The position numbers were made by a program, and so were the translations under genes. From positions 434,001 to 498,000 of the forward strand of contig NZ_JAAQPI010000003.1 of assembly GCF_011683955.1 (NCBI RefSeq): a stretch of DNA of 64,000 bases, in the 5' to 3' direction. This document shows positions 1-64,000 of the stretch, piece after piece (the stretch's first letter is position 1; every line of letters begins with the position of its first letter). The notes beneath the pieces were generated by a model. That model did no database searches. It had not been told where the DNA came from and saw only the letters and a list, made by a program, of their open reading frames with translations. The stretch comes from Pseudomaricurvus alkylphenolicus. GTDB lineage: Bacteria; Pseudomonadota; Gammaproteobacteria; Pseudomonadales; Cellvibrionaceae.

Positions 1-569
1 AAACGGCGGTTTCTGACCATTTTCAAACCCTTGGCATCTGTGTGGTGGATGCCGATCTGGCCTCTCGTGTGGTGGTTGAACCGGGGCGCCCGGCGCTAGA
101 GAAGATCGCTGACCACTTTGGCGCAGAAATGCTTCTCCCCGATGGCAATATGAATCGTGCATTGATGAGAGAAAAGATATTTGCCAGTCCTGACGAAAAA
201 CGCTGGCTCGAAGCCTTACTTCATCCTCTGATTCGGGAAGAGATTGTCTCCGGCCTGGAGAACGCCACATCACCCTATGCTCTTCTCGTTTCACCACTGT
301 TGGTAGAAACAGGGCAAAACACGCTGACCCGCAGGGTGTTAGTCGTGGATGTCCCTGAAGAACTACAGTTGTCTCGAACCATGTTACGCGACAGCAACAG
401 TGCTGAGCAGGTGCACGCCATTATGGCCAGTCAGGCCAGTCGTGAGCAGCGACTTGGTTATGCGGATGATGTGATCGTTAACGACAGCAGTCTTGAAGCT
501 CTGCAACAGAAAGTCAATGGGTTACACCAACGCTATCTGCAAATGGTAAATGAGGAGGGAACTCAGTGA
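1..569 (+). CDS. coaE: Dephospho-CoA kinase, 5'-truncated by the window edge
   Basis: CoaE phosphorylates dephospho-CoA on the ribose 3'-OH, the last step of CoA synthesis, in the cytoplasm. The reading frame is open from base 3 (TAVSDHFQTLGICVVDAD...), which matches the family just after its P-loop. The GxxGSGK(S/T) itself lies outside the window, and the two bases before codon 1 would complete the P-loop lysine. Typical CoaE signatures follow: DADLASR, HPLIRE, and the PLLVETG core with a VVDVPEELQLSR lid region. A methionine codon at base 42 is internal, not the start. The gene overlaps yacG as GTGA (566-569), so the two are translationally coupled. In pseudomonads pilD precedes coaE, so a type IV pilus locus may lie to the left (inference). 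Confidence 0.95.
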   Translation, partial: TAVSDHFQTLGICVVDADLASRVVVEPGRPALEKIADHFGAEMLLPDGNMNRALMREKIFASPDEKRWLEALLHPLIREEIVSGLENATSPYALLVSPLLVETGQNTLTRRVLVVDVPEELQLSRTMLRDSNSAEQVHAIMASQASREQRLGYADDVIVNDSSLEALQQKVNGLHQRYLQMVNEEGTQ

Positions 570-769
570 ACACACCAGTCCCTACGCTTAATTGTCCCAC
601 CTGCCAGAAGACCATCGAGTACTCCAACAAGTATCCTTACAGACCTTTTTGCAGTGAACGCTGCAAATTTATCGATTTGGGAGAGTGGGGCGATGAAAAC
701 CGCAGAATCAGGGGCAACTCAGTGTACGATGATTTGTTATCGGGAGATTTGAACGATCCTGACTTATAG
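566..769 (+). CDS. yacG: DNA gyrase inhibitor YacG, zinc-binding
   Basis: YacG is a small zinc-ribbon protein that binds GyrB and blocks gyrase from binding DNA. The 67-residue product carries the four expected cysteines as CPTC near residues 10-13 and CSERC near 29-33, followed by the FIDLGEW signature typical of the family. It starts with GTG at 566, overlapping the coaE stop, and GAGGAGGGA at 552-560 is a strong ribosome-binding site for it. The CoaE-YacG pair is conserved across gammaproteobacteria. Length and motifs are normal, so the call is secure. Confidence 0.95.
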   Translation: MNTPVPTLNCPTCQKTIEYSNKYPYRPFCSERCKFIDLGEWGDENRRIRGNSVYDDLLSGDLNDPDL

Positions 770-903
770 TCTGCGATTATCATACACAACACCACTCACA
801 CCTTGATATGACCTGCTTGTTTTCAGAGAAGACACTTTTTGGTACTTGGGGCGTATATCAAATCGTATTACCCCCCACAAAATAGCAAAGAGGAGACATC
901 GAC

Positions 904-1656
904 TTGGACAGAGGTTATCAATACGAATTTTCCGACAAGGGAACGGAGATGTTCAATGCCTCAGGCAGGCAGAAAAAGGCGATGACCATGGTCAACGTTT
1001 TGTCTGAGTTTATTGATGAACCTCTTGATACGCTGACAGTACTGAATGTTGGAGGTTCCGCAGGTATTATCGATGAATATCTGTCCCGATATTTTGGCCA
1101 GGTAACCGGTATAGATATTGATGAAAAAGCAATATCTTATGCAAATCAACATTTCCGAAAAGGCAATTTACGCTTCGAATTAGGCGATGCGATGGGCATG
1201 AAGTATCAGCCCAATACATTTGATGTTGTCGTTTGCTCACAGGTTTATGAGCATGTGCCGGATGCCGAAATTTTGATGTCTGAAATTTTCCGGGTTTTAC
1301 GGCCAAAAGGAACCGTTTATTTTGCCGCAGGCAATCGAATAATGGTAAATGAGCCTCATTACAACCTGCCGTTTCTCTCTGTAATCCCGCGCCCCCTCGC
1401 ACATAAATATGTAAGAATGGCTGGTAAAGGTGAATTTTATCATGAGAAACACTTCACCTATTGGGGTCTAAAAAGGCTCGTAAATCGGTTTGAAGTGACT
1501 GACTATACGCCACTGATTCTAGCTGACCCCGAAAAATATGGTGCAGATTATATGGTAAAGCCGGGATCAAGAAAGCAGAAACTTGCCGTGTTTGTTTCAA
1601 CACACATGATTTGGTTAGTACCTGGATATATATGGGTACTAAAAAAACCTGAATAA
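904..1656 (+). CDS. Class I SAM-dependent methyltransferase (Methyltransf_11 type)
   Basis: A 250-residue Rossmann-fold methyltransferase. Motif I appears as VLNVGGSAG (about residues 46-54), the acidic end of strand beta-2 as GIDID, and motif IV/post-IV as FDVVVCSQVYEHVPD with RVLRPKG. The substrate cannot be read from the sequence, and the C-terminal third has no landmark I recognise. The start is TTG at 904, chosen because AAGAGGAG sits about 9 bases upstream. The gene is visibly more AT-rich than the neighbouring core genes and has no obvious link to them, so it may have been acquired by transfer. It converges on the mutT-thiE gene with only 11 bases between stops. Confidence 0.8.
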   Translation: MDRGYQYEFSDKGTEMFNASGRQKKAMTMVNVLSEFIDEPLDTLTVLNVGGSAGIIDEYLSRYFGQVTGIDIDEKAISYANQHFRKGNLRFELGDAMGMKYQPNTFDVVVCSQVYEHVPDAEILMSEIFRVLRPKGTVYFAAGNRIMVNEPHYNLPFLSVIPRPLAHKYVRMAGKGEFYHEKHFTYWGLKRLVNRFEVTDYTPLILADPEKYGADYMVKPGSRKQKLAVFVSTHMIWLVPGYIWVLKKPE

Positions 1657-1667
1657 TAACGAAGGAA

Positions 1668-2597
1668 CTACCACCAAGCCCTAATCCCAGCAATCCCCTG
1701 CGCACCCGCTGCACGAGCCTGTTCAAGCTCAGCATCAGTCATACCGCCAAGAGCATAAACAGGCAGCTTTGACACAGCAACCAACTCGGCAAAACGCTCC
1801 CACCCCAGCGGCTCAGCATCAGGATGTGAAGCAGTCGCAGCCACGGGAGACAGGGTCACAAAGTCCACCCCCAAGGCCTCGGCGTGGTCCAATTCGGCTT
1901 TATTGTGGCAGGAGGCACTGACCAGTTGTCCGGGAGATTTGGTCAGCTCCTTTGTGCCCATCAACTGAGCGCTGGTCAGGTGAATGCCATCCGCAGTACC
2001 GGCATCACCCTTGGTGGAGTTCAATATCAATCGGGCGTTATGTCTCTCGCAGAGCTCCTTGGCGCGAATTCCCAAGCTCTGCCATTGCGGATCGCCCCAG
2101 GTCGTCTGACGCAATTGCACCAGACGAATCCCCTGATCCAAAGCCACCGCCAAACGCTTTAGTACTGTGTCCGGCTCCGACTCGTCACCAGTGATTAGCA
2201 GTCTCTGAGGCAGACGCGCCGCCGTAACAATGGGCACATTGGCGGCTGGAAATTGAAAATCCTGTAACCCATCCGGGCGCACCCAGGTAATGGGCTGCCC
2301 CTCTTTGCCATGAGCCTGGCCATCAAAAGCAGTGACATCCCACACATCCAGCAATACGGATTTGTCGGGATAATCGTGACGAATCTGGATAAGCGGAGCC
2401 ATTTTGGTCGGGCGAATGCCCAACTCTTCCTGCAACTCACGGCCCAGTGCCTCCTGCACCGATTCACCGGATTCCAGCTTGCCACCGGGAAATTCCCACA
2501 GGCCGCCCTGATGGGTGTGGTCAGGACGACGGGCAATCAGGATTTGGCCAAGACCGTCTCTGATGACGCCGGCAGCCACATGGATAACTTTGCTCAC
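1668..2597 (-). CDS. mutT: Fused Nudix hydrolase (MutT) / ThiE-like protein
   Basis: The N-terminal half (residues 1-130) is a MutT-type Nudix domain that in this family removes 8-oxo-dGTP. The Nudix box is complete: GKLESGE...REL.EELGI. Residues about 135-309 form a ThiE/TenI-like TIM barrel (LVQLRQTTW, GIHLTS, ASCHN, VDFVTLSPV, PVYALGG). This fusion is common next to argJ in gammaproteobacteria. Whether the ThiE half makes thiamine phosphate is unclear, because bona fide ThiE normally has a longer phosphate-binding region. The start is GTG at 2597, overlapping the argJ stop as GTGA, so it is the distal gene of a secA-argJ-mutT run. Confidence 0.9.
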   Translation of the reverse strand: MSKVIHVAAGVIRDGLGQILIARRPDHTHQGGLWEFPGGKLESGESVQEALGRELQEELGIRPTKMAPLIQIRHDYPDKSVLLDVWDVTAFDGQAHGKEGQPITWVRPDGLQDFQFPAANVPIVTAARLPQRLLITGDESEPDTVLKRLAVALDQGIRLVQLRQTTWGDPQWQSLGIRAKELCERHNARLILNSTKGDAGTADGIHLTSAQLMGTKELTKSPGQLVSASCHNKAELDHAEALGVDFVTLSPVAATASHPDAEPLGWERFAELVAVSKLPVYALGGMTDAELEQARAAGAQGIAGIRAWW

Positions 2598-3820
2598 GTG
2601 CGGTATTCGGCGTTGATGGTCACATAATCGTGGGACAGATCGGTGGTCCAGACACGGTCGCTCGCATCCCCCCGATCCAGATGAATGCGGATGGTGATAT
2701 TTTCCTGGTTCATCACCGCCTGGCCCGCCTCTTCGGTGTAGCTGGGGGCACGACCACCGTTTTCGACAATCAGTACGTCACCCAACCACACTTTGATGCG
2801 ATCCGAGTCCAACCCGTCCACACCGGCATAACCGATGGCCGCCACAATACGGCCCCAGTTTGGGTCCGAGGCAAACAAGGCGGTTTTTACCAGCGGAGAT
2901 TGCGCAACACTGTAGGCTACCTTGACGGCTTCTTCCGACGAAGTCGCGGCCTCCACCTCGATAGTGACAAATTTGGTCGCGCCTTCGCCATCGGTCACAA
3001 TCGCCTGAGCCAGCTGAATATGAATATCGGTAACCGCTGCCGTCAGCTTGGCATAGAGTTCTGAATCGGCATCGGTGATCTCCGGCAGCTTGCTCTGCCC
3101 GGTGGCAACCAACATACAGGAATCATTGGTAGACGTGTCACCGTCAACGGTAATGCGGTTAAACGAAGCATCTGCCGCGTGCTTGACCAATTGATTCAGC
3201 AGATCCTGCGAAACCGCCGCATCGGTGGCGATATAGCCCAACATGGTTGCCATATTGGGTTTGATCATGCCGGAACCCTTGGAGATACCACTGACGGTGA
3301 CCGTTTCACCATCGTGATCAAACTGGACGGTAGCACCTTTGGGCCGAGTGTCGGTGGTCATAATGCCCTGGGCAGCGGCTTCCCATCCATCGGCGGTCAG
3401 GTTTTGCAGTGCCTCCGGCAGTGCTGCCAACAGACGATCCATCGGTAGCCTTTCGCCAATCACACCGGTGGAAAAAGGCAGTACTTGCTCCGCGCTGACA
3501 TCGCCACCCGCAAGTTTGGCCAGCTCCTCACAGGAGCTGAGAGCATCACTGAGACCTTCATCCCCGGTACAGGCGTTGGCGTTGCCGCTATTGATCAACA
3601 GATAACGGGTTTCAGCACTGGGCAGGTTACGCTTACACAGGGTTACCGGGGCGGCGCAGAAGGCGTTTTGGGTAAACACGCCAGAGGTTCGGCTGCCCGG
3701 CGCCAGCTCCAACACCACCAAGTCCCGTCGCCCCGGGGTTTTGATGCCCGCGCTGGCAGTACCCAACTTAACGCCGGGAACAGGATGCATTGTGGGAAAA
3801 GGAAACTCGCCAACCGCCAT
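2594..3820 (-). CDS. argJ: Bifunctional ornithine acetyltransferase / N-acetylglutamate synthase
   Basis: ArgJ recycles the acetyl group from N-acetylornithine to glutamate in the cyclic arginine pathway; bifunctional forms also use acetyl-CoA. The 408-residue product has the autoproteolytic site KPNMATMLG, with Thr192 as the new N-terminal nucleophile of the beta chain. It also has the NSGNANACTG oxyanion-region motif and the DGDTSTND motif, and the length is typical. It follows secA with a 51-base gap and overlaps the start of the Nudix fusion, so co-transcription is likely. Confidence 0.95.
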   Translation of the reverse strand: MAVGEFPFPTMHPVPGVKLGTASAGIKTPGRRDLVVLELAPGSRTSGVFTQNAFCAAPVTLCKRNLPSAETRYLLINSGNANACTGDEGLSDALSSCEELAKLAGGDVSAEQVLPFSTGVIGERLPMDRLLAALPEALQNLTADGWEAAAQGIMTTDTRPKGATVQFDHDGETVTVSGISKGSGMIKPNMATMLGYIATDAAVSQDLLNQLVKHAADASFNRITVDGDTSTNDSCMLVATGQSKLPEITDADSELYAKLTAAVTDIHIQLAQAIVTDGEGATKFVTIEVEAATSSEEAVKVAYSVAQSPLVKTALFASDPNWGRIVAAIGYAGVDGLDSDRIKVWLGDVLIVENGGRAPSYTEEAGQAVMNQENITIRIHLDRGDASDRVWTTDLSHDYVTINAEYRT

Positions 3821-3871
3821 GGTCTACCTCGTTGTTTTCTGTGTCAGCCCGGTATCTATACCGGCGCAGTT

Positions 3872-6598
<2,727 letters not shown>

Positions 6599-6766
6599 GT
6601 CAGAGTCCAAAAATTGTCAGTTTTGAGGCTGTAGACGGCTCTTTCAGCACTTTCTGTCAGCCCTGGCACAGCTGCTGAGTCTCTTATGTCAGCAGCGGCC
6701 GGATAAAGGGCACAAGTAAACCGAAAGGCGCCTGCGGAAGCAAGCAAAAAGATGGCGCCAGGGGGC

Positions 6767-7699
6767 TCAGCGCAGGGTGCGGTGAATATATCGGGAGGGG
6801 TCCACGGCGCGGCCGTGTTTGAAGACTTCGAAATGGACGTGAGGGCCGGTGGATCGACCGGAGCTGCCCATCAGGGCGACCACCTGGCCTTTTTTGATCA
6901 CATCACCAACCTTGACCTTGTTTTCGCTGTTGTGGGCGTAGCGGGTGGTAAAGCCATTACCGTGGTTGACCTCAACCATCTCGCCATAGCCACTGCGCTC
7001 GCCGGACCAGGTCACCACACCGGCCGCCACTGCGATCACATCGGAGCCCATTTTGCCGGCGAAATCCACGCCGTTATGCCAGGCGATATGGCCTTTAAAG
7101 GGGTCGGTACGGCGACCGTAGCGGGAAGACATCCAACCCTTTTTGACAGGACGACCGGCAATAAACACGTCGCGCTGAATTTTGCGCTTGGCCAGTAGCG
7201 CTTCCAGGGTTTCCAGCTGCTGCTGGCGATCAGAGATCTGCTCCGTCAGCTGGTCGATGGTCTGCAGAAAATCGGGGGGTTCATAGGCCTCACCCAGGAC
7301 CACGCCTTCGGGGCCGCCCACGGCAGGCGTCTGACTGAAGTCGAACTCGCCGCGGTCCAGTTTGGCAATGGTGGTCAGGCGTTCACCCAGGGCATCGAGC
7401 CGTAACAGCCGGGCCTGCAGCTCCGCCATACGCAGGGTCAAAGCCGCCAGCTTTTCCTCGGCGTCGCGGCGGGCCTGTTCCATATCGCGATGCTGCTGAT
7501 CCAGGGCATCTTCCCAGCTGCGAGCGGTATCGCGGGTAATGACGTCCGAGGCCTCTTTGGCACTCATCTCGTGACCCAGCAAGGCACCAAGGCCTACGGG
7601 AATCCCCAGCAAACAGACAGACAACATTGCACGAGTCCAGCCCCCGAGGGTAAAACTGCGTGTACGGCCATGGTGTTTGCTGACGACGATGATTTTCAC
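6767..7699 (-). CDS. M23 (LytM-type) metallopeptidase with N-terminal membrane anchor and coiled coil
   Basis: A 310-residue predicted periplasmic peptidoglycan hydrolase or hydrolase activator. There is one hydrophobic segment at about residues 24-45, then a charged coiled coil (about 50-100), then a second short coiled coil near 160-180. The LytM domain fills the C-terminal 130 residues and keeps the zinc ligands: HNGVDF (His and Asp), then HVHFEV near the end, with the SSGRSTGPH loop. An active endopeptidase is therefore plausible, unlike degenerate EnvC/NlpD forms. The position between lpxC and secA is the usual one in pseudomonads. The start is GTG at 7699 with no convincing ribosome-binding site, so the N-terminus is uncertain by a few residues. 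Confidence 0.88.
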   Translation of the reverse strand: MKIIVVSKHHGRTRSFTLGGWTRAMLSVCLLGIPVGLGALLGHEMSAKEASDVITRDTARSWEDALDQQHRDMEQARRDAEEKLAALTLRMAELQARLLRLDALGERLTTIAKLDRGEFDFSQTPAVGGPEGVVLGEAYEPPDFLQTIDQLTEQISDRQQQLETLEALLAKRKIQRDVFIAGRPVKKGWMSSRYGRRTDPFKGHIAWHNGVDFAGKMGSDVIAVAAGVVTWSGERSGYGEMVEVNHGNGFTTRYAHNSENKVKVGDVIKKGQVVALMGSSGRSTGPHVHFEVFKHGRAVDPSRYIHRTLR

Positions 7700-7837
7700 A
7701 GTGAATGCTTAATTTGTGGTTGGCTTATTTAGTTATTGACTTATAGATACAAGCTTTCGGGCCAATATGGCATAAAAAACAACCAATTACCAATCTTTGT
7801 TAAGACCTGACTTAAAGCTGGCGCGATATTCTCTTTT

Positions 7838-7855
7838 GGCCCGATTTTTCGGGCC
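7838..7855 (-). terminator. Hairpin just after the lpxC stop
   Basis: A perfect 7-bp stem (GGCCCGA / TCGGGCC) with a 4-base loop lies five bases beyond the lpxC stop codon. Read on the minus strand it is not followed by a T-run, so it could be a weak terminator or an mRNA 3'-end stabiliser rather than a canonical intrinsic terminator. Confidence 0.4.
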
Positions 7856-7860
7856 GGATG

Positions 7861-8772
7861 CTATACCGCCAGAATCGGCTTGATATAGGAAATCGGAGCG
7901 ACGGCTTCGTCTTCGAAGGTAACCACTTCCCAGCAATCTTCTTGAGTAATCAGCTGGCGCAGGGACTTGTTGTTGAGGCCGTGACCGGATTTGTGGGCCT
8001 TGAACTCACCAATCAGGCTGTTGCCCAGCAGATAGAGGTCACCAATGGCGTCGAGAATTTTGTGTTTGACGAATTCATCTTCGTAGCGCAGGCCATCTTC
8101 ATTGAGGATGCGATACTCGTCCACGACGATGGCATTGTCGACACTGCCGCCTTTGGCCAGGCCTTTAGAGCGCAGATACTCAATTTCGTGCATAAAACCG
8201 AAGGTGCGGGCGCGGCTGACTTCTTTCACAAACGAGGTGCTGGAGAAGTCCACCTCGGCATCCAGGGTACGGCCACGGAATACCGGATGATCGAAATCGA
8301 TGGAAAAGGACACTTTAAAGCCATCAAACGGCAGAAAACTGGCCACTTTGTCGCCATCTTCAACCACAACGGGCTTCTTAATACGGATAAACTTCTTGGG
8401 GGCCGTCTGCTCTTCGATACCAGCGGACTGGATCAGGAATACAAAGGGTCCCGCGCTGCCGTCCATAATCGGCACTTCTGCCGCGCTGACTTCGACAATG
8501 GCATTGTCGATACCCATTCCCGCCATCGCTGAGAGCAGATGCTCAACGGTGGAAACTCTCACATCCCCGTTCACCAGGGTTGTGGACAAAGTGGTATCAC
8601 CCACATTCACCGCTTTCGCCTGGATTTCCACCACGGGATCCAGATCCACCCGCCGAAATACAATGCCGGTATCAACCGGAGCGGGCAAGAGCGTCAAGTA
8701 GATTTTGTCGCCAGTGTGCAAACCTACGCCTGTGGCCCGAATTGCATTTTTTAGTGTGCGTTGTTTGATCAT
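7861..8772 (-). CDS. lpxC: UDP-3-O-acyl-N-acetylglucosamine deacetylase LpxC
   Basis: LpxC catalyses the committed, zinc-dependent step of lipid A synthesis. The 303-residue product has the zinc ligands His78 ([12 protein letters not shown]) and His237/Asp241 (HKILDAIGD), and the normal family length. It starts with ATG at 8772. It lies 229 bases downstream of ftsZ, a gap containing a long inverted repeat and a possible promoter, so it can be expressed separately from the division genes. The C-terminus is close to the family length, where FtsH-dependent turnover signals lie in enterobacteria; I see no specific degron. Confidence 0.97.
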
Positions 8773-8811
8773 TTAAGTGATTTTCACCTGGCCGGGTCAA
8801 TTAATCGGCGA

Positions 8812-8840
8812 ATACTACCAAGTTAGTGCTTCTAAACCAA
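8812..8840 (-). promoter_or_regulatory. Possible lpxC promoter
   Basis: Read on the minus strand, TTGGTT (8840-8835) and TAGTAT (8817-8812) are separated by 17 bases and lie about 40 bases upstream of the lpxC start codon. Each box is only a moderate match to the sigma-70 consensus, so this is a candidate only. Confidence 0.3.
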
Positions 8841-8888
8841 TAGTGGGATTATCAAAACTCCCGCTGGCTCCCCTCGTGCCGGTTGAGA

Positions 8889-8936
8889 TTCGCAAATCCG
8901 GCATCCTTGCCTGGAGGGGTGTTTTGGATTTGCGAA
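8889..8936 (-). repeat. Inverted repeat / hairpin in the ftsZ-lpxC gap
   Basis: Perfect 11-bp arms TTCGCAAATCC (8889-8899) and GGATTTGCGAA (8926-8936) flank a 26-base loop that holds a second small stem (GGCA 8900-8903 with TGCC 8908-8911). On the minus-strand transcript this would fold between ftsZ and lpxC. It could end the ftsZ message or control read-through into lpxC. Confidence 0.55.
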
Positions 8937-9001
8937 CCTGTCCATACCCGCTTCTTTATATGTCTCCATATAAAAAGCAGGATGGATTTACCGCGACCGG
9001 A

Positions 9002-10168
9002 TCAGTCCGCCTGACGACGCAGGAAAGCCGGAATGTCCAGATATTCCATATCCTTGTCTTCCACCGGCTTTTGCACGGCTGAGCCAGTGGTCTTGACCGG
9101 CTGCTGACGCATGACGGTGGGCTTGTCCAACTCACTGTAATCGCGCTGGCCATTCGGACGCTGGGTATTGTCCACAACCATACGGGTAGGCGCAGGCGCT
9201 GTGGCTGCCCGAACTTCGCCCAGGCCAGTGGCAACCACAGTCACGCGCAGCTCGTCGCTCATCTCCGGATCGATTACGGTACCTACCACGACAGTGGCAT
9301 CCGCAGAGGCGAATTCTTCAACGGTATCACCCACTTCAGAAAACTCACCCAGAGACAGGTCCAGACCGGCCGTGATGTTAACCAGAATACCGCGAGCACC
9401 CTGCAGGTTGATATCTTCCAGTAGCGGGCTGCGAATGGCGGCTTCGGCGGCTTCACGTGCACGGTTTTCACCGCTGGCGCTGCCGGTGCCCATCATGGCC
9501 ATGCCCATTTCGGACATCACGGTGCGAACGTCTGCAAAGTCCACGTTGATCATACCCGGGCGGATAATCAAATCGGCAATACCCTGAACCGCGCCCAGCA
9601 GAACATCGTTGGCTTCTTTAAAGGCATCCAGCAGGCTGGTGGCTTTGCCCAATACTGCCAACAGTTTCTCGTTGGGAACGGTGATGAGTGAATCCACACG
9701 CTCTTGCAGTTCGCGGATACCGGCGTCGGCAATGGCCATGCGCTTTTTACCCTCGAACGGGAACGGCTTGGTCACCACCGCAACGGTAAGGATACCCAGC
9801 TCTTTGGCCACCTCGGCAACCACTGGGGCGCCACCGGTACCGGTACCGCCACCCATGCCAGCGGTGATAAAGACCATGTCGGCGCCATTCAGAACTTCAG
9901 CGATACGCTCGCGATCCTCGATGGCAGCCTGGCGGCCCACCTCTGGATTGGCGCCGGCACCGAGGCCTTTGGTGATATTGTTGCCCAACTGCAATACCGT
10001 GCGGGCATCAATGTCTTTCAGTGCCTGAGCGTCTGTGTTGGCACAGACAAACTCGACACCATCCACATCATTGGCAATCATGTGCTTAACGGCGTTACCG
10101 CCACCACCACCGACACCGACGACTTTGATTACTGCGTTTTGTGGAACGCTATCGACCAGTTCAAACAT
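9002..10168 (-). CDS. ftsZ: Cell division GTPase FtsZ
   Basis: FtsZ is the tubulin-like protein that forms the Z ring. The 388-residue product has the GGGTGTG signature loop at residues 106-112, the T7 synergy region [11 protein letters not shown] (about 206-216), and a conserved C-terminal peptide [11 protein letters not shown] that binds FtsA and ZipA, joined by a disordered linker rich in Pro, Arg and Gln. ATG start at 10168. It follows ftsA after 84 bases and is the last gene of the division block proper. Confidence 0.98.
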
Positions 10169-10252
10169 AGTTTTTCCCCTCTTTTTCCCTGACCAGAACT
10201 CCGACTAAAGAGTTCTTTCACTAACAAACGGTTACATCAAACGAATTAACAA

Positions 10253-11491
10253 TTAAAAATTACCCTGAAACCAGGCTCTGACTTTTTCCCACCAGGAGTT
10301 TTCCTCAGCGACGACTGGCGGCTGCGGCGTGCGCGTTTCGCCCTGTTGCTGTTTGGCATAGAGCAACAGTCCGACTCCAGTGGAGTAAATCGGATTGTTG
10401 ACAATATCCGTCAGACCACTGACGTGTTGTGGATTACCCAGACGCACCGGCATATGGAAGATTTCTTCAGCCAGCTCCACAACACCCTCCATTTTTGCGG
10501 TACCACCGGTAAGAACGATGCCCGCCGCCACCAGGTCTTCAAAACCGCTGCGACGCAGCTCAGCCTGCACCAGCGTAAACAGTTCGTCATATCTCGGCTC
10601 AACAACTTCGGCCAGAGCCTGGCGGGACAAATCCCTGGGCTCACGATCACCGACGCTGGGTACCTTGATGGTTTCCTCCGGGCCGGTAAGCTTCGCCAGC
10701 GCGCAGGCATACTTGATTTTGATGTCTTCTGCGTGTGGCGTCGGTGTGCGCAACGCCATGGCGATATCGTTGGTTACCTGATCGCCGGCAATCGGAATCA
10801 CTCCGGTGTGGCGAATGGAGCCTTCGGTAAAGACGGCAATATCTGTGGTGCCTCCGCCGATATCCACCAGGCATACACCCAGCTCTTTTTCATCTTCAGT
10901 AAGGACAGAATGACTGGAAGCAAGCTGCTCCAGAATTACATCTTCCACTTCAAGCCCGCACCGGCGAATACATTTTTCAATATTCTGGGCCGCATTGACG
11001 GCACAGGTCACCAAGTGCACCTTTGCCTCCAGACGCACGCCGGACATGCCCAGTGGCTCCTTGACGCCCTCTTGCTCGTCAATGAGATATTCCTGCGGCA
11101 GAATGTGCAGGATTTTCTGGTCCGCCGGAATTGCCACTGCCTGGGCCGCGTCAATCACGCGGTCCAGATCCTGGCTGAAAACCTCGCGATCCTTAATGGC
11201 GACAATACCGTGCGAGTTAAGGCTGCGAATGTGGCTGCCCGCAATGCCGGCGTAGACCGAGTGGATCTGGCACCCCGCCATCAACTCGGCCTCTTCCACG
11301 GCTCGCTGAATCGACTGCACCGTAGACTCGATATTGACAACCACGCCCTTTTTCAGACCGGTCGAGCGGTGCGAACCGATACCAACGATTTCAAGCTCCC
11401 CATCGCTGGAAATCTCGCCGACGATGGCAACCACCTTAGACGTGCCAATGTCTAGGCCTACGATCATGCGATTTTCATTTGCCTGCGCCAT
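10253..11491 (-). CDS. ftsA: Cell division protein FtsA
   Basis: FtsA is an actin-like ATPase that tethers FtsZ to the membrane. The 412-residue product has the phosphate-1 motif IVGLDIGTSKV at the N-terminus, phosphate-2 as CLVDIGGGTTDIA, and adenosine motif VLTGGTAKMEG. It ends in an amphipathic helix, NSWWEKVRAWFQGNF, that acts as the membrane-targeting sequence. ATG start at 11491. It is separated from ftsQ by 76 bases and precedes ftsZ. Confidence 0.97.
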   Translation of the reverse strand: MAQANENRMIVGLDIGTSKVVAIVGEISSDGELEIVGIGSHRSTGLKKGVVVNIESTVQSIQRAVEEAELMAGCQIHSVYAGIAGSHIRSLNSHGIVAIKDREVFSQDLDRVIDAAQAVAIPADQKILHILPQEYLIDEQEGVKEPLGMSGVRLEAKVHLVTCAVNAAQNIEKCIRRCGLEVEDVILEQLASSHSVLTEDEKELGVCLVDIGGGTTDIAVFTEGSIRHTGVIPIAGDQVTNDIAMALRTPTPHAEDIKIKYACALAKLTGPEETIKVPSVGDREPRDLSRQALAEVVEPRYDELFTLVQAELRRSGFEDLVAAGIVLTGGTAKMEGVVELAEEIFHMPVRLGNPQHVSGLTDIVNNPIYSTGVGLLLYAKQQQGETRTPQPPVVAEENSWWEKVRAWFQGNF

Positions 11492-11567
11492 TACACACCC
11501 TCGCTGTTGGGCTTGCCGGATTGTATTTGCATCATTGTGTTTCTGTTCATAATGGTCATGTTTTTAT

Positions 11568-12395
11568 CTATTGCGCCTGGCGCCAATGAACGGCAACGCC
11601 GTTAAAATACCTCAAATCTATTCTGTCCAGCTCCGCCCAACGCTGTTTCAATTGTCTTTCATAGACCTTCAAAAACCGTTTTGCCCGAGCCGCCACCTGT
11701 TCTCTGCCAATATTTATTTCAGTGCCGTCTTCCAGCGTCGCACTCCAGCTGCGGGTTGCATCCATTTGCAACTGCGCCAGCACCAGCCCCCGCTCCGATA
11801 ACATTTTGCTGAGCGTCTGATACTGCTCCATAACTTCAGCTTCCATACCGCTCAAACCGGACAGCCGGGGCAGACCTTGCAACAGTTGTTGCACGCGCTC
11901 ATCCTGCGCTTGCTTCAGCTCAATCACTTCACCCCGGTGATTGAGTGCATCACTGGTTCCCCAGCGAGCAATGGGCTTGTGCTCAATCACCGTCACTTCC
12001 AACTGATCCGGCCAACGGCGCTCTACCCTCACCCGGTCAATCCAGGGTTGCCTCTCCAGCTGCGCTTTGATGTTGTCCAGTTTCAACGTCATAAACGAAC
12101 TGCCCATGGCTTCGTACACTTGGTCAGCCACCTGTTGGCGACTCACCAGCAGAAACTCGCCGCGAATTTTAACGCTGGTTACCGGTTTATCCAGCTGAAT
12201 CATCAGCCATTGTCCGGCAAAGTTCAGCATCACTCCCAACGCTGCCAGGATCAATCCGCCCCGCAACCACCGCAGTATCTTAAAGACACCCGGCGGCCAT
12301 TCGCTCACCTTCCAGTTAAAACCCCGCGCTCGGCGCGACCTTTGTTTTTTGGCAGCCGGCTTGCGGCTTGCGCCCTTCTTTTTTTCACTGCTCAC
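11568..12395 (-). CDS. ftsQ: Cell division protein FtsQ
   Basis: FtsQ is a bitopic divisome protein that recruits FtsB/FtsL. The 275-residue product has a basic cytoplasmic tail (residues 1-40), one membrane helix (about 41-62, GGLILAALGVMLNFAGQWLM), then the POTRA domain beginning with VTSVKIRGEF and the beta domain with WPDQLEVTVIEHKPIARW. The start is GTG at 12395, inside the end of ddlB (11-base overlap), so translation is coupled. The order ddlB-ftsQ-ftsA-ftsZ is the standard one. Confidence 0.95.
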   Translation of the reverse strand: MSSEKKKGASRKPAAKKQRSRRARGFNWKVSEWPPGVFKILRWLRGGLILAALGVMLNFAGQWLMIQLDKPVTSVKIRGEFLLVSRQQVADQVYEAMGSSFMTLKLDNIKAQLERQPWIDRVRVERRWPDQLEVTVIEHKPIARWGTSDALNHRGEVIELKQAQDERVQQLLQGLPRLSGLSGMEAEVMEQYQTLSKMLSERGLVLAQLQMDATRSWSATLEDGTEINIGREQVAARAKRFLKVYERQLKQRWAELDRIDLRYFNGVAVHWRQAQ

Positions 12396-13305
12396 CGGTC
12401 AAAATTGCCATGACCAGGTCTTCAAACGACAAACCTTTGGCAGCCGCAGCCATCGGCACCAGGCTGTGATCTGTCATCCCCGGCACGGTGTTCACCTCAA
12501 GCGTATAAAAGTTGCCTTGTTCATCGGCCATAAAATCGACACGCCCCCAGCCGGTGCATCCCAAGGCATCAAAGGCTTCTTTTGCCAGCGCCAGCAGACG
12601 CTGTTCATCCTCTGCCGGCAGACCACAAGGACAGATATAACGGGTGTCGTCCGCAATATATTTGGCGTCGTAGTCATAGAACTGGTGATCGGTTTCCAGC
12701 TTGATGGCGGGCAGCGCTTCGCCATTGAGGATGGCCACGGTATATTCCGCGCCTTCGACCAGCGCTTCGGCAAATACATCCCGATCGTAGCTGGCCGCCA
12801 GTTCGAAAGCCTGGTCAAGCTGCGAGCGATCCAGGACTTTTGTCATACCGATACTGGAGCCTTCGTGGGCCGGCTTGATCATCAGCTTCTCGCCAAGTTT
12901 GGCCACCACATCATCCAAATCCGCGATTGACTCAATCGCCGCATAGCGAGGTGTGGAAATGCCGGCAGCGGTAAAAATCTGTTTCGACTTCCACTTGTCC
13001 ATGGCCAGGGCGGATGCCTGTACACCACTGCCGGTATAGGGCAGACCGAGGAATTCCAGTAACGCCTGCATACGCCCGTCTTCACCACCTGGCCCATGCA
13101 GAGCGATAAATACGCGAGCGGGATCGAGGTCACGCAGTTGATCAATAATGTCCGGGTCAACATCCACCAGGTGCGCGTCCACGCCGCGACTGACCAATGC
13201 CTTGTGCACGGCCGCACCGCTATTGAGAGACACTTCCCTCTCGGCGGACTGACCACCGTAGAGGACTGCCACTCGACCTAGTTGTTCCGGCTCAGTTGTT
13301 GTCAT
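12385..13305 (-). CDS. ddlB: D-alanine--D-alanine ligase
   Basis: Ddl joins two D-Ala with ATP for the peptidoglycan stem peptide. ATP-grasp signatures are present: RVAVLYGGQSAEREVSLNSG, HGPGGEDGRMQALLE, PAHEGSSIGMTKV, GRVDFM and EVNTVPGMT. I take ATG at 13305 (306 aa), which begins MTTTEPEQLGRVAV. An in-frame TTG at 13335, directly after the murC stop, would add ten residues and has no ribosome-binding site. It sits between murC and ftsQ, as in most gammaproteobacterial dcw clusters. Confidence 0.95.
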   Translation of the reverse strand: MTTTEPEQLGRVAVLYGGQSAEREVSLNSGAAVHKALVSRGVDAHLVDVDPDIIDQLRDLDPARVFIALHGPGGEDGRMQALLEFLGLPYTGSGVQASALAMDKWKSKQIFTAAGISTPRYAAIESIADLDDVVAKLGEKLMIKPAHEGSSIGMTKVLDRSQLDQAFELAASYDRDVFAEALVEGAEYTVAILNGEALPAIKLETDHQFYDYDAKYIADDTRYICPCGLPAEDEQRLLALAKEAFDALGCTGWGRVDFMADEQGNFYTLEVNTVPGMTDHSLVPMAAAAKGLSFEDLVMAILTGEQ

Positions 13306-13335
13306 ACCACTCACTTCTCTCTTCAACTTGCCCAA

Positions 13336-14805
13336 TTAACGCTGCAACTTGCGTTTGGCCAGCTCCACGGCCAGCAAACCCACATTACCGGCGCCCTGGG
13401 TCAGGACGATGTCACCGGCTTGAACAATATCGCCAATGATCTCCGGCACACCATCGATGCCTTCGACAAAAATCGGGTCCACCTGGCCGCGACCGCGAAT
13501 ACTGCGGCACAGGTGCCGGCTGTCGGCACCGGCAATTGGTGATTCACCGGCGCTGTAGACTTCCAGCAGTACCAATTGGTCCACTTGGGACAAGACGTCA
13601 ACAAAATCTTCGTACAGGTCCCGGGTGCGGGAATAGCGGTGCGGCTGGTAAATCATCAGCAGCCTGCGATCGGGCCAGCCCTTGCGGATGGCGGCAATGG
13701 TCGCAGCCACTTCACGGGGGTGATGACCGTAATCGTCGACCAGCTTGGCTTCGCCCTGAGCGTTACCCTCGCCGACAGCATATTCCCCATAAACCTGAAA
13801 ACGTCGCCCCACTCCCTGGAATTCCTTCAGGCCACGTTGAATAGCGTCATCATCAAGCCCTTCGTCGGTGGCTACGGCGATGGCAGCCAACGCATTTAAC
13901 ACATTGTGGTGCCCGGGCATTGCCACGGTTACCTGAAGATCCGTGTAACCCTCCGGGCGAATCGCCGTAAAGCGGGTCTCGGCGCCGTCCTGAACAACGT
14001 CGATGGCGCGGTAGTCATTGGCTGCACCCACACCATAGGTCAGAACCGGACGGGCGATATCGGGAATAATCTCCTGGACTATCGGATCGTCACCGCAGAC
14101 AACTGCAAGCCCGTAGAATGGCAGATTATGCAGAAATTCTACGAACGCATTTTTGACGTTGGCAAAATCACCACCGTAGGTATCCATGTGGTCGGCGTCG
14201 ATATTGGTTACCACCGCCACCATCGGCTGCAAGTGCAGGAAGGAGGCATCACTTTCGTCCGCCTCTGCGACCAGATAGCGGCTACCACCCAACTGCGCAT
14301 TTGCCCCGGCGCTGTTCAGCAGGCCGCCGATCACAAACGTCGGGTCTTTATCGCCTGCACCCAATACAGAAGCAATCAGACTGGTGGTGGTGGTTTTGCC
14401 ATGGGTACCGGCAACGGCAATACCGTGTCGATAGCGCATCAGCTCACCGAGCATCTCGGCACGGCGGACCACCGGAATACGGTTTTCCCTGGCGCCAACC
14501 ATCTCCGGATTAAACTCATCAACCGCCGATGAATTCACCACAACGTCTGCACCCAAAACGTTGCTTTCACTGTGGCCAATAAAAATGGTGGCGCCCTTGC
14601 CTGTTAAGCGGTTGGTGACATTGGTTTCGCGCAGGTCAGAACCTGAGATCTCATACCCCTGGTTCAGCAGTACCTCGGCGATGCCACTCATGCCTGCCCC
14701 GCCAATACCAATAAAATGAATCCGCTTGATGCGACGCATCTCAGGAATATCGATCATTTTCTTGTCGAAATTTTGCATCGCTGTTTCCGTGTTTGTTTTA
14801 GCCAT
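13336..14805 (-). CDS. murC: UDP-N-acetylmuramate--L-alanine ligase
   Basis: MurC adds the first residue (L-Ala) to UDP-MurNAc. The 489-residue product has the N-terminal UDP-binding [12 protein letters not shown], the ATP-binding [10 protein letters not shown], and the [12 protein letters not shown] and YQPHRYSRT motifs typical of MurC. I chose ATG at 14805 because it overlaps the murG stop by 8 bases and AGGTGG lies just upstream. A start 10 codons earlier is possible but would run further into murG. Confidence 0.96.
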
Positions 14806-15877
14806 GGGCCACCTGCTGGCATCGGTCTGCCACATCGCTGGCGGCGTTGGGCATTGCCAGAGAGCGGGCCGCCGCTCCCATTGCCACGCAACGTTCTGGC
14901 TGAGACGTTATTTCCTGAATAAACTCAGCCAGGTTCTCCGGCGTTAACTCCTTTTGCTGACACAAACGAGCTGCACCCTTTTGCTCCAGCCAGCGGGCAT
15001 TCAAAGTCTGATGATCATCGATGGCGAAGGGGAAAGGCACCAGCAGCGCTCCCCGTCCGGCCAGAGTAAGTTCAGAGACCGTCAGTGCACCTGACCGACA
15101 CACAACGACATCCGCCCACTCATAAGCCGCGGCCATATCTTCGATAAAATCCACCACCTCAGCATCCACACCCGCTGCCCCGTAGTGATCTTTAGCACTT
15201 TGGAGGTGGCGCTTACCCGTCTGATGTCGAACCTGTGGTCGCTGCTCCGCAGACAACAACGCCAGCGCCTTGGGCACCAGCTCATTCAAGGCCAATGCCC
15301 CCAGGCTGCCGCCCAACACCAACAAACGTAGCGGACGCTGCTGGCGCACTTTGAGGTCGGCAATTGCTCCGATGCTGGTGCGCACCGGGTTGCCTACATG
15401 GCGAGCTTTCGGCAGACTGCCCGGGAACGCTTCCAATGCATGGGGCGTCAGTTTTGCCAGCCAGCGATTAGTGGTCCCGGCCACCGCATTCTGTTCATGC
15501 ACTACCAAAGGCACTCCCATCAACCAGGCGGCAACCCCACCGGGGCCAGACGCAAATCCGCCGAGTCCGAGGACCACATCCACGGGTTCGGACTTTAAAA
15601 CCTTGCGCGCCTGCCAGACGGCTTTGAGCAGCAGCCAGGGCGCCTTGAGTTTGGTCAACGCCCCCTTGCCTCTCACACCTTCAATGGTCAAACAGTGAAG
15701 ATCAATATTGGCTGCCGGCACCAGCTCGGCCTCAATACCGCGAGCTGTTCCCAGCCAGCGAACCCTGGCGCCACGTTCGCGCAACTCTTCAGCGACGGAC
15801 AGCGCCGGGAAAACGTGGCCTCCGGTGCCGCCCGCCATGACAACGACATTCAGTGGTGCGTTTGCAGAGGTCGTCAT
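14798..15877 (-). CDS. murG: Lipid II synthase (GlcNAc transferase) MurG
   Basis: MurG transfers GlcNAc to lipid I on the cytoplasmic face of the membrane. The 359-residue GT-B enzyme has the glycine-rich N-terminal loop [12 protein letters not shown], the second loop [11 protein letters not shown], and the acceptor/nucleotide motif [17 protein letters not shown]. Its start overlaps the ftsW stop by 4 bases, and its stop overlaps the murC start. Confidence 0.96.
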
Positions 15878-17211
15878 GCCATGACCTCCTCAGCGGGCCG
15901 CTGCTCGATAACTTGCGTTAACACAGGAACCTCGACGGGTTTGTCTTTAACGGGCGCTTTTTTATTTTCCTGCCCTTTTGCTTTCTGTTTCACATTCGCC
16001 GACTTGGATTTTTTCTGTTTGGCCGTCTCAGGCGCGGCCAATTCTTCGCGCCGGAGCTCCCAATCAATGCGCAGCACCAACGCCATCAGCGCGCAGGACA
16101 CCAGCAAACTGCTGCCGCCGTAACTGATAAAGGGCATGGTCAAGCCCTTGGTGGGCAGCAGACCGGAGGCCACACCGACATTGATAAAAGCCTGGCCCGC
16201 GAACATCACGCCGGTGCCGAAGGTGGCAAAGCTGGCGAACAGCTTGCCGCGCATCATCGCCCGCCGGGAAATATCCAGCACACTCACCACCAAAGCAAGG
16301 AAAACCAAAACCACTAAAGCCACACCAACCAGCCCAAATTCTTCGGCGATAATCGCAAAGATAAAATCGGTATGAGCTTCAGGAAGATAGAAGAGTTTCT
16401 GTACGCTGTTGCCGAGACCGAGACCAAACCATTCACCCCGACCGAAAGCAATCAAGGATTGCGTCAACTGATAGCCACTGTTGAATTGGTCAGCCCAGGG
16501 ATCCTGATAAGTGACCAGACGCTGCACTCGATAGGGTGACAGCAATGCCAGTCCGGCCAGGCAGGCTGCGCCACCCACCAACAACCATAAAAAGTGAAAC
16601 AGGCGCAAACCCGCCACAAACAACATGGCCATCACCGTACCCGTTAAAACAACAGTGGCTCCAAAATCCGGCTCCAGCAGCAACAGCGCAATCATCCCAA
16701 TCAGAATGACCAGCGGTTTGAGCACACCGGACCAATGCCTGAGAACCTCCTGGCCCCGTCTGGCCAGATAGCTGGCGTAAAACACAATGACACAGAACTT
16801 CACCATCTCAGACGCCTGCAGCGCCAGTGGCCCTATCTGCAACCAGCGCTGGCTGCCATTCACCTTGCGCCCCAGTCCTGGAATCAGCACCAGCGTCAAT
16901 AGCATCAGTGCAACAATCAGGAACAGGCTGCCATAGTTTTCCCAGATACTGGCAGGTACGGCGGCGACCAACAACGCACCCGCAAAGCCAAGACTCCAAA
17001 ATACCGCGTAACGTTTAGCGTAAAACCAACCGTCGTTGTAATTGACCTCTGCGAATGACATGGATGCCGAAGTGACCATAACCAGACCAATGGAAGACAG
17101 CGCCATGATCAGCGCCACCAGCGTCCAGTTGATGCAGTCACTCCAGTGAGTGCCACCTGGCTGCAAGGACAGTTGCCGGGGCATCATGGCTGAGGCTCTG
17201 GAAGTGCTCAT
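15874..17211 (-). CDS. ftsW: SEDS-family peptidoglycan glycosyltransferase FtsW
   Basis: FtsW polymerises septal peptidoglycan with its partner FtsI. It is a ten-helix integral membrane protein of the SEDS family. Recognisable parts are [20 protein letters not shown], the [24 protein letters not shown] loop region, and the [16 protein letters not shown] signature near the end. At 445 residues it is longer than E. coli FtsW (414) because of a roughly 55-residue Lys-rich cytoplasmic tail, rich in [15 protein letters not shown]-type sequence, that I do not recognise in standard forms. It overlaps both murD and murG by 4 bases. Confidence 0.95.
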
Positions 17212-18560
17212 TGCAGCACCTCCTTCACAGCAGTCACAAAGGCATTACCCCGGTCTTCAAAGCCTTTGAACATATCAAAACTCGCGCAGGCGGGAGAGAG
17301 CAAAACATCGTCGCCCGGTTGCGCCAGTTTCTCAGCCTGTGCAACGGCCTCGTTCATCGACTTGACGAAAATCACCTGAGTATGGGTTTTCAACAGGTCT
17401 CCGATTTTGTTGGCATCTTCGCCCATCAGCACCGCAGCCCGTAGCTCCCCGGCCTCACTTTGCAATGGAGAAAAATCAGCGCCTTTGCCCACACCGCCAG
17501 CGATCAACACAATACGGCCATCGTCTTTTTTCAGCCCTTGAAGCGCCGCCAGTGTGGCCCCGACGTTGGTTCCTTTGGAATCGTTGTACCAAGTCACACC
17601 ATCGCACTCCGCCACCCATTGGCAACGGTGAGGCAGGCCTTCGAAGCGCTGCAGGGTCTGCAACATGGACGCCATGGGAAGGTTAACGGCGTGTCCCAGT
17701 GCCAGAGCGGCCAACGCATTGGCCACATTGTGGCGCCCGGGCAGTTTGATATTGGCGGCTGGCATCAGTGGCTTGAATTCGAAGGTGAGCTGCTCAACAC
17801 CATCGACTTGTGTCAATCCGAATCCGGCGCGATCCGGGCGATTCAGCCCGAAGCTGTACTGCTCTACCCCACCTGCCAGAGGAGGAACTGTCAAAGGATC
17901 CTCGCGATTAACCACAACCTTGCGAGCCCCAAAGTAGATTCGCTGCTTGGCCAAATGGTACTGGGCCAGAGAATCGTAGCGATCCATATGGTCTTCGCTG
18001 ATATTCAGGATGGTCGCCACTTCGGCATTGAGCTGTTTTACCGTCTCCAGTTGAAAACTGGACAGTTCCAGCACATACAGTTCAGGGGCTTCTTCGGCGG
18101 TTAAGAGATCGAGTACCGGCACGCCGATGTTGCCGCCAACGGCGACACGCAGACCCGCATCGGCCGCCATTTCGCCCACCAATGCGGTGACCGTGCTTTT
18201 GGCGTTGGAACCGGTGATTGCGACCACGGGTGCCTTAGCTTCGCGCAGAAACAGATCAATATCACCCAGCACATCAATACCGGCATCGATCGCCTTGGCA
18301 ATCGCTGGATGAGACAGGGCGACGCCGGGGCTCACCACGATTTGCTCCGCCGACAATAAAGTGTCGGGATTGAGCGCACCCAGTTCCAGATTAACTTGCG
18401 GGAACTCTTCACGAATCGCGTCCAACGCGGGCGGCTGTTCGCGGGTGTCCAGCCACACGAACGGGCGGCCGCTGGCCACAAAGAAACGCGCAGCCGAACG
18501 CCCGGTAATCCCCGTACCGATGATCACTGCAATGTTGCTGTTAGCGATCAAGTTGCCCAC
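17208..18560 (-). CDS. murD: UDP-N-acetylmuramoyl-L-alanine--D-glutamate ligase
   Basis: MurD adds D-Glu to UDP-MurNAc-L-Ala. Motifs: the N-terminal Rossmann segment [20 protein letters not shown]-binding [34 protein letters not shown], and [13 protein letters not shown] prefer GTG at 18560 (450 aa) because it aligns with the short N-terminus of known MurD proteins and GGGAAG lies 8 bases upstream. A TTG at 18611 would add 17 residues. In the P-loop the usual GK(S/T)T is AKSTV, a tolerable variant for this family. It overlaps ftsW. Confidence 0.94.
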
Positions 18561-18624
18561 TTTCTTTACTTCCCGTTGTGTCTCTATGTCTGTTTCAAAA
18601 AACAAGTGCAATTGGGTTGCGTGA

Positions 18625-19707
18625 TTACCGCAGTTTCAAGGTCGCCAGGCCAAACAGCACCAGCATCACCGTAATAATCCAAAAGCGTACGATCACCCGC
18701 GGCTCTGGCCAGCCCTTGAGTTCAAAGTGATGATGAAGGGGCGCCATGCGAAAAATGCGACGGCCCGTTAATTTGAACGAACCCACCTGCAGGATCACTG
18801 ATACGGTTTCCATCACGAACACGCCGCCCATGATGAAAAACACAATTTCGTGGCGCACGATTACGGCCATGACTCCCAGCGCAGCCCCTAATGCCAGGGC
18901 ACCCACATCCCCCATAAATACCTGGGCGGGATAGGTGTTGAACCAGAGAAAACCAAGCCCGGCTCCGGCCAGCGCCGCACAGAACACTATCAACTCACCG
19001 GCACCGGCGATGTAGGGAATATGCAGATAGCTCGCGAACTGGGAGTTACCCACCACATACGCCAACAAACCCAGCGCACCGCCCACCATGACCGTGGGCA
19101 TAATGGCCAGGCCATCGAGACCATCGGTGAGGTTCACCGCATTGCTGGAGCCCACGATCACAAAGTACGTCAATACAATGTAAAAAAGCCCCATATCCAG
19201 GGCGACGTTTTTAAAGAAAGGCACGATCAGTTGGGTTTCCGCCGGGCTGATCGCGCTGGTGTATAGAAATACCGCAGCCCCCAAACCGGCCACTGATTGC
19301 CAGAAGTACTTCCAGCGAGCCGGCAGACCACGGGAATTTGCCTCTACCACTTTGCGGTAGTCATCCACCCAGCCCACGGCACCGAAAATGGCCGTCACTA
19401 CCAACACCACCCAGACGTAGCGGTTGCTGAGATCCGACCAGAGCAGAGCGCTGACAAAAATGGCCGCCAGAATCAGGGTCCCGCCCATTGTGGGGGTACC
19501 GGATTTACTCAGGTGCGATTCCGGCCCATCATCGCGCACAGACTGGCCGATCTGCAGGTAATTCAGTTTGCGAATCATCCAGGGCCCCAGAATCAGGGAA
19601 ATCGCCAGCGCCGTCAGCACCCCCAAAATGCCACGCAAGGTCAGATACTGAAACACCGCGAACAGCGATGAGTATTGTTGTAAATATTCGGCAAGCCACA
19701 AGAGCAT
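18625..19707 (-). CDS. mraY: Phospho-N-acetylmuramoyl-pentapeptide transferase MraY
   Basis: MraY makes lipid I by moving phospho-MurNAc-pentapeptide to undecaprenyl phosphate. The 360-residue, ten-helix product has the same length as the E. coli enzyme. It has the family motifs [10 protein letters not shown], the Asp-Asp pair in [19 protein letters not shown] and the [11 protein letters not shown] loop. The start ATG at 19707 comes two bases after the murF stop. An upstream in-frame extension would lie inside murF and is rejected. Confidence 0.97.
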
Positions 19708-19709
19708 TG

Positions 19710-21125
19710 TTATTGTTCTCCGCCAGAGGTCAGTGCCTGCACGATGCACTCCGTTCGTGCACTCCGGGATCCTTTCACCAGTACCACCGTGTCGTCTGTG
19801 ATGTGTTGTTGTAAATGTGTGATTAACTCACCCTGAGTTTTAAAGTGCTGTCCATGAGCTGTTGTATTGATGCCATAAAAGGCATCGCTGGCGTGTTGAC
19901 TGTTGTTGCCCACTGTCAGCAGCCGGCCAATACCAAGAGCTTTGAGATCCAGCCCTAGCTGTTGCAGTGCCGCGTCGCCATCTTCCCCCAGTTCTGCGAG
20001 GTCGCCCAGCACCAGTACGGTCTCTCGACCCGTGTCTTGCAGATCCGTCAACACCCGGGCCGCCGCCATCACCGAACCCGGGTTGGCGTTGTAACTGTCG
20101 TCGATAATCACACTGGTGCCGGGCCCGACCAGAGGCAGCAGCCGACCTTTTACCGGTGTGACCTTAGCCAGACCTCGGGAGATCTGTTCAAGGCTTGCGT
20201 CGCATGCCATGGCGCAAGCCGCAGCCGCCAGCGCATTGGCAATATTCTGTCGTCCCATTAAAGGCAGCTGAACGTCAATCTCGCCTTTGCCACTGTTCAG
20301 ACGGAAACCGTAGCAACCCAGCGAATCCAGTTTGATCTCAGAGGCGTAGAGGTCCGCTGCCGGATTTTCCGCTGCAAATCTCAACAGCTTGAGATCAGAG
20401 CGATTGCTTTGCAGCCATTGCATCCAACCATCGGCGTAAGGCTCGTCGAGGTTGATCACCGCAGTCCCACCGGCTTGCAAATGGCGATAGATCATCGCTT
20501 TTTCGCTGGCGACGACTTCTTCAGAACCGAAGCCCTCCAGATGGGCCGCCATGACGTTGTTTACCAGAGCCACCGTGGGTTGTGCCAGTGACGCCAGATA
20601 GTCGATCTCGCCCAACCCGTTGGCGCCCATTTCGACAACCGCAAGTTGACAGTCCGCCGGCATGGCCAACAGGGTTTGGGGCACACCAATGTGATTATTT
20701 AAATTACCTGCGGTGGCATGCACCGCACCAACTTCTGACAGAATGCTCGTCAGCATGGCCTTGACTGTGGTTTTACCGCAACTGCCCGTCAATGCGACCA
20801 AATGACTCGCATAATCCTCATGGCTTATTTTGGCCAGCTCGCCCAGGGCGCGAATTGTGTCGTCGACTTGCACCTGAGGAATGGACACTTGTGTACTGAA
20901 TTCTTCCACCAGTGCCGCTGCCGCACCACAATCCGCCGCTTGTTGCAGAAAGTTATGGGCATCAAAACGCTCGCCGCGCAGAGCGACAAATAAATCCCCC
21001 GGCTGAATCGAGCGGGTGTCTGTACTTACGCGACTGATCTTCAATTGTTGCCCAGTCGTGAAACCGCTTTGCAGCTTGCCATTGAGGCGTTGCTGCAGCT
21101 GTTGCAGATCCAAAGTCTTATTCAC
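19710..21125 (-). CDS. murF: UDP-N-acetylmuramoyl-tripeptide--D-alanyl-D-alanine ligase
   Basis: MurF adds the D-Ala-D-Ala dipeptide made by Ddl. The 471-residue product has [16 protein letters not shown] in the N-terminal domain, ATP site [27 protein letters not shown], and [11 protein letters not shown] in the C-terminal domain. The GTG start at 21125 overlaps the murE stop and is preceded by GGGAGG at a 6-base spacing, which decides it over an upstream in-frame codon. Confidence 0.96.
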
Positions 21126-22608
21126 CTTGAACCTCCCGTCGCTCCAGCGCTTCCCGCGCCACCTCCACGTCACTGAATGGCAGTTTTTCTCCCGCAATCA
21201 GTTGATAGTCTTCGTGGCCTTTGCCGGCCAGCAACACGCAGTCTCCCGGGCGGGCATTGGCAATCACGTATTCGATAGCTTCTCGACGGTCGACGATAGA
21301 CTCTACCTGTTCCGGGCGGGCAAACCCGGCCATCACCTCTTCCAGGATCGCTTGCGGGTTCTCACTGCGGGGGTTATCACTGGTCGCCACCACCCGATCG
21401 GCCAATGCCTCACTGACACGCGCCATCAGTGGACGCTTGCCTCGATCGCGGTCTCCGCCACAGCCGAACAGGCACCAGAGATCACCCTCCGTCTGTTCAC
21501 GAATTGCCCGCAGCACAGACTGCAACGCATCGGCGGTGTGAGCGAAATCCACCAGCACCGTCAAATCATCATCCGCTCCGCTAACGGCTTCAAGGCGACC
21601 GGGCACGGGACGAATACTCTTTAATGCCTCTCCCAGGTCCTGCTTGTCCAAAGCCCAACAACTGGCCGCCACCGCCAGTAAATTGCTGAGGTTAAATTCA
21701 CCCCAAAGCGCCAACTCCAGCGGAATTTCAGCAGCCGGGGTATGCAGGGTTGCGCTCACCCCATGAGAACTGAATTGAACATTACTCAGATAGAAGTCCG
21801 CTGCGGGATTGTCCAGGCTATAGCGCCAAATCTTCACTGCGGGGGCGAGCCGCTGCTGGAATCGCTCCGCATAGGCATCATCAATATTAATGACCGCCGC
21901 TTTGAGTGATGGGCAATCCATTAACGCCACCTTGGCGTCGACGTAGCTGTCCAGATCACCGTGGTAGTCCAGGTGGTCGCGGCCAATGTTCGTGACCACC
22001 GCCACATCAAAAGCAAGGGCGGCCACCCGCCCCTGATCCAGGCTGTGAGAAGAAACTTCCATGGCGACTGTGTCGACACCTTGCGCCTGCATCTGGGCAA
22101 GGATGTGTTGTACTGTGATGGAATCCGGTGTTGTCATGCCGGTGTCAGTAAGCGACTGCGTTGCCGGGCCGTAGCCCAATGTTCCCAGACTTCCAGAGTT
22201 CTCACCTAAATGATGCAGAACCTGAGTCAGCCATTGGCTGCAGGTGGTTTTACCGTTGGTTCCGGTAATGCCGACCACTGACATCGCTTTTGAGGGTTCG
22301 TTATACCAGCGCCCGGCAATCAAACTTAAACGTCGGCTCAAATTGGGAACATCGATCTGCAGATGTGACCCCAGCATCTGCTCGCGCCAGGTATCGGCTT
22401 CCACCAAAACCAGCGCAGCACCGGCTTCAACCGCCGCGGGAATGTAGGAGGCACCGTGTTCGCGGCTGCCCTTCAGTGCCACAAACGTGTCCCCTGTATT
22501 GACCTTGCGACTGTCCAGACACAGGGGACCAACACTACGATCAGCACAGAGTTCAATGGCGGCATCCGGCAACAACTGACTTAGCGTTTTGTCGGCTCGC
22601 GGCGTCAT
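21118..22608 (-). CDS. murE: UDP-MurNAc-tripeptide synthetase MurE (meso-DAP type)
   Basis: MurE adds the third stem residue. The 496-residue product has GITGTNGKTTCSQWL for ATP, and the DNPR motif (ATSDNPRSENP) whose arginine recognises the second carboxylate of meso-diaminopimelate. The peptidoglycan is therefore the usual Gram-negative A1-gamma type. Other markers are SLDQGRVAAL and VLVDFAHTADAL. It overlaps ftsI by 4 bases and murF by 8. Confidence 0.97.
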   Translation of the reverse strand: MTPRADKTLSQLLPDAAIELCADRSVGPLCLDSRKVNTGDTFVALKGSREHGASYIPAAVEAGAALVLVEADTWREQMLGSHLQIDVPNLSRRLSLIAGRWYNEPSKAMSVVGITGTNGKTTCSQWLTQVLHHLGENSGSLGTLGYGPATQSLTDTGMTTPDSITVQHILAQMQAQGVDTVAMEVSSHSLDQGRVAALAFDVAVVTNIGRDHLDYHGDLDSYVDAKVALMDCPSLKAAVINIDDAYAERFQQRLAPAVKIWRYSLDNPAADFYLSNVQFSSHGVSATLHTPAAEIPLELALWGEFNLSNLLAVAASCWALDKQDLGEALKSIRPVPGRLEAVSGADDDLTVLVDFAHTADALQSVLRAIREQTEGDLWCLFGCGGDRDRGKRPLMARVSEALADRVVATSDNPRSENPQAILEEVMAGFARPEQVESIVDRREAIEYVIANARPGDCVLLAGKGHEDYQLIAGEKLPFSDVEVAREALERREVQGE

Positions 22609-24434
22609 GACAGCGGCCCCTTTTCAGCGCTTTGGGCTTTTCCGGAATCGGCCAGCGTTGCTTTGGTTGTCTGTGTGATTTTTGGCGGTACGTGCAGAAG
22701 GCGCAGCGCCCCTTCGGCTACTTTTGAAAACACCGGTGCAGCGACTTCTCCGCCAAAGTACTGGCCTGATTTGGGCTCTTCAATCACCACTACAGCCACA
22801 ACCCGCGGATCAGCTGCAGGTGCCATTCCCGCGAATACGGAACGGTAACGGTCGTCGGCATAACCCTCCTTACCCACCTGGTGTACCGTGCCGGTTTTGC
22901 CCGCAGCCGGGTAAGATTCGATTTGTGCCTGACGGGCGGTACCCTCGGATTGCAAAACCGTCTTCAGCATGGCCACCAATTGCTGGGAAACCTCGCCATC
23001 CACTACTCGCTCCGGCTGAACCGTGCCGGCCTGACGCAGCAGACTGACCGGTTTTTTAAGGCCATGGTTGGCGACCACATTATAAGCCTGTGCCAACTGC
23101 AGTGCTGTCACGCTCATACCGTAACCAAAGCTGAAGTTGGCGTGCTCAATGTCAGTCCAGCGACGCCGATTTGGCAGCACACCAACGCTTTCACCGGGGA
23201 ATCCGATGCCGGTTCCCTGCCCCAACCCCAAGCGGAAGAACATATCGCGAATTTGATCCGGCGTAAGGTCCAGGGCCACCTTGCTGATGCCCACCTGGCT
23301 GGATTTTGTGATCACTCGTGTGAGACTGATGCGGCCGTAGTTTTTGGGATCCAGCAGCGTTTTTTGTCCAACGCGAATATAGCCAGGGTGTGTATTAATG
23401 ATGGTCCCTGGCGTGTAACGACCGGTTTCCAGCGCCGCCATTACGGTTAAGGGCTTCATGGTGGAGCCCGGCTCAAATTGATCAGTTACCGCACGATTGC
23501 GCAACGCCGCCATGCGAATGCCCTGGCGGTTGTTCGGGTTGTAGGAAGGCTGATTGACCATCGCCAGGATTTCACCTGTGTGGGTATCGAGCAACACCAG
23601 CGAGCCGGACTGTGCCTGGTGGCGAATCACCGCTTCTTTTAATTCACGGTAGGCAAGGTACTGCATGCGAAGATCAATACTGAGCTGAACATCCTTACCG
23701 GTTCTGGGGGCACGCAGCTCACCATCATCGCGAATAATGCGTCCCTTGAGATCCTTCAGCACGCGCTTGGAACCGGGAATGCCCGTAAGCCACTGGTCAA
23801 ACGCCAGCTCCACACCCTCTTGGCCCTGTTCGTCAATGTTGGTGAAACCAACGACGTGCGCGGCCACCTCGGCCGCAGGATAATAGCGCTGGTACTCGGT
23901 GCGCCCGTAGACACCGGGCCAACCATTGGCGAGTACTGCCTCAGCTTCCTGTGGCGGCATTTTGCGCTTGAGATACATAAACTCTTTGCCAGCGTAGCGG
24001 GAAAACTTCTTTTCCAGACTCGCCGCATCCATTTTGATGGCTTTGGCCAAAGCGGCCACTCCCATGGCACCGGCCTGCCACTCTTTGGGATTGACCCACA
24101 GAGTCACTACAGGAGTGCTGACGGCCAGTGGCTCACCGTGACGATCAGTGATGACCCCCCGGTGGGCAGGCAACTCTTCGGTACGAACAGTACGTGCGTT
24201 GCCCTGGCCCTGGAGAAACTCAAAGCCCCGATCATTGCCGGGGACAACCTGCAACATGGCGACGTGCCACAGCAGACCCGCCATCAGGGCGGCAAGCAGC
24301 GTTAGCGCCAGAACAAATCGCCAACGGGCGATAGGCAGCACGGCATTTTCTGCACCCTTTTTCTCCGCAGCACGCCTGACCGCTCCCCTTGCCGGGCTGG
24401 CCGAATCGTTCTTGTCGCGACTCATACGACTCAT
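22605..24434 (-). CDS. ftsI: Septal peptidoglycan transpeptidase FtsI (PBP3)
   Basis: FtsI cross-links septal peptidoglycan. The 609-residue product has a cytoplasmic tail, one membrane helix (about residues 39-60), a pedestal domain beginning at the RGVITDRHG region, and a class B transpeptidase domain. The active serine is Ser324 in EPGSTMKP, and Lys513-Thr514-Gly515 forms the KTG triad. The middle motif reads Ser378-Ser379-Gln380, where most FtsI proteins have SSN; see findings. It lies between ftsL and murE with 4-base overlaps on both sides. Confidence 0.96.
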   Translation of the reverse strand: MSRMSRDKNDSASPARGAVRRAAEKKGAENAVLPIARWRFVLALTLLAALMAGLLWHVAMLQVVPGNDRGFEFLQGQGNARTVRTEELPAHRGVITDRHGEPLAVSTPVVTLWVNPKEWQAGAMGVAALAKAIKMDAASLEKKFSRYAGKEFMYLKRKMPPQEAEAVLANGWPGVYGRTEYQRYYPAAEVAAHVVGFTNIDEQGQEGVELAFDQWLTGIPGSKRVLKDLKGRIIRDDGELRAPRTGKDVQLSIDLRMQYLAYRELKEAVIRHQAQSGSLVLLDTHTGEILAMVNQPSYNPNNRQGIRMAALRNRAVTDQFEPGSTMKPLTVMAALETGRYTPGTIINTHPGYIRVGQKTLLDPKNYGRISLTRVITKSSQVGISKVALDLTPDQIRDMFFRLGLGQGTGIGFPGESVGVLPNRRRWTDIEHANFSFGYGMSVTALQLAQAYNVVANHGLKKPVSLLRQAGTVQPERVVDGEVSQQLVAMLKTVLQSEGTARQAQIESYPAAGKTGTVHQVGKEGYADDRYRSVFAGMAPAADPRVVAVVVIEEPKSGQYFGGEVAAPVFSKVAEGALRLLHVPPKITQTTKATLADSGKAQSAEKGPLS

Positions 24435-24712
24435 GGCTGTACCATCACCAGCTGTTCGCCCTTGGGCACAATCATTTGCAATTGCTCACGCGCCTGCTGC
24501 TCAATACGACCGTAGGCAGACCAGGCACTCTGCTCCAACAGATACTGCCCCCACTGCTCATGCAAAAACGCCGCCTCACGCCGCAGCACTTCCAACTCAT
24601 TAAGTTGCGTGCGGGATTCGTGGGTGCTGCGCACGACCGCCAGGGCGCTGCCAAGCACCAGTAGCCACAGCACCGCCAACACCGCTTTTGCCTTGAGATT
24701 GCTGCTGGTCAT
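24431..24712 (-). CDS. ftsL: Cell division protein FtsL
   Basis: FtsL is a small bitopic protein that joins FtsB and FtsQ and activates FtsWI. The 93-residue product has a short N-terminal tail, one membrane helix (about residues 9-27, VLAVLWLLVLGSALAVV), and a heptad-patterned periplasmic coiled coil (TQLNELEVLRREAAFLHEQW). Sequence conservation in this family is low, so the call rests on size, topology and position between rsmH and ftsI. It overlaps ftsI by 4 bases. Confidence 0.9.
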   Translation of the reverse strand: MTSSNLKAKAVLAVLWLLVLGSALAVVRSTHESRTQLNELEVLRREAAFLHEQWGQYLLEQSAWSAYGRIEQQAREQLQMIVPKGEQLVMVQP

Positions 24713-24761
24713 CGACCCGTCCGTTCAGCCCCGTTGATCCGTTATTCAGTCGTAGAAATGG

Positions 24762-25691
24762 TTATTGTAATTTTTCAGCAACCCGCATAACAGCGCTTCT
24801 GGAGCGCTGGTTAGCATTTACTTCGCCCGATTTTGCCTTGACCGCCTTGCCGATGGATTTAAGGCGACGGTTAAGCTGGGATTCCATCAACGGCAGCCCC
24901 GCGGGAACATCCTGGCCCCTCTCATGGTGGCGAATAAATCGCTTCACCATACGATCTTCCAGGGAGTGGAAACTGATCACCACCAATCGCCCTCCCGGGC
25001 GCAGGACTTCCAGCGCCTGATCCAGGAAACTCTCCAGATCTCCAAGCTCATTATTCACTTCGATGCGGATGGCCTGAAATGCTCGAGTGGCAGGATGTTT
25101 GCCTTTTTCCCAGGCGGGATTGGCCTCGGCAACGATGTTGGCCAGGCGACCTGTACGGGTAATGGGCGCCTCTTCGCGAGCTTTGACGATGGCACGCGCC
25201 ATGCGCTTGGCGAAGCGCTCCTCGCCGTACACTTTTAGCACACGAGCGATTTCAGTTTCATCGGTGGTATTCACCCACTGCTCCGCGCTGATGCCCGATG
25301 TGGTATCCATGCGCATATCCAGCGGCCCGTCATTGAGAAAGGAAAACCCCCGCTCCGCCACATCCAGCTGCGGAGATGACACCCCCAGGTCGACCAGTAC
25401 GCCATCCACTTGGCCGTCCCAGCCCCGGGCATCCATATAAGAACGCAGTTGAGCAAAAGATCCATGTTCAATAGAGAAACGGGCGTCGGCCTGCTCAAGC
25501 GCCTGTCCCTCAGCGATGGCCGTTGGGTCTTTATCGATGCCTACAAGCTGCCCCTGTGGTCCCAACTGGTCGAGTACCAGACGGGAGTGACCGCCGCGAC
25601 CGAAGGTGCCGTCGACATAGATGCCGTCGACATTGCTCACCAGTGCATCGACAGCCTCTTGCAGCAATACCGTTATATGTTGGTCACTCAT
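24762..25691 (-). CDS. rsmH: 16S rRNA (cytosine1402-N4)-methyltransferase RsmH
   Basis: RsmH (MraW) methylates N4 of C1402 in the decoding centre. The 309-residue product has the SAM-binding [23 protein letters not shown], the RMAR motif and [15 protein letters not shown], and the late [15 protein letters not shown] signature. ATG at 25691 is preferred because GGGTGG lies about 5 bases upstream; a GTG three codons earlier is the alternative. It sits between mraZ and ftsL. Confidence 0.97.
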
Positions 25692-25712
25692 GGCGGCCAC
25701 CCAGTGGTTTCA

Positions 25713-26153
25713 TTACAGCGTCAGCCCCTGCAGCTCTTCAGCCAGTTCATCGTCATCCTGCTCTTCCAACAGAGCATTCCAGCTTTCCTCACTCCAGAGT
25801 TCGGCTTTTTCGTTCAATCCCACCAACACCAGTTTTTTATCCAGCCCGGCATATTCACGCAGTATGGCGGGCAGCAGCACACGGCCATTGCCATCCATCT
25901 CCAATTCAGTGGCGTTACCCAGAACCAGGCGCTGAATGCGGCGGACCGATTTTTTGGCATTGGGGAGAGCACTCAAGGTGGCAGCGACATCGCGCCACTG
26001 ATGCTCCGGATAAATGTTCAAACAGCGCTCATAGGGGTTGGCAGTAACGACCAGACGGCCGCTACAGGCAGCAGTAAGCACATCGCGATACTTGCTAGGT
26101 ATCGCCATGCGTCCTTTTGCATCCATATTAATGGATTGGCTGCCCTGAAACAC
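25713..26153 (-). CDS. mraZ: Transcriptional regulator MraZ
   Basis: MraZ is an AbrB-fold ring-forming DNA-binding protein that represses the dcw operon. The 146-residue product has both family repeats with the DxxxR signature: MDAKGRMAIPSKYR at residues 10-23 and MDGNGRVLLPAILR near residues 85-98. It is the first gene of the dcw cluster. The phased GTGG repeats at 26211-26244, between the predicted promoter and this start, are its likely binding sites, giving autorepression. Confidence 0.96.
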   Translation of the reverse strand: MFQGSQSINMDAKGRMAIPSKYRDVLTAACSGRLVVTANPYERCLNIYPEHQWRDVAATLSALPNAKKSVRRIQRLVLGNATELEMDGNGRVLLPAILREYAGLDKKLVLVGLNEKAELWSEESWNALLEEQDDDELAEELQGLTL

Positions 26154-26210
26154 GTTTCACCCCAAGTTGGAAAGATTGGGCACTGACCACCACTCAGCAC
26201 CACAAATACT

Positions 26211-26244
26211 CCACGAAAAAACACTTATATCCACTTTTTACCAC
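26211..26244 (-). promoter_or_regulatory. MraZ operator: GTGG repeats at exact 10-bp period
   Basis: On the minus strand, GTG(G) occurs with starts exactly 10 bp apart. On the plus strand these are CCAC at 26211, ACAC at 26221, CCAC at 26231 and CCAC at 26241, with a further CCAC at 26249 out of phase. Three or more GTG-type repeats with a 10-bp period upstream of mraZ are the known MraZ recognition pattern. They lie just downstream of the predicted -10, so bound MraZ would block initiation. Confidence 0.8.
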
Positions 26245-26250
26245 ACTGCC

Positions 26251-26278
26251 ACTATAAGTCGGCACACTGCAAAGTCAA
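26251..26278 (-). promoter_or_regulatory. Sigma-70 promoter of the dcw operon
   Basis: On the minus strand TTGACT (26278-26273) and TATAGT (26256-26251) are spaced 16 bases apart, about 100 bases upstream of mraZ. Both hexamers match five of six consensus positions. The MraZ boxes follow immediately downstream, which supports this as the mraZ promoter. Confidence 0.7.
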
Positions 26279-26280
26279 GG

Positions 26281-26856
26281 AATTGCGCAGCTAAATAGAG
26301 GAAACATGAAGGGAATATCGGCGAACTGGCCGCGAACGGGCCTGAAACCCCAATACGAATGCGTATGAATTTTCTTAAATTACAATAGACTAAAGCACAA
26401 ACTTAAAGTATTACTTTAAGTATGGTATTTTCTTGGCATTGATAAGGATAAACAGAAGGGGAAGGAGTGGGGATTTGACCCACTGGAAGCCGCCTGGCGC
26501 CTTGCTTTGCATCAAAGGCCGATGCAGGGCATCCTAACCGCGTCTTTTCGCTGCAACAAAGGAGAATTAACCTTTGTATTGCACGATATTAAAAGATCTT
26601 TTGCCTGGCAACCCCTTTATTGAGATTGACAGCTTTGATTTTGAACCAGGTTTTACCTGTATGCAAGTACAGCAGTTTAAGAAAAGGGCAATATAAAGAT
26701 GAGCAGGATGCCACCTGGCTCACAGAATTGCCCTTCAAAGCTTTGAGCGGTGGGTGCTACACTCATGAGGTAGTAGCGCCTTTTTGGATCATAGTGCCTG
26801 ATGCCCGCAGAGGATGTCCCCTGCGCTAACAATTATTTTTAACAAGGAAGCCTGAC
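26281..26856. other. 0.58 kb stretch without a convincing gene
   Basis: The stretch separates the dcw promoter from the secreted-protein gene. It holds a perfect 21-bp palindrome (26401-26421). One frame is open from about 26420 to 26622 and reads like protein (WGFDPLEAAWRLAL...) but lacks a good start. A second small frame, TTG 26574 to stop 26696, has AAAGGAG 9 bases upstream and encodes 40 residues including IEIDSFDFEPGFTC. The two frames are adjacent but shifted, which could be the trace of a decayed gene. I do not recognise either sequence. The last 27 bases hold the ribosome-binding site of the next gene (AAGGAAG). Confidence 0.4.
26401..26421. repeat. Perfect 21-bp palindrome, operator-like
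   Basis: Arms ACTTAAAGTA (26401-26410) and TACTTTAAGT (26412-26421) are exact inverse complements around a single T. The sequence is AT-rich and about 20 bases upstream of possible promoter-like DNA. The form suits a dimeric helix-turn-helix repressor; the protein is unknown. Confidence 0.6.
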
Positions 26857-29130
26857 ATGGGATCACTGAACAGCCCCTTCCCCTCCGATGGAAGCTCTGG
26901 AGGCTCTTCCGATAGCCAAAACCCCCTCCTGCCGGATGACGCTGAAGTTTCTGAAGACGCGGGCGAACTGGTCGACGGCCTGGGCGGCGAATTCGGGTTT
27001 GGAGAAAATGTCGTATCGCGTAACGATGACGGTTCCAGCCCACTGGTGGATATCACGAGCGTATTCCCGGATGGTATCGATTTCTTCGGCACCACCTGGA
27101 CAGGCATCTACATCAATACCAACGGTAATATTACCTTCGAACGGGCGCTCTCCTCTTTTACTCCCAACGTCATCGGCGAGAATTTTGGCTCCCCAATTAT
27201 TGCGCCATTTTGGGCGGACGTAGATACCCGCGCCGAAAGCACCTCGTTCACCAACGGTGGCAATTCCCGGGGTACAAACCAAGTCTGGTACGACCTGGAT
27301 ACAGAGACCAACACCATCACCGTTACCTGGGATGATGTGGGCTATTACAGTCGCCATACCGACAAACTCAACGCCTTCCAGTTGCAATTGGTTAATACCG
27401 GTGACGCCGGCGACTTTGACATCATTTATCGCTATGAGGCCATCAACTGGGTGACCGGCGACGCCAGTGGCGGCACCAACGGATTGGGCGGAACCCCGGC
27501 CCGAGCGGGATTTGCCGCCGGCGACGGCATTAATTATTTCGAATTTTTCTTCTCCGGCGACGAAGCTTTTATGCTCAACCTTGAGCGCCTGCTGCTCGCT
27601 GGCTCAGAAGAGCCCGGCGTCTGGCGCTTCTCCGTCCGGGATGGTCGCGTCGTAGGTGTCGGTCAGGAAAACGTCGATGACGTTCTGGAAGGCACCGAAA
27701 ACGCTGACATCATGGATGGCCGCAGCGGTAATGACACCCTGATTGGCCTGGGCGGCGACGACACCATGGTGGGCGGAGAAGGAGACGATACCCTGCGCGG
27801 CGGTGATGGCGACGATGACCTGATTGGCGGCACCGGTACCAACGCTATCTTTGGCGACGCCGGCGACGATACGGCCGTGTATGCCATCACCCGGGATCAG
27901 GCCAATATTGCCCATCTGGGCGGCACCACCTATACCGTCAGCGGCCAAATCGGCGGTGTAGACTTCAGCGACACCTTGAACGACGTTGAACATTTGCAGT
28001 TCGAAGACGTGACTTTAACCTTCGGCGTCGATGAGATCAGCAACGTCATTGAGGGCACTGAAGAAGGCGAAAGCCTGACTGGCAGTACCGGCAACGATAC
28101 CATCAACGGCCTGGGCGGCGATGACACCATTAATGCCGCCGGTGGCGACGATGTGCTTGATGGCGGCGACGGAGATGACACTCTGAATGCAGGCGATGGT
28201 AACGACCGCTTGATCGGAGGCACCGGTACCAATGCCCTGTCCGGTGAAGACGGCGATGACAGTGCCGTATTCGCGCTGGCTCATACGGACGCCACCATTA
28301 TCGAAAACGAAGACGGCACCATTAGCGTCAGCGGCCAATTGGGCGAAAACCCATTTGCTGACACCTTGACCGGCATTGAACGCCTGAGCTTTACAGACTT
28401 CGACTTGCTGTTCGGCCAGGACGATGCCGATGACAACCTGACAGGCAGCGCCAACAACGACAAAATGGAAGGTCGCGGTGGCGATGACACCCTTACCGGC
28501 GGCGCCGGTGACGACTTCCTGATTGGCGGCACCGGCACCAATACGCTGATGGGTGACGATGGCACCGATACTGCCGCCTATGCTGCGATCCGCAATAGTG
28601 TTGAGATCGCAGACAATGGCGACGGCACTTATGCGCTGACAGGCCTGCTCGGTGAAACCGCATTCTCCGACAGTCTCTCCGGTATGGAACGCCTCAACTT
28701 CTCAGACGGCGATATGACCATCGAGAGAGCCATAGAGATCCGCGAGACACAGAAAGAAGTGGCACGGCTCTTTAGCGCGCTCTTCGACCGGATGCCGGCT
28801 GAAGAAGGCTTACGGTACTGGGTCAACGACATCAGCACCTCCATAACGATCCAGGGCGCAGCACACGCGTTCACCCAATCTCAGGAGTTTATCGATCTCT
28901 ATGGCGCGGCGGTATCCGACGAAGAGTTCGTCACGCTGCTGTATAACAATATTCTGGATCGAGATCCTGCAGCTGCGGGTTTGGAGTATTGGCTGGCTGA
29001 GCTGGCGGTGACTGAGGATCGTGGAGCGGTGATTGTCAGCTTTTCTAACTCTGAGGAATTTATTAATAACACAGAGGCCGAGATTGATAACTACCTCGCC
29101 AACATTGCCCTGACAGATTACATCCTCTAA
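26857..29130 (+). CDS. Secreted NIDO-domain / RTX-repeat / DUF4214 protein
   Basis: A 757-residue acidic protein. Residues 1-60 are a Ser/Gly/Asp-rich lead without a Sec signal peptide. Residues about 62-255 form a nidogen-like (NIDO) domain (DGIDFFGTTWTGIYINTNG, IIAPFWADVDTR, VWYDLDTETNTITVTWDDVGYY). From about 270 to 625 come three modules, each a run of calcium-binding GGxGxDxL nonapeptides followed by a 50-55 residue non-RTX segment with the pattern DTL..(V/I)E.L.F.D. Residues about 630-757 are a DUF4214 domain with two copies of a (D)R.P...GL.YW motif. RTX repeats and no signal peptide imply type I secretion, with a separator or adhesion role outside the cell (inference). AAGGAAG gives a good ribosome-binding site. 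No ABC/MFP secretion genes lie in the window. Confidence 0.85.
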   Translation: MGSLNSPFPSDGSSGGSSDSQNPLLPDDAEVSEDAGELVDGLGGEFGFGENVVSRNDDGSSPLVDITSVFPDGIDFFGTTWTGIYINTNGNITFERALSSFTPNVIGENFGSPIIAPFWADVDTRAESTSFTNGGNSRGTNQVWYDLDTETNTITVTWDDVGYYSRHTDKLNAFQLQLVNTGDAGDFDIIYRYEAINWVTGDASGGTNGLGGTPARAGFAAGDGINYFEFFFSGDEAFMLNLERLLLAGSEEPGVWRFSVRDGRVVGVGQENVDDVLEGTENADIMDGRSGNDTLIGLGGDDTMVGGEGDDTLRGGDGDDDLIGGTGTNAIFGDAGDDTAVYAITRDQANIAHLGGTTYTVSGQIGGVDFSDTLNDVEHLQFEDVTLTFGVDEISNVIEGTEEGESLTGSTGNDTINGLGGDDTINAAGGDDVLDGGDGDDTLNAGDGNDRLIGGTGTNALSGEDGDDSAVFALAHTDATIIENEDGTISVSGQLGENPFADTLTGIERLSFTDFDLLFGQDDADDNLTGSANNDKMEGRGGDDTLTGGAGDDFLIGGTGTNTLMGDDGTDTAAYAAIRNSVEIADNGDGTYALTGLLGETAFSDSLSGMERLNFSDGDMTIERAIEIRETQKEVARLFSALFDRMPAEEGLRYWVNDISTSITIQGAAHAFTQSQEFIDLYGAAVSDEEFVTLLYNNILDRDPAAAGLEYWLAELAVTEDRGAVIVSFSNSEEFINNTEAEIDNYLANIALTDYIL

Positions 29131-29136
29131 CCCAAT

Positions 29137-29173
29137 GGGGCCGAGCGTCGCCACGCGACAAAGTCTCGGCCCC
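29137..29173 (+). terminator. Terminator hairpin after the RTX gene
   Basis: GGGGCCGAG (29137-29145) pairs with CTCGGCCCC (29165-29173), and an inner GTCGC/GCGAC stem lengthens the hairpin. It begins seven bases after the stop codon. The following T-run is poor (TGATTTCTATT), so termination may be incomplete. Confidence 0.6.
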
Positions 29174-29193
29174 TGATTTCTATTACAGTTGTC

Positions 29194-31035
29194 ATGGATG
29201 TATTCAGCTGTCTGCTGCGCTCCCTATTGGTACTGCTGCTCACCGGATTCGCTTCCTATTTGAGTGCCCAGACCAAAACTCTTGACTGCCCAACTGCCCC
29301 GGTTGAACAAGCAAGCGTCAACCTGCAGTGCCTGCACATCAGCAACCAGATCGAGCTTAGGGGGCACTGGCAGCTGGATTTTAAAGCTGAGCAGGGCAAT
29401 TTTCACTTTCAAGGGCTGGCCCCGGTGCCTCTGCGCTGGATGCAGCTGGTTGGTAATGAGAGCAGACTTTTCCGCGGAAAGGGGGTTTACCGGCTCAGTT
29501 TATCGGGCGGGCAGAACCTGCCACCGTTATCCCTGGCGTTGCCTCGCATCTGGGCGGGCCGGGAGATTTCCATTTTGCATACCGACGGTCGGGTAACGAC
29601 TTTACTCCGCGCCGGCGATCTTGACGACAGAAACAACATCCACCGTGCACCGGTTTCGGAACAACTGTTATCCCTGCCTCCATTGGAAGAGGGTGCACAG
29701 TTGCAGATTTCCTTGGGGAGTTATGAAACCCGGTTTGCCGGACTCTGGCAGGCGCCAGTCATCGGCATCAACACCGAGCTACAAAGGCAGTTTGTCGCCC
29801 GCAAGAGTGGCGCCATTGCCGTCTCCACAACCCTACTGTTGTTTGTCGGCGTGATTCTGGCGTTGCGACGGATACAGATTCGCGAACAAGGTATGCTGGC
29901 ACTCGCCTTCACAGCCACTTGCCTGGCCACCCGACAAATCAACAATTCGGGGGTTATTTATGACCTGTTCCCGACGCTTACCTCAAGTACCGATGCGTAC
30001 ATCAGTTGGCTGAGTTTTCTGTTTGGCGTATTGGCAGGTTTCTATTACCTGTTCTTGCGTTTTCAGCCCCGTATTCCCATTTGGGTAGCCTCGCTGCCAA
30101 TGGGCGCCGCACTGCTGCACATCGGTCTGGTCGTGACCGCCGACCTTAACACGGTGCAACAATTCGGGAACATCCTGCGTCCGCTTATCGCACTGATGGC
30201 CTTTGTTTCCTTCGGATATATGATCCGGCATCTGGCCAACAGCTCCCTGGATGACCTGCTGACACTGGGTGGCTTTTGTCTGATTGTCGTTGCCTTGGGA
30301 TTCGACATCGCCTACTTTCACTTTTCCCAGAGCGATTTACTGGTCCCCATGACCTCTCTTGCCTGGATCGTGTTCATTGGTTCCCAGACTTATCTCTTTT
30401 CCCGACGCTATTTCGACACACTTCAACAGAATGCTCTTCTGAACCAAGAGTTATCCGAACTGAACCAACACCTGGAACAACGTATTCTCGCGAGAACCCA
30501 AGAGCTGGACGCTAAAAACCGGGAATTGGAAATACTCTCTCGAACAGATACCCTCACGGGCCTGGCAAACCGCTGGGTGGTGCAAGAGTTTGTCCAACAG
30601 GAATTTTCTCGTTTAAAACGGCAGCCATCCACGCTGTCGGCTGCACTGCTGGACGTGGACTTCTTTAAGAAAGTCAATGATTGCCACGGTCACCAGGCCG
30701 GTGATGAGGTATTGAAAGCTGTAGGCAAACTGCTGAGCGAATCGGTACGGGAGATGGATTTGGTGGCACGCTGGGGCGGTGAAGAATTCTGTGTCATATT
30801 CCCCACCATCAATGAGCAGGAAGCTTTTCAGATTATGGAGCGCATACGAACCAAACTCTCGACCTCCCCCATCAAAACCTCAAACGGTAGCGTTGTCGAA
30901 GTTACCTGCAGCACCGGCGTCGCCTCTACAGACCAACCGATACCGCTGGAGCGTTTAATGGAAGAGGCAGACCGTGCGCTATATGACGCCAAGAAACAGG
31001 GCAGGAATCAGACCAAGCTTGCGCAGGCGCTTTGA
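29194..31035 (+). CDS. Membrane diguanylate cyclase with 7TMR-DISM-like sensor
   Basis: The protein makes cyclic di-GMP from two GTP. Of 613 residues, 1-26 look like a signal peptide or first helix, about 27-205 an extracytoplasmic beta-rich domain, about 208-410 a seven-helix membrane unit, about 415-460 a coiled coil, and about 455-613 the GGDEF domain. The catalytic loop is GGEEF at residues 528-532. RxxD lies exactly five residues before it (REMD then LVARW), so product inhibition at the I-site is likely. The start ATG at 29194 has no clear ribosome-binding site. It follows the RTX gene and converges on the RNase P RNA gene. A link between c-di-GMP and the secreted RTX protein is plausible but unproven. 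Confidence 0.9.
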   Translation: MDVFSCLLRSLLVLLLTGFASYLSAQTKTLDCPTAPVEQASVNLQCLHISNQIELRGHWQLDFKAEQGNFHFQGLAPVPLRWMQLVGNESRLFRGKGVYRLSLSGGQNLPPLSLALPRIWAGREISILHTDGRVTTLLRAGDLDDRNNIHRAPVSEQLLSLPPLEEGAQLQISLGSYETRFAGLWQAPVIGINTELQRQFVARKSGAIAVSTTLLLFVGVILALRRIQIREQGMLALAFTATCLATRQINNSGVIYDLFPTLTSSTDAYISWLSFLFGVLAGFYYLFLRFQPRIPIWVASLPMGAALLHIGLVVTADLNTVQQFGNILRPLIALMAFVSFGYMIRHLANSSLDDLLTLGGFCLIVVALGFDIAYFHFSQSDLLVPMTSLAWIVFIGSQTYLFSRRYFDTLQQNALLNQELSELNQHLEQRILARTQELDAKNRELEILSRTDTLTGLANRWVVQEFVQQEFSRLKRQPSTLSAALLDVDFFKKVNDCHGHQAGDEVLKAVGKLLSESVREMDLVARWGGEEFCVIFPTINEQEAFQIMERIRTKLSTSPIKTSNGSVVEVTCSTGVASTDQPIPLERLMEEADRALYDAKKQGRNQTKLAQAL

Positions 31036-31061
31036 GCACTGCCAGAGAAAACACCTGAAGA

Positions 31062-31430
<369 letters not shown>

Positions 31431-31436
31431 GGGCGC

Positions 31437-31465
31437 AGGGTAGCGCCTAAGCAGGCAGATAGCAA
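31437..31465 (-). promoter_or_regulatory. rnpB promoter
   Basis: On the minus strand TTGCTA (31465-31460) and TACCCT (31442-31437) are 17 bases apart, placing transcription start at about 31430, exactly where the P1 helix begins. The -35 lies 4 bases beyond the stop codon of the upstream TonB-receptor gene. Confidence 0.65.
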
Positions 31466-31468
31466 TAG

Positions 31469-33868
31469 TTAGAACCTCAATGTGCCCTGCAGGGCGACAC
31501 TGGAGGAGCGGTCATAGAAGCCGTAGTAAACCGCACCTGCTCCACCGGTAAAGGTTGTCGCCAGAGGGGCGATATTGCCAAAGCTCACGACCTCCTCATC
31601 GGTCAGATTCTTACCCACCAGGGCGAGGTCCCACTGGCCATCTGCCGCACCGATGGATATCCGCGCATTGACCTTGGTAAATGAATCTTGCTCCAGATTC
31701 GGATCCAGTGCCGGTGACGCCAGATAGGAATCGCTATAAACAAAATCCACGGTCCCCCGCAGCTCCAGCGTATCGCCTAGCGGACGGACATAATCCGCCG
31801 ACAAACTGGCCTGATATTCCGGAGTAAACTCTCGCCTTTTGCCGGTGACGTCACACAGCCCCGGATTGCTGGTGCTGTTAGGCTCTTGACCGAAATAACA
31901 TTGAGCATTGGGAAATTTGTCATATTCAAAGTCAAGGTACGCGGCAGATCCTGACAGCGTCAAACCTTCACTGACTCTCCAGCGCCCATCGAGCTCAAGC
32001 CCCTGGCTGGTGGCTTCACCTGCATTAGTTACATTGAACCCAAGAGTGCCATCAAACTGACTGGTTTGAAGATCCGTATATTCAGTTCTGAAGAGCGCCA
32101 CGTTGAGCTCAGCCGCACCGTCAGCCAGAGTGAATTTGCCGCCAAATTCGATGCTTTCAGCCTCCTCTTCTTCGTATTCGAATACGCCCTGCAGATCGAT
32201 CGCGAATGCTCTCATCGCATTGACAACCGATGAATCAGGATGAGCATTGGAACGCACGTCAAATCCACCGGATTTAAAGCCCGTGGTGTAGGTGGCATAG
32301 AGCATAGCGTCCGGTGTTACGTCATACTGGAAAGTGACCAGAGGAGTGAACGCTCCTTCGTTGCGATCATCCGCAATCTGCGCGTATGGTTCGATACGAA
32401 ACAACCCATAAAAAACATTGAGATCGTCCGCCATTGTACCTACCGGTGTTGGTGTTCCCGTTTGATCGATATGCACCTGCAGGCGAGACGCTTCTTTATC
32501 TTCATCGGTATATCGAGCTCCCAATGTCAGGCGCGCTGCATCACTGATATTCCAAGTGACCTGAGCGAAGATCGACCAAAGATCCGTATCCTGCTCAAAC
32601 GCCCGATTCGTCGATGTATTTGCAACTACCGTAGGGTCCTCAAGGCCCAGAGCTCCCAAAGTTCCGGCCAACCCTGGCACCAATAAACTGTCGGAAGGAA
32701 TAATGATGGCATCAGTAAAATCCAGCTCTGAACTCTGGTAAAAGAAACCTGCAATGTAATCCAGAGTTTCTCCACCCGGCGAGGTTATGCGAATTTCCTG
32801 ACTGAATTGCTCAAAATCTTCAGTCGTATCGACGGTGAAGATTGATGCACCCGTAAAGTCACAATCACATATTTCCCTGTACTCGTAGGCGTTGTAACCT
32901 GTGACCAGGGTCAGCGTGTGATCACCAATTGCGTAATCGATATTCAGCGTTACGTTTTCAGTGTCATTGACACTGGTGTCACCATTGGCCTGTCGATTAA
33001 AGTCCTGATCTGTATCCAGAACATACTGACCACCGGTGAGCAGGGACAAAACCCCCGCATAGGACGCCCCAACAGGATTCACGATTTCCAAAAACCGGCC
33101 CTTGGTATCAAAAGAACCATCTTCCACTTTTAGGTTAATCGTCAAATCGTTGTTCACGTCCCACTTCAAACTACCGCGAATAACTCTTTCTTCCTCATCC
33201 GACTCCGGGCGATCCAGAGTGTCATTGTCATAGTAACCATCAATGGTGCGATCCAGGATCGCCAGGCGACCCGACAGGTTATCCGTCAGCGGGCCTGACA
33301 ACACCAGGCGAACATCCGTTTCTTCGTGGTCCGGCTCGTAGAGCGCCGAGATCGAGCCCTCAAATTCATCCGTAGGTTTGGCAGTGAGCATACTGATGGC
33401 ACCGGCAATACTGTTCTTGCCAAACAGAATACTCTGCGGCCCACGCAACACCTCCACCCGTTCCAGATCCATAAACGGCGCCCGCGCCAGTTGCGCACGA
33501 CCGTAATAGATACCATCCACATATTGGCCCACTGACTGCTCAAAGCCCTGATTGATACCGGAACTGATACCGCGAATGGCGATAATGGTTCCGATACCCG
33601 TCTGATTCATGGTGAGGTTGGGCACATAGGCTGTCATGCCTTCCAGATTGGTAATGCCCGCCTCATTCATCTTGGCGCCATCCACCGCATTGACGGAGAT
33701 GGGCACGTCCATAAGGCTTTGCTCGCGCTTCTGTGCGGTCACTACAACCTCTTCGAGCGCATAGGTTTCCGCATGGGATAAATGTGGCACGGCCAAACCA
33801 GCGGCGGCAACCATTGCAGTGGATATCGAAGTGGAAAGAAGGGTGCGACGAAGAGTGTGCTTGCTCAT
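31469..33868 (-). CDS. TonB-dependent outer-membrane receptor (first copy)
   Basis: A 799-residue ligand-gated porin that uses TonB/ExbBD energy. It has a signal peptide (residues 1-33, ending LSHA), a TonB-box-like stretch (LEEVVVTAQKREQSL, about 38-52), a plug domain with LRGPQSILFGKNSIAG, and a 22-strand barrel. It ends in the terminal Phe motif SSVALQGTLRF, needed for outer-membrane insertion. The MDVPISVNAV plug signature places it with large marine receptor families whose substrates are mostly unknown. GGAGCAGGC precedes the start. It lies next to alcohol and aldehyde dehydrogenase genes, suggesting a small organic substrate rather than iron (inference). Confidence 0.9.
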   Translation of the reverse strand: MSKHTLRRTLLSTSISTAMVAAAGLAVPHLSHAETYALEEVVVTAQKREQSLMDVPISVNAVDGAKMNEAGITNLEGMTAYVPNLTMNQTGIGTIIAIRGISSGINQGFEQSVGQYVDGIYYGRAQLARAPFMDLERVEVLRGPQSILFGKNSIAGAISMLTAKPTDEFEGSISALYEPDHEETDVRLVLSGPLTDNLSGRLAILDRTIDGYYDNDTLDRPESDEEERVIRGSLKWDVNNDLTINLKVEDGSFDTKGRFLEIVNPVGASYAGVLSLLTGGQYVLDTDQDFNRQANGDTSVNDTENVTLNIDYAIGDHTLTLVTGYNAYEYREICDCDFTGASIFTVDTTEDFEQFSQEIRITSPGGETLDYIAGFFYQSSELDFTDAIIIPSDSLLVPGLAGTLGALGLEDPTVVANTSTNRAFEQDTDLWSIFAQVTWNISDAARLTLGARYTDEDKEASRLQVHIDQTGTPTPVGTMADDLNVFYGLFRIEPYAQIADDRNEGAFTPLVTFQYDVTPDAMLYATYTTGFKSGGFDVRSNAHPDSSVVNAMRAFAIDLQGVFEYEEEEAESIEFGGKFTLADGAAELNVALFRTEYTDLQTSQFDGTLGFNVTNAGEATSQGLELDGRWRVSEGLTLSGSAAYLDFEYDKFPNAQCYFGQEPNSTSNPGLCDVTGKRREFTPEYQASLSADYVRPLGDTLELRGTVDFVYSDSYLASPALDPNLEQDSFTKVNARISIGAADGQWDLALVGKNLTDEEVVSFGNIAPLATTFTGGAGAVYYGFYDRSSSVALQGTLRF

Positions 33869-34136
33869 AAAGCCTGCTCCAATTTCTCTCTGTAGGATTA
33901 TTTATTGGACTTCCAACAGTGATGACGCATGGTGTTGTGCAATGGGGACAATGCGCCTTGTCCATTAAGTTTTGTTCAAGATTCCGGGTCTCGCAAGTTG
34001 AATCACTTCGATATCTGGTTATTTTTAATCGCTTTTTAACTCATTTTGGCCCAACAGGAAAACAAAGGCGCCACCTTGCCACAATCTGCCGAAGAAGCGC
34101 CTGAACAGTATTCACCGTGACCGGCCGGTCTTGACC

Positions 34137-35333
34137 TTAACCCACCGCCTTGGTGGCAATCCGCTGAATGCGATCCACAGGTATGGGGTAGAAAAGCGCG
34201 GCCGGATCGGACGCAATCGCCACTATCTGACGCTCCAGGTCTTCGACACTGACATGCCAACGCTTAAAGTCCGTGGCACAGCCAATACGCTGCTGAAACT
34301 GACGCAGATGCTCCACCACATCGGCCAACAAAGATTCGCCGCTGGCGTTGCTGTCGAGGTTAAGTGCCTGTGCCAATCGGGACGCATTGGCCGCATAAAA
34401 TTCCGGCAGAGCTTCCATCACAATCGGCAATAACACGGCATTGGCATCACCATGGGGCACATGATAGAGACCACCAAAGGCATGGGCACAGTTGTGCACC
34501 GGGATAGCATTCAGGGACATCATAAAGGCGTTGATTGCCATGGTGCTGGCCTGGATCATATTGTTGCGCGCGTCGATATCCTTACCGTTTTGCACCACCT
34601 TGGGCAGGTTCTGTTCAATCAATTGAGCCGCCAACAACGCATGCGCATCCGAGAAGTGATTGGCACTGGGGGAGGCAACCGCCTCCAACGCATGGGTCAG
34701 TGCATCCATACCGGTTGAAGCCGTTAAGCCAGCAGGTAACCCAACCGTCAACTGGGCATCCAGCAGCGCCATATCCGCTTCAATAAATGGTGCCGCCAGG
34801 TTGCACTTGATGCCCGTCTCTTCGTTCAGGAATACGGCACCAGCGGACACTTCGGCCCCTGTCCCGGCGGTCGTGGGTACCGCAATATGGGGAATAGAAA
34901 TGGGCTGGGCGCTTGGCCAGCTCTCCAGACGAATCCCACCGTCAACCACTTCCCGAAAGTCAGTCAGATTGTGATGCAATGCGTACTTAACACCTTTGGC
35001 GGCATCCAGAACACTGCCGCCGCCCACGGCAAGAATTGAATCGGCCGCGATTTCCCGGGCATACCTCAGGGCTGCATTGACGGCATCACAACCGGCGTCC
35101 GGTGTAATTTCCGGGTAAACTCCCACCAACTTTGGCGTGGTGCCGGAGTTCATGTTTTCAAACACCTGCACGACTTTATCAACGATGCCCACCTGCTTTA
35201 GACCAGCGTCGCTGAGCAGCAAAACCCGTTTGGCACCGAGCCCTTCGAACAAACTGGGCAAGCGCACGATTCCACCCACCGCACAGTGTACCGCGGTGCG
35301 CATGTTGTATTGAAAGTATCCTGTCTTAGACAT
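34137..35333 (-). CDS. Iron-containing (type III) alcohol dehydrogenase
   Basis: A 398-residue NAD(P)-dependent alcohol dehydrogenase of the Fe-ADH family. The nucleotide-binding VGGGSVLDAAKG, the PTTAGTGAEVS loop, the metal-binding GMDALTHALEA, and later His residues in HAFGGLYHVPHG are all present. ATG at 35333 is chosen because GAGG lies 8 bases upstream and the upstream in-frame extension is Arg/Cys-rich and unlike the family. It follows the aldehyde dehydrogenase gene by 31 bases, so alcohol and aldehyde oxidation are probably co-expressed. Confidence 0.9.
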   Translation of the reverse strand: MSKTGYFQYNMRTAVHCAVGGIVRLPSLFEGLGAKRVLLLSDAGLKQVGIVDKVVQVFENMNSGTTPKLVGVYPEITPDAGCDAVNAALRYAREIAADSILAVGGGSVLDAAKGVKYALHHNLTDFREVVDGGIRLESWPSAQPISIPHIAVPTTAGTGAEVSAGAVFLNEETGIKCNLAAPFIEADMALLDAQLTVGLPAGLTASTGMDALTHALEAVASPSANHFSDAHALLAAQLIEQNLPKVVQNGKDIDARNNMIQASTMAINAFMMSLNAIPVHNCAHAFGGLYHVPHGDANAVLLPIVMEALPEFYAANASRLAQALNLDSNASGESLLADVVEHLRQFQQRIGCATDFKRWHVSVEDLERQIVAIASDPAALFYPIPVDRIQRIATKAVG

Positions 35334-35364
35334 GTTATTTGCCTCGATAAATTTGCAGCGGTGA

Positions 35365-36894
35365 TTACGGCATTTGGGTGTGGACAATACGATGCAGCTT
35401 CTTGGCCGCCGGATTGCGCTCAAACGATGTGGATACCGACTTGGTTTCCACATAGCTGCTCAAACTGTACTTACCAAATTCACGGCCGTAGCCACTTTGC
35501 TTAAAACCACCGAAAGCGGCATCACCACGCATCATGTGCCAGTCGTTGATCCATACCGAACCCGCCTGCAATTCCCGGGCGATGGTTTGCGCCTGCACCA
35601 GATCCTCCGTCCAGACGCCCGCGGACAGTCCATAGTCAGAGTCATTGGCCATCGCAACAGCATCGTCAAGATCACTGTATTTAATAACCGATAGCACCGG
35701 TCCGAAAATTTCTTCTCTGGCAACCTTCATGGCGTTGGTCACATCGGCAATAACCGTGGGCTCGACGAAAAAGCCGCCTTCACAACCCTCAACATCAGCG
35801 CGCTTACCACCCGTGACAATACGAGCACCCTCAGCCTTGGCTGAGTCAATATATTGCAGGACTTTGTGAAAGTGGCTCTCGCTGGACATGGGGCCCATGC
35901 CCGTCGCCGGATCCATGGGATTACCCAGCACCACCCGCTCGGAGAGGGTTTTTAAGCGCTGCAGAAGATCCTCGTAAATGCTCTCATGCACCAGCAATCG
36001 CGTACCGGATTCGCACGCCTGACCGGCATTGAGATAAACGCCCCAAAGCGCGCCATAGGCGACTCGCTCCAGGTCGGCATCGGGCAGTACTATACCCGGC
36101 CCCTTGCCACCAAGCTCCAGGGTGACTCGCTTCATGGTTAGCGCGGCATTCTGTTGAACGCGGCGGCCCATGTTGGTGGAGCCGGTAAAAGAAACCTTAT
36201 CGACATCCGGGTGCAGCGTCAGCGCCTCACCGACGACCGAGCCCGGCCCGGAAACCACATTCAACACCCCCTTGGGCAGCACCTGATTGAGCAATTCCAC
36301 CAACCTAACCGTAGAGGTTGGTGTATTCTCTGCGGGCTTGACCACCATGGTATTGCCGGCTGCGAGCGCCGGTGCCACCTTCATGGCAAACAGCAGCATT
36401 GGGAAGTTCCAGGCGGTAATCAGCGCACAAACACCGATCGGTTCGCGCCAGATTTGCGTATGCGTCAGCTCGGGCAGAGGCTTGGCGGGCAAGGACTCCA
36501 CAAAGGGAAATTGTTTGACTTCATCGGCGAGGGTGGTGAAGAGATCGGCCACCGCCAGCAAATCCAGACCGCTAACCCGATTCAGGGTACCGCCGGAACA
36601 GGTTACCTCCAGCACTGCCAGTTCCCGGGCATTGGCCAGCACCACCTGAGCGCACTGCTGTAGGATTCTAGCGCGATTTTCCGGTGCCATACGCCGCCAA
36701 TTGGCATCGCCATAAAATGCCTTTCGGGCCGCCGCCACGGCACAATCCACATCATTCTGATTGCCGCAGGCGGCTTCGGCCACGACGTCTCCGGTAGCCG
36801 GATTGATCACCGGCGAATACTCGCCACTGTCCGGCTCGCAAAATTCGCCGTTGATAAACAGTGGAAAGCGCTGCAGCTGGTTCGCTGTTGGCAT
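35365..36894 (-). CDS. NAD(P)-dependent aldehyde dehydrogenase
   Basis: A 509-residue aldehyde dehydrogenase. The catalytic cysteine is Cys294 in GQACESGTR and the general base Glu lies in TLELGGKGP. The cofactor and substrate regions include [21 protein letters not shown] and KPAENTPTS, matching the gamma-aminobutyraldehyde/betaine aldehyde branch broadly, but the exact substrate is not readable. ATG at 36894 has GGGAGA about 7 bases upstream; the longer in-frame extension is rejected. It is divergent from the LuxR regulator, a common arrangement for local control, and upstream of the Fe-alcohol dehydrogenase. Confidence 0.92.
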
Positions 36895-37072
36895 CTCTTG
36901 TCTCCCAGGTAAGAATAGAAGGGTCTCACTCAATCTCGACGCCCAGTATAGAAACACCCCGCCTTCGCCATTTGCCCCTACGCGCCAGATGCCAGTCGAG
37001 ATTTGACCGTTAGCGCCAACGGGCAACTTCAGCTACCATTGCCCGAACAGCATTAATAAGACTGACAACGCT

Positions 37073-37924
37073 ATGTCTCGTCCATCGCCGTCCCGCCTGG
37101 CCACTTTCAGCCATCACGCCAGCTCCCTGCTGGAACACCTGCAGAGTGATGACTACCCCACCCGGCTGACCGACATGTTCAAGGATCTGATCGACCTGGA
37201 CGACGTCTCCATTATTCTGTACCCGTTTGAGGATATGCCGCTGTGCGAATACCTGGAATCCCCCGACCAGGGCGGCAGCCTGCATATGGACAGTTTCGTC
37301 AAGGCGCCGTTTTTGCTCGACCCCTTTTACCTGGCTTCCGTAGAAGGTAACTATGGGTTTTTCCGGTTAAAGGACCTGGCGCCCAAAGGGTTTCGGCAAA
37401 GTGAGTACTACAACAGCTGGTACCGCTTGTCTGGCTTGCATGACGAATGCGGTTACATCATCGATCTGGGCGGGGGCAGCTTTGTCAACGTTTCTCTGGG
37501 GCGCACGCTGAACCCGGCCAACTTCCGCAAGGCGGAGCTGGATCTGTTGCGGGACATCACACCGATGGTTAACACCCTGGTGCAGAAACGCTGGGCTTCG
37601 GCACCGGGCCAGCAGAACAAACTGCGACTGCAACTCCAGACCGCTCTCAACTCCTTTGGCGACAGCCTGCTCACCGAACGGGAAAAGCAGGTCATCAATA
37701 TGATTTTGCGCGGCCACAGCACCCGCTCGCTGTCGGAGAAGCTATCGATTTCAATGGAGACAGTAAAGCTGCACAGAAAACACGCCTACGCCAAGCTGGA
37801 AGTCAGCAGCCAGGCGGAACTGTTTTATCTGTTTATCGATTCGCTGATGAGCGTAGAGAATTATGAGGAGGGCGATGCGCTGGCGACTTATCTGAACCTG
37901 CGCACCGGGGGGCAAGCCACTTAG
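37073..37924 (+). CDS. LuxR-family transcriptional regulator
   Basis: A 283-residue regulator with a C-terminal LuxR-type helix-turn-helix at about residues 203-262 (LTEREKQVINMILRGHSTRSLSEKLSISMETVKLHRKHAYAKL). The N-terminal 190 residues are not a receiver domain; they resemble a small-molecule sensing domain that I cannot assign. The gene is divergent from the aldehyde dehydrogenase with a 178-base gap, so it probably controls the amine/alcohol catabolic genes around it. Confidence 0.82.
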   Translation: MSRPSPSRLATFSHHASSLLEHLQSDDYPTRLTDMFKDLIDLDDVSIILYPFEDMPLCEYLESPDQGGSLHMDSFVKAPFLLDPFYLASVEGNYGFFRLKDLAPKGFRQSEYYNSWYRLSGLHDECGYIIDLGGGSFVNVSLGRTLNPANFRKAELDLLRDITPMVNTLVQKRWASAPGQQNKLRLQLQTALNSFGDSLLTEREKQVINMILRGHSTRSLSEKLSISMETVKLHRKHAYAKLEVSSQAELFYLFIDSLMSVENYEEGDALATYLNLRTGGQAT

Positions 37925-37954
37925 CTCCACGCCAACCCAGGAACGTAAAACTAA

Positions 37955-37980
37955 GGTGGATTACGCTTCGCTAATCCACC
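37955..37980. repeat. REP-like palindrome, copy A
   Basis: GGTGGATTA (37955-37963) and TAATCCACC (37972-37980) are perfect inverse complements around CGCTTCGC, followed by CTAC. The same pattern recurs at 45148-45179 and 62601-62626. Confidence 0.7.
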
Positions 37981-38034
37981 CTACAATTACAATGAATATG
38001 CATTAAACCATTTCATATCACGCGGGAATGGATA

Positions 38035-39381
38035 CTAAAGATACGTTTCGTACTCCAGCGCTGAAATCTGGCCGCTAAACTCATCCAGCTCCTGCAGTTT
38101 CACGGCACTAAACGTGCGCTGAAAAGGCTCGCCCAGATAGCGGCCCACAAACTCGGAGTGGGCAAATCGATGGTGCGCCAGAAACCATTGCGTAGGCAGA
38201 TCCGGCTCGCTTTGTTCATAACCATTACCCTCGATAGGCGCGGGCGCATCCAGGCGCTCTTCAATGCCACGCAGGATACCCGCCAGGATCGCCGCCACCA
38301 CCAGATAAGGATTGGCATCCGCTCCGGCCACTCGATGCTCGATTCGCTTCGCCTGAGGTTTATCCGCCGGCACACGAACGGAGACGGTGCGGTTTTCGTA
38401 GCCCCAATTGGCCGCCAGTGGTGCGTGTGAACCGCGCTGAAAACGTCGATAAGAATTGAGATGAGGAGCAAACATTAACATGGTGTCGGCCATGCCAGCC
38501 AGGCAGCCGGCGATGGCGTGCCGCAATAACTCGCTGCCCTCCTCAGTACCGTTATTGAAAGCATTTGCTCCGGCTTTGTCTATCACGCTGCAATGCACGT
38601 GCATACCATTGCCCGCTTGATCACCAAAGGGCTTGGCCATAAACGAGGCCCGATAGCCATGTCGCTTCGCCACGCCTTTGATAACTCGCTGTAACATAAA
38701 TGCCTGATCGGCGGTGCGCAGGGCATCATCCTGGTGATAGAGATTGATTTCGTATTGGGACGGTGCCGCCTCTTTAATCAGTGTGTCCACCGGCAATCCC
38801 TGCACCTCGCAGGCGTCGTAGATATCGTGCATCAGATCACTGACGTCCTGCATGGCTTCGATGCCGTAGGTACTGCCCGCCCCCATAGTCGCTCCGAGTT
38901 CGGACTGGGTATGACAGGGCCGCCCCTGCTCGTCCAACTCCTGTCGAAACAGGGAAAACTCCATTTCGCAGGCCACTACCGGAGTCAGGCCCAAGCGCTG
39001 AAAACGCTCCATCAGTGCCCGCACCACATTGCGGCCGTCGTAGGCGCAGGGCTCCCCGGTGACTTCACTCATGGACAACAACACCTGACCGGTTTTGCGC
39101 TTTAACCAAGGTACCGGTACCAGGGTGTTAATATCCGCAACAGCCAGACCATCAGCGTCACCGCTGTCAAACACCAGTGCTTCGGGATCGCGGCCCCAGA
39201 TATCAAAGGCCAGACTGCTGATGGGCAACTTGAGACTGCCGGCAAAGGCTTTTTCGATCTTGTCTCTGGCGATCCACTTGCCGCGCTGGCGGCCATTGAG
39301 ATCGGGAAGTATCACCTCGAACATTTCGATATCGGGGTGTTGTTCCAGAAACTGTTGCAGATCCGTATGTTGAGTTGGCAT
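38035..39381 (-). CDS. Glutamine synthetase-fold glutamate-amine ligase (PuuA/SpuI-like)
   Basis: A 448-residue type I glutamine synthetase homologue that probably joins glutamate to a polyamine or other amine (gamma-glutamylation). ATP and metal motifs are present: EMEFSLF, APSQYEINLYH, AKPFGDQAGNGMHVHCS, APHLNSYRRF and ENRTVSVRVP. The adenylylation-site tyrosine region of true GlnA (NLYDLPPE) is absent, and the sequence resembles the polyamine-catabolism clade. ATG at 39381 is preferred (GGGACAATTT upstream). It lies between two catabolic blocks with a SpuC-like aminotransferase and an amine permease. That fits the gamma-glutamyl polyamine pathway, but the exact amine is unknown. Confidence 0.85.
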   Translation of the reverse strand: MPTQHTDLQQFLEQHPDIEMFEVILPDLNGRQRGKWIARDKIEKAFAGSLKLPISSLAFDIWGRDPEALVFDSGDADGLAVADINTLVPVPWLKRKTGQVLLSMSEVTGEPCAYDGRNVVRALMERFQRLGLTPVVACEMEFSLFRQELDEQGRPCHTQSELGATMGAGSTYGIEAMQDVSDLMHDIYDACEVQGLPVDTLIKEAAPSQYEINLYHQDDALRTADQAFMLQRVIKGVAKRHGYRASFMAKPFGDQAGNGMHVHCSVIDKAGANAFNNGTEEGSELLRHAIAGCLAGMADTMLMFAPHLNSYRRFQRGSHAPLAANWGYENRTVSVRVPADKPQAKRIEHRVAGADANPYLVVAAILAGILRGIEERLDAPAPIEGNGYEQSEPDLPTQWFLAHHRFAHSEFVGRYLGEPFQRTFSAVKLQELDEFSGQISALEYETYL

Positions 39382-39449
39382 AAATTGTCCCAAAGTCGCT
39401 GTAGGGTGTGAGGAGAACATGGGGGGCAATGCCCCCCCGAAAGATTTGA

Positions 39450-41714
39450 TCAGAAGCTCATGTCCAGCGTCAGACCAATAGTGCGTGGTTTGGCGGGCCA
39501 GACCAAAGAGTTCAACAAACCGAATCCGGCAGTGTCGTCTTCATCCGCGTTTTCCCAACCCCGCTCGAAGTACTCTTCTTCGAAAATATTGGTTGCCCAC
39601 AGGGTCAGGGACCATTCGTCATCGCTCTCGTAACCCAGCCGCAGGTCCACTTGATCCCAGGCATCAACCTTGGCGAGATCGAAATTACCGGTACCGCCAA
39701 ACATTTCATCCTGGTACACGTACTGCACGGTGTAGAACATGTTGCCGCCTGACACCGGCTGGTTATAGGTTGCAATCAGGCTGCCGCTGACTTCCGGTGC
39801 CATCGGTAAGTGGTTGCCCTTACTGCCATCACCCTCTTCAATTTCTTCAGTGATCTCACTGTCTTGCCAGGCAAAGGCGGCACGGATATCCCAATTTTCA
39901 CCGGGGGTCCAGTGGGCATCCATTTCAATGCCCTGGTTCTCCGCCTCGCCCAGATTTTTCACCAGCTGGGAGCCACTTTCAAAGATAATCAGTTGCAGAT
40001 CGGTATAGGTGTAAAAGAAGTACGCCACGTTCAGGTGCAGACTGCCATCCAATAATTTGGTCTTGGCGCCGACCTCGTAGCTATCAGTCTCCTCTGGCTC
40101 AAACGCCAGAGGCATTCCCGCTTCCAGCTGCCCGCCAAATTCGAAGGTACCGTCATTGGCGATACCGAACGTGGAATAACCACCGGTTTTGTAGCCTTTG
40201 GAGTAGTTGGCGTAGAGGCCGATATCTTCGTTAACCATGTAGTTAGCGGCGATACGGGGCGTGAATTCGCTCCAGGAATCGTCGTCTTCGACAAAGCCGT
40301 CAGTGTAAAACTCCCAAGAGAAGGTGTTGCCAAGTGCACCGCCACTGTCAAGCACCTGGGTTTTCATCTCTTTGTTGTCGACGGTATAACGACCACCGAT
40401 GGTGATATCCAGATCCGCGGTCGCCTGCCAGGTCACATCTCCGTAAACAGACCAACCATCGCTTTCCAGTTCATTGATATTCACTTCCGCTTTATCGGTC
40501 AGAATGTCCGCCGGATCAATATCGTCTTCCCAGTAAGCTTCAAACACCGGATCGTCACAACCAGCGGCGCCACCGCCCTCATCCGTTTCAATAATAGCGA
40601 TACAGAGATGGTCTTCGTTGTAAGCGTTGGTGAAGGTGGCATCCACCGTCTCGCGGTAAATACTGGCGCCGGCAAACCAGGTAATGTCGCCGCCACCATC
40701 GTAGTTAAGACGGAATTCCTGACTGAAATAATCCACTTCCTGCGATTGGCCGTAGTTGTTCACATACAACGCCGTGCCGTCGAAATCTTCCAGATAGTCA
40801 AAATCGTAAGTCTTGTAGCCGGTGGTGGAAACCAGCGTGTAATTTTCTGCCAAATCCCAGGTAATATTGGCGGTGACGGTAAGAATTTCGCCGCGGTCAA
40901 AACCTTCGCCACTGAGATCAGACGCAACCTTGTCTTCCGGCAAACCATTGGTGGGCGTCCAGTAAACAGACGGCGCCTGCTCACGATCTTCGTAAGTCAA
41001 ACGGAATACCGCATCCACTTCATCGCCGGCATAGCGCAGTGCCAGACGGGTGGAGGAGAGTTCTTTTTCCCCCAGCTCCTTGCCGTCAACGGTATTGTCG
41101 AGCCAGCCATCTGCTTCGCTCCAATAGGCGGAGCCACGGAAGTAAAGACTGTCGGTCAGGGGCAGGTTAACCGTTCCCACGGCTTCGATTTCGCCGTATT
41201 CGGCTATCGTCAAACTGATATTGCCCTCGAACTCATCCACCGGCTTATTACTCAGGATATTGATCCCACCGGCAATGGCATTACGACCAAACAGGGTGCT
41301 TTGGGGCCCCTTTACCACCTCAGCGCGAGCCAGGTCATAGAAGGCCATTTGCACACCACCGTTGCGACCGGCCCAGATGCCATCCTGGAAAATCGCCACA
41401 GAAGGGTCACCACCGATACCAAAGTCATTGGTACCAATACCGCGAATGGCAAGGGCATCAATAAAGCTGTCTTCCGTTTTGCCATTGAAGCCCGGCGTTA
41501 AATCCACCAGGCCGCGCACATCACCGATGCCCATTTTGGCCATCATGTCCCCTTCAAAGGCGGACACCGCCACCGGCACCTCCTGCAGGGTCTGTTCGCG
41601 CTTCTGCACTGTGACGATCACCTCCTCGATCACCGCCGCCAGCAGCGTCGGGCTAAAGGCCGATAGACCTAAAACGGAAGCGATAATGGGTTGCTTTAGT
41701 CGTGATATGTTCAT
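39450..41714 (-). CDS. TonB-dependent outer-membrane receptor (second copy)
   Basis: A 754-residue receptor with a signal peptide (residues 1-27), a VIEEVIVTVQKREQTLQEVP stretch, a plug with KGPQSTLFGRNAIAG, a 22-strand barrel, and a C-terminal Phe (TIGLTLDMSF). It is diverged from the receptor at 31469-33868 but of the same broad class. It is upstream of the glutamate-amine ligase on the same strand and divergent from the aminotransferase, so it is probably co-regulated with amine use. Its substrate is unknown. Confidence 0.9.
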   Translation of the reverse strand: MNISRLKQPIIASVLGLSAFSPTLLAAVIEEVIVTVQKREQTLQEVPVAVSAFEGDMMAKMGIGDVRGLVDLTPGFNGKTEDSFIDALAIRGIGTNDFGIGGDPSVAIFQDGIWAGRNGGVQMAFYDLARAEVVKGPQSTLFGRNAIAGGINILSNKPVDEFEGNISLTIAEYGEIEAVGTVNLPLTDSLYFRGSAYWSEADGWLDNTVDGKELGEKELSSTRLALRYAGDEVDAVFRLTYEDREQAPSVYWTPTNGLPEDKVASDLSGEGFDRGEILTVTANITWDLAENYTLVSTTGYKTYDFDYLEDFDGTALYVNNYGQSQEVDYFSQEFRLNYDGGGDITWFAGASIYRETVDATFTNAYNEDHLCIAIIETDEGGGAAGCDDPVFEAYWEDDIDPADILTDKAEVNINELESDGWSVYGDVTWQATADLDITIGGRYTVDNKEMKTQVLDSGGALGNTFSWEFYTDGFVEDDDSWSEFTPRIAANYMVNEDIGLYANYSKGYKTGGYSTFGIANDGTFEFGGQLEAGMPLAFEPEETDSYEVGAKTKLLDGSLHLNVAYFFYTYTDLQLIIFESGSQLVKNLGEAENQGIEMDAHWTPGENWDIRAAFAWQDSEITEEIEEGDGSKGNHLPMAPEVSGSLIATYNQPVSGGNMFYTVQYVYQDEMFGGTGNFDLAKVDAWDQVDLRLGYESDDEWSLTLWATNIFEEEYFERGWENADEDDTAGFGLLNSLVWPAKPRTIGLTLDMSF

Positions 41715-41833
41715 AATCCGCTCTTCTGTGAATAGTTGGTTTTTTGAATTCTTGTTATGAGGCTTACGCCCACCACCGTCAGCTGTGACGGCGGATGCTA
41801 AACACCTTATGCCCGTTGGCGCAAAGAAAACAT

Positions 41834-41881
41834 AACCCCAAAGGGTTGTACGGGCAGTGCGCGAACCACCCCTATGGGGTT
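41834..41881. promoter_or_regulatory. Pair of AACCCC/GGGGTT palindromes between divergent genes
   Basis: AACCCCAAAGGGTT (41834-41847) and, about 20 bases on, a second palindrome with CCCC-TAT-GGGGTT (ending 41880) lie in the 247-base divergent gap. TAACCCCA (41833-41840) is also the inverse complement of TGGGGTTA (41874-41881). Two like palindromes between a receptor gene and an aminotransferase gene look like operators for a dimeric regulator. The nearby LuxR-type protein is a candidate. Confidence 0.5.
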
Positions 41882-41961
41882 AAGTTCATTTGCCTCAGGC
41901 TGTGTCAGACTGTGTGACAGGATCAAATACACAACCTTATGATTTATAGAGGAGATTCACG

Positions 41962-43326
41962 ATGACGCAAGCGCGCAGCACTCAGCAGTGGCAGGCCCTG
42001 GACCAATCTCACCACTTACATCCTTTTACCGACTTCCAGCAGTACGCTGGTAAGGGCGGCCGCATTGTGACCGGCGCTGAGCACATCTATATCATGGACT
42101 CCGATGGCAACCAGATCCTCGACGGCATGTCCGGCCTCTGGTGCTGCAACCTGGGCTACAGCCAGAGCACCATCAACGAAGCCATTACCAATCAGTTGCA
42201 GCAACTTCCTTACTACAACAACTTCTTTAATTGCTCCAATCAGCCCGCGGTGGAACTGGCCAAAGCACTGGTCGACGTCACCCCGGCCGGTTTTAACCAC
42301 GTTTTCTTCACCAACTCCGGCTCTGAAGCCAACGACACCAACATTCGCCTGGTGCACCGCTACTACGACCTGCTGGGCAAACCCGAGAAAAAACACATCA
42401 TCAGCCGCAAGAACGGCTACCACGGCAGCACCATCGCCGCCGCCTCCCTGGGCGGAATGGACTACATGCACAAGCAGTTCACCGGCCTGAACTATGTACA
42501 CCACATCGCCCAGCCCCACTGGTTTGCCGATGGCGGTGACCTCAGTCCCGAAGAATTTGGCCTGCAAGCTGCCAAAGAACTTGAGGCCAAAATTGACGAA
42601 CTGGGTGAAGACAAAGTCGCCGCCTTTATCGCCGAGCCGGTACAAGGTGCCGGTGGCGTTATCGTGCCGCCTGCAACCTACTGGCCCGAAATCCAGCGTA
42701 TATGCCGCGAGCGCGACATCCTGCTGATCTCCGACGAAGTCATCTGCGGATTTGGCCGCACCGGCAACTGGTTCGGCTGTGAGACCTTCGGCTACGAGCC
42801 TGACCTGATCACCTTCGCCAAAGCCGTCACCAACGGCTACCAGCCCCTGGGCGGTGTTATGGTGGGTGACAAGATCGCCAACGTGCTTATGGCCCACGAA
42901 GGCGAATTCGCCCATGGTCTCACCTACTCCGGCCACCCGGCGGCGGCAGCGGCGGGTATTGCCACATTGGACATTCTCAAGAACAGCCAGATCATCGAAA
43001 ACAGTGGCGAAATCATGGACTATTTCCAGCAGCAACTGCGCACCCTGGCAGACCACCCCATTGTGGGCGAAGTTCGCGGCCTGGGCATGTTCGCCGCGCT
43101 GGAGCTGGTTAAAGACAAATCCTCCCGTGAACGCCTGGCGCCAGAGTCGGCAGGTGCGGTCTACTGTCGCGACCAGGCCATCGGCAATGGTCTTATGGTG
43201 CGAGCCGTGGGCGATGCCATGGTCAGCGCCCCACCACTGATCTGCAACCGCGAGGAAATCGACACTCTGGTTGATCGCCTCAATCGTGCACTGGATGCCA
43301 CTGCCGGTCACTATGGTTTGAAATAA
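41962..43326 (+). CDS. spuC: Putrescine/polyamine--pyruvate aminotransferase, SpuC-like
   Basis: A 454-residue class III PLP aminotransferase that in characterised relatives moves the amino group of putrescine or cadaverine to pyruvate. The PLP lysine is Lys287 (FAKAVTNGYQPLGG). The SDEVICGFGRTG motif supplies the cofactor Asp, and NSGSEANDTNIRL binds the phosphate region. The start ATG at 41962 has AGAGGAG upstream. Its stop codon lies inside a 17-bp sequence that is repeated in tandem. It is followed by an APC permease on the same strand. The gene symbol follows the Pseudomonas homologue and is not proof of substrate. Confidence 0.85.
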   Translation: MTQARSTQQWQALDQSHHLHPFTDFQQYAGKGGRIVTGAEHIYIMDSDGNQILDGMSGLWCCNLGYSQSTINEAITNQLQQLPYYNNFFNCSNQPAVELAKALVDVTPAGFNHVFFTNSGSEANDTNIRLVHRYYDLLGKPEKKHIISRKNGYHGSTIAAASLGGMDYMHKQFTGLNYVHHIAQPHWFADGGDLSPEEFGLQAAKELEAKIDELGEDKVAAFIAEPVQGAGGVIVPPATYWPEIQRICRERDILLISDEVICGFGRTGNWFGCETFGYEPDLITFAKAVTNGYQPLGGVMVGDKIANVLMAHEGEFAHGLTYSGHPAAAAAGIATLDILKNSQIIENSGEIMDYFQQQLRTLADHPIVGEVRGLGMFAALELVKDKSSRERLAPESAGAVYCRDQAIGNGLMVRAVGDAMVSAPPLICNREEIDTLVDRLNRALDATAGHYGLK

Positions 43327-43360
43327 TTTGGGGTTTGAAATAATTTGGGGTTTGAAATAA
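43317..43360 (+). repeat. 17-bp tandem repeat at the aminotransferase 3' end
   Basis: The unit TTTGAAATAATTTGGGG occurs at 43317-43333 and 43334-43350, with a partial third copy at 43351-43360. The first copy includes the final codons and the TAA stop, so the stop is effectively repeated. Confidence 0.8.
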
Positions 43361-43374
43361 CTATCCCGCTATCG

Positions 43375-43398
43375 GGGGATGGCTTTAGCGCCATCCCC
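43375..43398 (+). terminator. Hairpin between aminotransferase and permease genes
   Basis: Perfect 9-bp stem GGGGATGGC / GCCATCCCC with a 6-base loop (TTTAGC). No T-run follows on the plus strand (GTGGCAAAAATC), so it may act as an mRNA stabiliser or partial terminator. Confidence 0.5.
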
Positions 43399-43488
43399 GT
43401 GGCAAAAATCTACTTTCAACCCTATGCTGACTGAACAGATCGGACCTCCCAACCCCGACCGTCAACAATAAAAAGAGATCCTGACGCC

Positions 43489-44886
43489 ATGACCGACGCC
43501 ATCACTCACCGCAAGACGCTGGGTCAAAAGGACATGGTGTTGTTCACCGTCTCCGCCATCCTGCTGCTGGACACACTGGCGGCAGCCGCTTCCGTGGGTG
43601 CTTCAGCGATCACCTGGTGGCTACTGCTGGGAATCATATTCCTGGCACCCTTCGCCCTGATCTGCGCCGAAATGGGTTGCGCCTACCCCGAGCAAGGCGG
43701 CATCTACGCCTGGGTCAGAGACGCCTTCGGCCGCCGCTGGGCCTCCCGCGCCACCTGGGGCTACTGGGTTAACACCGCTGTCTGGGTTCCGGCCATCTAC
43801 ATCCTCTTTGCCGGTATCTACAAACAACTGTTCGACCCCGATCTCTCCCTGGTTGGCCAAATCACCATTGGCATCGTACTCACCTGGGTCGCCGTCGCCG
43901 TCAACGTCATCACCCTCAACGTCGGCAAATGGATCCCCAACCTCGGCGCCATCCTCAAAGTCGTTATCTTTGTCGCCATTGTGATCGGTGGCTTCCTTTA
44001 CACCCAAAACCATGGCATGGCCAACCCACTGACCTTCGAAACCCTCAAACCCGACTGGGGCAGCAGCCTGCAATACATCCCCGCCATCATCTACGGCATG
44101 CTCGGATTCGAACTGGTCAGCGCCGGCAGCGACGAAATGAAAAACCCGGCGCGAGACGTCCCCCGCTCCATCTTTATCTCCGCCATCGTCATCATCGCCC
44201 TCTACGTCCTGGGCACCACTGCCGTACTCGCCGCCATCCCCTCCGCCGACATCAACCTCGTCGAAGGCTTGATGGACACCTTGAACCTGTTCTTTGGCGG
44301 CAGCGACACCGGCAAACTATTCGCCCTCACCCTGGGCGTCGCCGCCCTCTTTACCTTCTTCTCCAACGGCGTCACCTGGGCCATGGGCTGCAACCGCGCC
44401 GCCGCCGAAGCCGCCAACGAAGGCGAACTGCCCCGCTTCTTCGGCATCGAAAGCAAAACCCGCGGCACCCCGGTGGGCGCCGCCATCCTTATGGGCATCG
44501 TCAGCACCCTGACCCTCAGTCTCTACGGATTTATGGCCGGCTCCAACGAAGACCTGTTCTGGTCCCTGTTCGCCTTCAGCGCCGTCATCTTCCTGCTGCC
44601 CTACCAGGGCATGCTGCTGGCCTTTGTCAAAATGCGCATTACCGACCCAGAGCACCCGCGCCCCTACAAAATTCCCGGCGGACTGCTTACCGCCCGAATA
44701 CTGGCCTACACCTGCATGGCGGTACTGGCACTGAGCATCGTCCTGTTTGTTTACACCCCGGGCGAAGGCATTCAGTGGCCAGTACTGATCGGCGTCATCG
44801 TCACACTGGCGATTGGAGAAATGGTGATCCGCTCCGCCGAAGGTCACAGAGTCAACAGTAACCCACTGTCTCACGAAGCGGCATAA
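43489..44886 (+). CDS. APC-superfamily amino acid/polyamine permease
   Basis: A 465-residue inner-membrane transporter with about twelve membrane helices. The first helix region VLFTVSAILLLDTLAAAASVGASAIT and the EMGCAYPEQGGIYAWVRDAFG loop match the amine/amino acid branch of the APC superfamily. By position, directly after the SpuC-like aminotransferase, it probably imports the amine substrate or exchanges it, completing an outer-membrane receptor plus inner-membrane permease route. The substrate cannot be read from the sequence. Confidence 0.87.
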   Translation: MTDAITHRKTLGQKDMVLFTVSAILLLDTLAAAASVGASAITWWLLLGIIFLAPFALICAEMGCAYPEQGGIYAWVRDAFGRRWASRATWGYWVNTAVWVPAIYILFAGIYKQLFDPDLSLVGQITIGIVLTWVAVAVNVITLNVGKWIPNLGAILKVVIFVAIVIGGFLYTQNHGMANPLTFETLKPDWGSSLQYIPAIIYGMLGFELVSAGSDEMKNPARDVPRSIFISAIVIIALYVLGTTAVLAAIPSADINLVEGLMDTLNLFFGGSDTGKLFALTLGVAALFTFFSNGVTWAMGCNRAAAEAANEGELPRFFGIESKTRGTPVGAAILMGIVSTLTLSLYGFMAGSNEDLFWSLFAFSAVIFLLPYQGMLLAFVKMRITDPEHPRPYKIPGGLLTARILAYTCMAVLALSIVLFVYTPGEGIQWPVLIGVIVTLAIGEMVIRSAEGHRVNSNPLSHEAA

Positions 44887-44890
44887 AATT

Positions 44891-45086
44891 GAGGCACAAA
44901 ACCCAGCGCACCTCGATGCAAAGGTGGCTGGGCGTTTCGTTTTCAGAGCATTAAAGAGGGCGCCGAAAGAGCCAAAAAGACCGGCGTTTTTTGCCGGGCT
45001 TTTTGGTGACTGAGGGTAGGCCGGAGGGCCGACCGACCGCTCTGAAAACGGAACGCCCAGCCGCCGATTGAGGCACCCAACCCGAC
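44891..45086. repeat. Palindromic intergenic element, copy 1
   Basis: Outer arms at 44926-44949 and 45039-45062 (24 bp each, starting GGCTGGGCG and ending CGCCCAGCC) pair with one mismatch. The centre has CCAAAAAG (44972-44979), CCGGC (44981-44985), a T-rich loop, GCCGG (44993-44997) and CTTTTTGG (44999-45006). This inner unit reads as an intrinsic terminator on both strands. GAGGCAC short repeats stand at both ends (44891 and 45070). A 64-bp central block is identical in copy 2 at 62746-62968. Confidence 0.85.
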
Positions 45087-45147
45087 GCCTTCCCAGATTC
45101 GGGCAAGTGCCTACTGTTGAAACCCGCCACATCGTGGCCAATTAAAC

Positions 45148-45179
45148 GGCGGATTACGCCGCTTCGCGACTAATCCGCC
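45148..45179. repeat. REP-like palindrome, copy B
   Basis: GGCGGATTA (45148-45156) and TAATCCGCC (45171-45179) are perfect inverse complements with a GC-rich CGCTTCG-type loop, followed by CTAC as in copy A. The G/C pairs differ from copy A in a matching way (GGTGG/CCACC against GGCGG/CCGCC). Confidence 0.7.
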
Positions 45180-45249
45180 CTACGAAATCGGTGCAACCAC
45201 CTTAATTAAGTGCCATCCGAGTCTGATCCCGGCTCTGCCGCAACAACCA

Positions 45250-45277
45250 TCGAAATGCCCCTCTCCTCTGCTATAAT
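45250..45277 (+). promoter_or_regulatory. Promoter of the enoyl-CoA hydratase gene
   Basis: A perfect TATAAT at 45272-45277 lies 31 bases upstream of the start codon. The -35 is weak (TCGAAA at 45250-45255, 16-base spacer). The strong -10 supports a start site at about 45284. Confidence 0.5.
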
Positions 45278-45308
45278 CCGCCTCCGATACAACCCCTCGG
45301 AGCCCAAA

Positions 45309-46070
45309 ATGCCAGACACCAGCGTTCTACTTACCACCGAAGGCACCATCGCCACCCTCACCCTTAACATCCCCGAACGCCACAACTCCCTGGCCGGCCC
45401 GCAAATCGACCTGATCAGACAATACCTCGACCAAATCGAAGCCAACCCCGAACTCAGAGTCCTGATCGTCACCGGCGCCGGCGAAAAAACCTTCTGCTCC
45501 GGCGCCGCCCTCGACGAACTCGGCTCTGGCTCCATCAGCGGCGAACTCTTCGCCGACATGACCGACCACCTGGCCGCACTGCCCATCCCCACCATCTGCG
45601 CCTTCAACGGCAGCGCCTACGGTGGCGGCTCCGAAATCGGTCTCGCCTGCGACTTTCGCATCGGCATCAATGGCATGCGCCTGTTTGTACCACCCGCACG
45701 TATTGGACTTTGCTATCCGGTAAATGGCATCCAGCGATTCGTCACCACCCTCGGCATCAACACCGCCAAACGCCTGCTTATCGCCAGCGAAGAATTCGAC
45801 GCCCAAGAACTCAAAAACGTCGGCTACCTGACCCACCTGGTTGAGCGAGACCAACTCCAAGACACCGTTCGCCACCTGGCCGAACGCATCGCCGGCTACG
45901 CCCCACTGGCCGTCAAAGCCATGAAAAATATCTGCAACCACAGTGCCCTCGGCGACCTCAACCTCGACGCCGCCAACGCCATCGCTCAACACTGCAACAA
46001 CTCAGAAGATTTGAAAGAAGGATTTCGCTCCGTCAGCGAAAAGCGCAAACCGGTTTTTCACGGACGCTAG
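45309..46070 (+). CDS. Enoyl-CoA hydratase/isomerase family protein
   Basis: A 253-residue crotonase-fold protein. The oxyanion-hole segments are CSGAALDEL (about residues 63-71) and GSAYGGGSEIGLACDFRI, the second keeping the Glu expected in hydratases. The start ATG at 45309 is preceded by CGGAG. It converges with the AraC-type regulator (8 bases between stops) that ends a fatty-acyl degradation operon, so it probably takes part in the same beta-oxidation-like route. Other crotonase activities, such as isomerase, cannot be excluded. Confidence 0.85.
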   Translation: MPDTSVLLTTEGTIATLTLNIPERHNSLAGPQIDLIRQYLDQIEANPELRVLIVTGAGEKTFCSGAALDELGSGSISGELFADMTDHLAALPIPTICAFNGSAYGGGSEIGLACDFRIGINGMRLFVPPARIGLCYPVNGIQRFVTTLGINTAKRLLIASEEFDAQELKNVGYLTHLVERDQLQDTVRHLAERIAGYAPLAVKAMKNICNHSALGDLNLDAANAIAQHCNNSEDLKEGFRSVSEKRKPVFHGR

Positions 46071-46078
46071 CAAGTCTC

Positions 46079-47107
46079 TCAGGTATCAGAACGAGCTCGA
46101 TACTGGGCCGGGCTGACACCGGTCCACTGCTTAAACGCCCGGGTAAAAGACGCGGGTTCGACAAAACCCACCAACTGACCGATATCGGCTACCGGCAGAT
46201 CCTCATTGATCAGCTTATCCACGGCGATATCCCGCCGCAGCAAATCCTTGATTGCCTGATAACTCGTATTTTCAGCCTGCAGCTTGCGACGCAACGTCTG
46301 AGGGCTCACACATAACTCCGAAGCCACAGTAACAAAATCCGGGAAGCCCCGCCCCTCCTTCTGCTGCTTCAGCGCCATACCCTTGATACGGGTGGTATAA
46401 CTGTTATCGGTACCGGACATCACCATCAACTGCGCAGGCGCCGACTCCAACAGCACCTTCATTTCCTCAGAAGAGCGCACCAGCGGACTGGACAAATGTT
46501 TAAGATCAAACGCAAACCCGCAGCGCTGTTGATCGAAATGATGTTCACAATTAAACAGATCCCGATAATGCTGATAGTGGGAGGGTTTGCTATAAGCAAA
46601 AAAACACTGGGTCGGGTGTATTCTTGTACCCGTAATCCAACAGAAAAGCCGATGCGACGCCACCAGCAGAAACTCTATGAGAAAGTGATCCGGATCGTTA
46701 CGGGCGTCTACCAAATCACAATACCAGCGAACCTCTGAATCCGTGATTTCGTATTCCATCCGCACGTCGTCGCGTGTGGAGCGATAAAAGCGCTGATACT
46801 CCTTCAGTAATGCACGAAGCGTATCAAAATGAAGAACATAACGAACCATTAAGGCGAACAGACCCGGCTTGCAGCGCTCCGCGCCCATGCCAAGAAATTC
46901 GTCATCCATCAAATGCCAACAGCGCTTGACCAAGCCTACGTATTGGGCAGGCTCGAGTACCCCATCGGTGGCCACAACCACTTGCAGTGGCAGCTTGGCC
47001 TCGCGGCATACCTGCTCAAAATCATGCCCGGCATCGGCCAACACCTGCCTGAACACACGCGCATAATGGCTGGGAATGGTAATGCGTTGATCGAAATTGA
47101 GTTCCAT
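46079..47107 (-). CDS. AraC-family transcriptional regulator
   Basis: A 342-residue regulator with an N-terminal ligand domain of the type seen in OruR/ArgR-like AraC proteins (about residues 10-190), and a C-terminal double helix-turn-helix (about 235-335). The latter includes RRDIAVDKLINEDLPVADIG and FVEPASFTRAFKQWTGVSP. ATG at 47107 is chosen; an ATG seven codons earlier is also possible and neither has a strong ribosome-binding site. It is the last gene of the thiolase-MaoC-MaoC-acyl-CoA dehydrogenase operon and probably regulates it through the direct repeats at 50590-50623. Confidence 0.88.
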   Translation of the reverse strand: MELNFDQRITIPSHYARVFRQVLADAGHDFEQVCREAKLPLQVVVATDGVLEPAQYVGLVKRCWHLMDDEFLGMGAERCKPGLFALMVRYVLHFDTLRALLKEYQRFYRSTRDDVRMEYEITDSEVRWYCDLVDARNDPDHFLIEFLLVASHRLFCWITGTRIHPTQCFFAYSKPSHYQHYRDLFNCEHHFDQQRCGFAFDLKHLSSPLVRSSEEMKVLLESAPAQLMVMSGTDNSYTTRIKGMALKQQKEGRGFPDFVTVASELCVSPQTLRRKLQAENTSYQAIKDLLRRDIAVDKLINEDLPVADIGQLVGFVEPASFTRAFKQWTGVSPAQYRARSDT

Positions 47108-47183
47108 ACCGGGATTCCCAAGGGCCATACAATTGCAAAATTCACATTATTGTAAGCCCTGACAGGAAAAACAACAGTGGAAC

Positions 47184-48335
47184 CTAGGCACTCAACACGG
47201 AGCGCGAAATCAGCTCCTTCATAATCTCCGAGGTGCCACCGTAGATACGTTGGATACGCGCATCCACAAACGCCCGCGACACCCCGTATTCGCGCATGTA
47301 GCCATAACCGCCATGTAACTGCAGACAACCGTCAGCAACACGATTCTGCATTTCTGTGGTCGACAGTTTGGCCATACTGACCGTTGCCACATCGAGAGTG
47401 CCTTCGATAAAGCTGCGTTTGCATTCTTCCGTAAACGCCTTGTTCACCCGCACATCCGTGGCCATCTCTGCCATCTTGAACTTGGTATTCTGAAGCTGGG
47501 CGATAGGCGCACCAAATGCCTGACGCTCGTTCACATAGGCAACCGTCTCATCCAGAATCCCTTCAGCCGCTGCGACTGCCGAAATCGCCAACGACAACCG
47601 CTCACGCTGCAGCTCACCCATCAACACCGCAAAACCGGCATCCAACTGCCCCAGAATAGCGGAAGCGGGAACCCTGACGTCCTCAAAAAACAACTCAGAA
47701 GTGTCACTGGCGTGAAGCCCGATCTTCTCCAGATTGCGGCCACGACTGAAACCAGGAGTGTCGGAATCCACCAGAAACAGTGTGGTTCCCTTGGCACCGG
47801 GCACATCCAAATTGGTTTTGGCCACGACAACGACGACATCACCGTGCTGACCGTTGGTGATAAAGGTCTTGCTACCGTTAATAATGTAATCATCACCATC
47901 ACGCTTGGCCGTAGTGCGAATACCCTGCAAATCGCTGCCGGCACCTGGCTCCGTCATGGCCACAGCGCCGATACATTCACCACTGACCATCCTGGGCAGA
48001 TATTTCTGTTTTTGCTCCTCGGTTCCGTTATTGAGGATATAGTGAGCCACGATATCTGAGTGGACAATCATGGGGCCGCCCAGGGCACCGCAGTTGGAAC
48101 GACAGAACTCTTCCGCGACCACCATGGAAAACTCATAGTTGCTGCCATAGCCACCGTACTCCTCAGGAACATCCACCGCCAAAAAGCCCTGTTCACCCAG
48201 CTGATTCCAGACCTCTCTGGGAAAGATCTCAGCTTTTTCCCAGCCTTCGTAGTGGGGTAATATCTTGTCCTGGATATATCGTTTGACATTATCGCGAAAC
48301 AGTTGCAGTTCCGATCGGTCGGCAAATTGAGACAT
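47184..48335 (-). CDS. Acyl-CoA dehydrogenase
   Basis: An FAD-dependent enzyme of 383 residues that oxidises acyl-CoA to enoyl-CoA. FAD/substrate motifs are AMTEPGAGSD and GSKTFITNG. The C-terminal motif is YGGTSEIMKEL. The usual catalytic Glu position in YEGT is Gly here, as in the long-chain and isovaleryl branches, where the base comes from another helix. ATG at 48335 follows GGGAGGAA, a strong site that decides the start over ATG 48350. It is preceded by the MaoC gene (24-base gap). Confidence 0.92.
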   Translation of the reverse strand: MSQFADRSELQLFRDNVKRYIQDKILPHYEGWEKAEIFPREVWNQLGEQGFLAVDVPEEYGGYGSNYEFSMVVAEEFCRSNCGALGGPMIVHSDIVAHYILNNGTEEQKQKYLPRMVSGECIGAVAMTEPGAGSDLQGIRTTAKRDGDDYIINGSKTFITNGQHGDVVVVVAKTNLDVPGAKGTTLFLVDSDTPGFSRGRNLEKIGLHASDTSELFFEDVRVPASAILGQLDAGFAVLMGELQRERLSLAISAVAAAEGILDETVAYVNERQAFGAPIAQLQNTKFKMAEMATDVRVNKAFTEECKRSFIEGTLDVATVSMAKLSTTEMQNRVADGCLQLHGGYGYMREYGVSRAFVDARIQRIYGGTSEIMKELISRSVLSA

Positions 48336-48359
48336 GGTGATTCCTCCCATCAGATTCGC

Positions 48360-48779
48360 TTAGGCGTTCACTGCAACCAGTGCTTCACCCACCAGAGTGA
48401 TTTCACCGGTAGCCTTGACGGCTTGAATTTCGCAGCGCGCCAGGGTTTCACCCTCTTGCTCCAGCAACTCAACCACCTTGCCACTGCAGGTAATCGCATC
48501 CTGCAGGTTAGTAATGGCCGCGAAGCGGTTACTGAACTTGCGCAGTTTTGACTGGGGCTGCCAACGGGTCAGCATACGACCGAGGTAGGCCATCGATAAC
48601 ATGCCGTGGGCAAAGACATCATCCATACCTGCCTGTTTGGCAAAATCGATATCGATATGGATGGGGTTGTGATCGCCGGAGGCGCCGGCAAACAGGGCCA
48701 GCGTTGTCCGGGTAATCGGGGGTAATTCCAGGGCCGGGATCTCGGTACCGACTTTCACTTCGGTGTTAATCTCTGACAT
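48360..48779 (-). CDS. MaoC-fold dehydratase
   Basis: A 139-residue hot-dog-fold protein with the hydratase-2 motif: ASGDHNPIHID (catalytic Asp and His) and VFAHGMLSMAYLGR. It would hydrate an enoyl-CoA with R stereochemistry. It lies 18 bases after the other MaoC-like gene, and in many actinobacterial and marine operons such pairs form a heterodimer, one subunit carrying the catalytic residues. This one carries them. Confidence 0.88.
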   Translation of the reverse strand: MSEINTEVKVGTEIPALELPPITRTTLALFAGASGDHNPIHIDIDFAKQAGMDDVFAHGMLSMAYLGRMLTRWQPQSKLRKFSNRFAAITNLQDAITCSGKVVELLEQEGETLARCEIQAVKATGEITLVGEALVAVNA

Positions 48780-48797
48780 AAATCTTCTCCCGACAAC

Positions 48798-49238
48798 TCA
48801 GTTGCGATAAACGATGCTCTGCGTGGAACGAACCACGAGTTCACCGTCCTGATTGGTAAAGGTGACTTCCATTACGACGAATTCCAGAGCTCCGCCCTTT
48901 TTGTCAAACATGTCTTTGATGGAAGCCTGACAAGTAATGGTGTCGCCGGCACAGATCTGGCCAAAGTACTCAAAAGTCTGATCACCGTGCAGAATGCGAC
49001 CGATATCCATGTCCAGTAACTGCAGGAATGGCAGAAACTCGGGCGCCTCCAGATCAATGGAAAATGGATAAGATGGCGGCGCCGGAATATTGCGGTAACC
49101 GGCATCGCGAGCCGCAGATTCTTCGAAGTAAATGGGGTCCGTTTCGCCGATGGCCTTGGCGAAAAAGCGCAGCTTGCCTTTTTCTACCTCTACCGTATGA
49201 GGTTCAAAGGTATGGCCGATAAAACTGCGATCAAGCAT
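48798..49238 (-). CDS. MaoC N-terminal-domain protein, probable partner subunit
   Basis: A 146-residue hot-dog-fold protein related to the N-terminal MaoC dehydratase domain (FIGHTFEPHTVEVEKGKLRFFAKAIGETDPIYFEESAA). It lacks the D..NP.H catalytic motif of its neighbour, so it probably forms the non-catalytic half of a heteromeric hydratase. ATG at 49238 is chosen because AGGAG lies about 8 bases upstream; the upstream in-frame extension is rejected. It is co-transcribed with the thiolase and the second MaoC gene. Confidence 0.85.
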   Translation of the reverse strand: MLDRSFIGHTFEPHTVEVEKGKLRFFAKAIGETDPIYFEESAARDAGYRNIPAPPSYPFSIDLEAPEFLPFLQLLDMDIGRILHGDQTFEYFGQICAGDTITCQASIKDMFDKKGGALEFVVMEVTFTNQDGELVVRSTQSIVYRN

Positions 49239-49353
49239 GATGTGGTTCTCCTGGCAATTATTCAGAGCGCAGAAAGCCCCGCGCTTGTCCGACAAGGACA
49301 ACCGTTGCTGAAAAGCGGGGGCAGATTTCTGTTTACGTAGTGCGGGTTGGCCT

Positions 49354-50526
49354 TTAGGAAGCCTTGTACATGGTCACCACAGCGGCGCCACCCAGACCCA
49401 GATTATGCTGCAGTGCAATGCGGGCGCCTTCCACCTGGCGTTGTTCCGCCGTGCCGCGCAATTGATTGACCAGCTCATAACACTGAGCCAGACCGGTTGC
49501 CCCCAGGGGGTGTCCCTTGGACATCAGGCCACCGGACGGATTCACCACAAACTTGCCGCCATAGGTGTTGTCGCCATCGGCGACAAAGCGAGTGGCCTCA
49601 CCTTCACCACAAAGACCCAGTCCTTCGTAGGTGATGACCTCGTTGGTGGTAAAACAGTCGTGCAACTCCACCACCTGCACATCCTCGGGGCCGATACCGG
49701 CTTCGTCATAGACCTTGCGGGCCGCACGGTGAGTCATATCCGCACCGACAAGCTTGATGGGGTCCACCCAACTGTCTGGGGTATCGGTGGTCATCGCCTG
49801 ACCCACAATCTCCACCCCGTTGCTGATACCGTGTTTTTTGGCAAAAGCGTCACTGACAACAACCGCAGCACCGGCACCACACGTAGGAGGGCAGCACATA
49901 AAGCGGGTCAGGTAATCCATAAATACCACTGGCGCGTCCAGGACTTCCTGCTCAGTCAGGGGGGTATTCAGCAGCGAATAAGGGTTGTTGAGCGCGTGAT
50001 TGCGGGTTTTGACGGAGACCTTGGCGAACAGGTCAGAGGTGGCTCCGTACTTTTCCATATAGTAGTGACCGGCTGCACCAAAACAACGCAGGGCCAGCGG
50101 CGCCTGAGGATAATCCTTTTCATCCAGGATATTCATAAAACGATCGAAAGGCCCTTCACGATCGTCCCAGTGGGAACCCAGTGCGCCGGGCTGCATTTCT
50201 TCAAAACCAAACGCCAACGCACACTCGACCGACCCGCTGGCCACCGCCTGGCGGGCCAGAAACAGCGCCGTGGAACCGGTGGAACAGTTGTTATTGACAT
50301 TCACCACCGGAATGCCGGTCTGGAAGGCATCATACAGGGCATGTTGGCCACAGGTGGAATCACCGTAGACGTAGCCGGCAAACGCCTGCTCGATGTCCGA
50401 GGGCTGGATGCCCGCCTCTTTCACCGCGCCTAGAATGGCCTTGGAAGCCATGACGCGATAGGGTTCGGACTGGCCTGGCTTGGCAAATTTGACCATGTCC
50501 ACGCCGGCGACGATTGCTTTTGACAT
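49354..50526 (-). CDS. SCP-x type thiolase / lipid-transfer protein
   Basis: A 390-residue thiolase-superfamily protein of the SCP2-thiolase branch. The nucleophilic Cys lies in NNNCSTGSTAL, the second catalytic region in HDCFTTNEV, and His in GHPLGATG. These proteins cleave or form branched-chain and steroid-like acyl-CoA. It is the first gene of the operon thiolase-MaoC-MaoC-acyl-CoA dehydrogenase-AraC. Together these make a beta-oxidation set without the usual FadB, so the substrate may be unusual (inference). Confidence 0.9.
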   Translation of the reverse strand: MSKAIVAGVDMVKFAKPGQSEPYRVMASKAILGAVKEAGIQPSDIEQAFAGYVYGDSTCGQHALYDAFQTGIPVVNVNNNCSTGSTALFLARQAVASGSVECALAFGFEEMQPGALGSHWDDREGPFDRFMNILDEKDYPQAPLALRCFGAAGHYYMEKYGATSDLFAKVSVKTRNHALNNPYSLLNTPLTEQEVLDAPVVFMDYLTRFMCCPPTCGAGAAVVVSDAFAKKHGISNGVEIVGQAMTTDTPDSWVDPIKLVGADMTHRAARKVYDEAGIGPEDVQVVELHDCFTTNEVITYEGLGLCGEGEATRFVADGDNTYGGKFVVNPSGGLMSKGHPLGATGLAQCYELVNQLRGTAEQRQVEGARIALQHNLGLGGAAVVTMYKAS

Positions 50527-50566
50527 TGAAGTTCTCCCTGGGCACTGAGGTTTTGGACGATACTGT

Positions 50567-50623
50567 CTATTAGGCGAGTACTGTGTTTTAAAACCAGTAC
50601 TATGTCCTAAAACCAGTACTATG
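50567..50623 (-). promoter_or_regulatory. Direct-repeat operator and promoter of the thiolase operon
   Basis: On the plus strand AAAACCAGTACTATG occurs at 50590-50604 and again at 50609-50623 (19-bp period). AGTACTG at about 50577-50583 forms an inverted partner to the proximal copy. On the minus strand the proximal repeat overlaps the expected -35 (GGTTTT, 17 bases from TAATAG at 50572-50567). Two direct repeats with the near one on the -35 is the usual AraC-activator arrangement. Confidence 0.6.
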
Positions 50624-50680
50624 CGCGTCCCGGTGCCTGATCGGAATGATCAGATGCCACAAGCGAATTGTCGAAAAGAA

Positions 50681-51550
50681 TCAGCCCCTATGTTCCTGTT
50701 GCTCTAGGGCCCACTGGTAGAGCGCCTTCTTCTTCAACCCGGTGATCTCGGCCCCGATCTGACTGGCCTGCTTTACAGAGAGTGATTCCAACAAGATAGT
50801 CATAATGCGTGCCGCTTCGGCATCCAGTGTTTGTTCTGCGGCCTTATCCTGCCCGCGCACCATCACCACCATCTCGCCCTTGCGCTGGTTGGGATCGGCC
50901 GCCACAAAAGCCTGCAGTTCCTCAAGAGTACCACCGCGGATGGTCTCAAAGGTCTTGCTGATCTCCCGCGCCAGCACCGCCTCTCGGGAAGCCCCAAAGG
51001 TGGCACCCATATCCTTGAGGCAATCCTCAATACGATGAGGCGCCTCGTAGAAAATCAGTGTTCGGCTCTCTGCAGCCAATGGTTGCAGTCGATTGAGGCG
51101 CTGGCCGGTCTTGGGGGGCAGAAAACCCTCAAAGGAAAACCGGTCAGAGGGCAGACCAGAAGCACTGAGCGCAGCAATCAGTGCACAGGCGCCCGGTATT
51201 GGTATGACCCTTATCCCCGCCTGTCGGGCGCTGCGCACCAAGCGGTAGCCGGGATCAGAGACCAGAGGTGTGCCTGCGTCCGAAATCAGCGCCAGGTTCT
51301 GGCCCTGTTGCAATCGCTCCACTAAAGACTGCACCTGGCGCTCATCGGAATGATCGTGGTAGGCCACCAGGGGCGTACGAATCTGGAAATGGTCCATCAA
51401 ACGACTACTGTGGCGGGTATCTTCGGCGGCAATCAGGTCTACCGTTTGTAGAACCTCAACCGCTCGCGGTACCATATCGCCCAGATTGCCGATGGGGGTG
51501 GCAACCACGTAGAGTGCGGGTTCGTTCCCCGGAGTGGATGGCTGTGTCAT
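50681..51550 (-). CDS. rsmI: 16S rRNA (cytidine1402-2'-O)-methyltransferase RsmI
   Basis: RsmI methylates the 2'-O of C1402, the same nucleotide that RsmH (present at 24762) modifies at N4. The 289-residue product has YVVATPIGNLGD, EDTRHSSRLMDHF, ISDAGTPLVSDPG, PGACALIAALSASG and EAPHR motifs, all typical. ATG at 51550. It is divergent from lpoA, the standard arrangement in gammaproteobacteria. Confidence 0.96.
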   Translation of the reverse strand: MTQPSTPGNEPALYVVATPIGNLGDMVPRAVEVLQTVDLIAAEDTRHSSRLMDHFQIRTPLVAYHDHSDERQVQSLVERLQQGQNLALISDAGTPLVSDPGYRLVRSARQAGIRVIPIPGACALIAALSASGLPSDRFSFEGFLPPKTGQRLNRLQPLAAESRTLIFYEAPHRIEDCLKDMGATFGASREAVLAREISKTFETIRGGTLEELQAFVAADPNQRKGEMVVMVRGQDKAAEQTLDAEAARIMTILLESLSVKQASQIGAEITGLKKKALYQWALEQQEHRG

Positions 51551-51598
51551 AACAGAAATTCAGTCTTGGCTAATGTAATTGATTTTGGACACCGCGCT

Positions 51599-53488
51599 AT
51601 GGACATCCGCTTACAGATACGACATTGGCGACGGCTGGGGCTGACCGCTCTGGCATTGGCCTTGTTCGGCTGCGGTGGCAGCACGCCCGTCGTAAAGGGC
51701 CCAATAACACCGGAACCCCAGCCCCAACAGGAGCAGGTGGACATTAATGGCCTGCTTAATCGCGCACAGCTGGCCCGTTCACCGGTGCGCGAACAGCTGC
51801 TGCTGGAAGCCGCCAGCCACCTGCATCAGCGCCAGGAAAGCCACTGGGCTCGCAATCTACTGTCATCCGTTGATCCGGCGCTGCTGGACGACTCACGCTT
51901 TGTCCACTACACCTTGCTGTTCAGTGATATCGCTTTGGGCGACGACGCCTACTTCCTGGCCCAGCGCATTCTAACCAACCCGCGCCTGGATCAACAGTGG
52001 CAACTGCTGACAGAGCAGCAGCAAATCACGCTGCGACAGCGTCGCGCCGACCTGTTTATGTTACTGGGTGAAACCAACGCCAGCATCAAGGAGCGCCTGG
52101 CGCTGCAGCCGCTGCTGGATGAAACCACACTGGGGCTGTCCAACCAGGATGTGCTGTGGCGGACACTGATGACCATGCCCCTGCCCGAGCTCCAGTACCG
52201 CGCTGAGCGCAGCAAGCATGCAGAGCTCAAGGGCTGGTACCAGCTGGCACTGATCAGCAAGAATAATCAGTCCAACCTGGAAAAACAGCAGACTCAGGTA
52301 AATCTGTGGCGCCAGCGCTGGCCCGAGCACCCCGCCAGTCAGCGCCTGCCTAAAGATCTGCAACTGCTGCAACAACTGATCGATGAACGACCACAGCAGG
52401 TCGCTTTATTGCTGCCGCAGCAAGGGCGCCTGAGCAAAGCGGGCAAGGCCGTCAGGGACGGTTTTGTCGCCGCCTATTACCAGGCACTGAAAAAGCAGAG
52501 CAGCGTGCCAGAGCTGAAATTCTACGACAGCGCCTCCGGCGATATTCGCCAGACCTATCAACAGGCTGTGGCAGACGGAGCCGACATGATTATCGGCCCC
52601 CTGGACAAGGACCGGGTCACGCAGCTGAGCCAGCTCGACGAGCTTGCGGTACCGACTCTGGCCGTCAACTACGCCAATGCCCAGGCCGGGAGCGGACAAC
52701 AATTAGCGAAGGAACCGCCGCGACAACTGTTTCAATTTGGCCTGTCCGCCGAAGATGAAGCACGCCAGATTGCCCGTCGCGCCTGGGTGGAAGGCCATCG
52801 CTACGCCATGATTCTGACCACCGCCGCCGGCTGGGGAGTTCGCAGCGCCGAGGCATTCCGCGAGGCCTGGGAGGCCCAGGGAGGCACAATCCTGCGCGAA
52901 GACCAGTTCACCGGGCAGGGGGATTTTTCCAAGGTGATCAAATCTGCCATGCATATTGATCAGAGCCAGAAACGGGCTCGGGATCTGCGGGCCATCCTCA
53001 ATAAACCCATGGAATTCGAACCCCGTCGCCGCCAGGACGCGGACATGATCTTTCTGGTGGCCAGACCCAATGAGGCGCGCCAGATCAAGCCGACTCTGGA
53101 TTTCCACTACGCCAGCAAACTGCCGGTTTATGCCACCAGCCATATTTACGGCGGCACTTCTGATCAAAAGATAGACCGTGATCTCAATAATATCCGCTTC
53201 TCCACGCTGCCCTGGTTCTTTGACCGGGACAGCGCTGAAAAACGCAGTATCAATGCAGCAGCCAATCCGGCGCCATCGTACCAGCGCCTGTATGCGCTTG
53301 GAGTGGACAGCTTTCAGCTCTATCCCCGCCTCAAACAACTGCAACAATCAGCCGAGACCCGTCTCTATGGCGTAACAGGTTCACTGAGCATGACCATGGA
53401 CAGGCGCATAGAACGGCAGCAAATCTGGGCTCAGATGCGAAACGGCCGCGCCAGCGCCATGCCAATGGTCGTCAGTAGCCGCCCGTGA
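51599..53488 (+). CDS. lpoA: Penicillin-binding protein activator LpoA
   Basis: LpoA is an outer-membrane lipoprotein that activates the bifunctional synthase PBP1A. The 629-residue product has a signal peptide with lipobox LFGC (Cys25). An N-terminal TPR-like helical region (about 45-260) follows, then a substrate-binding-protein-like C-terminal domain (QVALLLPQQGRLSKAG, VADGADMIIGPLDKD, PVYATSHIYGG). ATG at 51599 is chosen as it gives a normal lipoprotein N-terminus. A TTG at 51566 would add eleven residues. It overlaps yraN at GTGATG. Confidence 0.92.
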   Translation: MDIRLQIRHWRRLGLTALALALFGCGGSTPVVKGPITPEPQPQQEQVDINGLLNRAQLARSPVREQLLLEAASHLHQRQESHWARNLLSSVDPALLDDSRFVHYTLLFSDIALGDDAYFLAQRILTNPRLDQQWQLLTEQQQITLRQRRADLFMLLGETNASIKERLALQPLLDETTLGLSNQDVLWRTLMTMPLPELQYRAERSKHAELKGWYQLALISKNNQSNLEKQQTQVNLWRQRWPEHPASQRLPKDLQLLQQLIDERPQQVALLLPQQGRLSKAGKAVRDGFVAAYYQALKKQSSVPELKFYDSASGDIRQTYQQAVADGADMIIGPLDKDRVTQLSQLDELAVPTLAVNYANAQAGSGQQLAKEPPRQLFQFGLSAEDEARQIARRAWVEGHRYAMILTTAAGWGVRSAEAFREAWEAQGGTILREDQFTGQGDFSKVIKSAMHIDQSQKRARDLRAILNKPMEFEPRRRQDADMIFLVARPNEARQIKPTLDFHYASKLPVYATSHIYGGTSDQKIDRDLNNIRFSTLPWFFDRDSAEKRSINAAANPAPSYQRLYALGVDSFQLYPRLKQLQQSAETRLYGVTGSLSMTMDRRIERQQIWAQMRNGRASAMPMVVSSRP

Positions 53489-53865
53489 TGGATCAGCAAT
53501 CCCTACCGGCTCACCTGTTGGCGGGCCAGGAAAAAGAACGAACTGCGGAACAGTTCCTGCTTGCACGCGGTCTTAAACTGCAACAACGCAACTTTCGCAG
53601 CAAAGTGGGGGAAATCGACCTGATCATGATGGATAACGACACCCTGGTGTTTGTAGAAGTGCGCTACCGCAGCAACCCGAACTTCGGCCACCCCGCCGAA
53701 ACTGTGGACTATCGCAAACAGCGCAAGTTGATCCGTTGTGCTCAATTCTACTTGCAGCAACAATACGGGGATCATCCGCCTCCCTGCCGGTTCGATGTCA
53801 TGGCCGCCAGCGAAGAACAAGGTGAATCCCGATTTGAGTGGATCAAGGATGCCATTGGCGCTTAA
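53488..53865 (+). CDS. yraN: YraN/UPF0102 family nuclease-like protein
   Basis: A 125-residue protein of the UPF0102 family with a restriction-endonuclease-like fold: GEIDLIMMDNDTLVFVEVRYR supplies the D-(D/E)xK-like core. Its cellular role is not well defined. The ATG at 53488 shares bases with the lpoA stop; a GTG at 53485 is an equally possible start. It is in the conserved order lpoA-yraN-diaA-dolP. Confidence 0.92.
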   Translation: MDQQSLPAHLLAGQEKERTAEQFLLARGLKLQQRNFRSKVGEIDLIMMDNDTLVFVEVRYRSNPNFGHPAETVDYRKQRKLIRCAQFYLQQQYGDHPPPCRFDVMAASEEQGESRFEWIKDAIGA

Positions 53866-53921
53866 CATTGATGCCTGAAGCGCCTGCGGCCACCAAAGCA
53901 AACATAACCCGAATTTACTGA

Positions 53922-55150
<1,229 letters not shown>

Positions 55151-55188
55151 GACTTTATCCGGCGGCCACTAGTTTCGGATTCACGACA

Positions 55189-57291
55189 CTAAAGACTGAT
55201 CGCTACATTGGGCTTGGCGCTGCTGTTTAGTGCCAACTGCGGCTGGCACAGAATCAACTGACCCGCCCCTGCACCGGCATCCAGCAGCGAACGCTGGATT
55301 GACACGCTGCGCTGTCTACCCAGTTCCAGCAGCTGTTGATGCTGCTGCTCTGTCAATTTCCAGTCTTTTTCAGGCGCAGATGCCAAACCACTGACCGACA
55401 GCGCATCCGCTGCGGTGAGCTCTGGACAAAAGCTCAGACTGATCTGAGGCTTGGCCGCCAAGAGACTGGCCAGCTGCGACAGGCGTTCGTTGTGGCTGCC
55501 ATCGGAGCGGGTTGAACCGGCCTGAAAATACAGGGGGTCGAACCGCAACTTGGTAGCCGACTTCACCACGGCTCCGGCGATATCCACCAGTCCATAGGGC
55601 GTGTAGTAATTGATTACCGCGGTGGTCAGGGCCTTGCGAGCCACCGTGGCGTAAAGGTCCCGCAGGGAAAAGTCTGGAGCATCCACATTCCCTTTTATAG
55701 GCAACTCCAATTCGATATTGTCATCGCTGTCGCGCAGCAGGTTCAACGCCAAGCCAACAGGAATATCTTCAGCAGCGGATTCCTCTTGCGGTTGTTTCGC
55801 CTCGTTCACAACCGGCTTTTCGGGCGGCGCCTGCAGGTAAAATTTGCTCAGCTTGATGTTGGTTTTGACATCCAAAATATTGTCGGCAACCGCGATTTTG
55901 CTATGTGAAGCGACCTGACCTCGCTCAATCTGGAAGCCACTTGCCTGTTCCACATAGGGCGAAAAGGGCAACACATCCAAGGCTTCGAGTCCTCCTTCCA
56001 GTACCAGATTGAGCTGTTGCTTGAATGGCCACAGCTCTCCCTGCAAGAAGAAGCGTCCCGCTTCATTGATTTGCGTGTCCAGGCTCACCGGCGTCGGCAT
56101 CTCAGCCTGCTCCGAATCCAGAGAACCCACCTGTATGGCAATATTGCCAAGACGCTGCTGTTGCGCAGGCTCCAATCCCTCGTCCAGCCACACCACTTCA
56201 GAAGCACCGCCGATTTGTGCAGATTGCAGCTGCAACCTCAAGGTGCCGGGCTCTTTATCCCCATCCCCAGCCTCCGTTTTCTCGGCAGCGGTCGTGTTCG
56301 ATTGAGTATTGTCCTGCCACAGTGCCAATTGTTGCTGCAATCCTTCAATCGCCTTCAGCGCGGGTAAGGCCTCACTACTATCCCGATGACCGGCTAGCTG
56401 CAGCCGCTGCAGTGTCAGGTTGCCCAATGTCAGGCTTTGCCCCATATTCATGGCAGCGCGATCCAGACTGATCGACTGCAGCTGCCCGGCAAAAGGAAAT
56501 TGCGCCGATAAGTACGCCGTCTCGCTGCGCTCAAGCAGACCGAACCCTGTCAGACCAAAGCTTTGCAACTCCAGTCTGTCTGGTCCCATCTGCAGATCTT
56601 TAAACTGCAACTCCTTGAACTTAAGCAGCCCCTGATCCTGCAATTTATCTGTGACTTCCCAGCCGGAAAGTGCAACGCCGGGGATTTTTAACTGCAGGGG
56701 CGACAGCCCCAGCACCTGCAATCCTTGTTCAAGCTTCAAACCTTCAAAGCCTGCACACAAATGGCTGCGGTCTTTACCACTCTCATTGACTAACGCACAG
56801 AGGGCCCAGTGTTCCAGCTCCAGATTTCGGATCTCCACACGCCATTCGGCCAACGCATTGGAGTCCTCTTGAGGTTGAGGCGGGGTAGTGGAATCGGCTT
56901 GCGCTTGGGGATCAATGCCACCAATTCGTAAACGGCCATCGTGGCGTTGCACATCCAGGTACAGTCCCTTGACACTGAGGCTCTCAATGATCAACTGGCG
57001 TTTCCATAGAGGCGCTATGGCTATATTGACTTTGAGTTCGTCCAGATCCAGTTTGCGCCCCTGCCCATCTCGGGTACTGAGCCCGCCGAGGGTAAAGACA
57101 CCGGCACCGGGCGAGAGGGAAACATGCTCCAATTGCGCCGCAATACCCTGAGATCGAAACCAGTCCAGCAGCAGAAATCGACCCGCGAGCGGAGCCAGCG
57201 ACAACGCCAGCAGAAACACCAGCACCAGACACAGCACTGCCCAACCCTGATATTTGAGAAACCGCTTCAGACGCTGAGAGCGAATCGCCAT
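55189..57291 (-). CDS. AsmA-like DUF748 protein
   Basis: A 700-residue envelope protein with one N-terminal helix (about residues 13-37) and a long periplasmic part of the AsmA/DUF748 type. Seen: LDLDELKVNIAIAPLWKRQLIIESLSVKGLYLDVQR, a Gln/Glu-rich low-complexity stretch, then LRDLYATVARKALTTAVINYYTPYGLVDIAG and LRFDPLYFQAGS, which are conserved in DUF748. AsmA-like proteins are thought to bridge phospholipid transport. It converges on dolP; its own role is not known. Confidence 0.83.
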   Translation of the reverse strand: MAIRSQRLKRFLKYQGWAVLCLVLVFLLALSLAPLAGRFLLLDWFRSQGIAAQLEHVSLSPGAGVFTLGGLSTRDGQGRKLDLDELKVNIAIAPLWKRQLIIESLSVKGLYLDVQRHDGRLRIGGIDPQAQADSTTPPQPQEDSNALAEWRVEIRNLELEHWALCALVNESGKDRSHLCAGFEGLKLEQGLQVLGLSPLQLKIPGVALSGWEVTDKLQDQGLLKFKELQFKDLQMGPDRLELQSFGLTGFGLLERSETAYLSAQFPFAGQLQSISLDRAAMNMGQSLTLGNLTLQRLQLAGHRDSSEALPALKAIEGLQQQLALWQDNTQSNTTAAEKTEAGDGDKEPGTLRLQLQSAQIGGASEVVWLDEGLEPAQQQRLGNIAIQVGSLDSEQAEMPTPVSLDTQINEAGRFFLQGELWPFKQQLNLVLEGGLEALDVLPFSPYVEQASGFQIERGQVASHSKIAVADNILDVKTNIKLSKFYLQAPPEKPVVNEAKQPQEESAAEDIPVGLALNLLRDSDDNIELELPIKGNVDAPDFSLRDLYATVARKALTTAVINYYTPYGLVDIAGAVVKSATKLRFDPLYFQAGSTRSDGSHNERLSQLASLLAAKPQISLSFCPELTAADALSVSGLASAPEKDWKLTEQQHQQLLELGRQRSVSIQRSLLDAGAGAGQLILCQPQLALNSSAKPNVAISL

Positions 57292-57423
57292 ATTGACCTC
57301 TTCCTTGCCTATACCTCTGGCGTGTCACTTTAGGTGATTCCCGTCGATGCGTCCATTTATGAACTAAGCTGAAAGCCACAAACCAACAAACCCTGTTCCC
57401 CCACCTGCAAATGAGGCAGCGCG

Positions 57424-59076
57424 ATGAAAGCATCAGACCTGATGGTGAAATGCCTGGAAGAAGAAGGCATCGAATATATCTTTGGTGTTCCCGGTGAGGA
57501 AAACGCTGACTTTATGATGTCGCTGGAGCAGTCAGAGTCGATTCGTTTTGTATTGACACGGCATGAACAGGGTGCGGCGTTTATGGCTGAGATCTACGGC
57601 CGCCTGACCGGCAACCCCGCCGGCTGCCTTGGCACCCTCGGTCCCGGTGCCACCAATTTGATTACCGGCGTGGCGGACTCCAATATGGACCGCGCGCCCA
57701 TGCTCGTCCTGACCGGGCAGGGGGCATCCACCCGACTGCACAAGGAATCCCACCAGGTGATGGATGTCGTGGATATGTTTAAGCCGGTGACGAAATGGGC
57801 AACCACCGTCTGGCACCCGGAAAACATTCCCGAGATTGTGCGCAAGGCCGTGCGCCTGGCGCGTACCGAAAAGCCGGGCGCCGTGCATATCGAACTGCCG
57901 GAGGATATCGCCAAACTGCCCTGTGACAAATCACCTTTGCCGGTCCGCAAGTTCCGTCGTGCAGTGCCGGCCGACAAAATTATGGACATGGCCTTCGAAC
58001 GGATTGGCGCAGCCAAACGTCCACTGATCATCGCCGGCAACGGCTGTATACGCCGCCGGGCCAGCAAACAATTGCGCATCCTCTGTGAAAAAACCGGTAT
58101 CGGCGTTATCAGCACCTTTATGGCCAAGGGCTGCGTGGACATGGACGCCCCCTATTGCCTCTACACCATTGGCCTGGGCGCCAAAGACATTCCCGCCTGT
58201 GCGGTGGATGCCGCCGACCTGATCATCACCCTGGGCTACGACATGGTGGAATACCATCCCAAGCTCTGGAACGAAGGCCGCTCCAAAGACGTTCTGCACA
58301 TCGACTTCCTGCCGGCGGAGATCGACGAACACTACCACCCCGAGATCGAAGTGGTGGGCGATCTGGCCCATTCACTGTGGATGCTGAACGAGCGGATAGA
58401 TGCCAGCGATGGGCTCAAGTTCGATCTGGAACAGCAAGCTGCGGTCAGACGGGATATGACCGAAGAATTAGAGAGACACGCCAAGGACGATACCGAAAGC
58501 AGTATTCGTCCCCAGAAGGTGCTCTGGGACGCGCGCCAATTGATGGCACCTGAAGACATCCTGTTGTCGGATGTGGGCGCCCACAAAATGTGGATCGCGC
58601 GCCACTATCAATGCCACGAGCCCAACACCTGCCTGATTCCCAACGGCTTTTGTTCGATGGGATTCGCCCTGCCCGGCGCTATCGCCGCCAGTCTGGTTTA
58701 CCCGGACAGGCGTATTCTGGGCATCTGTGGCGACGGGGGTTTTCTGATGAATATGCAGGAAATGGAAACCGCACGCCGGCTTAACTGCAAACTGACCATA
58801 ATGGTGTGGGAAGACGGTGGATACGGATTGATCGGCTGGAAGCAAAACAACGAATTTGGCCGACAGACCGACCTGGCTTTTGGCAACCCCGATTGGGTCG
58901 CCCTGGCTCAGGCTTTTGGCTGGCACGGACACAAGATCGACAGCGCCAAAGAGCTCAGCCCGGCGTTGCGACAAGCCTTGGATGAAGACGGCCCGAGCCT
59001 GTTGGTGCTGCCGATAGATTACCGCGAAAATCTGGAGCTTACGCGCCGCCTGGGTGAAATGACCTGCCCAATTTGA
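57424..59076 (+). CDS. Thiamine-diphosphate enzyme, acetolactate synthase-like
   Basis: A 550-residue TPP enzyme of the acetolactate synthase/AlsS type, which condenses two pyruvate to acetolactate. The TPP-activating Glu48 (RHEQGAAF) and GDG at residues 436-438 begin the TPP/Mg motif. The asparagine end of that motif is Glu-Asp (VWEDGGYG), so the usual NN is missing. There is no adjacent small regulatory subunit gene, as for catabolic AlsS types. Related proteins (sulfoacetaldehyde acetyltransferase, oxalyl-CoA decarboxylase) cannot be excluded. It converges with an Lrp-type gene that is divergent from a decarboxylase. Confidence 0.82.
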   Translation: MKASDLMVKCLEEEGIEYIFGVPGEENADFMMSLEQSESIRFVLTRHEQGAAFMAEIYGRLTGNPAGCLGTLGPGATNLITGVADSNMDRAPMLVLTGQGASTRLHKESHQVMDVVDMFKPVTKWATTVWHPENIPEIVRKAVRLARTEKPGAVHIELPEDIAKLPCDKSPLPVRKFRRAVPADKIMDMAFERIGAAKRPLIIAGNGCIRRRASKQLRILCEKTGIGVISTFMAKGCVDMDAPYCLYTIGLGAKDIPACAVDAADLIITLGYDMVEYHPKLWNEGRSKDVLHIDFLPAEIDEHYHPEIEVVGDLAHSLWMLNERIDASDGLKFDLEQQAAVRRDMTEELERHAKDDTESSIRPQKVLWDARQLMAPEDILLSDVGAHKMWIARHYQCHEPNTCLIPNGFCSMGFALPGAIAASLVYPDRRILGICGDGGFLMNMQEMETARRLNCKLTIMVWEDGGYGLIGWKQNNEFGRQTDLAFGNPDWVALAQAFGWHGHKIDSAKELSPALRQALDEDGPSLLVLPIDYRENLELTRRLGEMTCPI

Positions 59077-59097
59077 AGGGCGGTTTTTTGCTGAATA

Positions 59098-59532
59098 TCA
59101 GCGGGAGAACTTCTGCGACAGCAACACTGAACTGTGGCCACGATTGACCCCTTTAATCTGGGTAATACGATCCATCGCCTGGTCCAGTTCGCGGGTGCTG
59201 TTGGCCCGCAACTCGGCAACCAGATCATATTCCCCACTGATGGAATGGAGCGTTCGAATCTCGTCGATCTTCTCCAATGCCCTTACTACCGGTCCAATCA
59301 TCTTCTGATCGGTGGCGATCAGCATATGTGCACCGATCTGCCGCTCGGTGTAATCCCCGTGTAACCGCACGGTATAACCCTGAATCACCTTTTGCTGCTC
59401 CAGCCGCTGCATATGACTCTGCACCGTCAAACGGCTGGCCCCCAGGGCTCTGGCCAGATCGGCAACACTGACACGGGCATCTTCTGTCAGCAACCGCAGC
59501 AGCTTTTGATCGAATTCGCTGAGATTCTGCAT
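59098..59532 (-). CDS. Lrp/AsnC family transcriptional regulator
   Basis: A 144-residue Lrp-type regulator with an N-terminal winged helix (FDQKLLRLLTEDARVSVADLARALGASRLTVQSHMQRLEQQKVI) and a C-terminal RAM ligand/oligomer domain (HSISGEYDLVAELRANSTRELDQAM). It is divergent from a fold-III amino acid decarboxylase with a 111-base AT-rich gap. This points to amino-acid-dependent control of that gene. Confidence 0.9.
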   Translation of the reverse strand: MQNLSEFDQKLLRLLTEDARVSVADLARALGASRLTVQSHMQRLEQQKVIQGYTVRLHGDYTERQIGAHMLIATDQKMIGPVVRALEKIDEIRTLHSISGEYDLVAELRANSTRELDQAMDRITQIKGVNRGHSSVLLSQKFSR

Positions 59533-59643
59533 AATTGATCACTTTCTATAATTGATTTGCCATTTTATATAATTATGACATCAACTTTATAAAGTATGAA
59601 TATACCAAGTGTATAGCCAACCTCCTAACCTATCGGCAATAAC
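59533..59643. promoter_or_regulatory. AT-rich divergent control region
   Basis: This 111-base gap between the Lrp-type and decarboxylase genes is much more AT-rich than its surroundings. It holds TATAAT at 59568-59573 and several short self-complementary AT blocks. Lrp-family proteins prefer such sites. I cannot assign exact -35 elements. Confidence 0.4.
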
Positions 59644-60783
59644 ATGAACTTCCAAGAGACCATTGTCGTGAATATGCCCGCCAAATCCCCAGAGAACCTG
59701 CAACCCGTCCAGCACCAAGATTACTGCGGACCCGAACTGCACATCAGCACCGACAGTCTGACTCATCAGGTACAAGCTTTTCGCAAGGCGCTGCCCGGCA
59801 TTCGCCCCCACTTTGCCGTCAAAGCCAATCCGGCCCCCGAGCTGTTGGCTCACCTGGACGCCCAAGGTGTGGATTTTGAAATCGCCTCGGAAGGTGAACT
59901 GGCACTGATGCAACAACTGGGCATCTGCGGCAAACGCATCATCTTCAGTAACCCCATCAAAACGCCCCGCAGCATCCAACAGGCCGTTAGTTACGGAATC
60001 GAGTGGTACGCCTTCGATTGCCTGGAAGAACTGCAGAGCCTCCAACAGCATGCCCCCGAAGGCCGCTTTGAACTGCGCATCAGCACTGATGGCAAAGGTG
60101 CCGTCTGGCCCCTGAGCCACAAATTTGGCGCCGGCCCTGACGACGCCGAAGCCATCCTGAAATACGCCGCTGAAAACGGACTGCAAGTCCAGGGCGTCAC
60201 CTTCCATGTGGGGTCACAGTGCCTCGACCCGCAGGCGTGGGTGCGCGCCATCGAGCGCAGCCGGGAACTGCTGTCAAGAATGCAAGAACTCGGACTCAAA
60301 CCCGCTCTACTGAACCTGGGAGGTGGATTCCCGTGCCAAACCTCCGCCCACGTGCCCTCCATCAACGCCATCGGCACCGCCATCCTGTCAGCCCTGGAAA
60401 CATTGCCCCAAGGCCTGGAAATCGTGGCCGAACCAGGTCGTTTCCTGGTGGCTCCCGCCGGCACCATTCGCTGCCAGATCATCAATACCACTCTGCGGCA
60501 GGGACGCCCCTGGGCTTTCCTGGATTGCGGTTACTATAATGGTCTGATCGAAATGACCACCGACTTCGGCTTTACCCCTCGGAGCTCCAGGTGCGGCGAT
60601 CTTTGCGACTGGGTCATCGCAGGGCCAACCTGTGACTCCATCGACCACTTCAGTCCCAATTACCAACTGCCTGCTGACAGCCGTGCTGGCGACCTGATCG
60701 AAATCCCCAATATGGGCGCCTACAGTAACGCCTGCGCCGTCAGTTTTAACGGCTTTCCCGGTCCGAGGCTGATTTTCGACTGA
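59644..60783 (+). CDS. Fold-III PLP ornithine/lysine decarboxylase
   Basis: A 379-residue alanine-racemase-fold decarboxylase that would make putrescine or cadaverine. The PLP lysine is Lys60 (FAVKANP). GGGFPCQT and EPGRFLVAP bind the PLP phosphate. The catalytic Cys330 sits in PTCDSIDHF, the eukaryotic-type ODC signature. An in-frame ATG at residue 11 is an alternative start; neither has a clear ribosome-binding site. Beside an Lrp-type regulator, it fits a regulated amine pathway, perhaps supplying or linked to the polyamine island at 34-45 kb. Confidence 0.9.
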   Translation: MNFQETIVVNMPAKSPENLQPVQHQDYCGPELHISTDSLTHQVQAFRKALPGIRPHFAVKANPAPELLAHLDAQGVDFEIASEGELALMQQLGICGKRIIFSNPIKTPRSIQQAVSYGIEWYAFDCLEELQSLQQHAPEGRFELRISTDGKGAVWPLSHKFGAGPDDAEAILKYAAENGLQVQGVTFHVGSQCLDPQAWVRAIERSRELLSRMQELGLKPALLNLGGGFPCQTSAHVPSINAIGTAILSALETLPQGLEIVAEPGRFLVAPAGTIRCQIINTTLRQGRPWAFLDCGYYNGLIEMTTDFGFTPRSSRCGDLCDWVIAGPTCDSIDHFSPNYQLPADSRAGDLIEIPNMGAYSNACAVSFNGFPGPRLIFD

Positions 60784-60969
60784 TCGACACAACAGCCGCC
60801 CCCTCGACTGCGCGAATTTCCAGAATTGTGCTTATACTTATTCGTGAGAGTACCATTCAAGCGTCGTCAAAGTCGGCGCCAGCTCTTTGGTGGGGGCTCT
60901 TCCAATAGGCTGATCCCACCAGAGCGACAGCGTGGCCGCGACGATTGCATACTGCACTGGAGGTAGGTT

Positions 60970-61458
60970 ATGGGCGTTGCGATCACGCTGGAGAATTATC
61001 TCAACACCAAAGCGGTTGACTACGATATTCTCGAACACAAATACAGTGAAGGCTCTTACAACACCGCGCTCTGCGCCCGCGTCCCGGCTGAACGGCTGGT
61101 CAAGGGGGTTGTGTTTCGTGATGAAGACCTGCACTACACCATGGCGGTACTGCCCGCCAGTCACCGGGTGCTGAGACACACCCTAAACCAAATCATGGAC
61201 CGCCGACTCGAACTCGCCGATGAAGAAGAACTGGAAGACATCTTCTTTGACTGTGAGCGAGGCGCCATACCCTGCCTGGGCCAGGCCTACGGCATCAATG
61301 TCATCTGGGACGACGGTCTCGCACAAGGCAACGAAGTCTGGCTGGAAGCCGGAGATCACGAACACCTGATTCACTTCCGGGGTTCGGACTTCAAGCGCCT
61401 GATGCAAGACTTTATGCACGAACGTATCAGCTGCGATCGCAATACGGCCGCCCGCTGA
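60970..61458 (+). CDS. YbaK/EbsC-type aminoacyl-tRNA deacylase-domain protein
   Basis: A 162-residue protein with the YbaK/prolyl-tRNA editing fold: a short lead, then YDILEHKYSEGSYNTALCARVPAERLVKGVVFRDED, MAVLPASHRVL, CERGAIPCLGQAYG and NEVWLEAGDHEHLIHFRG. It may clear mischarged tRNA, but the specific amino acid is not readable. The start ATG has the strong site GGAGGT. It is followed by a clear bidirectional terminator. Confidence 0.82.
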   Translation: MGVAITLENYLNTKAVDYDILEHKYSEGSYNTALCARVPAERLVKGVVFRDEDLHYTMAVLPASHRVLRHTLNQIMDRRLELADEEELEDIFFDCERGAIPCLGQAYGINVIWDDGLAQGNEVWLEAGDHEHLIHFRGSDFKRLMQDFMHERISCDRNTAAR

Positions 61459-61471
61459 CCAACCTCAAGAT

Positions 61472-61501
61472 AAAAAAAAGCCACCGAAAGGTGGCTTTTT
61501 T
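61472..61501. terminator. Bidirectional intrinsic terminator
   Basis: GCCACC (61480-61485), GAAA tetraloop and GGTGGC (61490-61495) with an eight-base A-run before and a six-base T-run after. It would end both the YbaK-domain gene (plus) and the exbD gene (minus). Confidence 0.92.
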
Positions 61502-61525
61502 ATCGCATCCGGGCTACGTCTGAAA

Positions 61526-61942
61526 TCAGGACTCAGGCGGCACCAGGGATACGTTATAGACGTTCGCTTCACGAGCGGCATCGGCAATGGCAACAAACAC
61601 CTTCGAGGTGGAGTTGGCATCGGCCTTGACAACCACAGGCGCCTTGGGGTTCTCGGCGTGCAGACGCTCAATATTCGCCCGTACCGCGCGCACATCCACG
61701 CGACGCTCTTCCATCCAGATCTCATCGTTAGCGGTCACTGTGACCAGGATAGCCGCATTATCTTCCGAGGGAGGTGGTGGGTTTTCCTGACTCTCAGGAA
61801 TGTTCACATCGATACTGGATTCCTTAACAAAGGACGCCGTCACGATAAAGAAAATCAACATGATGAACACCACGTCCAGCATCGGCGTCAGGTCGATATC
61901 GCTGCTATCCTCTTCGGCTCCGCGGCCCTTTCTACGTCTCAC
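61526..61942 (-). CDS. exbD: ExbD/TolR family biopolymer transport protein
   Basis: A 138-residue inner-membrane protein that with ExbB converts proton-motive force into TonB or Tol movement. It has a basic N-tail, one membrane helix beginning with the proton-path Asp (IDLTPMLDVVFIMLIFFIVTASF), and a periplasmic domain. The start is GTG at 61942. No exbB/tolQ or tonB gene is adjacent, which is unusual; see findings. Pro-rich SQENPPPPSED stands after the helix. Confidence 0.9.
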   Translation of the reverse strand: MRRRKGRGAEEDSSDIDLTPMLDVVFIMLIFFIVTASFVKESSIDVNIPESQENPPPPSEDNAAILVTVTANDEIWMEERRVDVRAVRANIERLHAENPKAPVVVKADANSTSKVFVAIADAAREANVYNVSLVPPES

Positions 61943-62208
61943 TATCTAACTACCTCTTTTCAGCACGGCCATCACACCTGGCCTGTCCCTTCGTTATTAA
62001 CTCGCACAACAGGCGGCCCCTCTGTTGGAGACCTGACTGAAGCACAGTGGTTGAGATTGCCTCATCACTCAGGGTCGCCATCTTAACAGCTAATTCCTCA
62101 AGAAACTAACCTTCAGACAACCTCTACACACTTTGTTAAGCTTGCCGCCAAAATCCCCGGTGGCGGTAGCATTCGCCACCACAAACTGTAACCCAAGGTA
62201 ACAAATCC

Positions 62209-62559
62209 ATGAAAATTGACGACTTTTTGGCCACATTACGAAACACACCCGAGAGCGTCCAGTTCGAAGACACCATGGCCGTCATCGCCGCCAACTACCA
62301 ATTCACCCCCACCGCCTTTAGCAACGGCGACCTGCAAAATGCCCCCGATCAGAACCAGGGCTCCTGCAAACTGCTGGCCTTCGCCAAACTCCAACAACTG
62401 AGCCCCGAGGCTACGCTGGCCTGTTTCGGCAAATACTACCGCGAAGACGTGCTCCAGAACCCCGAAGGCAACGACCACCAGAATATTCGCAACTTTATGA
62501 CCACCGGCTGGGAAGGAGTCTCGTTCGAGGGCGAGCCGTTGGCGGCCAACCAGACATAA
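62209..62559 (+). CDS. HopJ-family protein
   Basis: A 116-residue protein of the HopJ family. The family was named after a Pseudomonas type III effector but is widespread in bacteria without that system and has no established function. Typical parts are VQFEDTMAVIAANYQFTPTAF, GSCKLLAFAKLQQLS and YYREDVL. No type III secretion genes are nearby, so a housekeeping role is more likely. Ribosome-binding site CCCAAGGTAAC is weak. Confidence 0.8.
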   Translation: MKIDDFLATLRNTPESVQFEDTMAVIAANYQFTPTAFSNGDLQNAPDQNQGSCKLLAFAKLQQLSPEATLACFGKYYREDVLQNPEGNDHQNIRNFMTTGWEGVSFEGEPLAANQT

Positions 62560-62600
62560 TGTATTCAATAGATTGCCCGATATCAGCCTTCGACGGAACG

Positions 62601-62626
62601 TCGGATTACGGCTTCGCCTAATCCAA
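62601..62626. repeat. REP-like palindrome, copy C
   Basis: TCGGATTA (62601-62608) and TAATCCAA (62619-62626) pair around CGGCTTCGCC with one G-T-type mismatch, followed by CCTAC. Same family as copies A and B. Confidence 0.65.
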
Positions 62627-62745
62627 CCTACATCGATGAAGTCGTTACAAACATAGGGAGTTGCGAAGTAAAGGAGAGTACCCCTACACAGAAATCCAGC
62701 CTTTCCCATGAGGCAAGAAACCCCAAAAGAAACCCCTAAAAGGAA

Positions 62746-62968
62746 GAGGCACCCGACTCCGAGCACTACAGAACCAAGGTGGCTGGGGGTTTCGTTTTCC
62801 GAGCATCAAAGAGGGCGCCGAAAGAGCCAAAAAGACCGGCGTTTTTTGCCGGGCTTTTTGGTGACTGAGGGCAGCCGGGACGGCCGCCCGACCGCTCGGA
62901 AAGCGGAACCCCCAGCCGCCGATTAAGGCACCAAACCCCGAGTCCATAAAAACTCAACGACGCCGCTT
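62746..62968. repeat. Palindromic intergenic element, copy 2
   Basis: Outer arms at 62781-62804 and 62894-62917 (24 bp, starting GGCTGGGGG and ending CCCCCAGCC) pair with two mismatches. Relative to copy 1 the arms carry matched changes on both sides, for example C/G to G/C in GGCTGGGCG/CGCCCAGCC against GGCTGGGGG/CCCCCAGCC. The central terminator-like block is identical to copy 1. GAGGCAC-type short repeats flank it at 62746 and near 62925. Confidence 0.85.
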
Positions 62969-63012
62969 GAGGCACCAAAACCCGAGCCCATAGGAACTCA
63001 ACGACGCCGCTT
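62925..63012. repeat. 44-bp tandem direct repeat at the end of the Ala/Arg-rich gene
   Basis: Units 62925-62968 and 62969-63012 begin AAGGCACC / GAGGCACC and end CGACGCCGCTT, with about five differences. The second unit includes the last codons of the minus-strand gene, so the first looks like a duplication of the gene's 3' end and its downstream flank. Confidence 0.75.
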
Positions 63013-64000
63013 AATCCGCTCAGCCTCTTTCCCACGAGCATCCAGACGCGACAAAATCGCCGCCATCTCATCGGCCTCCGCAGCCCGGCGACTGTTCAAA
63101 TTCGCCTCCCGCATCGCCTTCTCCTGCTCAATTGCCTCCCGAATCCGCCGCTCCTTCGCCGCCGATCCTGTGCGGCCGCTGGCAAGCCGTGTCGGCACCC
63201 GCACATCCGCCTGCACCTTGGGACCGGAAGACTTGGGATGAGGCGCCACTTCCACCGCAGGAGACCCGGCATCCACTGCATCAGCCTCCGCCACCTCCTG
63301 GCGAGCGGCCTGACGACGAGCCCGAGCCTCACGCCGCTTACGATCCGCCTCAGTCCGGGCATCGCGCTCAGCCTTCTGAGCCAGGCGCCTCCCTTCAATC
63401 TCAGCAACAAGCTCCCGTATCTGTACCTGCTGCTGACGACTGCGGGTCTGATGGCGCAATGCCCCCTCAGGCGAACTCACCTCTGCGCTGGCGGCCTCTA
63501 CTTCCCGACTCACCCGCTTCGCCTTCGCCAACTCTCCCGTGGTCGATCCAATGGGTTCAGGTGGCACAGCCGTCCCGCTCGATGTGGAAACAGAGTCGCC
63601 AGCCGCTCCACTGCCCGCGGAAGACTCAACCAACGATTGCTCTGCAACGGCAACCGCCGCAGATGCCCTGCCAGCTTCCTGCTTCGCGCTGTCCTGTTTT
63701 GCTGCCTCCTGAGCTGCCTTCTTAGCCTCAGCCTCTTGAGCTGCCTGCTTTCGAGCTGCCCTCGCCTCCGCCGCCTTGCGCGCCTTGGCCGCCTCCTTGG
63801 ACTTGACTGACGTCGCCTTCTTCTGCGCGATACGTCGCATCTCAATGCGCGCCATCACCGCATTCATCTCCGCCTGCTCATCGCGCCCCTTTACCTGCCG
63901 GAGACTTTCACGACGCTCACGCTCAGCTTCAATCGCCTCGCGGATACGCTTCTCCTTGGCGCTGGAACCCGTACGACCGGAGGCGATCTTCGCTTTGGTC
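62998..64000 (-). CDS. Ala/Arg/Lys/Glu-rich protein with internal duplication, truncated by the window edge
   Basis: The frame is open to the right edge of the window with no stop, so the real start lies beyond 64000; the methionine at 63867 is internal. I do not recognise the family. The 333 visible residues are highly charged and helical, with a low-complexity Ala/Lys/Gln section in the middle. A roughly 53-residue unit occurs twice: near the visible N-terminus as ASGRTGSSAKEKRIREAIE and near the C-terminus as [19 protein letters not shown], each followed by a Glu/Arg-rich helix. The C-terminus is KRRR. The sequence suggests a coiled-coil or nucleic-acid-binding protein, but that is only inference. 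Confidence 0.65.
   Translation of the reverse strand, partial: TKAKIASGRTGSSAKEKRIREAIEAERERRESLRQVKGRDEQAEMNAVMARIEMRRIAQKKATSVKSKEAAKARKAAEARAARKQAAQEAEAKKAAQEAAKQDSAKQEAGRASAAVAVAEQSLVESSAGSGAAGDSVSTSSGTAVPPEPIGSTTGELAKAKRVSREVEAASAEVSSPEGALRHQTRSRQQQVQIRELVAEIEGRRLAQKAERDARTEADRKRREARARRQAARQEVAEADAVDAGSPAVEVAPHPKSSGPKVQADVRVPTRLASGRTGSAAKERRIREAIEQEKAMREANLNSRRAAEADEMAAILSRLDARGKEAERIKRRR

What the first reader, a model, noticed from the sequence alone, without database searches (positions are those of the whole stretch)
44891..63012. Two long palindromic elements with compensatory arm changes
Copies at 44891-45086 and 62746-62968 share a 64-bp identical core and 24-bp outer arms that pair with each other. 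Where the arms differ between copies, both sides change together, so base pairing has been kept while sequence drifted. The core reads as an intrinsic terminator on both strands (CCAAAAAG..CCGGC..GCCGG..CTTTTTGG). This combination points to selection on a folded RNA or on a cruciform, and to a dispersed intergenic element rather than chance. I cannot place it in any family I know by name. The minus-strand frame through it resembles a recurring spurious translation seen in gammaproteobacterial genomes, which suggests many copies exist.
Basis: partly seen in the sequence, partly recalled or inferred. Interest (0 to 1): 0.75.

Follow-up and report, generated by a model that had tools for sequence, protein, structure and literature searches.

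The report
Widespread folded hairpin repeat between genes
The two palindromes are copies of a bacterial repeat, present at dozens of places in this genome and in some distant relatives, whose single strand keeps the same elaborate fold while its sequence drifts, probably because the folded strand itself does something.

Summary
In detail: the two copies share a 64-bp identical block and arm differences are compensated. They are not a lone duplication: this genome has at least 61 full-length copies, none in a called gene, with extensive covariation. The same core, with unrelated but still paired outer helices, occurs in four Pseudoteredinibacter-genus genomes, in 14 further genomes among 390 sampled from the order, and in at least 40 copies in the betaproteobacterium Silvimonas terrae. 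Rfam shows no such family.

Wobble pairs are strand-specific (G-U 100, A-C 1), against a symmetric cruciform. In this genome 57 of 61 copies have the folding strand on the C-rich side; elsewhere that bias is weak.

The terminator reading is weak: 32 of 61 copies lack the T run. Orthologous resident copies keep pairing while diverging. Best reading: a MITE/ERIC-like dispersed element, often at convergent gene ends, whose folded single strand, most likely RNA, is under selection. Transcription and any mobilising enzyme are not shown.

The parts
44923..45065 (+). Copy 1: 143-nt hairpin unit (folding strand is +)
   Evidence: R1 match G000:C34:478923-479065, 165.6 bits; fold of 44885-45095, z -7.0
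44923..44949 (+). Copy 1 outer helix, 5' arm (27 nt)
   Evidence: Arm comparison
45039..45065 (+). Copy 1 outer helix, 3' arm (27 nt)
   Evidence: Arm comparison
44953..45016 (+). Copy 1: 64-bp block identical to copy 2 (conserved core)
44972..45006 (+). Copy 1 core hairpin, CCAAAAAG-A-CCGGC-loop-GCCGG-G-CTTTTTGG, with the conserved A.G mismatch
   Evidence: Sequence; pair counts
45019..45029 (+). Copy 1 small hairpin with GGA triloop (one G.G mismatch in this copy)
   Evidence: Helix 2; position by offset
44889..44904 (+). Copy 1 5' flank motif TTGAGGCACAAAACCC
   Evidence: At least 6 of 8 letters of TGAGGCAC in 44 of 61 copies
45068..45083 (+). Copy 1 3' flank motif TTGAGGCACCCAACCC, directly after the stem
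   Evidence: Recurs in nearly all of the 61 listed copies (by eye, not counted)
62778..62920 (+). Copy 2: 143-nt hairpin unit (folding strand is +)
   Evidence: R1 match G000:C34:496778-496920, 166.8 bits; fold of 62760-62950, z -7.9
62778..62804 (+). Copy 2 outer helix, 5' arm
62894..62920 (+). Copy 2 outer helix, 3' arm
62808..62871 (+). Copy 2: 64-bp block identical to copy 1
62874..62884 (+). Copy 2 small hairpin with GGA triloop
   Evidence: Position by offset from copy 1; differences
62745..62752 (+). Copy 2 5' flank motif (AGAGGCAC)
62923..63009 (+). Copy 2 3' flank: two tandem units, AGGCAC at 62926 and 62970
43489..44886 (+). Neighbour gene of copy 1; its stop codon lies just before the 5' flank motif
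   Evidence: Home-made gene caller; ORF list
62998..63867 (-). Neighbour gene of copy 2 (its ORF), convergent with the + gene at 62209-62559

Best explanation
A family of dispersed, non-coding intergenic elements, MITE/ERIC-like in lifestyle, with a hairpin of about 140-150 nt and some flanking sequence. The unit of function is one folded strand: an outer helix of free sequence enclosing a conserved core (a GA-rich internal loop, a hairpin with an A.G mismatch and usually a T-rich loop, and a small hairpin with a GGA triloop). SHOWN by computation: the family, its spread, the covariation, the strand-specific wobbles, upkeep of pairing in resident orthologous copies, and enrichment between convergent genes in this genome. 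INFERRED: the strand acts as RNA (read-through from a gene end or its own transcription), where the hairpin closes off, protects or delimits transcript ends or binds a protein through the core; and the copies spread as non-autonomous elements helped in trans.
For: 61 full-length copies in the own genome, 0 of 61 in a called gene; neighbours convergent 24, codirectional 30, divergent 3, incomplete 4, against 7, 34 and 18 in element-free gaps of 150 bp or more in the same loci, some of which overlap (Fisher p 3e-4 and 5e-4). Covariation: 27 of 46 pairs with two-sided changes in 30 of the 61 copies; core structure over 29 sequences 95.2% paired, covariation score 0.471 against 0.160 shuffled, 0 of 500 as high. 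Outer helix, scored without favouring G-U: WC 1494, G-U 100, A-C 1, other 12 in 61 copies; WC 962, G-U 56, A-C 12, other 66 in 41 copies of other families. Orthologous sites in genus g10: 44 of 48 varying pairs stay paired, 23 by double change; with the structure taken from one member only, 129 of 179 in ordered comparisons, or 213 of 286 when two strongly diverged copies are added, against about 30% expected for one random substitution. 15 of 21 sites looked at in other families lie between convergent genes.
Against: No transcript was seen. No sigma-70-like promoter excess upstream (84 of 100 shuffle sets as high). Among codirectional neighbours orientation to the genes is mixed (13 sense, 17 antisense), so a simple 3'-UTR role does not fit all copies. 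In g10 convergent neighbours are not in excess (3 of 16 sites). The strong strand bias in this genome (57 of 61) is not predicted by a purely transcript-level role. Two of five measures did not exceed shuffles clearly (pairs with two-sided change 11, 39 of 500 as high; further pair types 24, 227 of 500). Of the broken pairs, A-C is the commonest kind (23 of 50). One carrier (L192) has no long outer helix in its fold or by arm matching. No clean empty site, target duplication or mobilising gene was found.
Confidence: 0.5

Rival explanations
1. The folded strand acts as single-stranded DNA, at replication forks or as the substrate of a single-strand transposase (REP/RAYT or IS200/IS605-like), not as RNA.
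For: 57 of 61 copies have the folding strand on the C-rich strand, also between convergent genes (21 of 24); of 14 contigs with two or more copies 11 have a single orientation, for example 7 of 7 on C2 and on C45. Same direction but weak elsewhere: 28 of 36 copies in g10, many of them orthologs, 14 of 20 in Silvimonas, 12 of 18 one-orientation sites in other families. Close inverted pairs recall REP doublets (9 of 20 regions L203-L222, several of them picked because one search showed a pair). IS608-type elements use the lagging-strand template (PMC6006769, passages).
Against: By general knowledge the C-rich strand is the leading-strand template, so the exposed lagging template would carry the worse-folding strand. 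Y1 transposase genes do not track carriers: 12 of 15 carriers and 7 of 11 non-carriers have one; absent in carriers G147, G704 and G721, present in 4 of 5 non-carrying congeners. The unit is far longer than a REP.
Confidence: 0.27
2. Double-stranded DNA palindrome: arms are kept complementary by template-switch correction at a quasi-palindrome, or by selection for a cruciform, with no role for one strand.
For: Some ortholog changes are runs of compensated bases, as template switching would give (6 double changes in L077/L078, 10 in L086/L092/L093). Quasi-palindromes are template-switch hotspots (PMC7202029, start of abstract in the listing).
Against: Both predict equal A-C and G-U; observed 1 and 100, 12 and 56. 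Neither explains unpaired core letters shared with a betaproteobacterium.
Confidence: 0.1
3. Bidirectional intrinsic terminator for convergent genes, selected for termination.
For: A-tract/stem/T-tract form; enrichment between convergent genes; 29 of 61 copies with five T after the stem.
Against: 32 of 61 lack the five T, and in the 30-copy alignment the partners change to keep pairing; termination in the core would leave the 3' arm, whose pairing is conserved, untranscribed.
Confidence: 0.1
4. Neutral relics of old MITEs with no present role.
For: Tandem duplications, internally deleted copies and patchy spread are typical of MITEs; stem sites vary about as much as loop sites (5.7% and 6.2%).
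Against: Resident orthologs keep pairing well beyond chance.
Confidence: 0.08

Closest known systems
ERIC/IRU (enterobacterial intergenic repeats, about 127 bp)
   Same: Dispersed imperfect palindromes in intergenic regions, MITE-like (recalled; ERIC is in the reference list seen in PMC3110155).
   Different: No sequence match in the E. coli collection for the window element or the Silvimonas member. Here the outer helix is free in sequence and a core is conserved over a wide range.
MITE-like repeats R0, R1, R2, R6 of Pseudomonas fluorescens (PMC2718517, passages)
   Same: Inverted repeats round a core, intergenic, tail-to-tail gene bias.
   Different: For R0 and R2 the arms are identical to those of insertion sequences; no covariation or one-strand fold is claimed in the passages seen. 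Their sequences were not compared here.
REP/BIME/REPIN with RAYT transposase (PMC6006769, passages)
   Same: Hairpins in many copies; inverted doublets in some lineages.
   Different: Much longer unit; no match between carriers and Y1 transposase genes.
BRE, betaproteobacterial repeat element (PMC3110155, passages)
   Same: Repeat of about 90 bp in Betaproteobacteria, usually intergenic, part of an expressed small-RNA region in Bordetella.
   Different: Its sequence was not held, so relation to the Silvimonas member could not be tested.

Membership tests
Any Rfam 15 family | Covariance-model match at the gathering score | tested here: not met
   No element matched in the window or in 15 relatives' loci (the one match there, 6S, lies beside an element); lax searches gave only scores far below the gathering scores
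REP/RAYT | Associated Y1 (TnpA-REP) gene in carriers | tested here: not met
   PF01797 absent in carriers G147, G704, G721 and present in 7 of 11 non-carriers
REP/RAYT | Short hairpin with 5' GTAG-type tetranucleotide | tested here: not met
   143-nt unit; no such conserved tetranucleotide at the 5' edge (by eye)
MITE | Terminal inverted repeats and many dispersed copies | tested here: met
MITE | Target-site duplication at an empty site | tested here: inconclusive
   G147 lacks the element at one shared site but flanks are only 80-82% alike
MITE | Parent transposon with the same ends | not tested
   No search beyond PF01797
ERIC/IRU | Sequence similarity to ERIC copies of E. coli | tested here: not met
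   No match in the E. coli collection
Intrinsic terminator | Uninterrupted U-tract after the hairpin | tested here: not met
   Absent in 32 of 61 copies
Structured RNA | Covariation beyond shuffled controls | tested here: met
   (three of five measures beyond all 500 shuffles, two not clearly)
Structured RNA | Transcription | not testable with these tools
   No expression data; no promoter excess

The most novel reading that the evidence does not exclude
A previously unnamed mobile element, spread over distant proteobacteria, whose folded single strand is both its replicating or inserting form and a selected resident structure, inserted or retained in a fixed orientation to the replication fork: a bacterial analogue of a short retroelement, or a fork-oriented single-strand element, with its own unknown enzyme.
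Probability: 0.17. Interest if true: 0.88.

Novelty: new variant of a known kind. Interest (0 to 1): 0.63.

Why it matters
Dispersed palindromes are often treated as MITE debris. Here resident copies keep a strand-specific fold across species, and the same core recurs in gamma- and betaproteobacteria on unrelated outer helices. That makes the question whether such repeats are functional RNAs, single-strand DNA substrates or debris directly testable with dozens of natural variants, and it may expose a new enzyme that spreads them.

Tried and rejected
Single recent duplication: rejected (61 copies). Bidirectional terminator as the selected feature: weakened. Symmetric cruciform: disfavoured. RAYT as carrier: does not track presence. 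Own promoter upstream: no excess. Pairing of the 5' GGTGT with the 3' GCACC flank: not kept when the 5' side changes (read). L035 and L037 from the pattern scan look like coding chance matches; L032, L033, L075 and L076 look like ordinary hairpins; none was used in a model or a count. Plasmids: no match for the window element; 1 record for the Silvimonas unit and 13 with a longer query, mostly a neighbouring hairpin. No phage match for the Silvimonas unit; no viral-contig match to the pattern. Phylum sample: G000 only, 1 of 398; class sample: G000 and G962, 2 of 369. Nine paper searches listed nothing that describes this element; passages were read in PMC2718517, PMC3110155 and PMC6006769 only, the rest as listings.

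Rows dropped: A1 used 30 of 61 copies; A3 used 29 of the 30 rows printed (L144 left out), and one search's script missed 16 copies of this genome; searches left out L140 and L141, orthologous by flanks but with wholly different, still paired arms (added); one search used 41 of 56 matches (10 duplicates and 5 weak ones dropped); one search used 36 of 37 copies; one search used 20 of 40; one of 14 loci (L199) was not folded because of a coordinate slip. Limits: gene calls are from a home-made caller; GC skew is local (2.9-19 kb) and some flanks overlap; the genome is a draft; order, class and phylum searches scored 10-11 candidates a genome, so copy numbers there are lower bounds and misses are possible; RNAalifold chose the structure, hence the stricter repeats. 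Promoter hexamers are recalled.
Full report
CHECK OF THE OBSERVATION. The two copies are as described. The identical block is 64 bp (44953-45016, 62808-62871), the hairpin units are 143 bp and alike at 132 positions, and two outer pairs (three with the small hairpin, by my reading) change on both sides between the copies. Both fold at about -100 kcal/mol, with 0 of 200 shuffles as stable. No Rfam family matches them.

COPY NUMBER. A covariance model from 30 copies finds 61 full-length copies on the modelled strand of the own genome (8.88 Mb, 70 contigs), plus a few short or partial ones; many further rows are the weak reverse-strand echo of the same palindromes. All 61 were examined for context: none lies in a called gene; 24 are between convergent genes, 30 between codirectional ones (13 sense, 17 antisense to the element), 3 between divergent ones, and 4 have one neighbour missing. 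Element-free gaps of at least 150 bp in the same loci, some of which overlap, are 7 convergent, 34 codirectional and 18 divergent; Fisher p is 3e-4 for convergent and 5e-4 for divergent. A subfamily is alike over 345-385 bp at about 95-96% in its closest pairs and 84-93% in others, so the shared unit can be longer than the hairpin.

STRUCTURE. 27 of 46 consensus pairs have two-sided changes. In genus g10 the outer helix is another sequence altogether, still paired. With Silvimonas terrae added, a core structure of 17 pairs over 29 sequences is 95.2% paired, with covariation score 0.471 against 0.160 for shuffles and a sharp loss on sliding; two other measures, the number of pairs with two-sided change (11 against 8.8, 39 of 500 shuffles as high) and further pair types (24 against 23.3, 227 of 500), do not stand out. 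Invariant letters include those of an A.G mismatch in the core stem and of the GGA triloop.

SPREAD. By DNA comparison 4 of 58 genomes match, the own included; the others are G014 (two diverged copies) and G024 and G031 (ordinary hairpins); 0 of 5 congeners. The model R1 matches 7 of 144 family genomes: the own, four of genus g10 and two weak ones of g4 that look like ordinary hairpins; genomes without a match were mostly not listed, so I cannot say that every g10 genome has it. A pattern scan of the species-genome collection returned 6 stretches: Pseudoteredinibacter twice, a Cellvibrionaceae metagenome bin, Silvimonas terrae, and two chance-like hits. Silvimonas (Betaproteobacteria) has at least 40 copies, 40 of 187 candidates being scored. 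With the core model R2, 15 of 390 genomes sampled from the order match, the own included, in 10 of 142 genera and seven families. One locus from each of the other 14 was taken; 13 were folded; 12 show an outer helix of unrelated sequence round the same core, and L192 does not.

ONE STRAND. If a cruciform were selected, A-C and G-U would be equally common. Scored without favouring either, the outer helices of the 61 copies hold G-U 100 and A-C 1. The copies share ancestry (42 of the 100 are at one position), but the G-U fall in 17 position-and-type classes and the A-C in one. In 41 copies from other families it is 56 to 12. So the modelled strand is the one that folds for a purpose, as RNA or as single-stranded DNA.

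UPKEEP AT RESIDENT SITES. Twelve orthologous sites among three g10 genomes (29 copies; flanks mostly 89-96% alike) show 48 varying pairs: 23 changed on both sides and stay paired, 21 changed on one side and stay paired, 4 broken. With the structure taken from one member only, 129 of 179 varying cells in ordered comparisons stay paired; adding L140 and L141, whose arms differ wholly from their orthologs, 213 of 286. One random substitution would keep about 30%. Of the 50 broken cells 23 are A-C, so such changes do arise. Some double changes come in runs, so template switching may help to supply them; it does not explain the wobble asymmetry.

REPLICATION STRAND. In 57 of 61 copies the flanks have negative GC skew on the folding strand, whatever the gene context: 17 of 17 antisense, 12 of 13 sense, 21 of 24 convergent, 3 of 3 divergent, 4 of 4 incomplete. 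Of 14 contigs with two or more copies, 11 have one orientation; C11 switches once along its length. Elsewhere the same direction is weaker: 28 of 36 copies in g10, many of them orthologs, 14 of 20 in Silvimonas, 12 of 18 one-orientation sites in other families. That the C-rich strand is the lagging one is general knowledge; origin and terminus were not mapped.

TERMINATOR. The letters after the core stem are TTTTT in 29 of 61 copies and something else in 32. A terminator would also stop transcription before the conserved 3' arm.

CONTEXT ELSEWHERE. 15 of 21 sites in other families are convergent, and one lies in a called gene; in g10 it is 3 of 16. So the convergent preference is not uniform.

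MOBILITY. Signs of past movement: patchy spread, high copy number, a tandem triplication in one genome where two relatives have a full and an internally deleted copy, one element apparently replaced by another at a shared site, and close inverted pairs in 9 of 20 regions, several chosen for that reason. No target duplication or clean empty site was obtained, and Y1 transposases do not track carriers.

VERDICT. A real and broad family of folded intergenic repeats, not described in the listings and passages seen. The kind (dispersed palindromic repeat) is known; the strand-specific selected fold with a conserved core on a free outer helix, its span from gamma- to betaproteobacteria and the strand-oriented copies in this genome make it a new variant. 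The mechanism remains open between RNA and single-stranded DNA.

Noticed in passing
L157:1119-1303 (G148:C31): A different, highly palindromic element of about 185 bp sits in the loop of the core hairpin, at the site orthologous to L077/L078.
   Followed up: partly
window 44889-44904, 45068-45083, 62745-62752, 62923-63009: TTGAGGCAC-type direct repeats flank the hairpin on both sides; the 3' unit is tandemly repeated in copy 2 and in several other copies.
   Followed up: partly
G000 contigs, 61 copies: Element orientation follows local GC skew in 57 of 61 copies.
   Followed up: yes
L159-L178 (Silvimonas terrae): The core is followed by a second hairpin built on TTACTTTCTTTG / CAAAGAAAGTGA, pieces of which also occur in Caballeronia, Paraburkholderia and other plasmid records; upstream of many copies lie runs of TGTTGC/CGTTGC hexamers.
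   Followed up: partly
L203-L208, L213, L216, L219: Close inverted pairs of the element, 5' ends facing each other, starts 200-370 bp apart.
   Followed up: partly
L082, L073, L141; L085, L136, L140: At two sites with orthologous flanks one genome carries an element with wholly different, still paired arms.
   Followed up: partly
L190:1711-1888: 6S RNA lies about 110 bp downstream of one copy in G738.
   Followed up: no
window 31063-31429 (-): RNase P RNA class A gene, ordinary.
   Followed up: no
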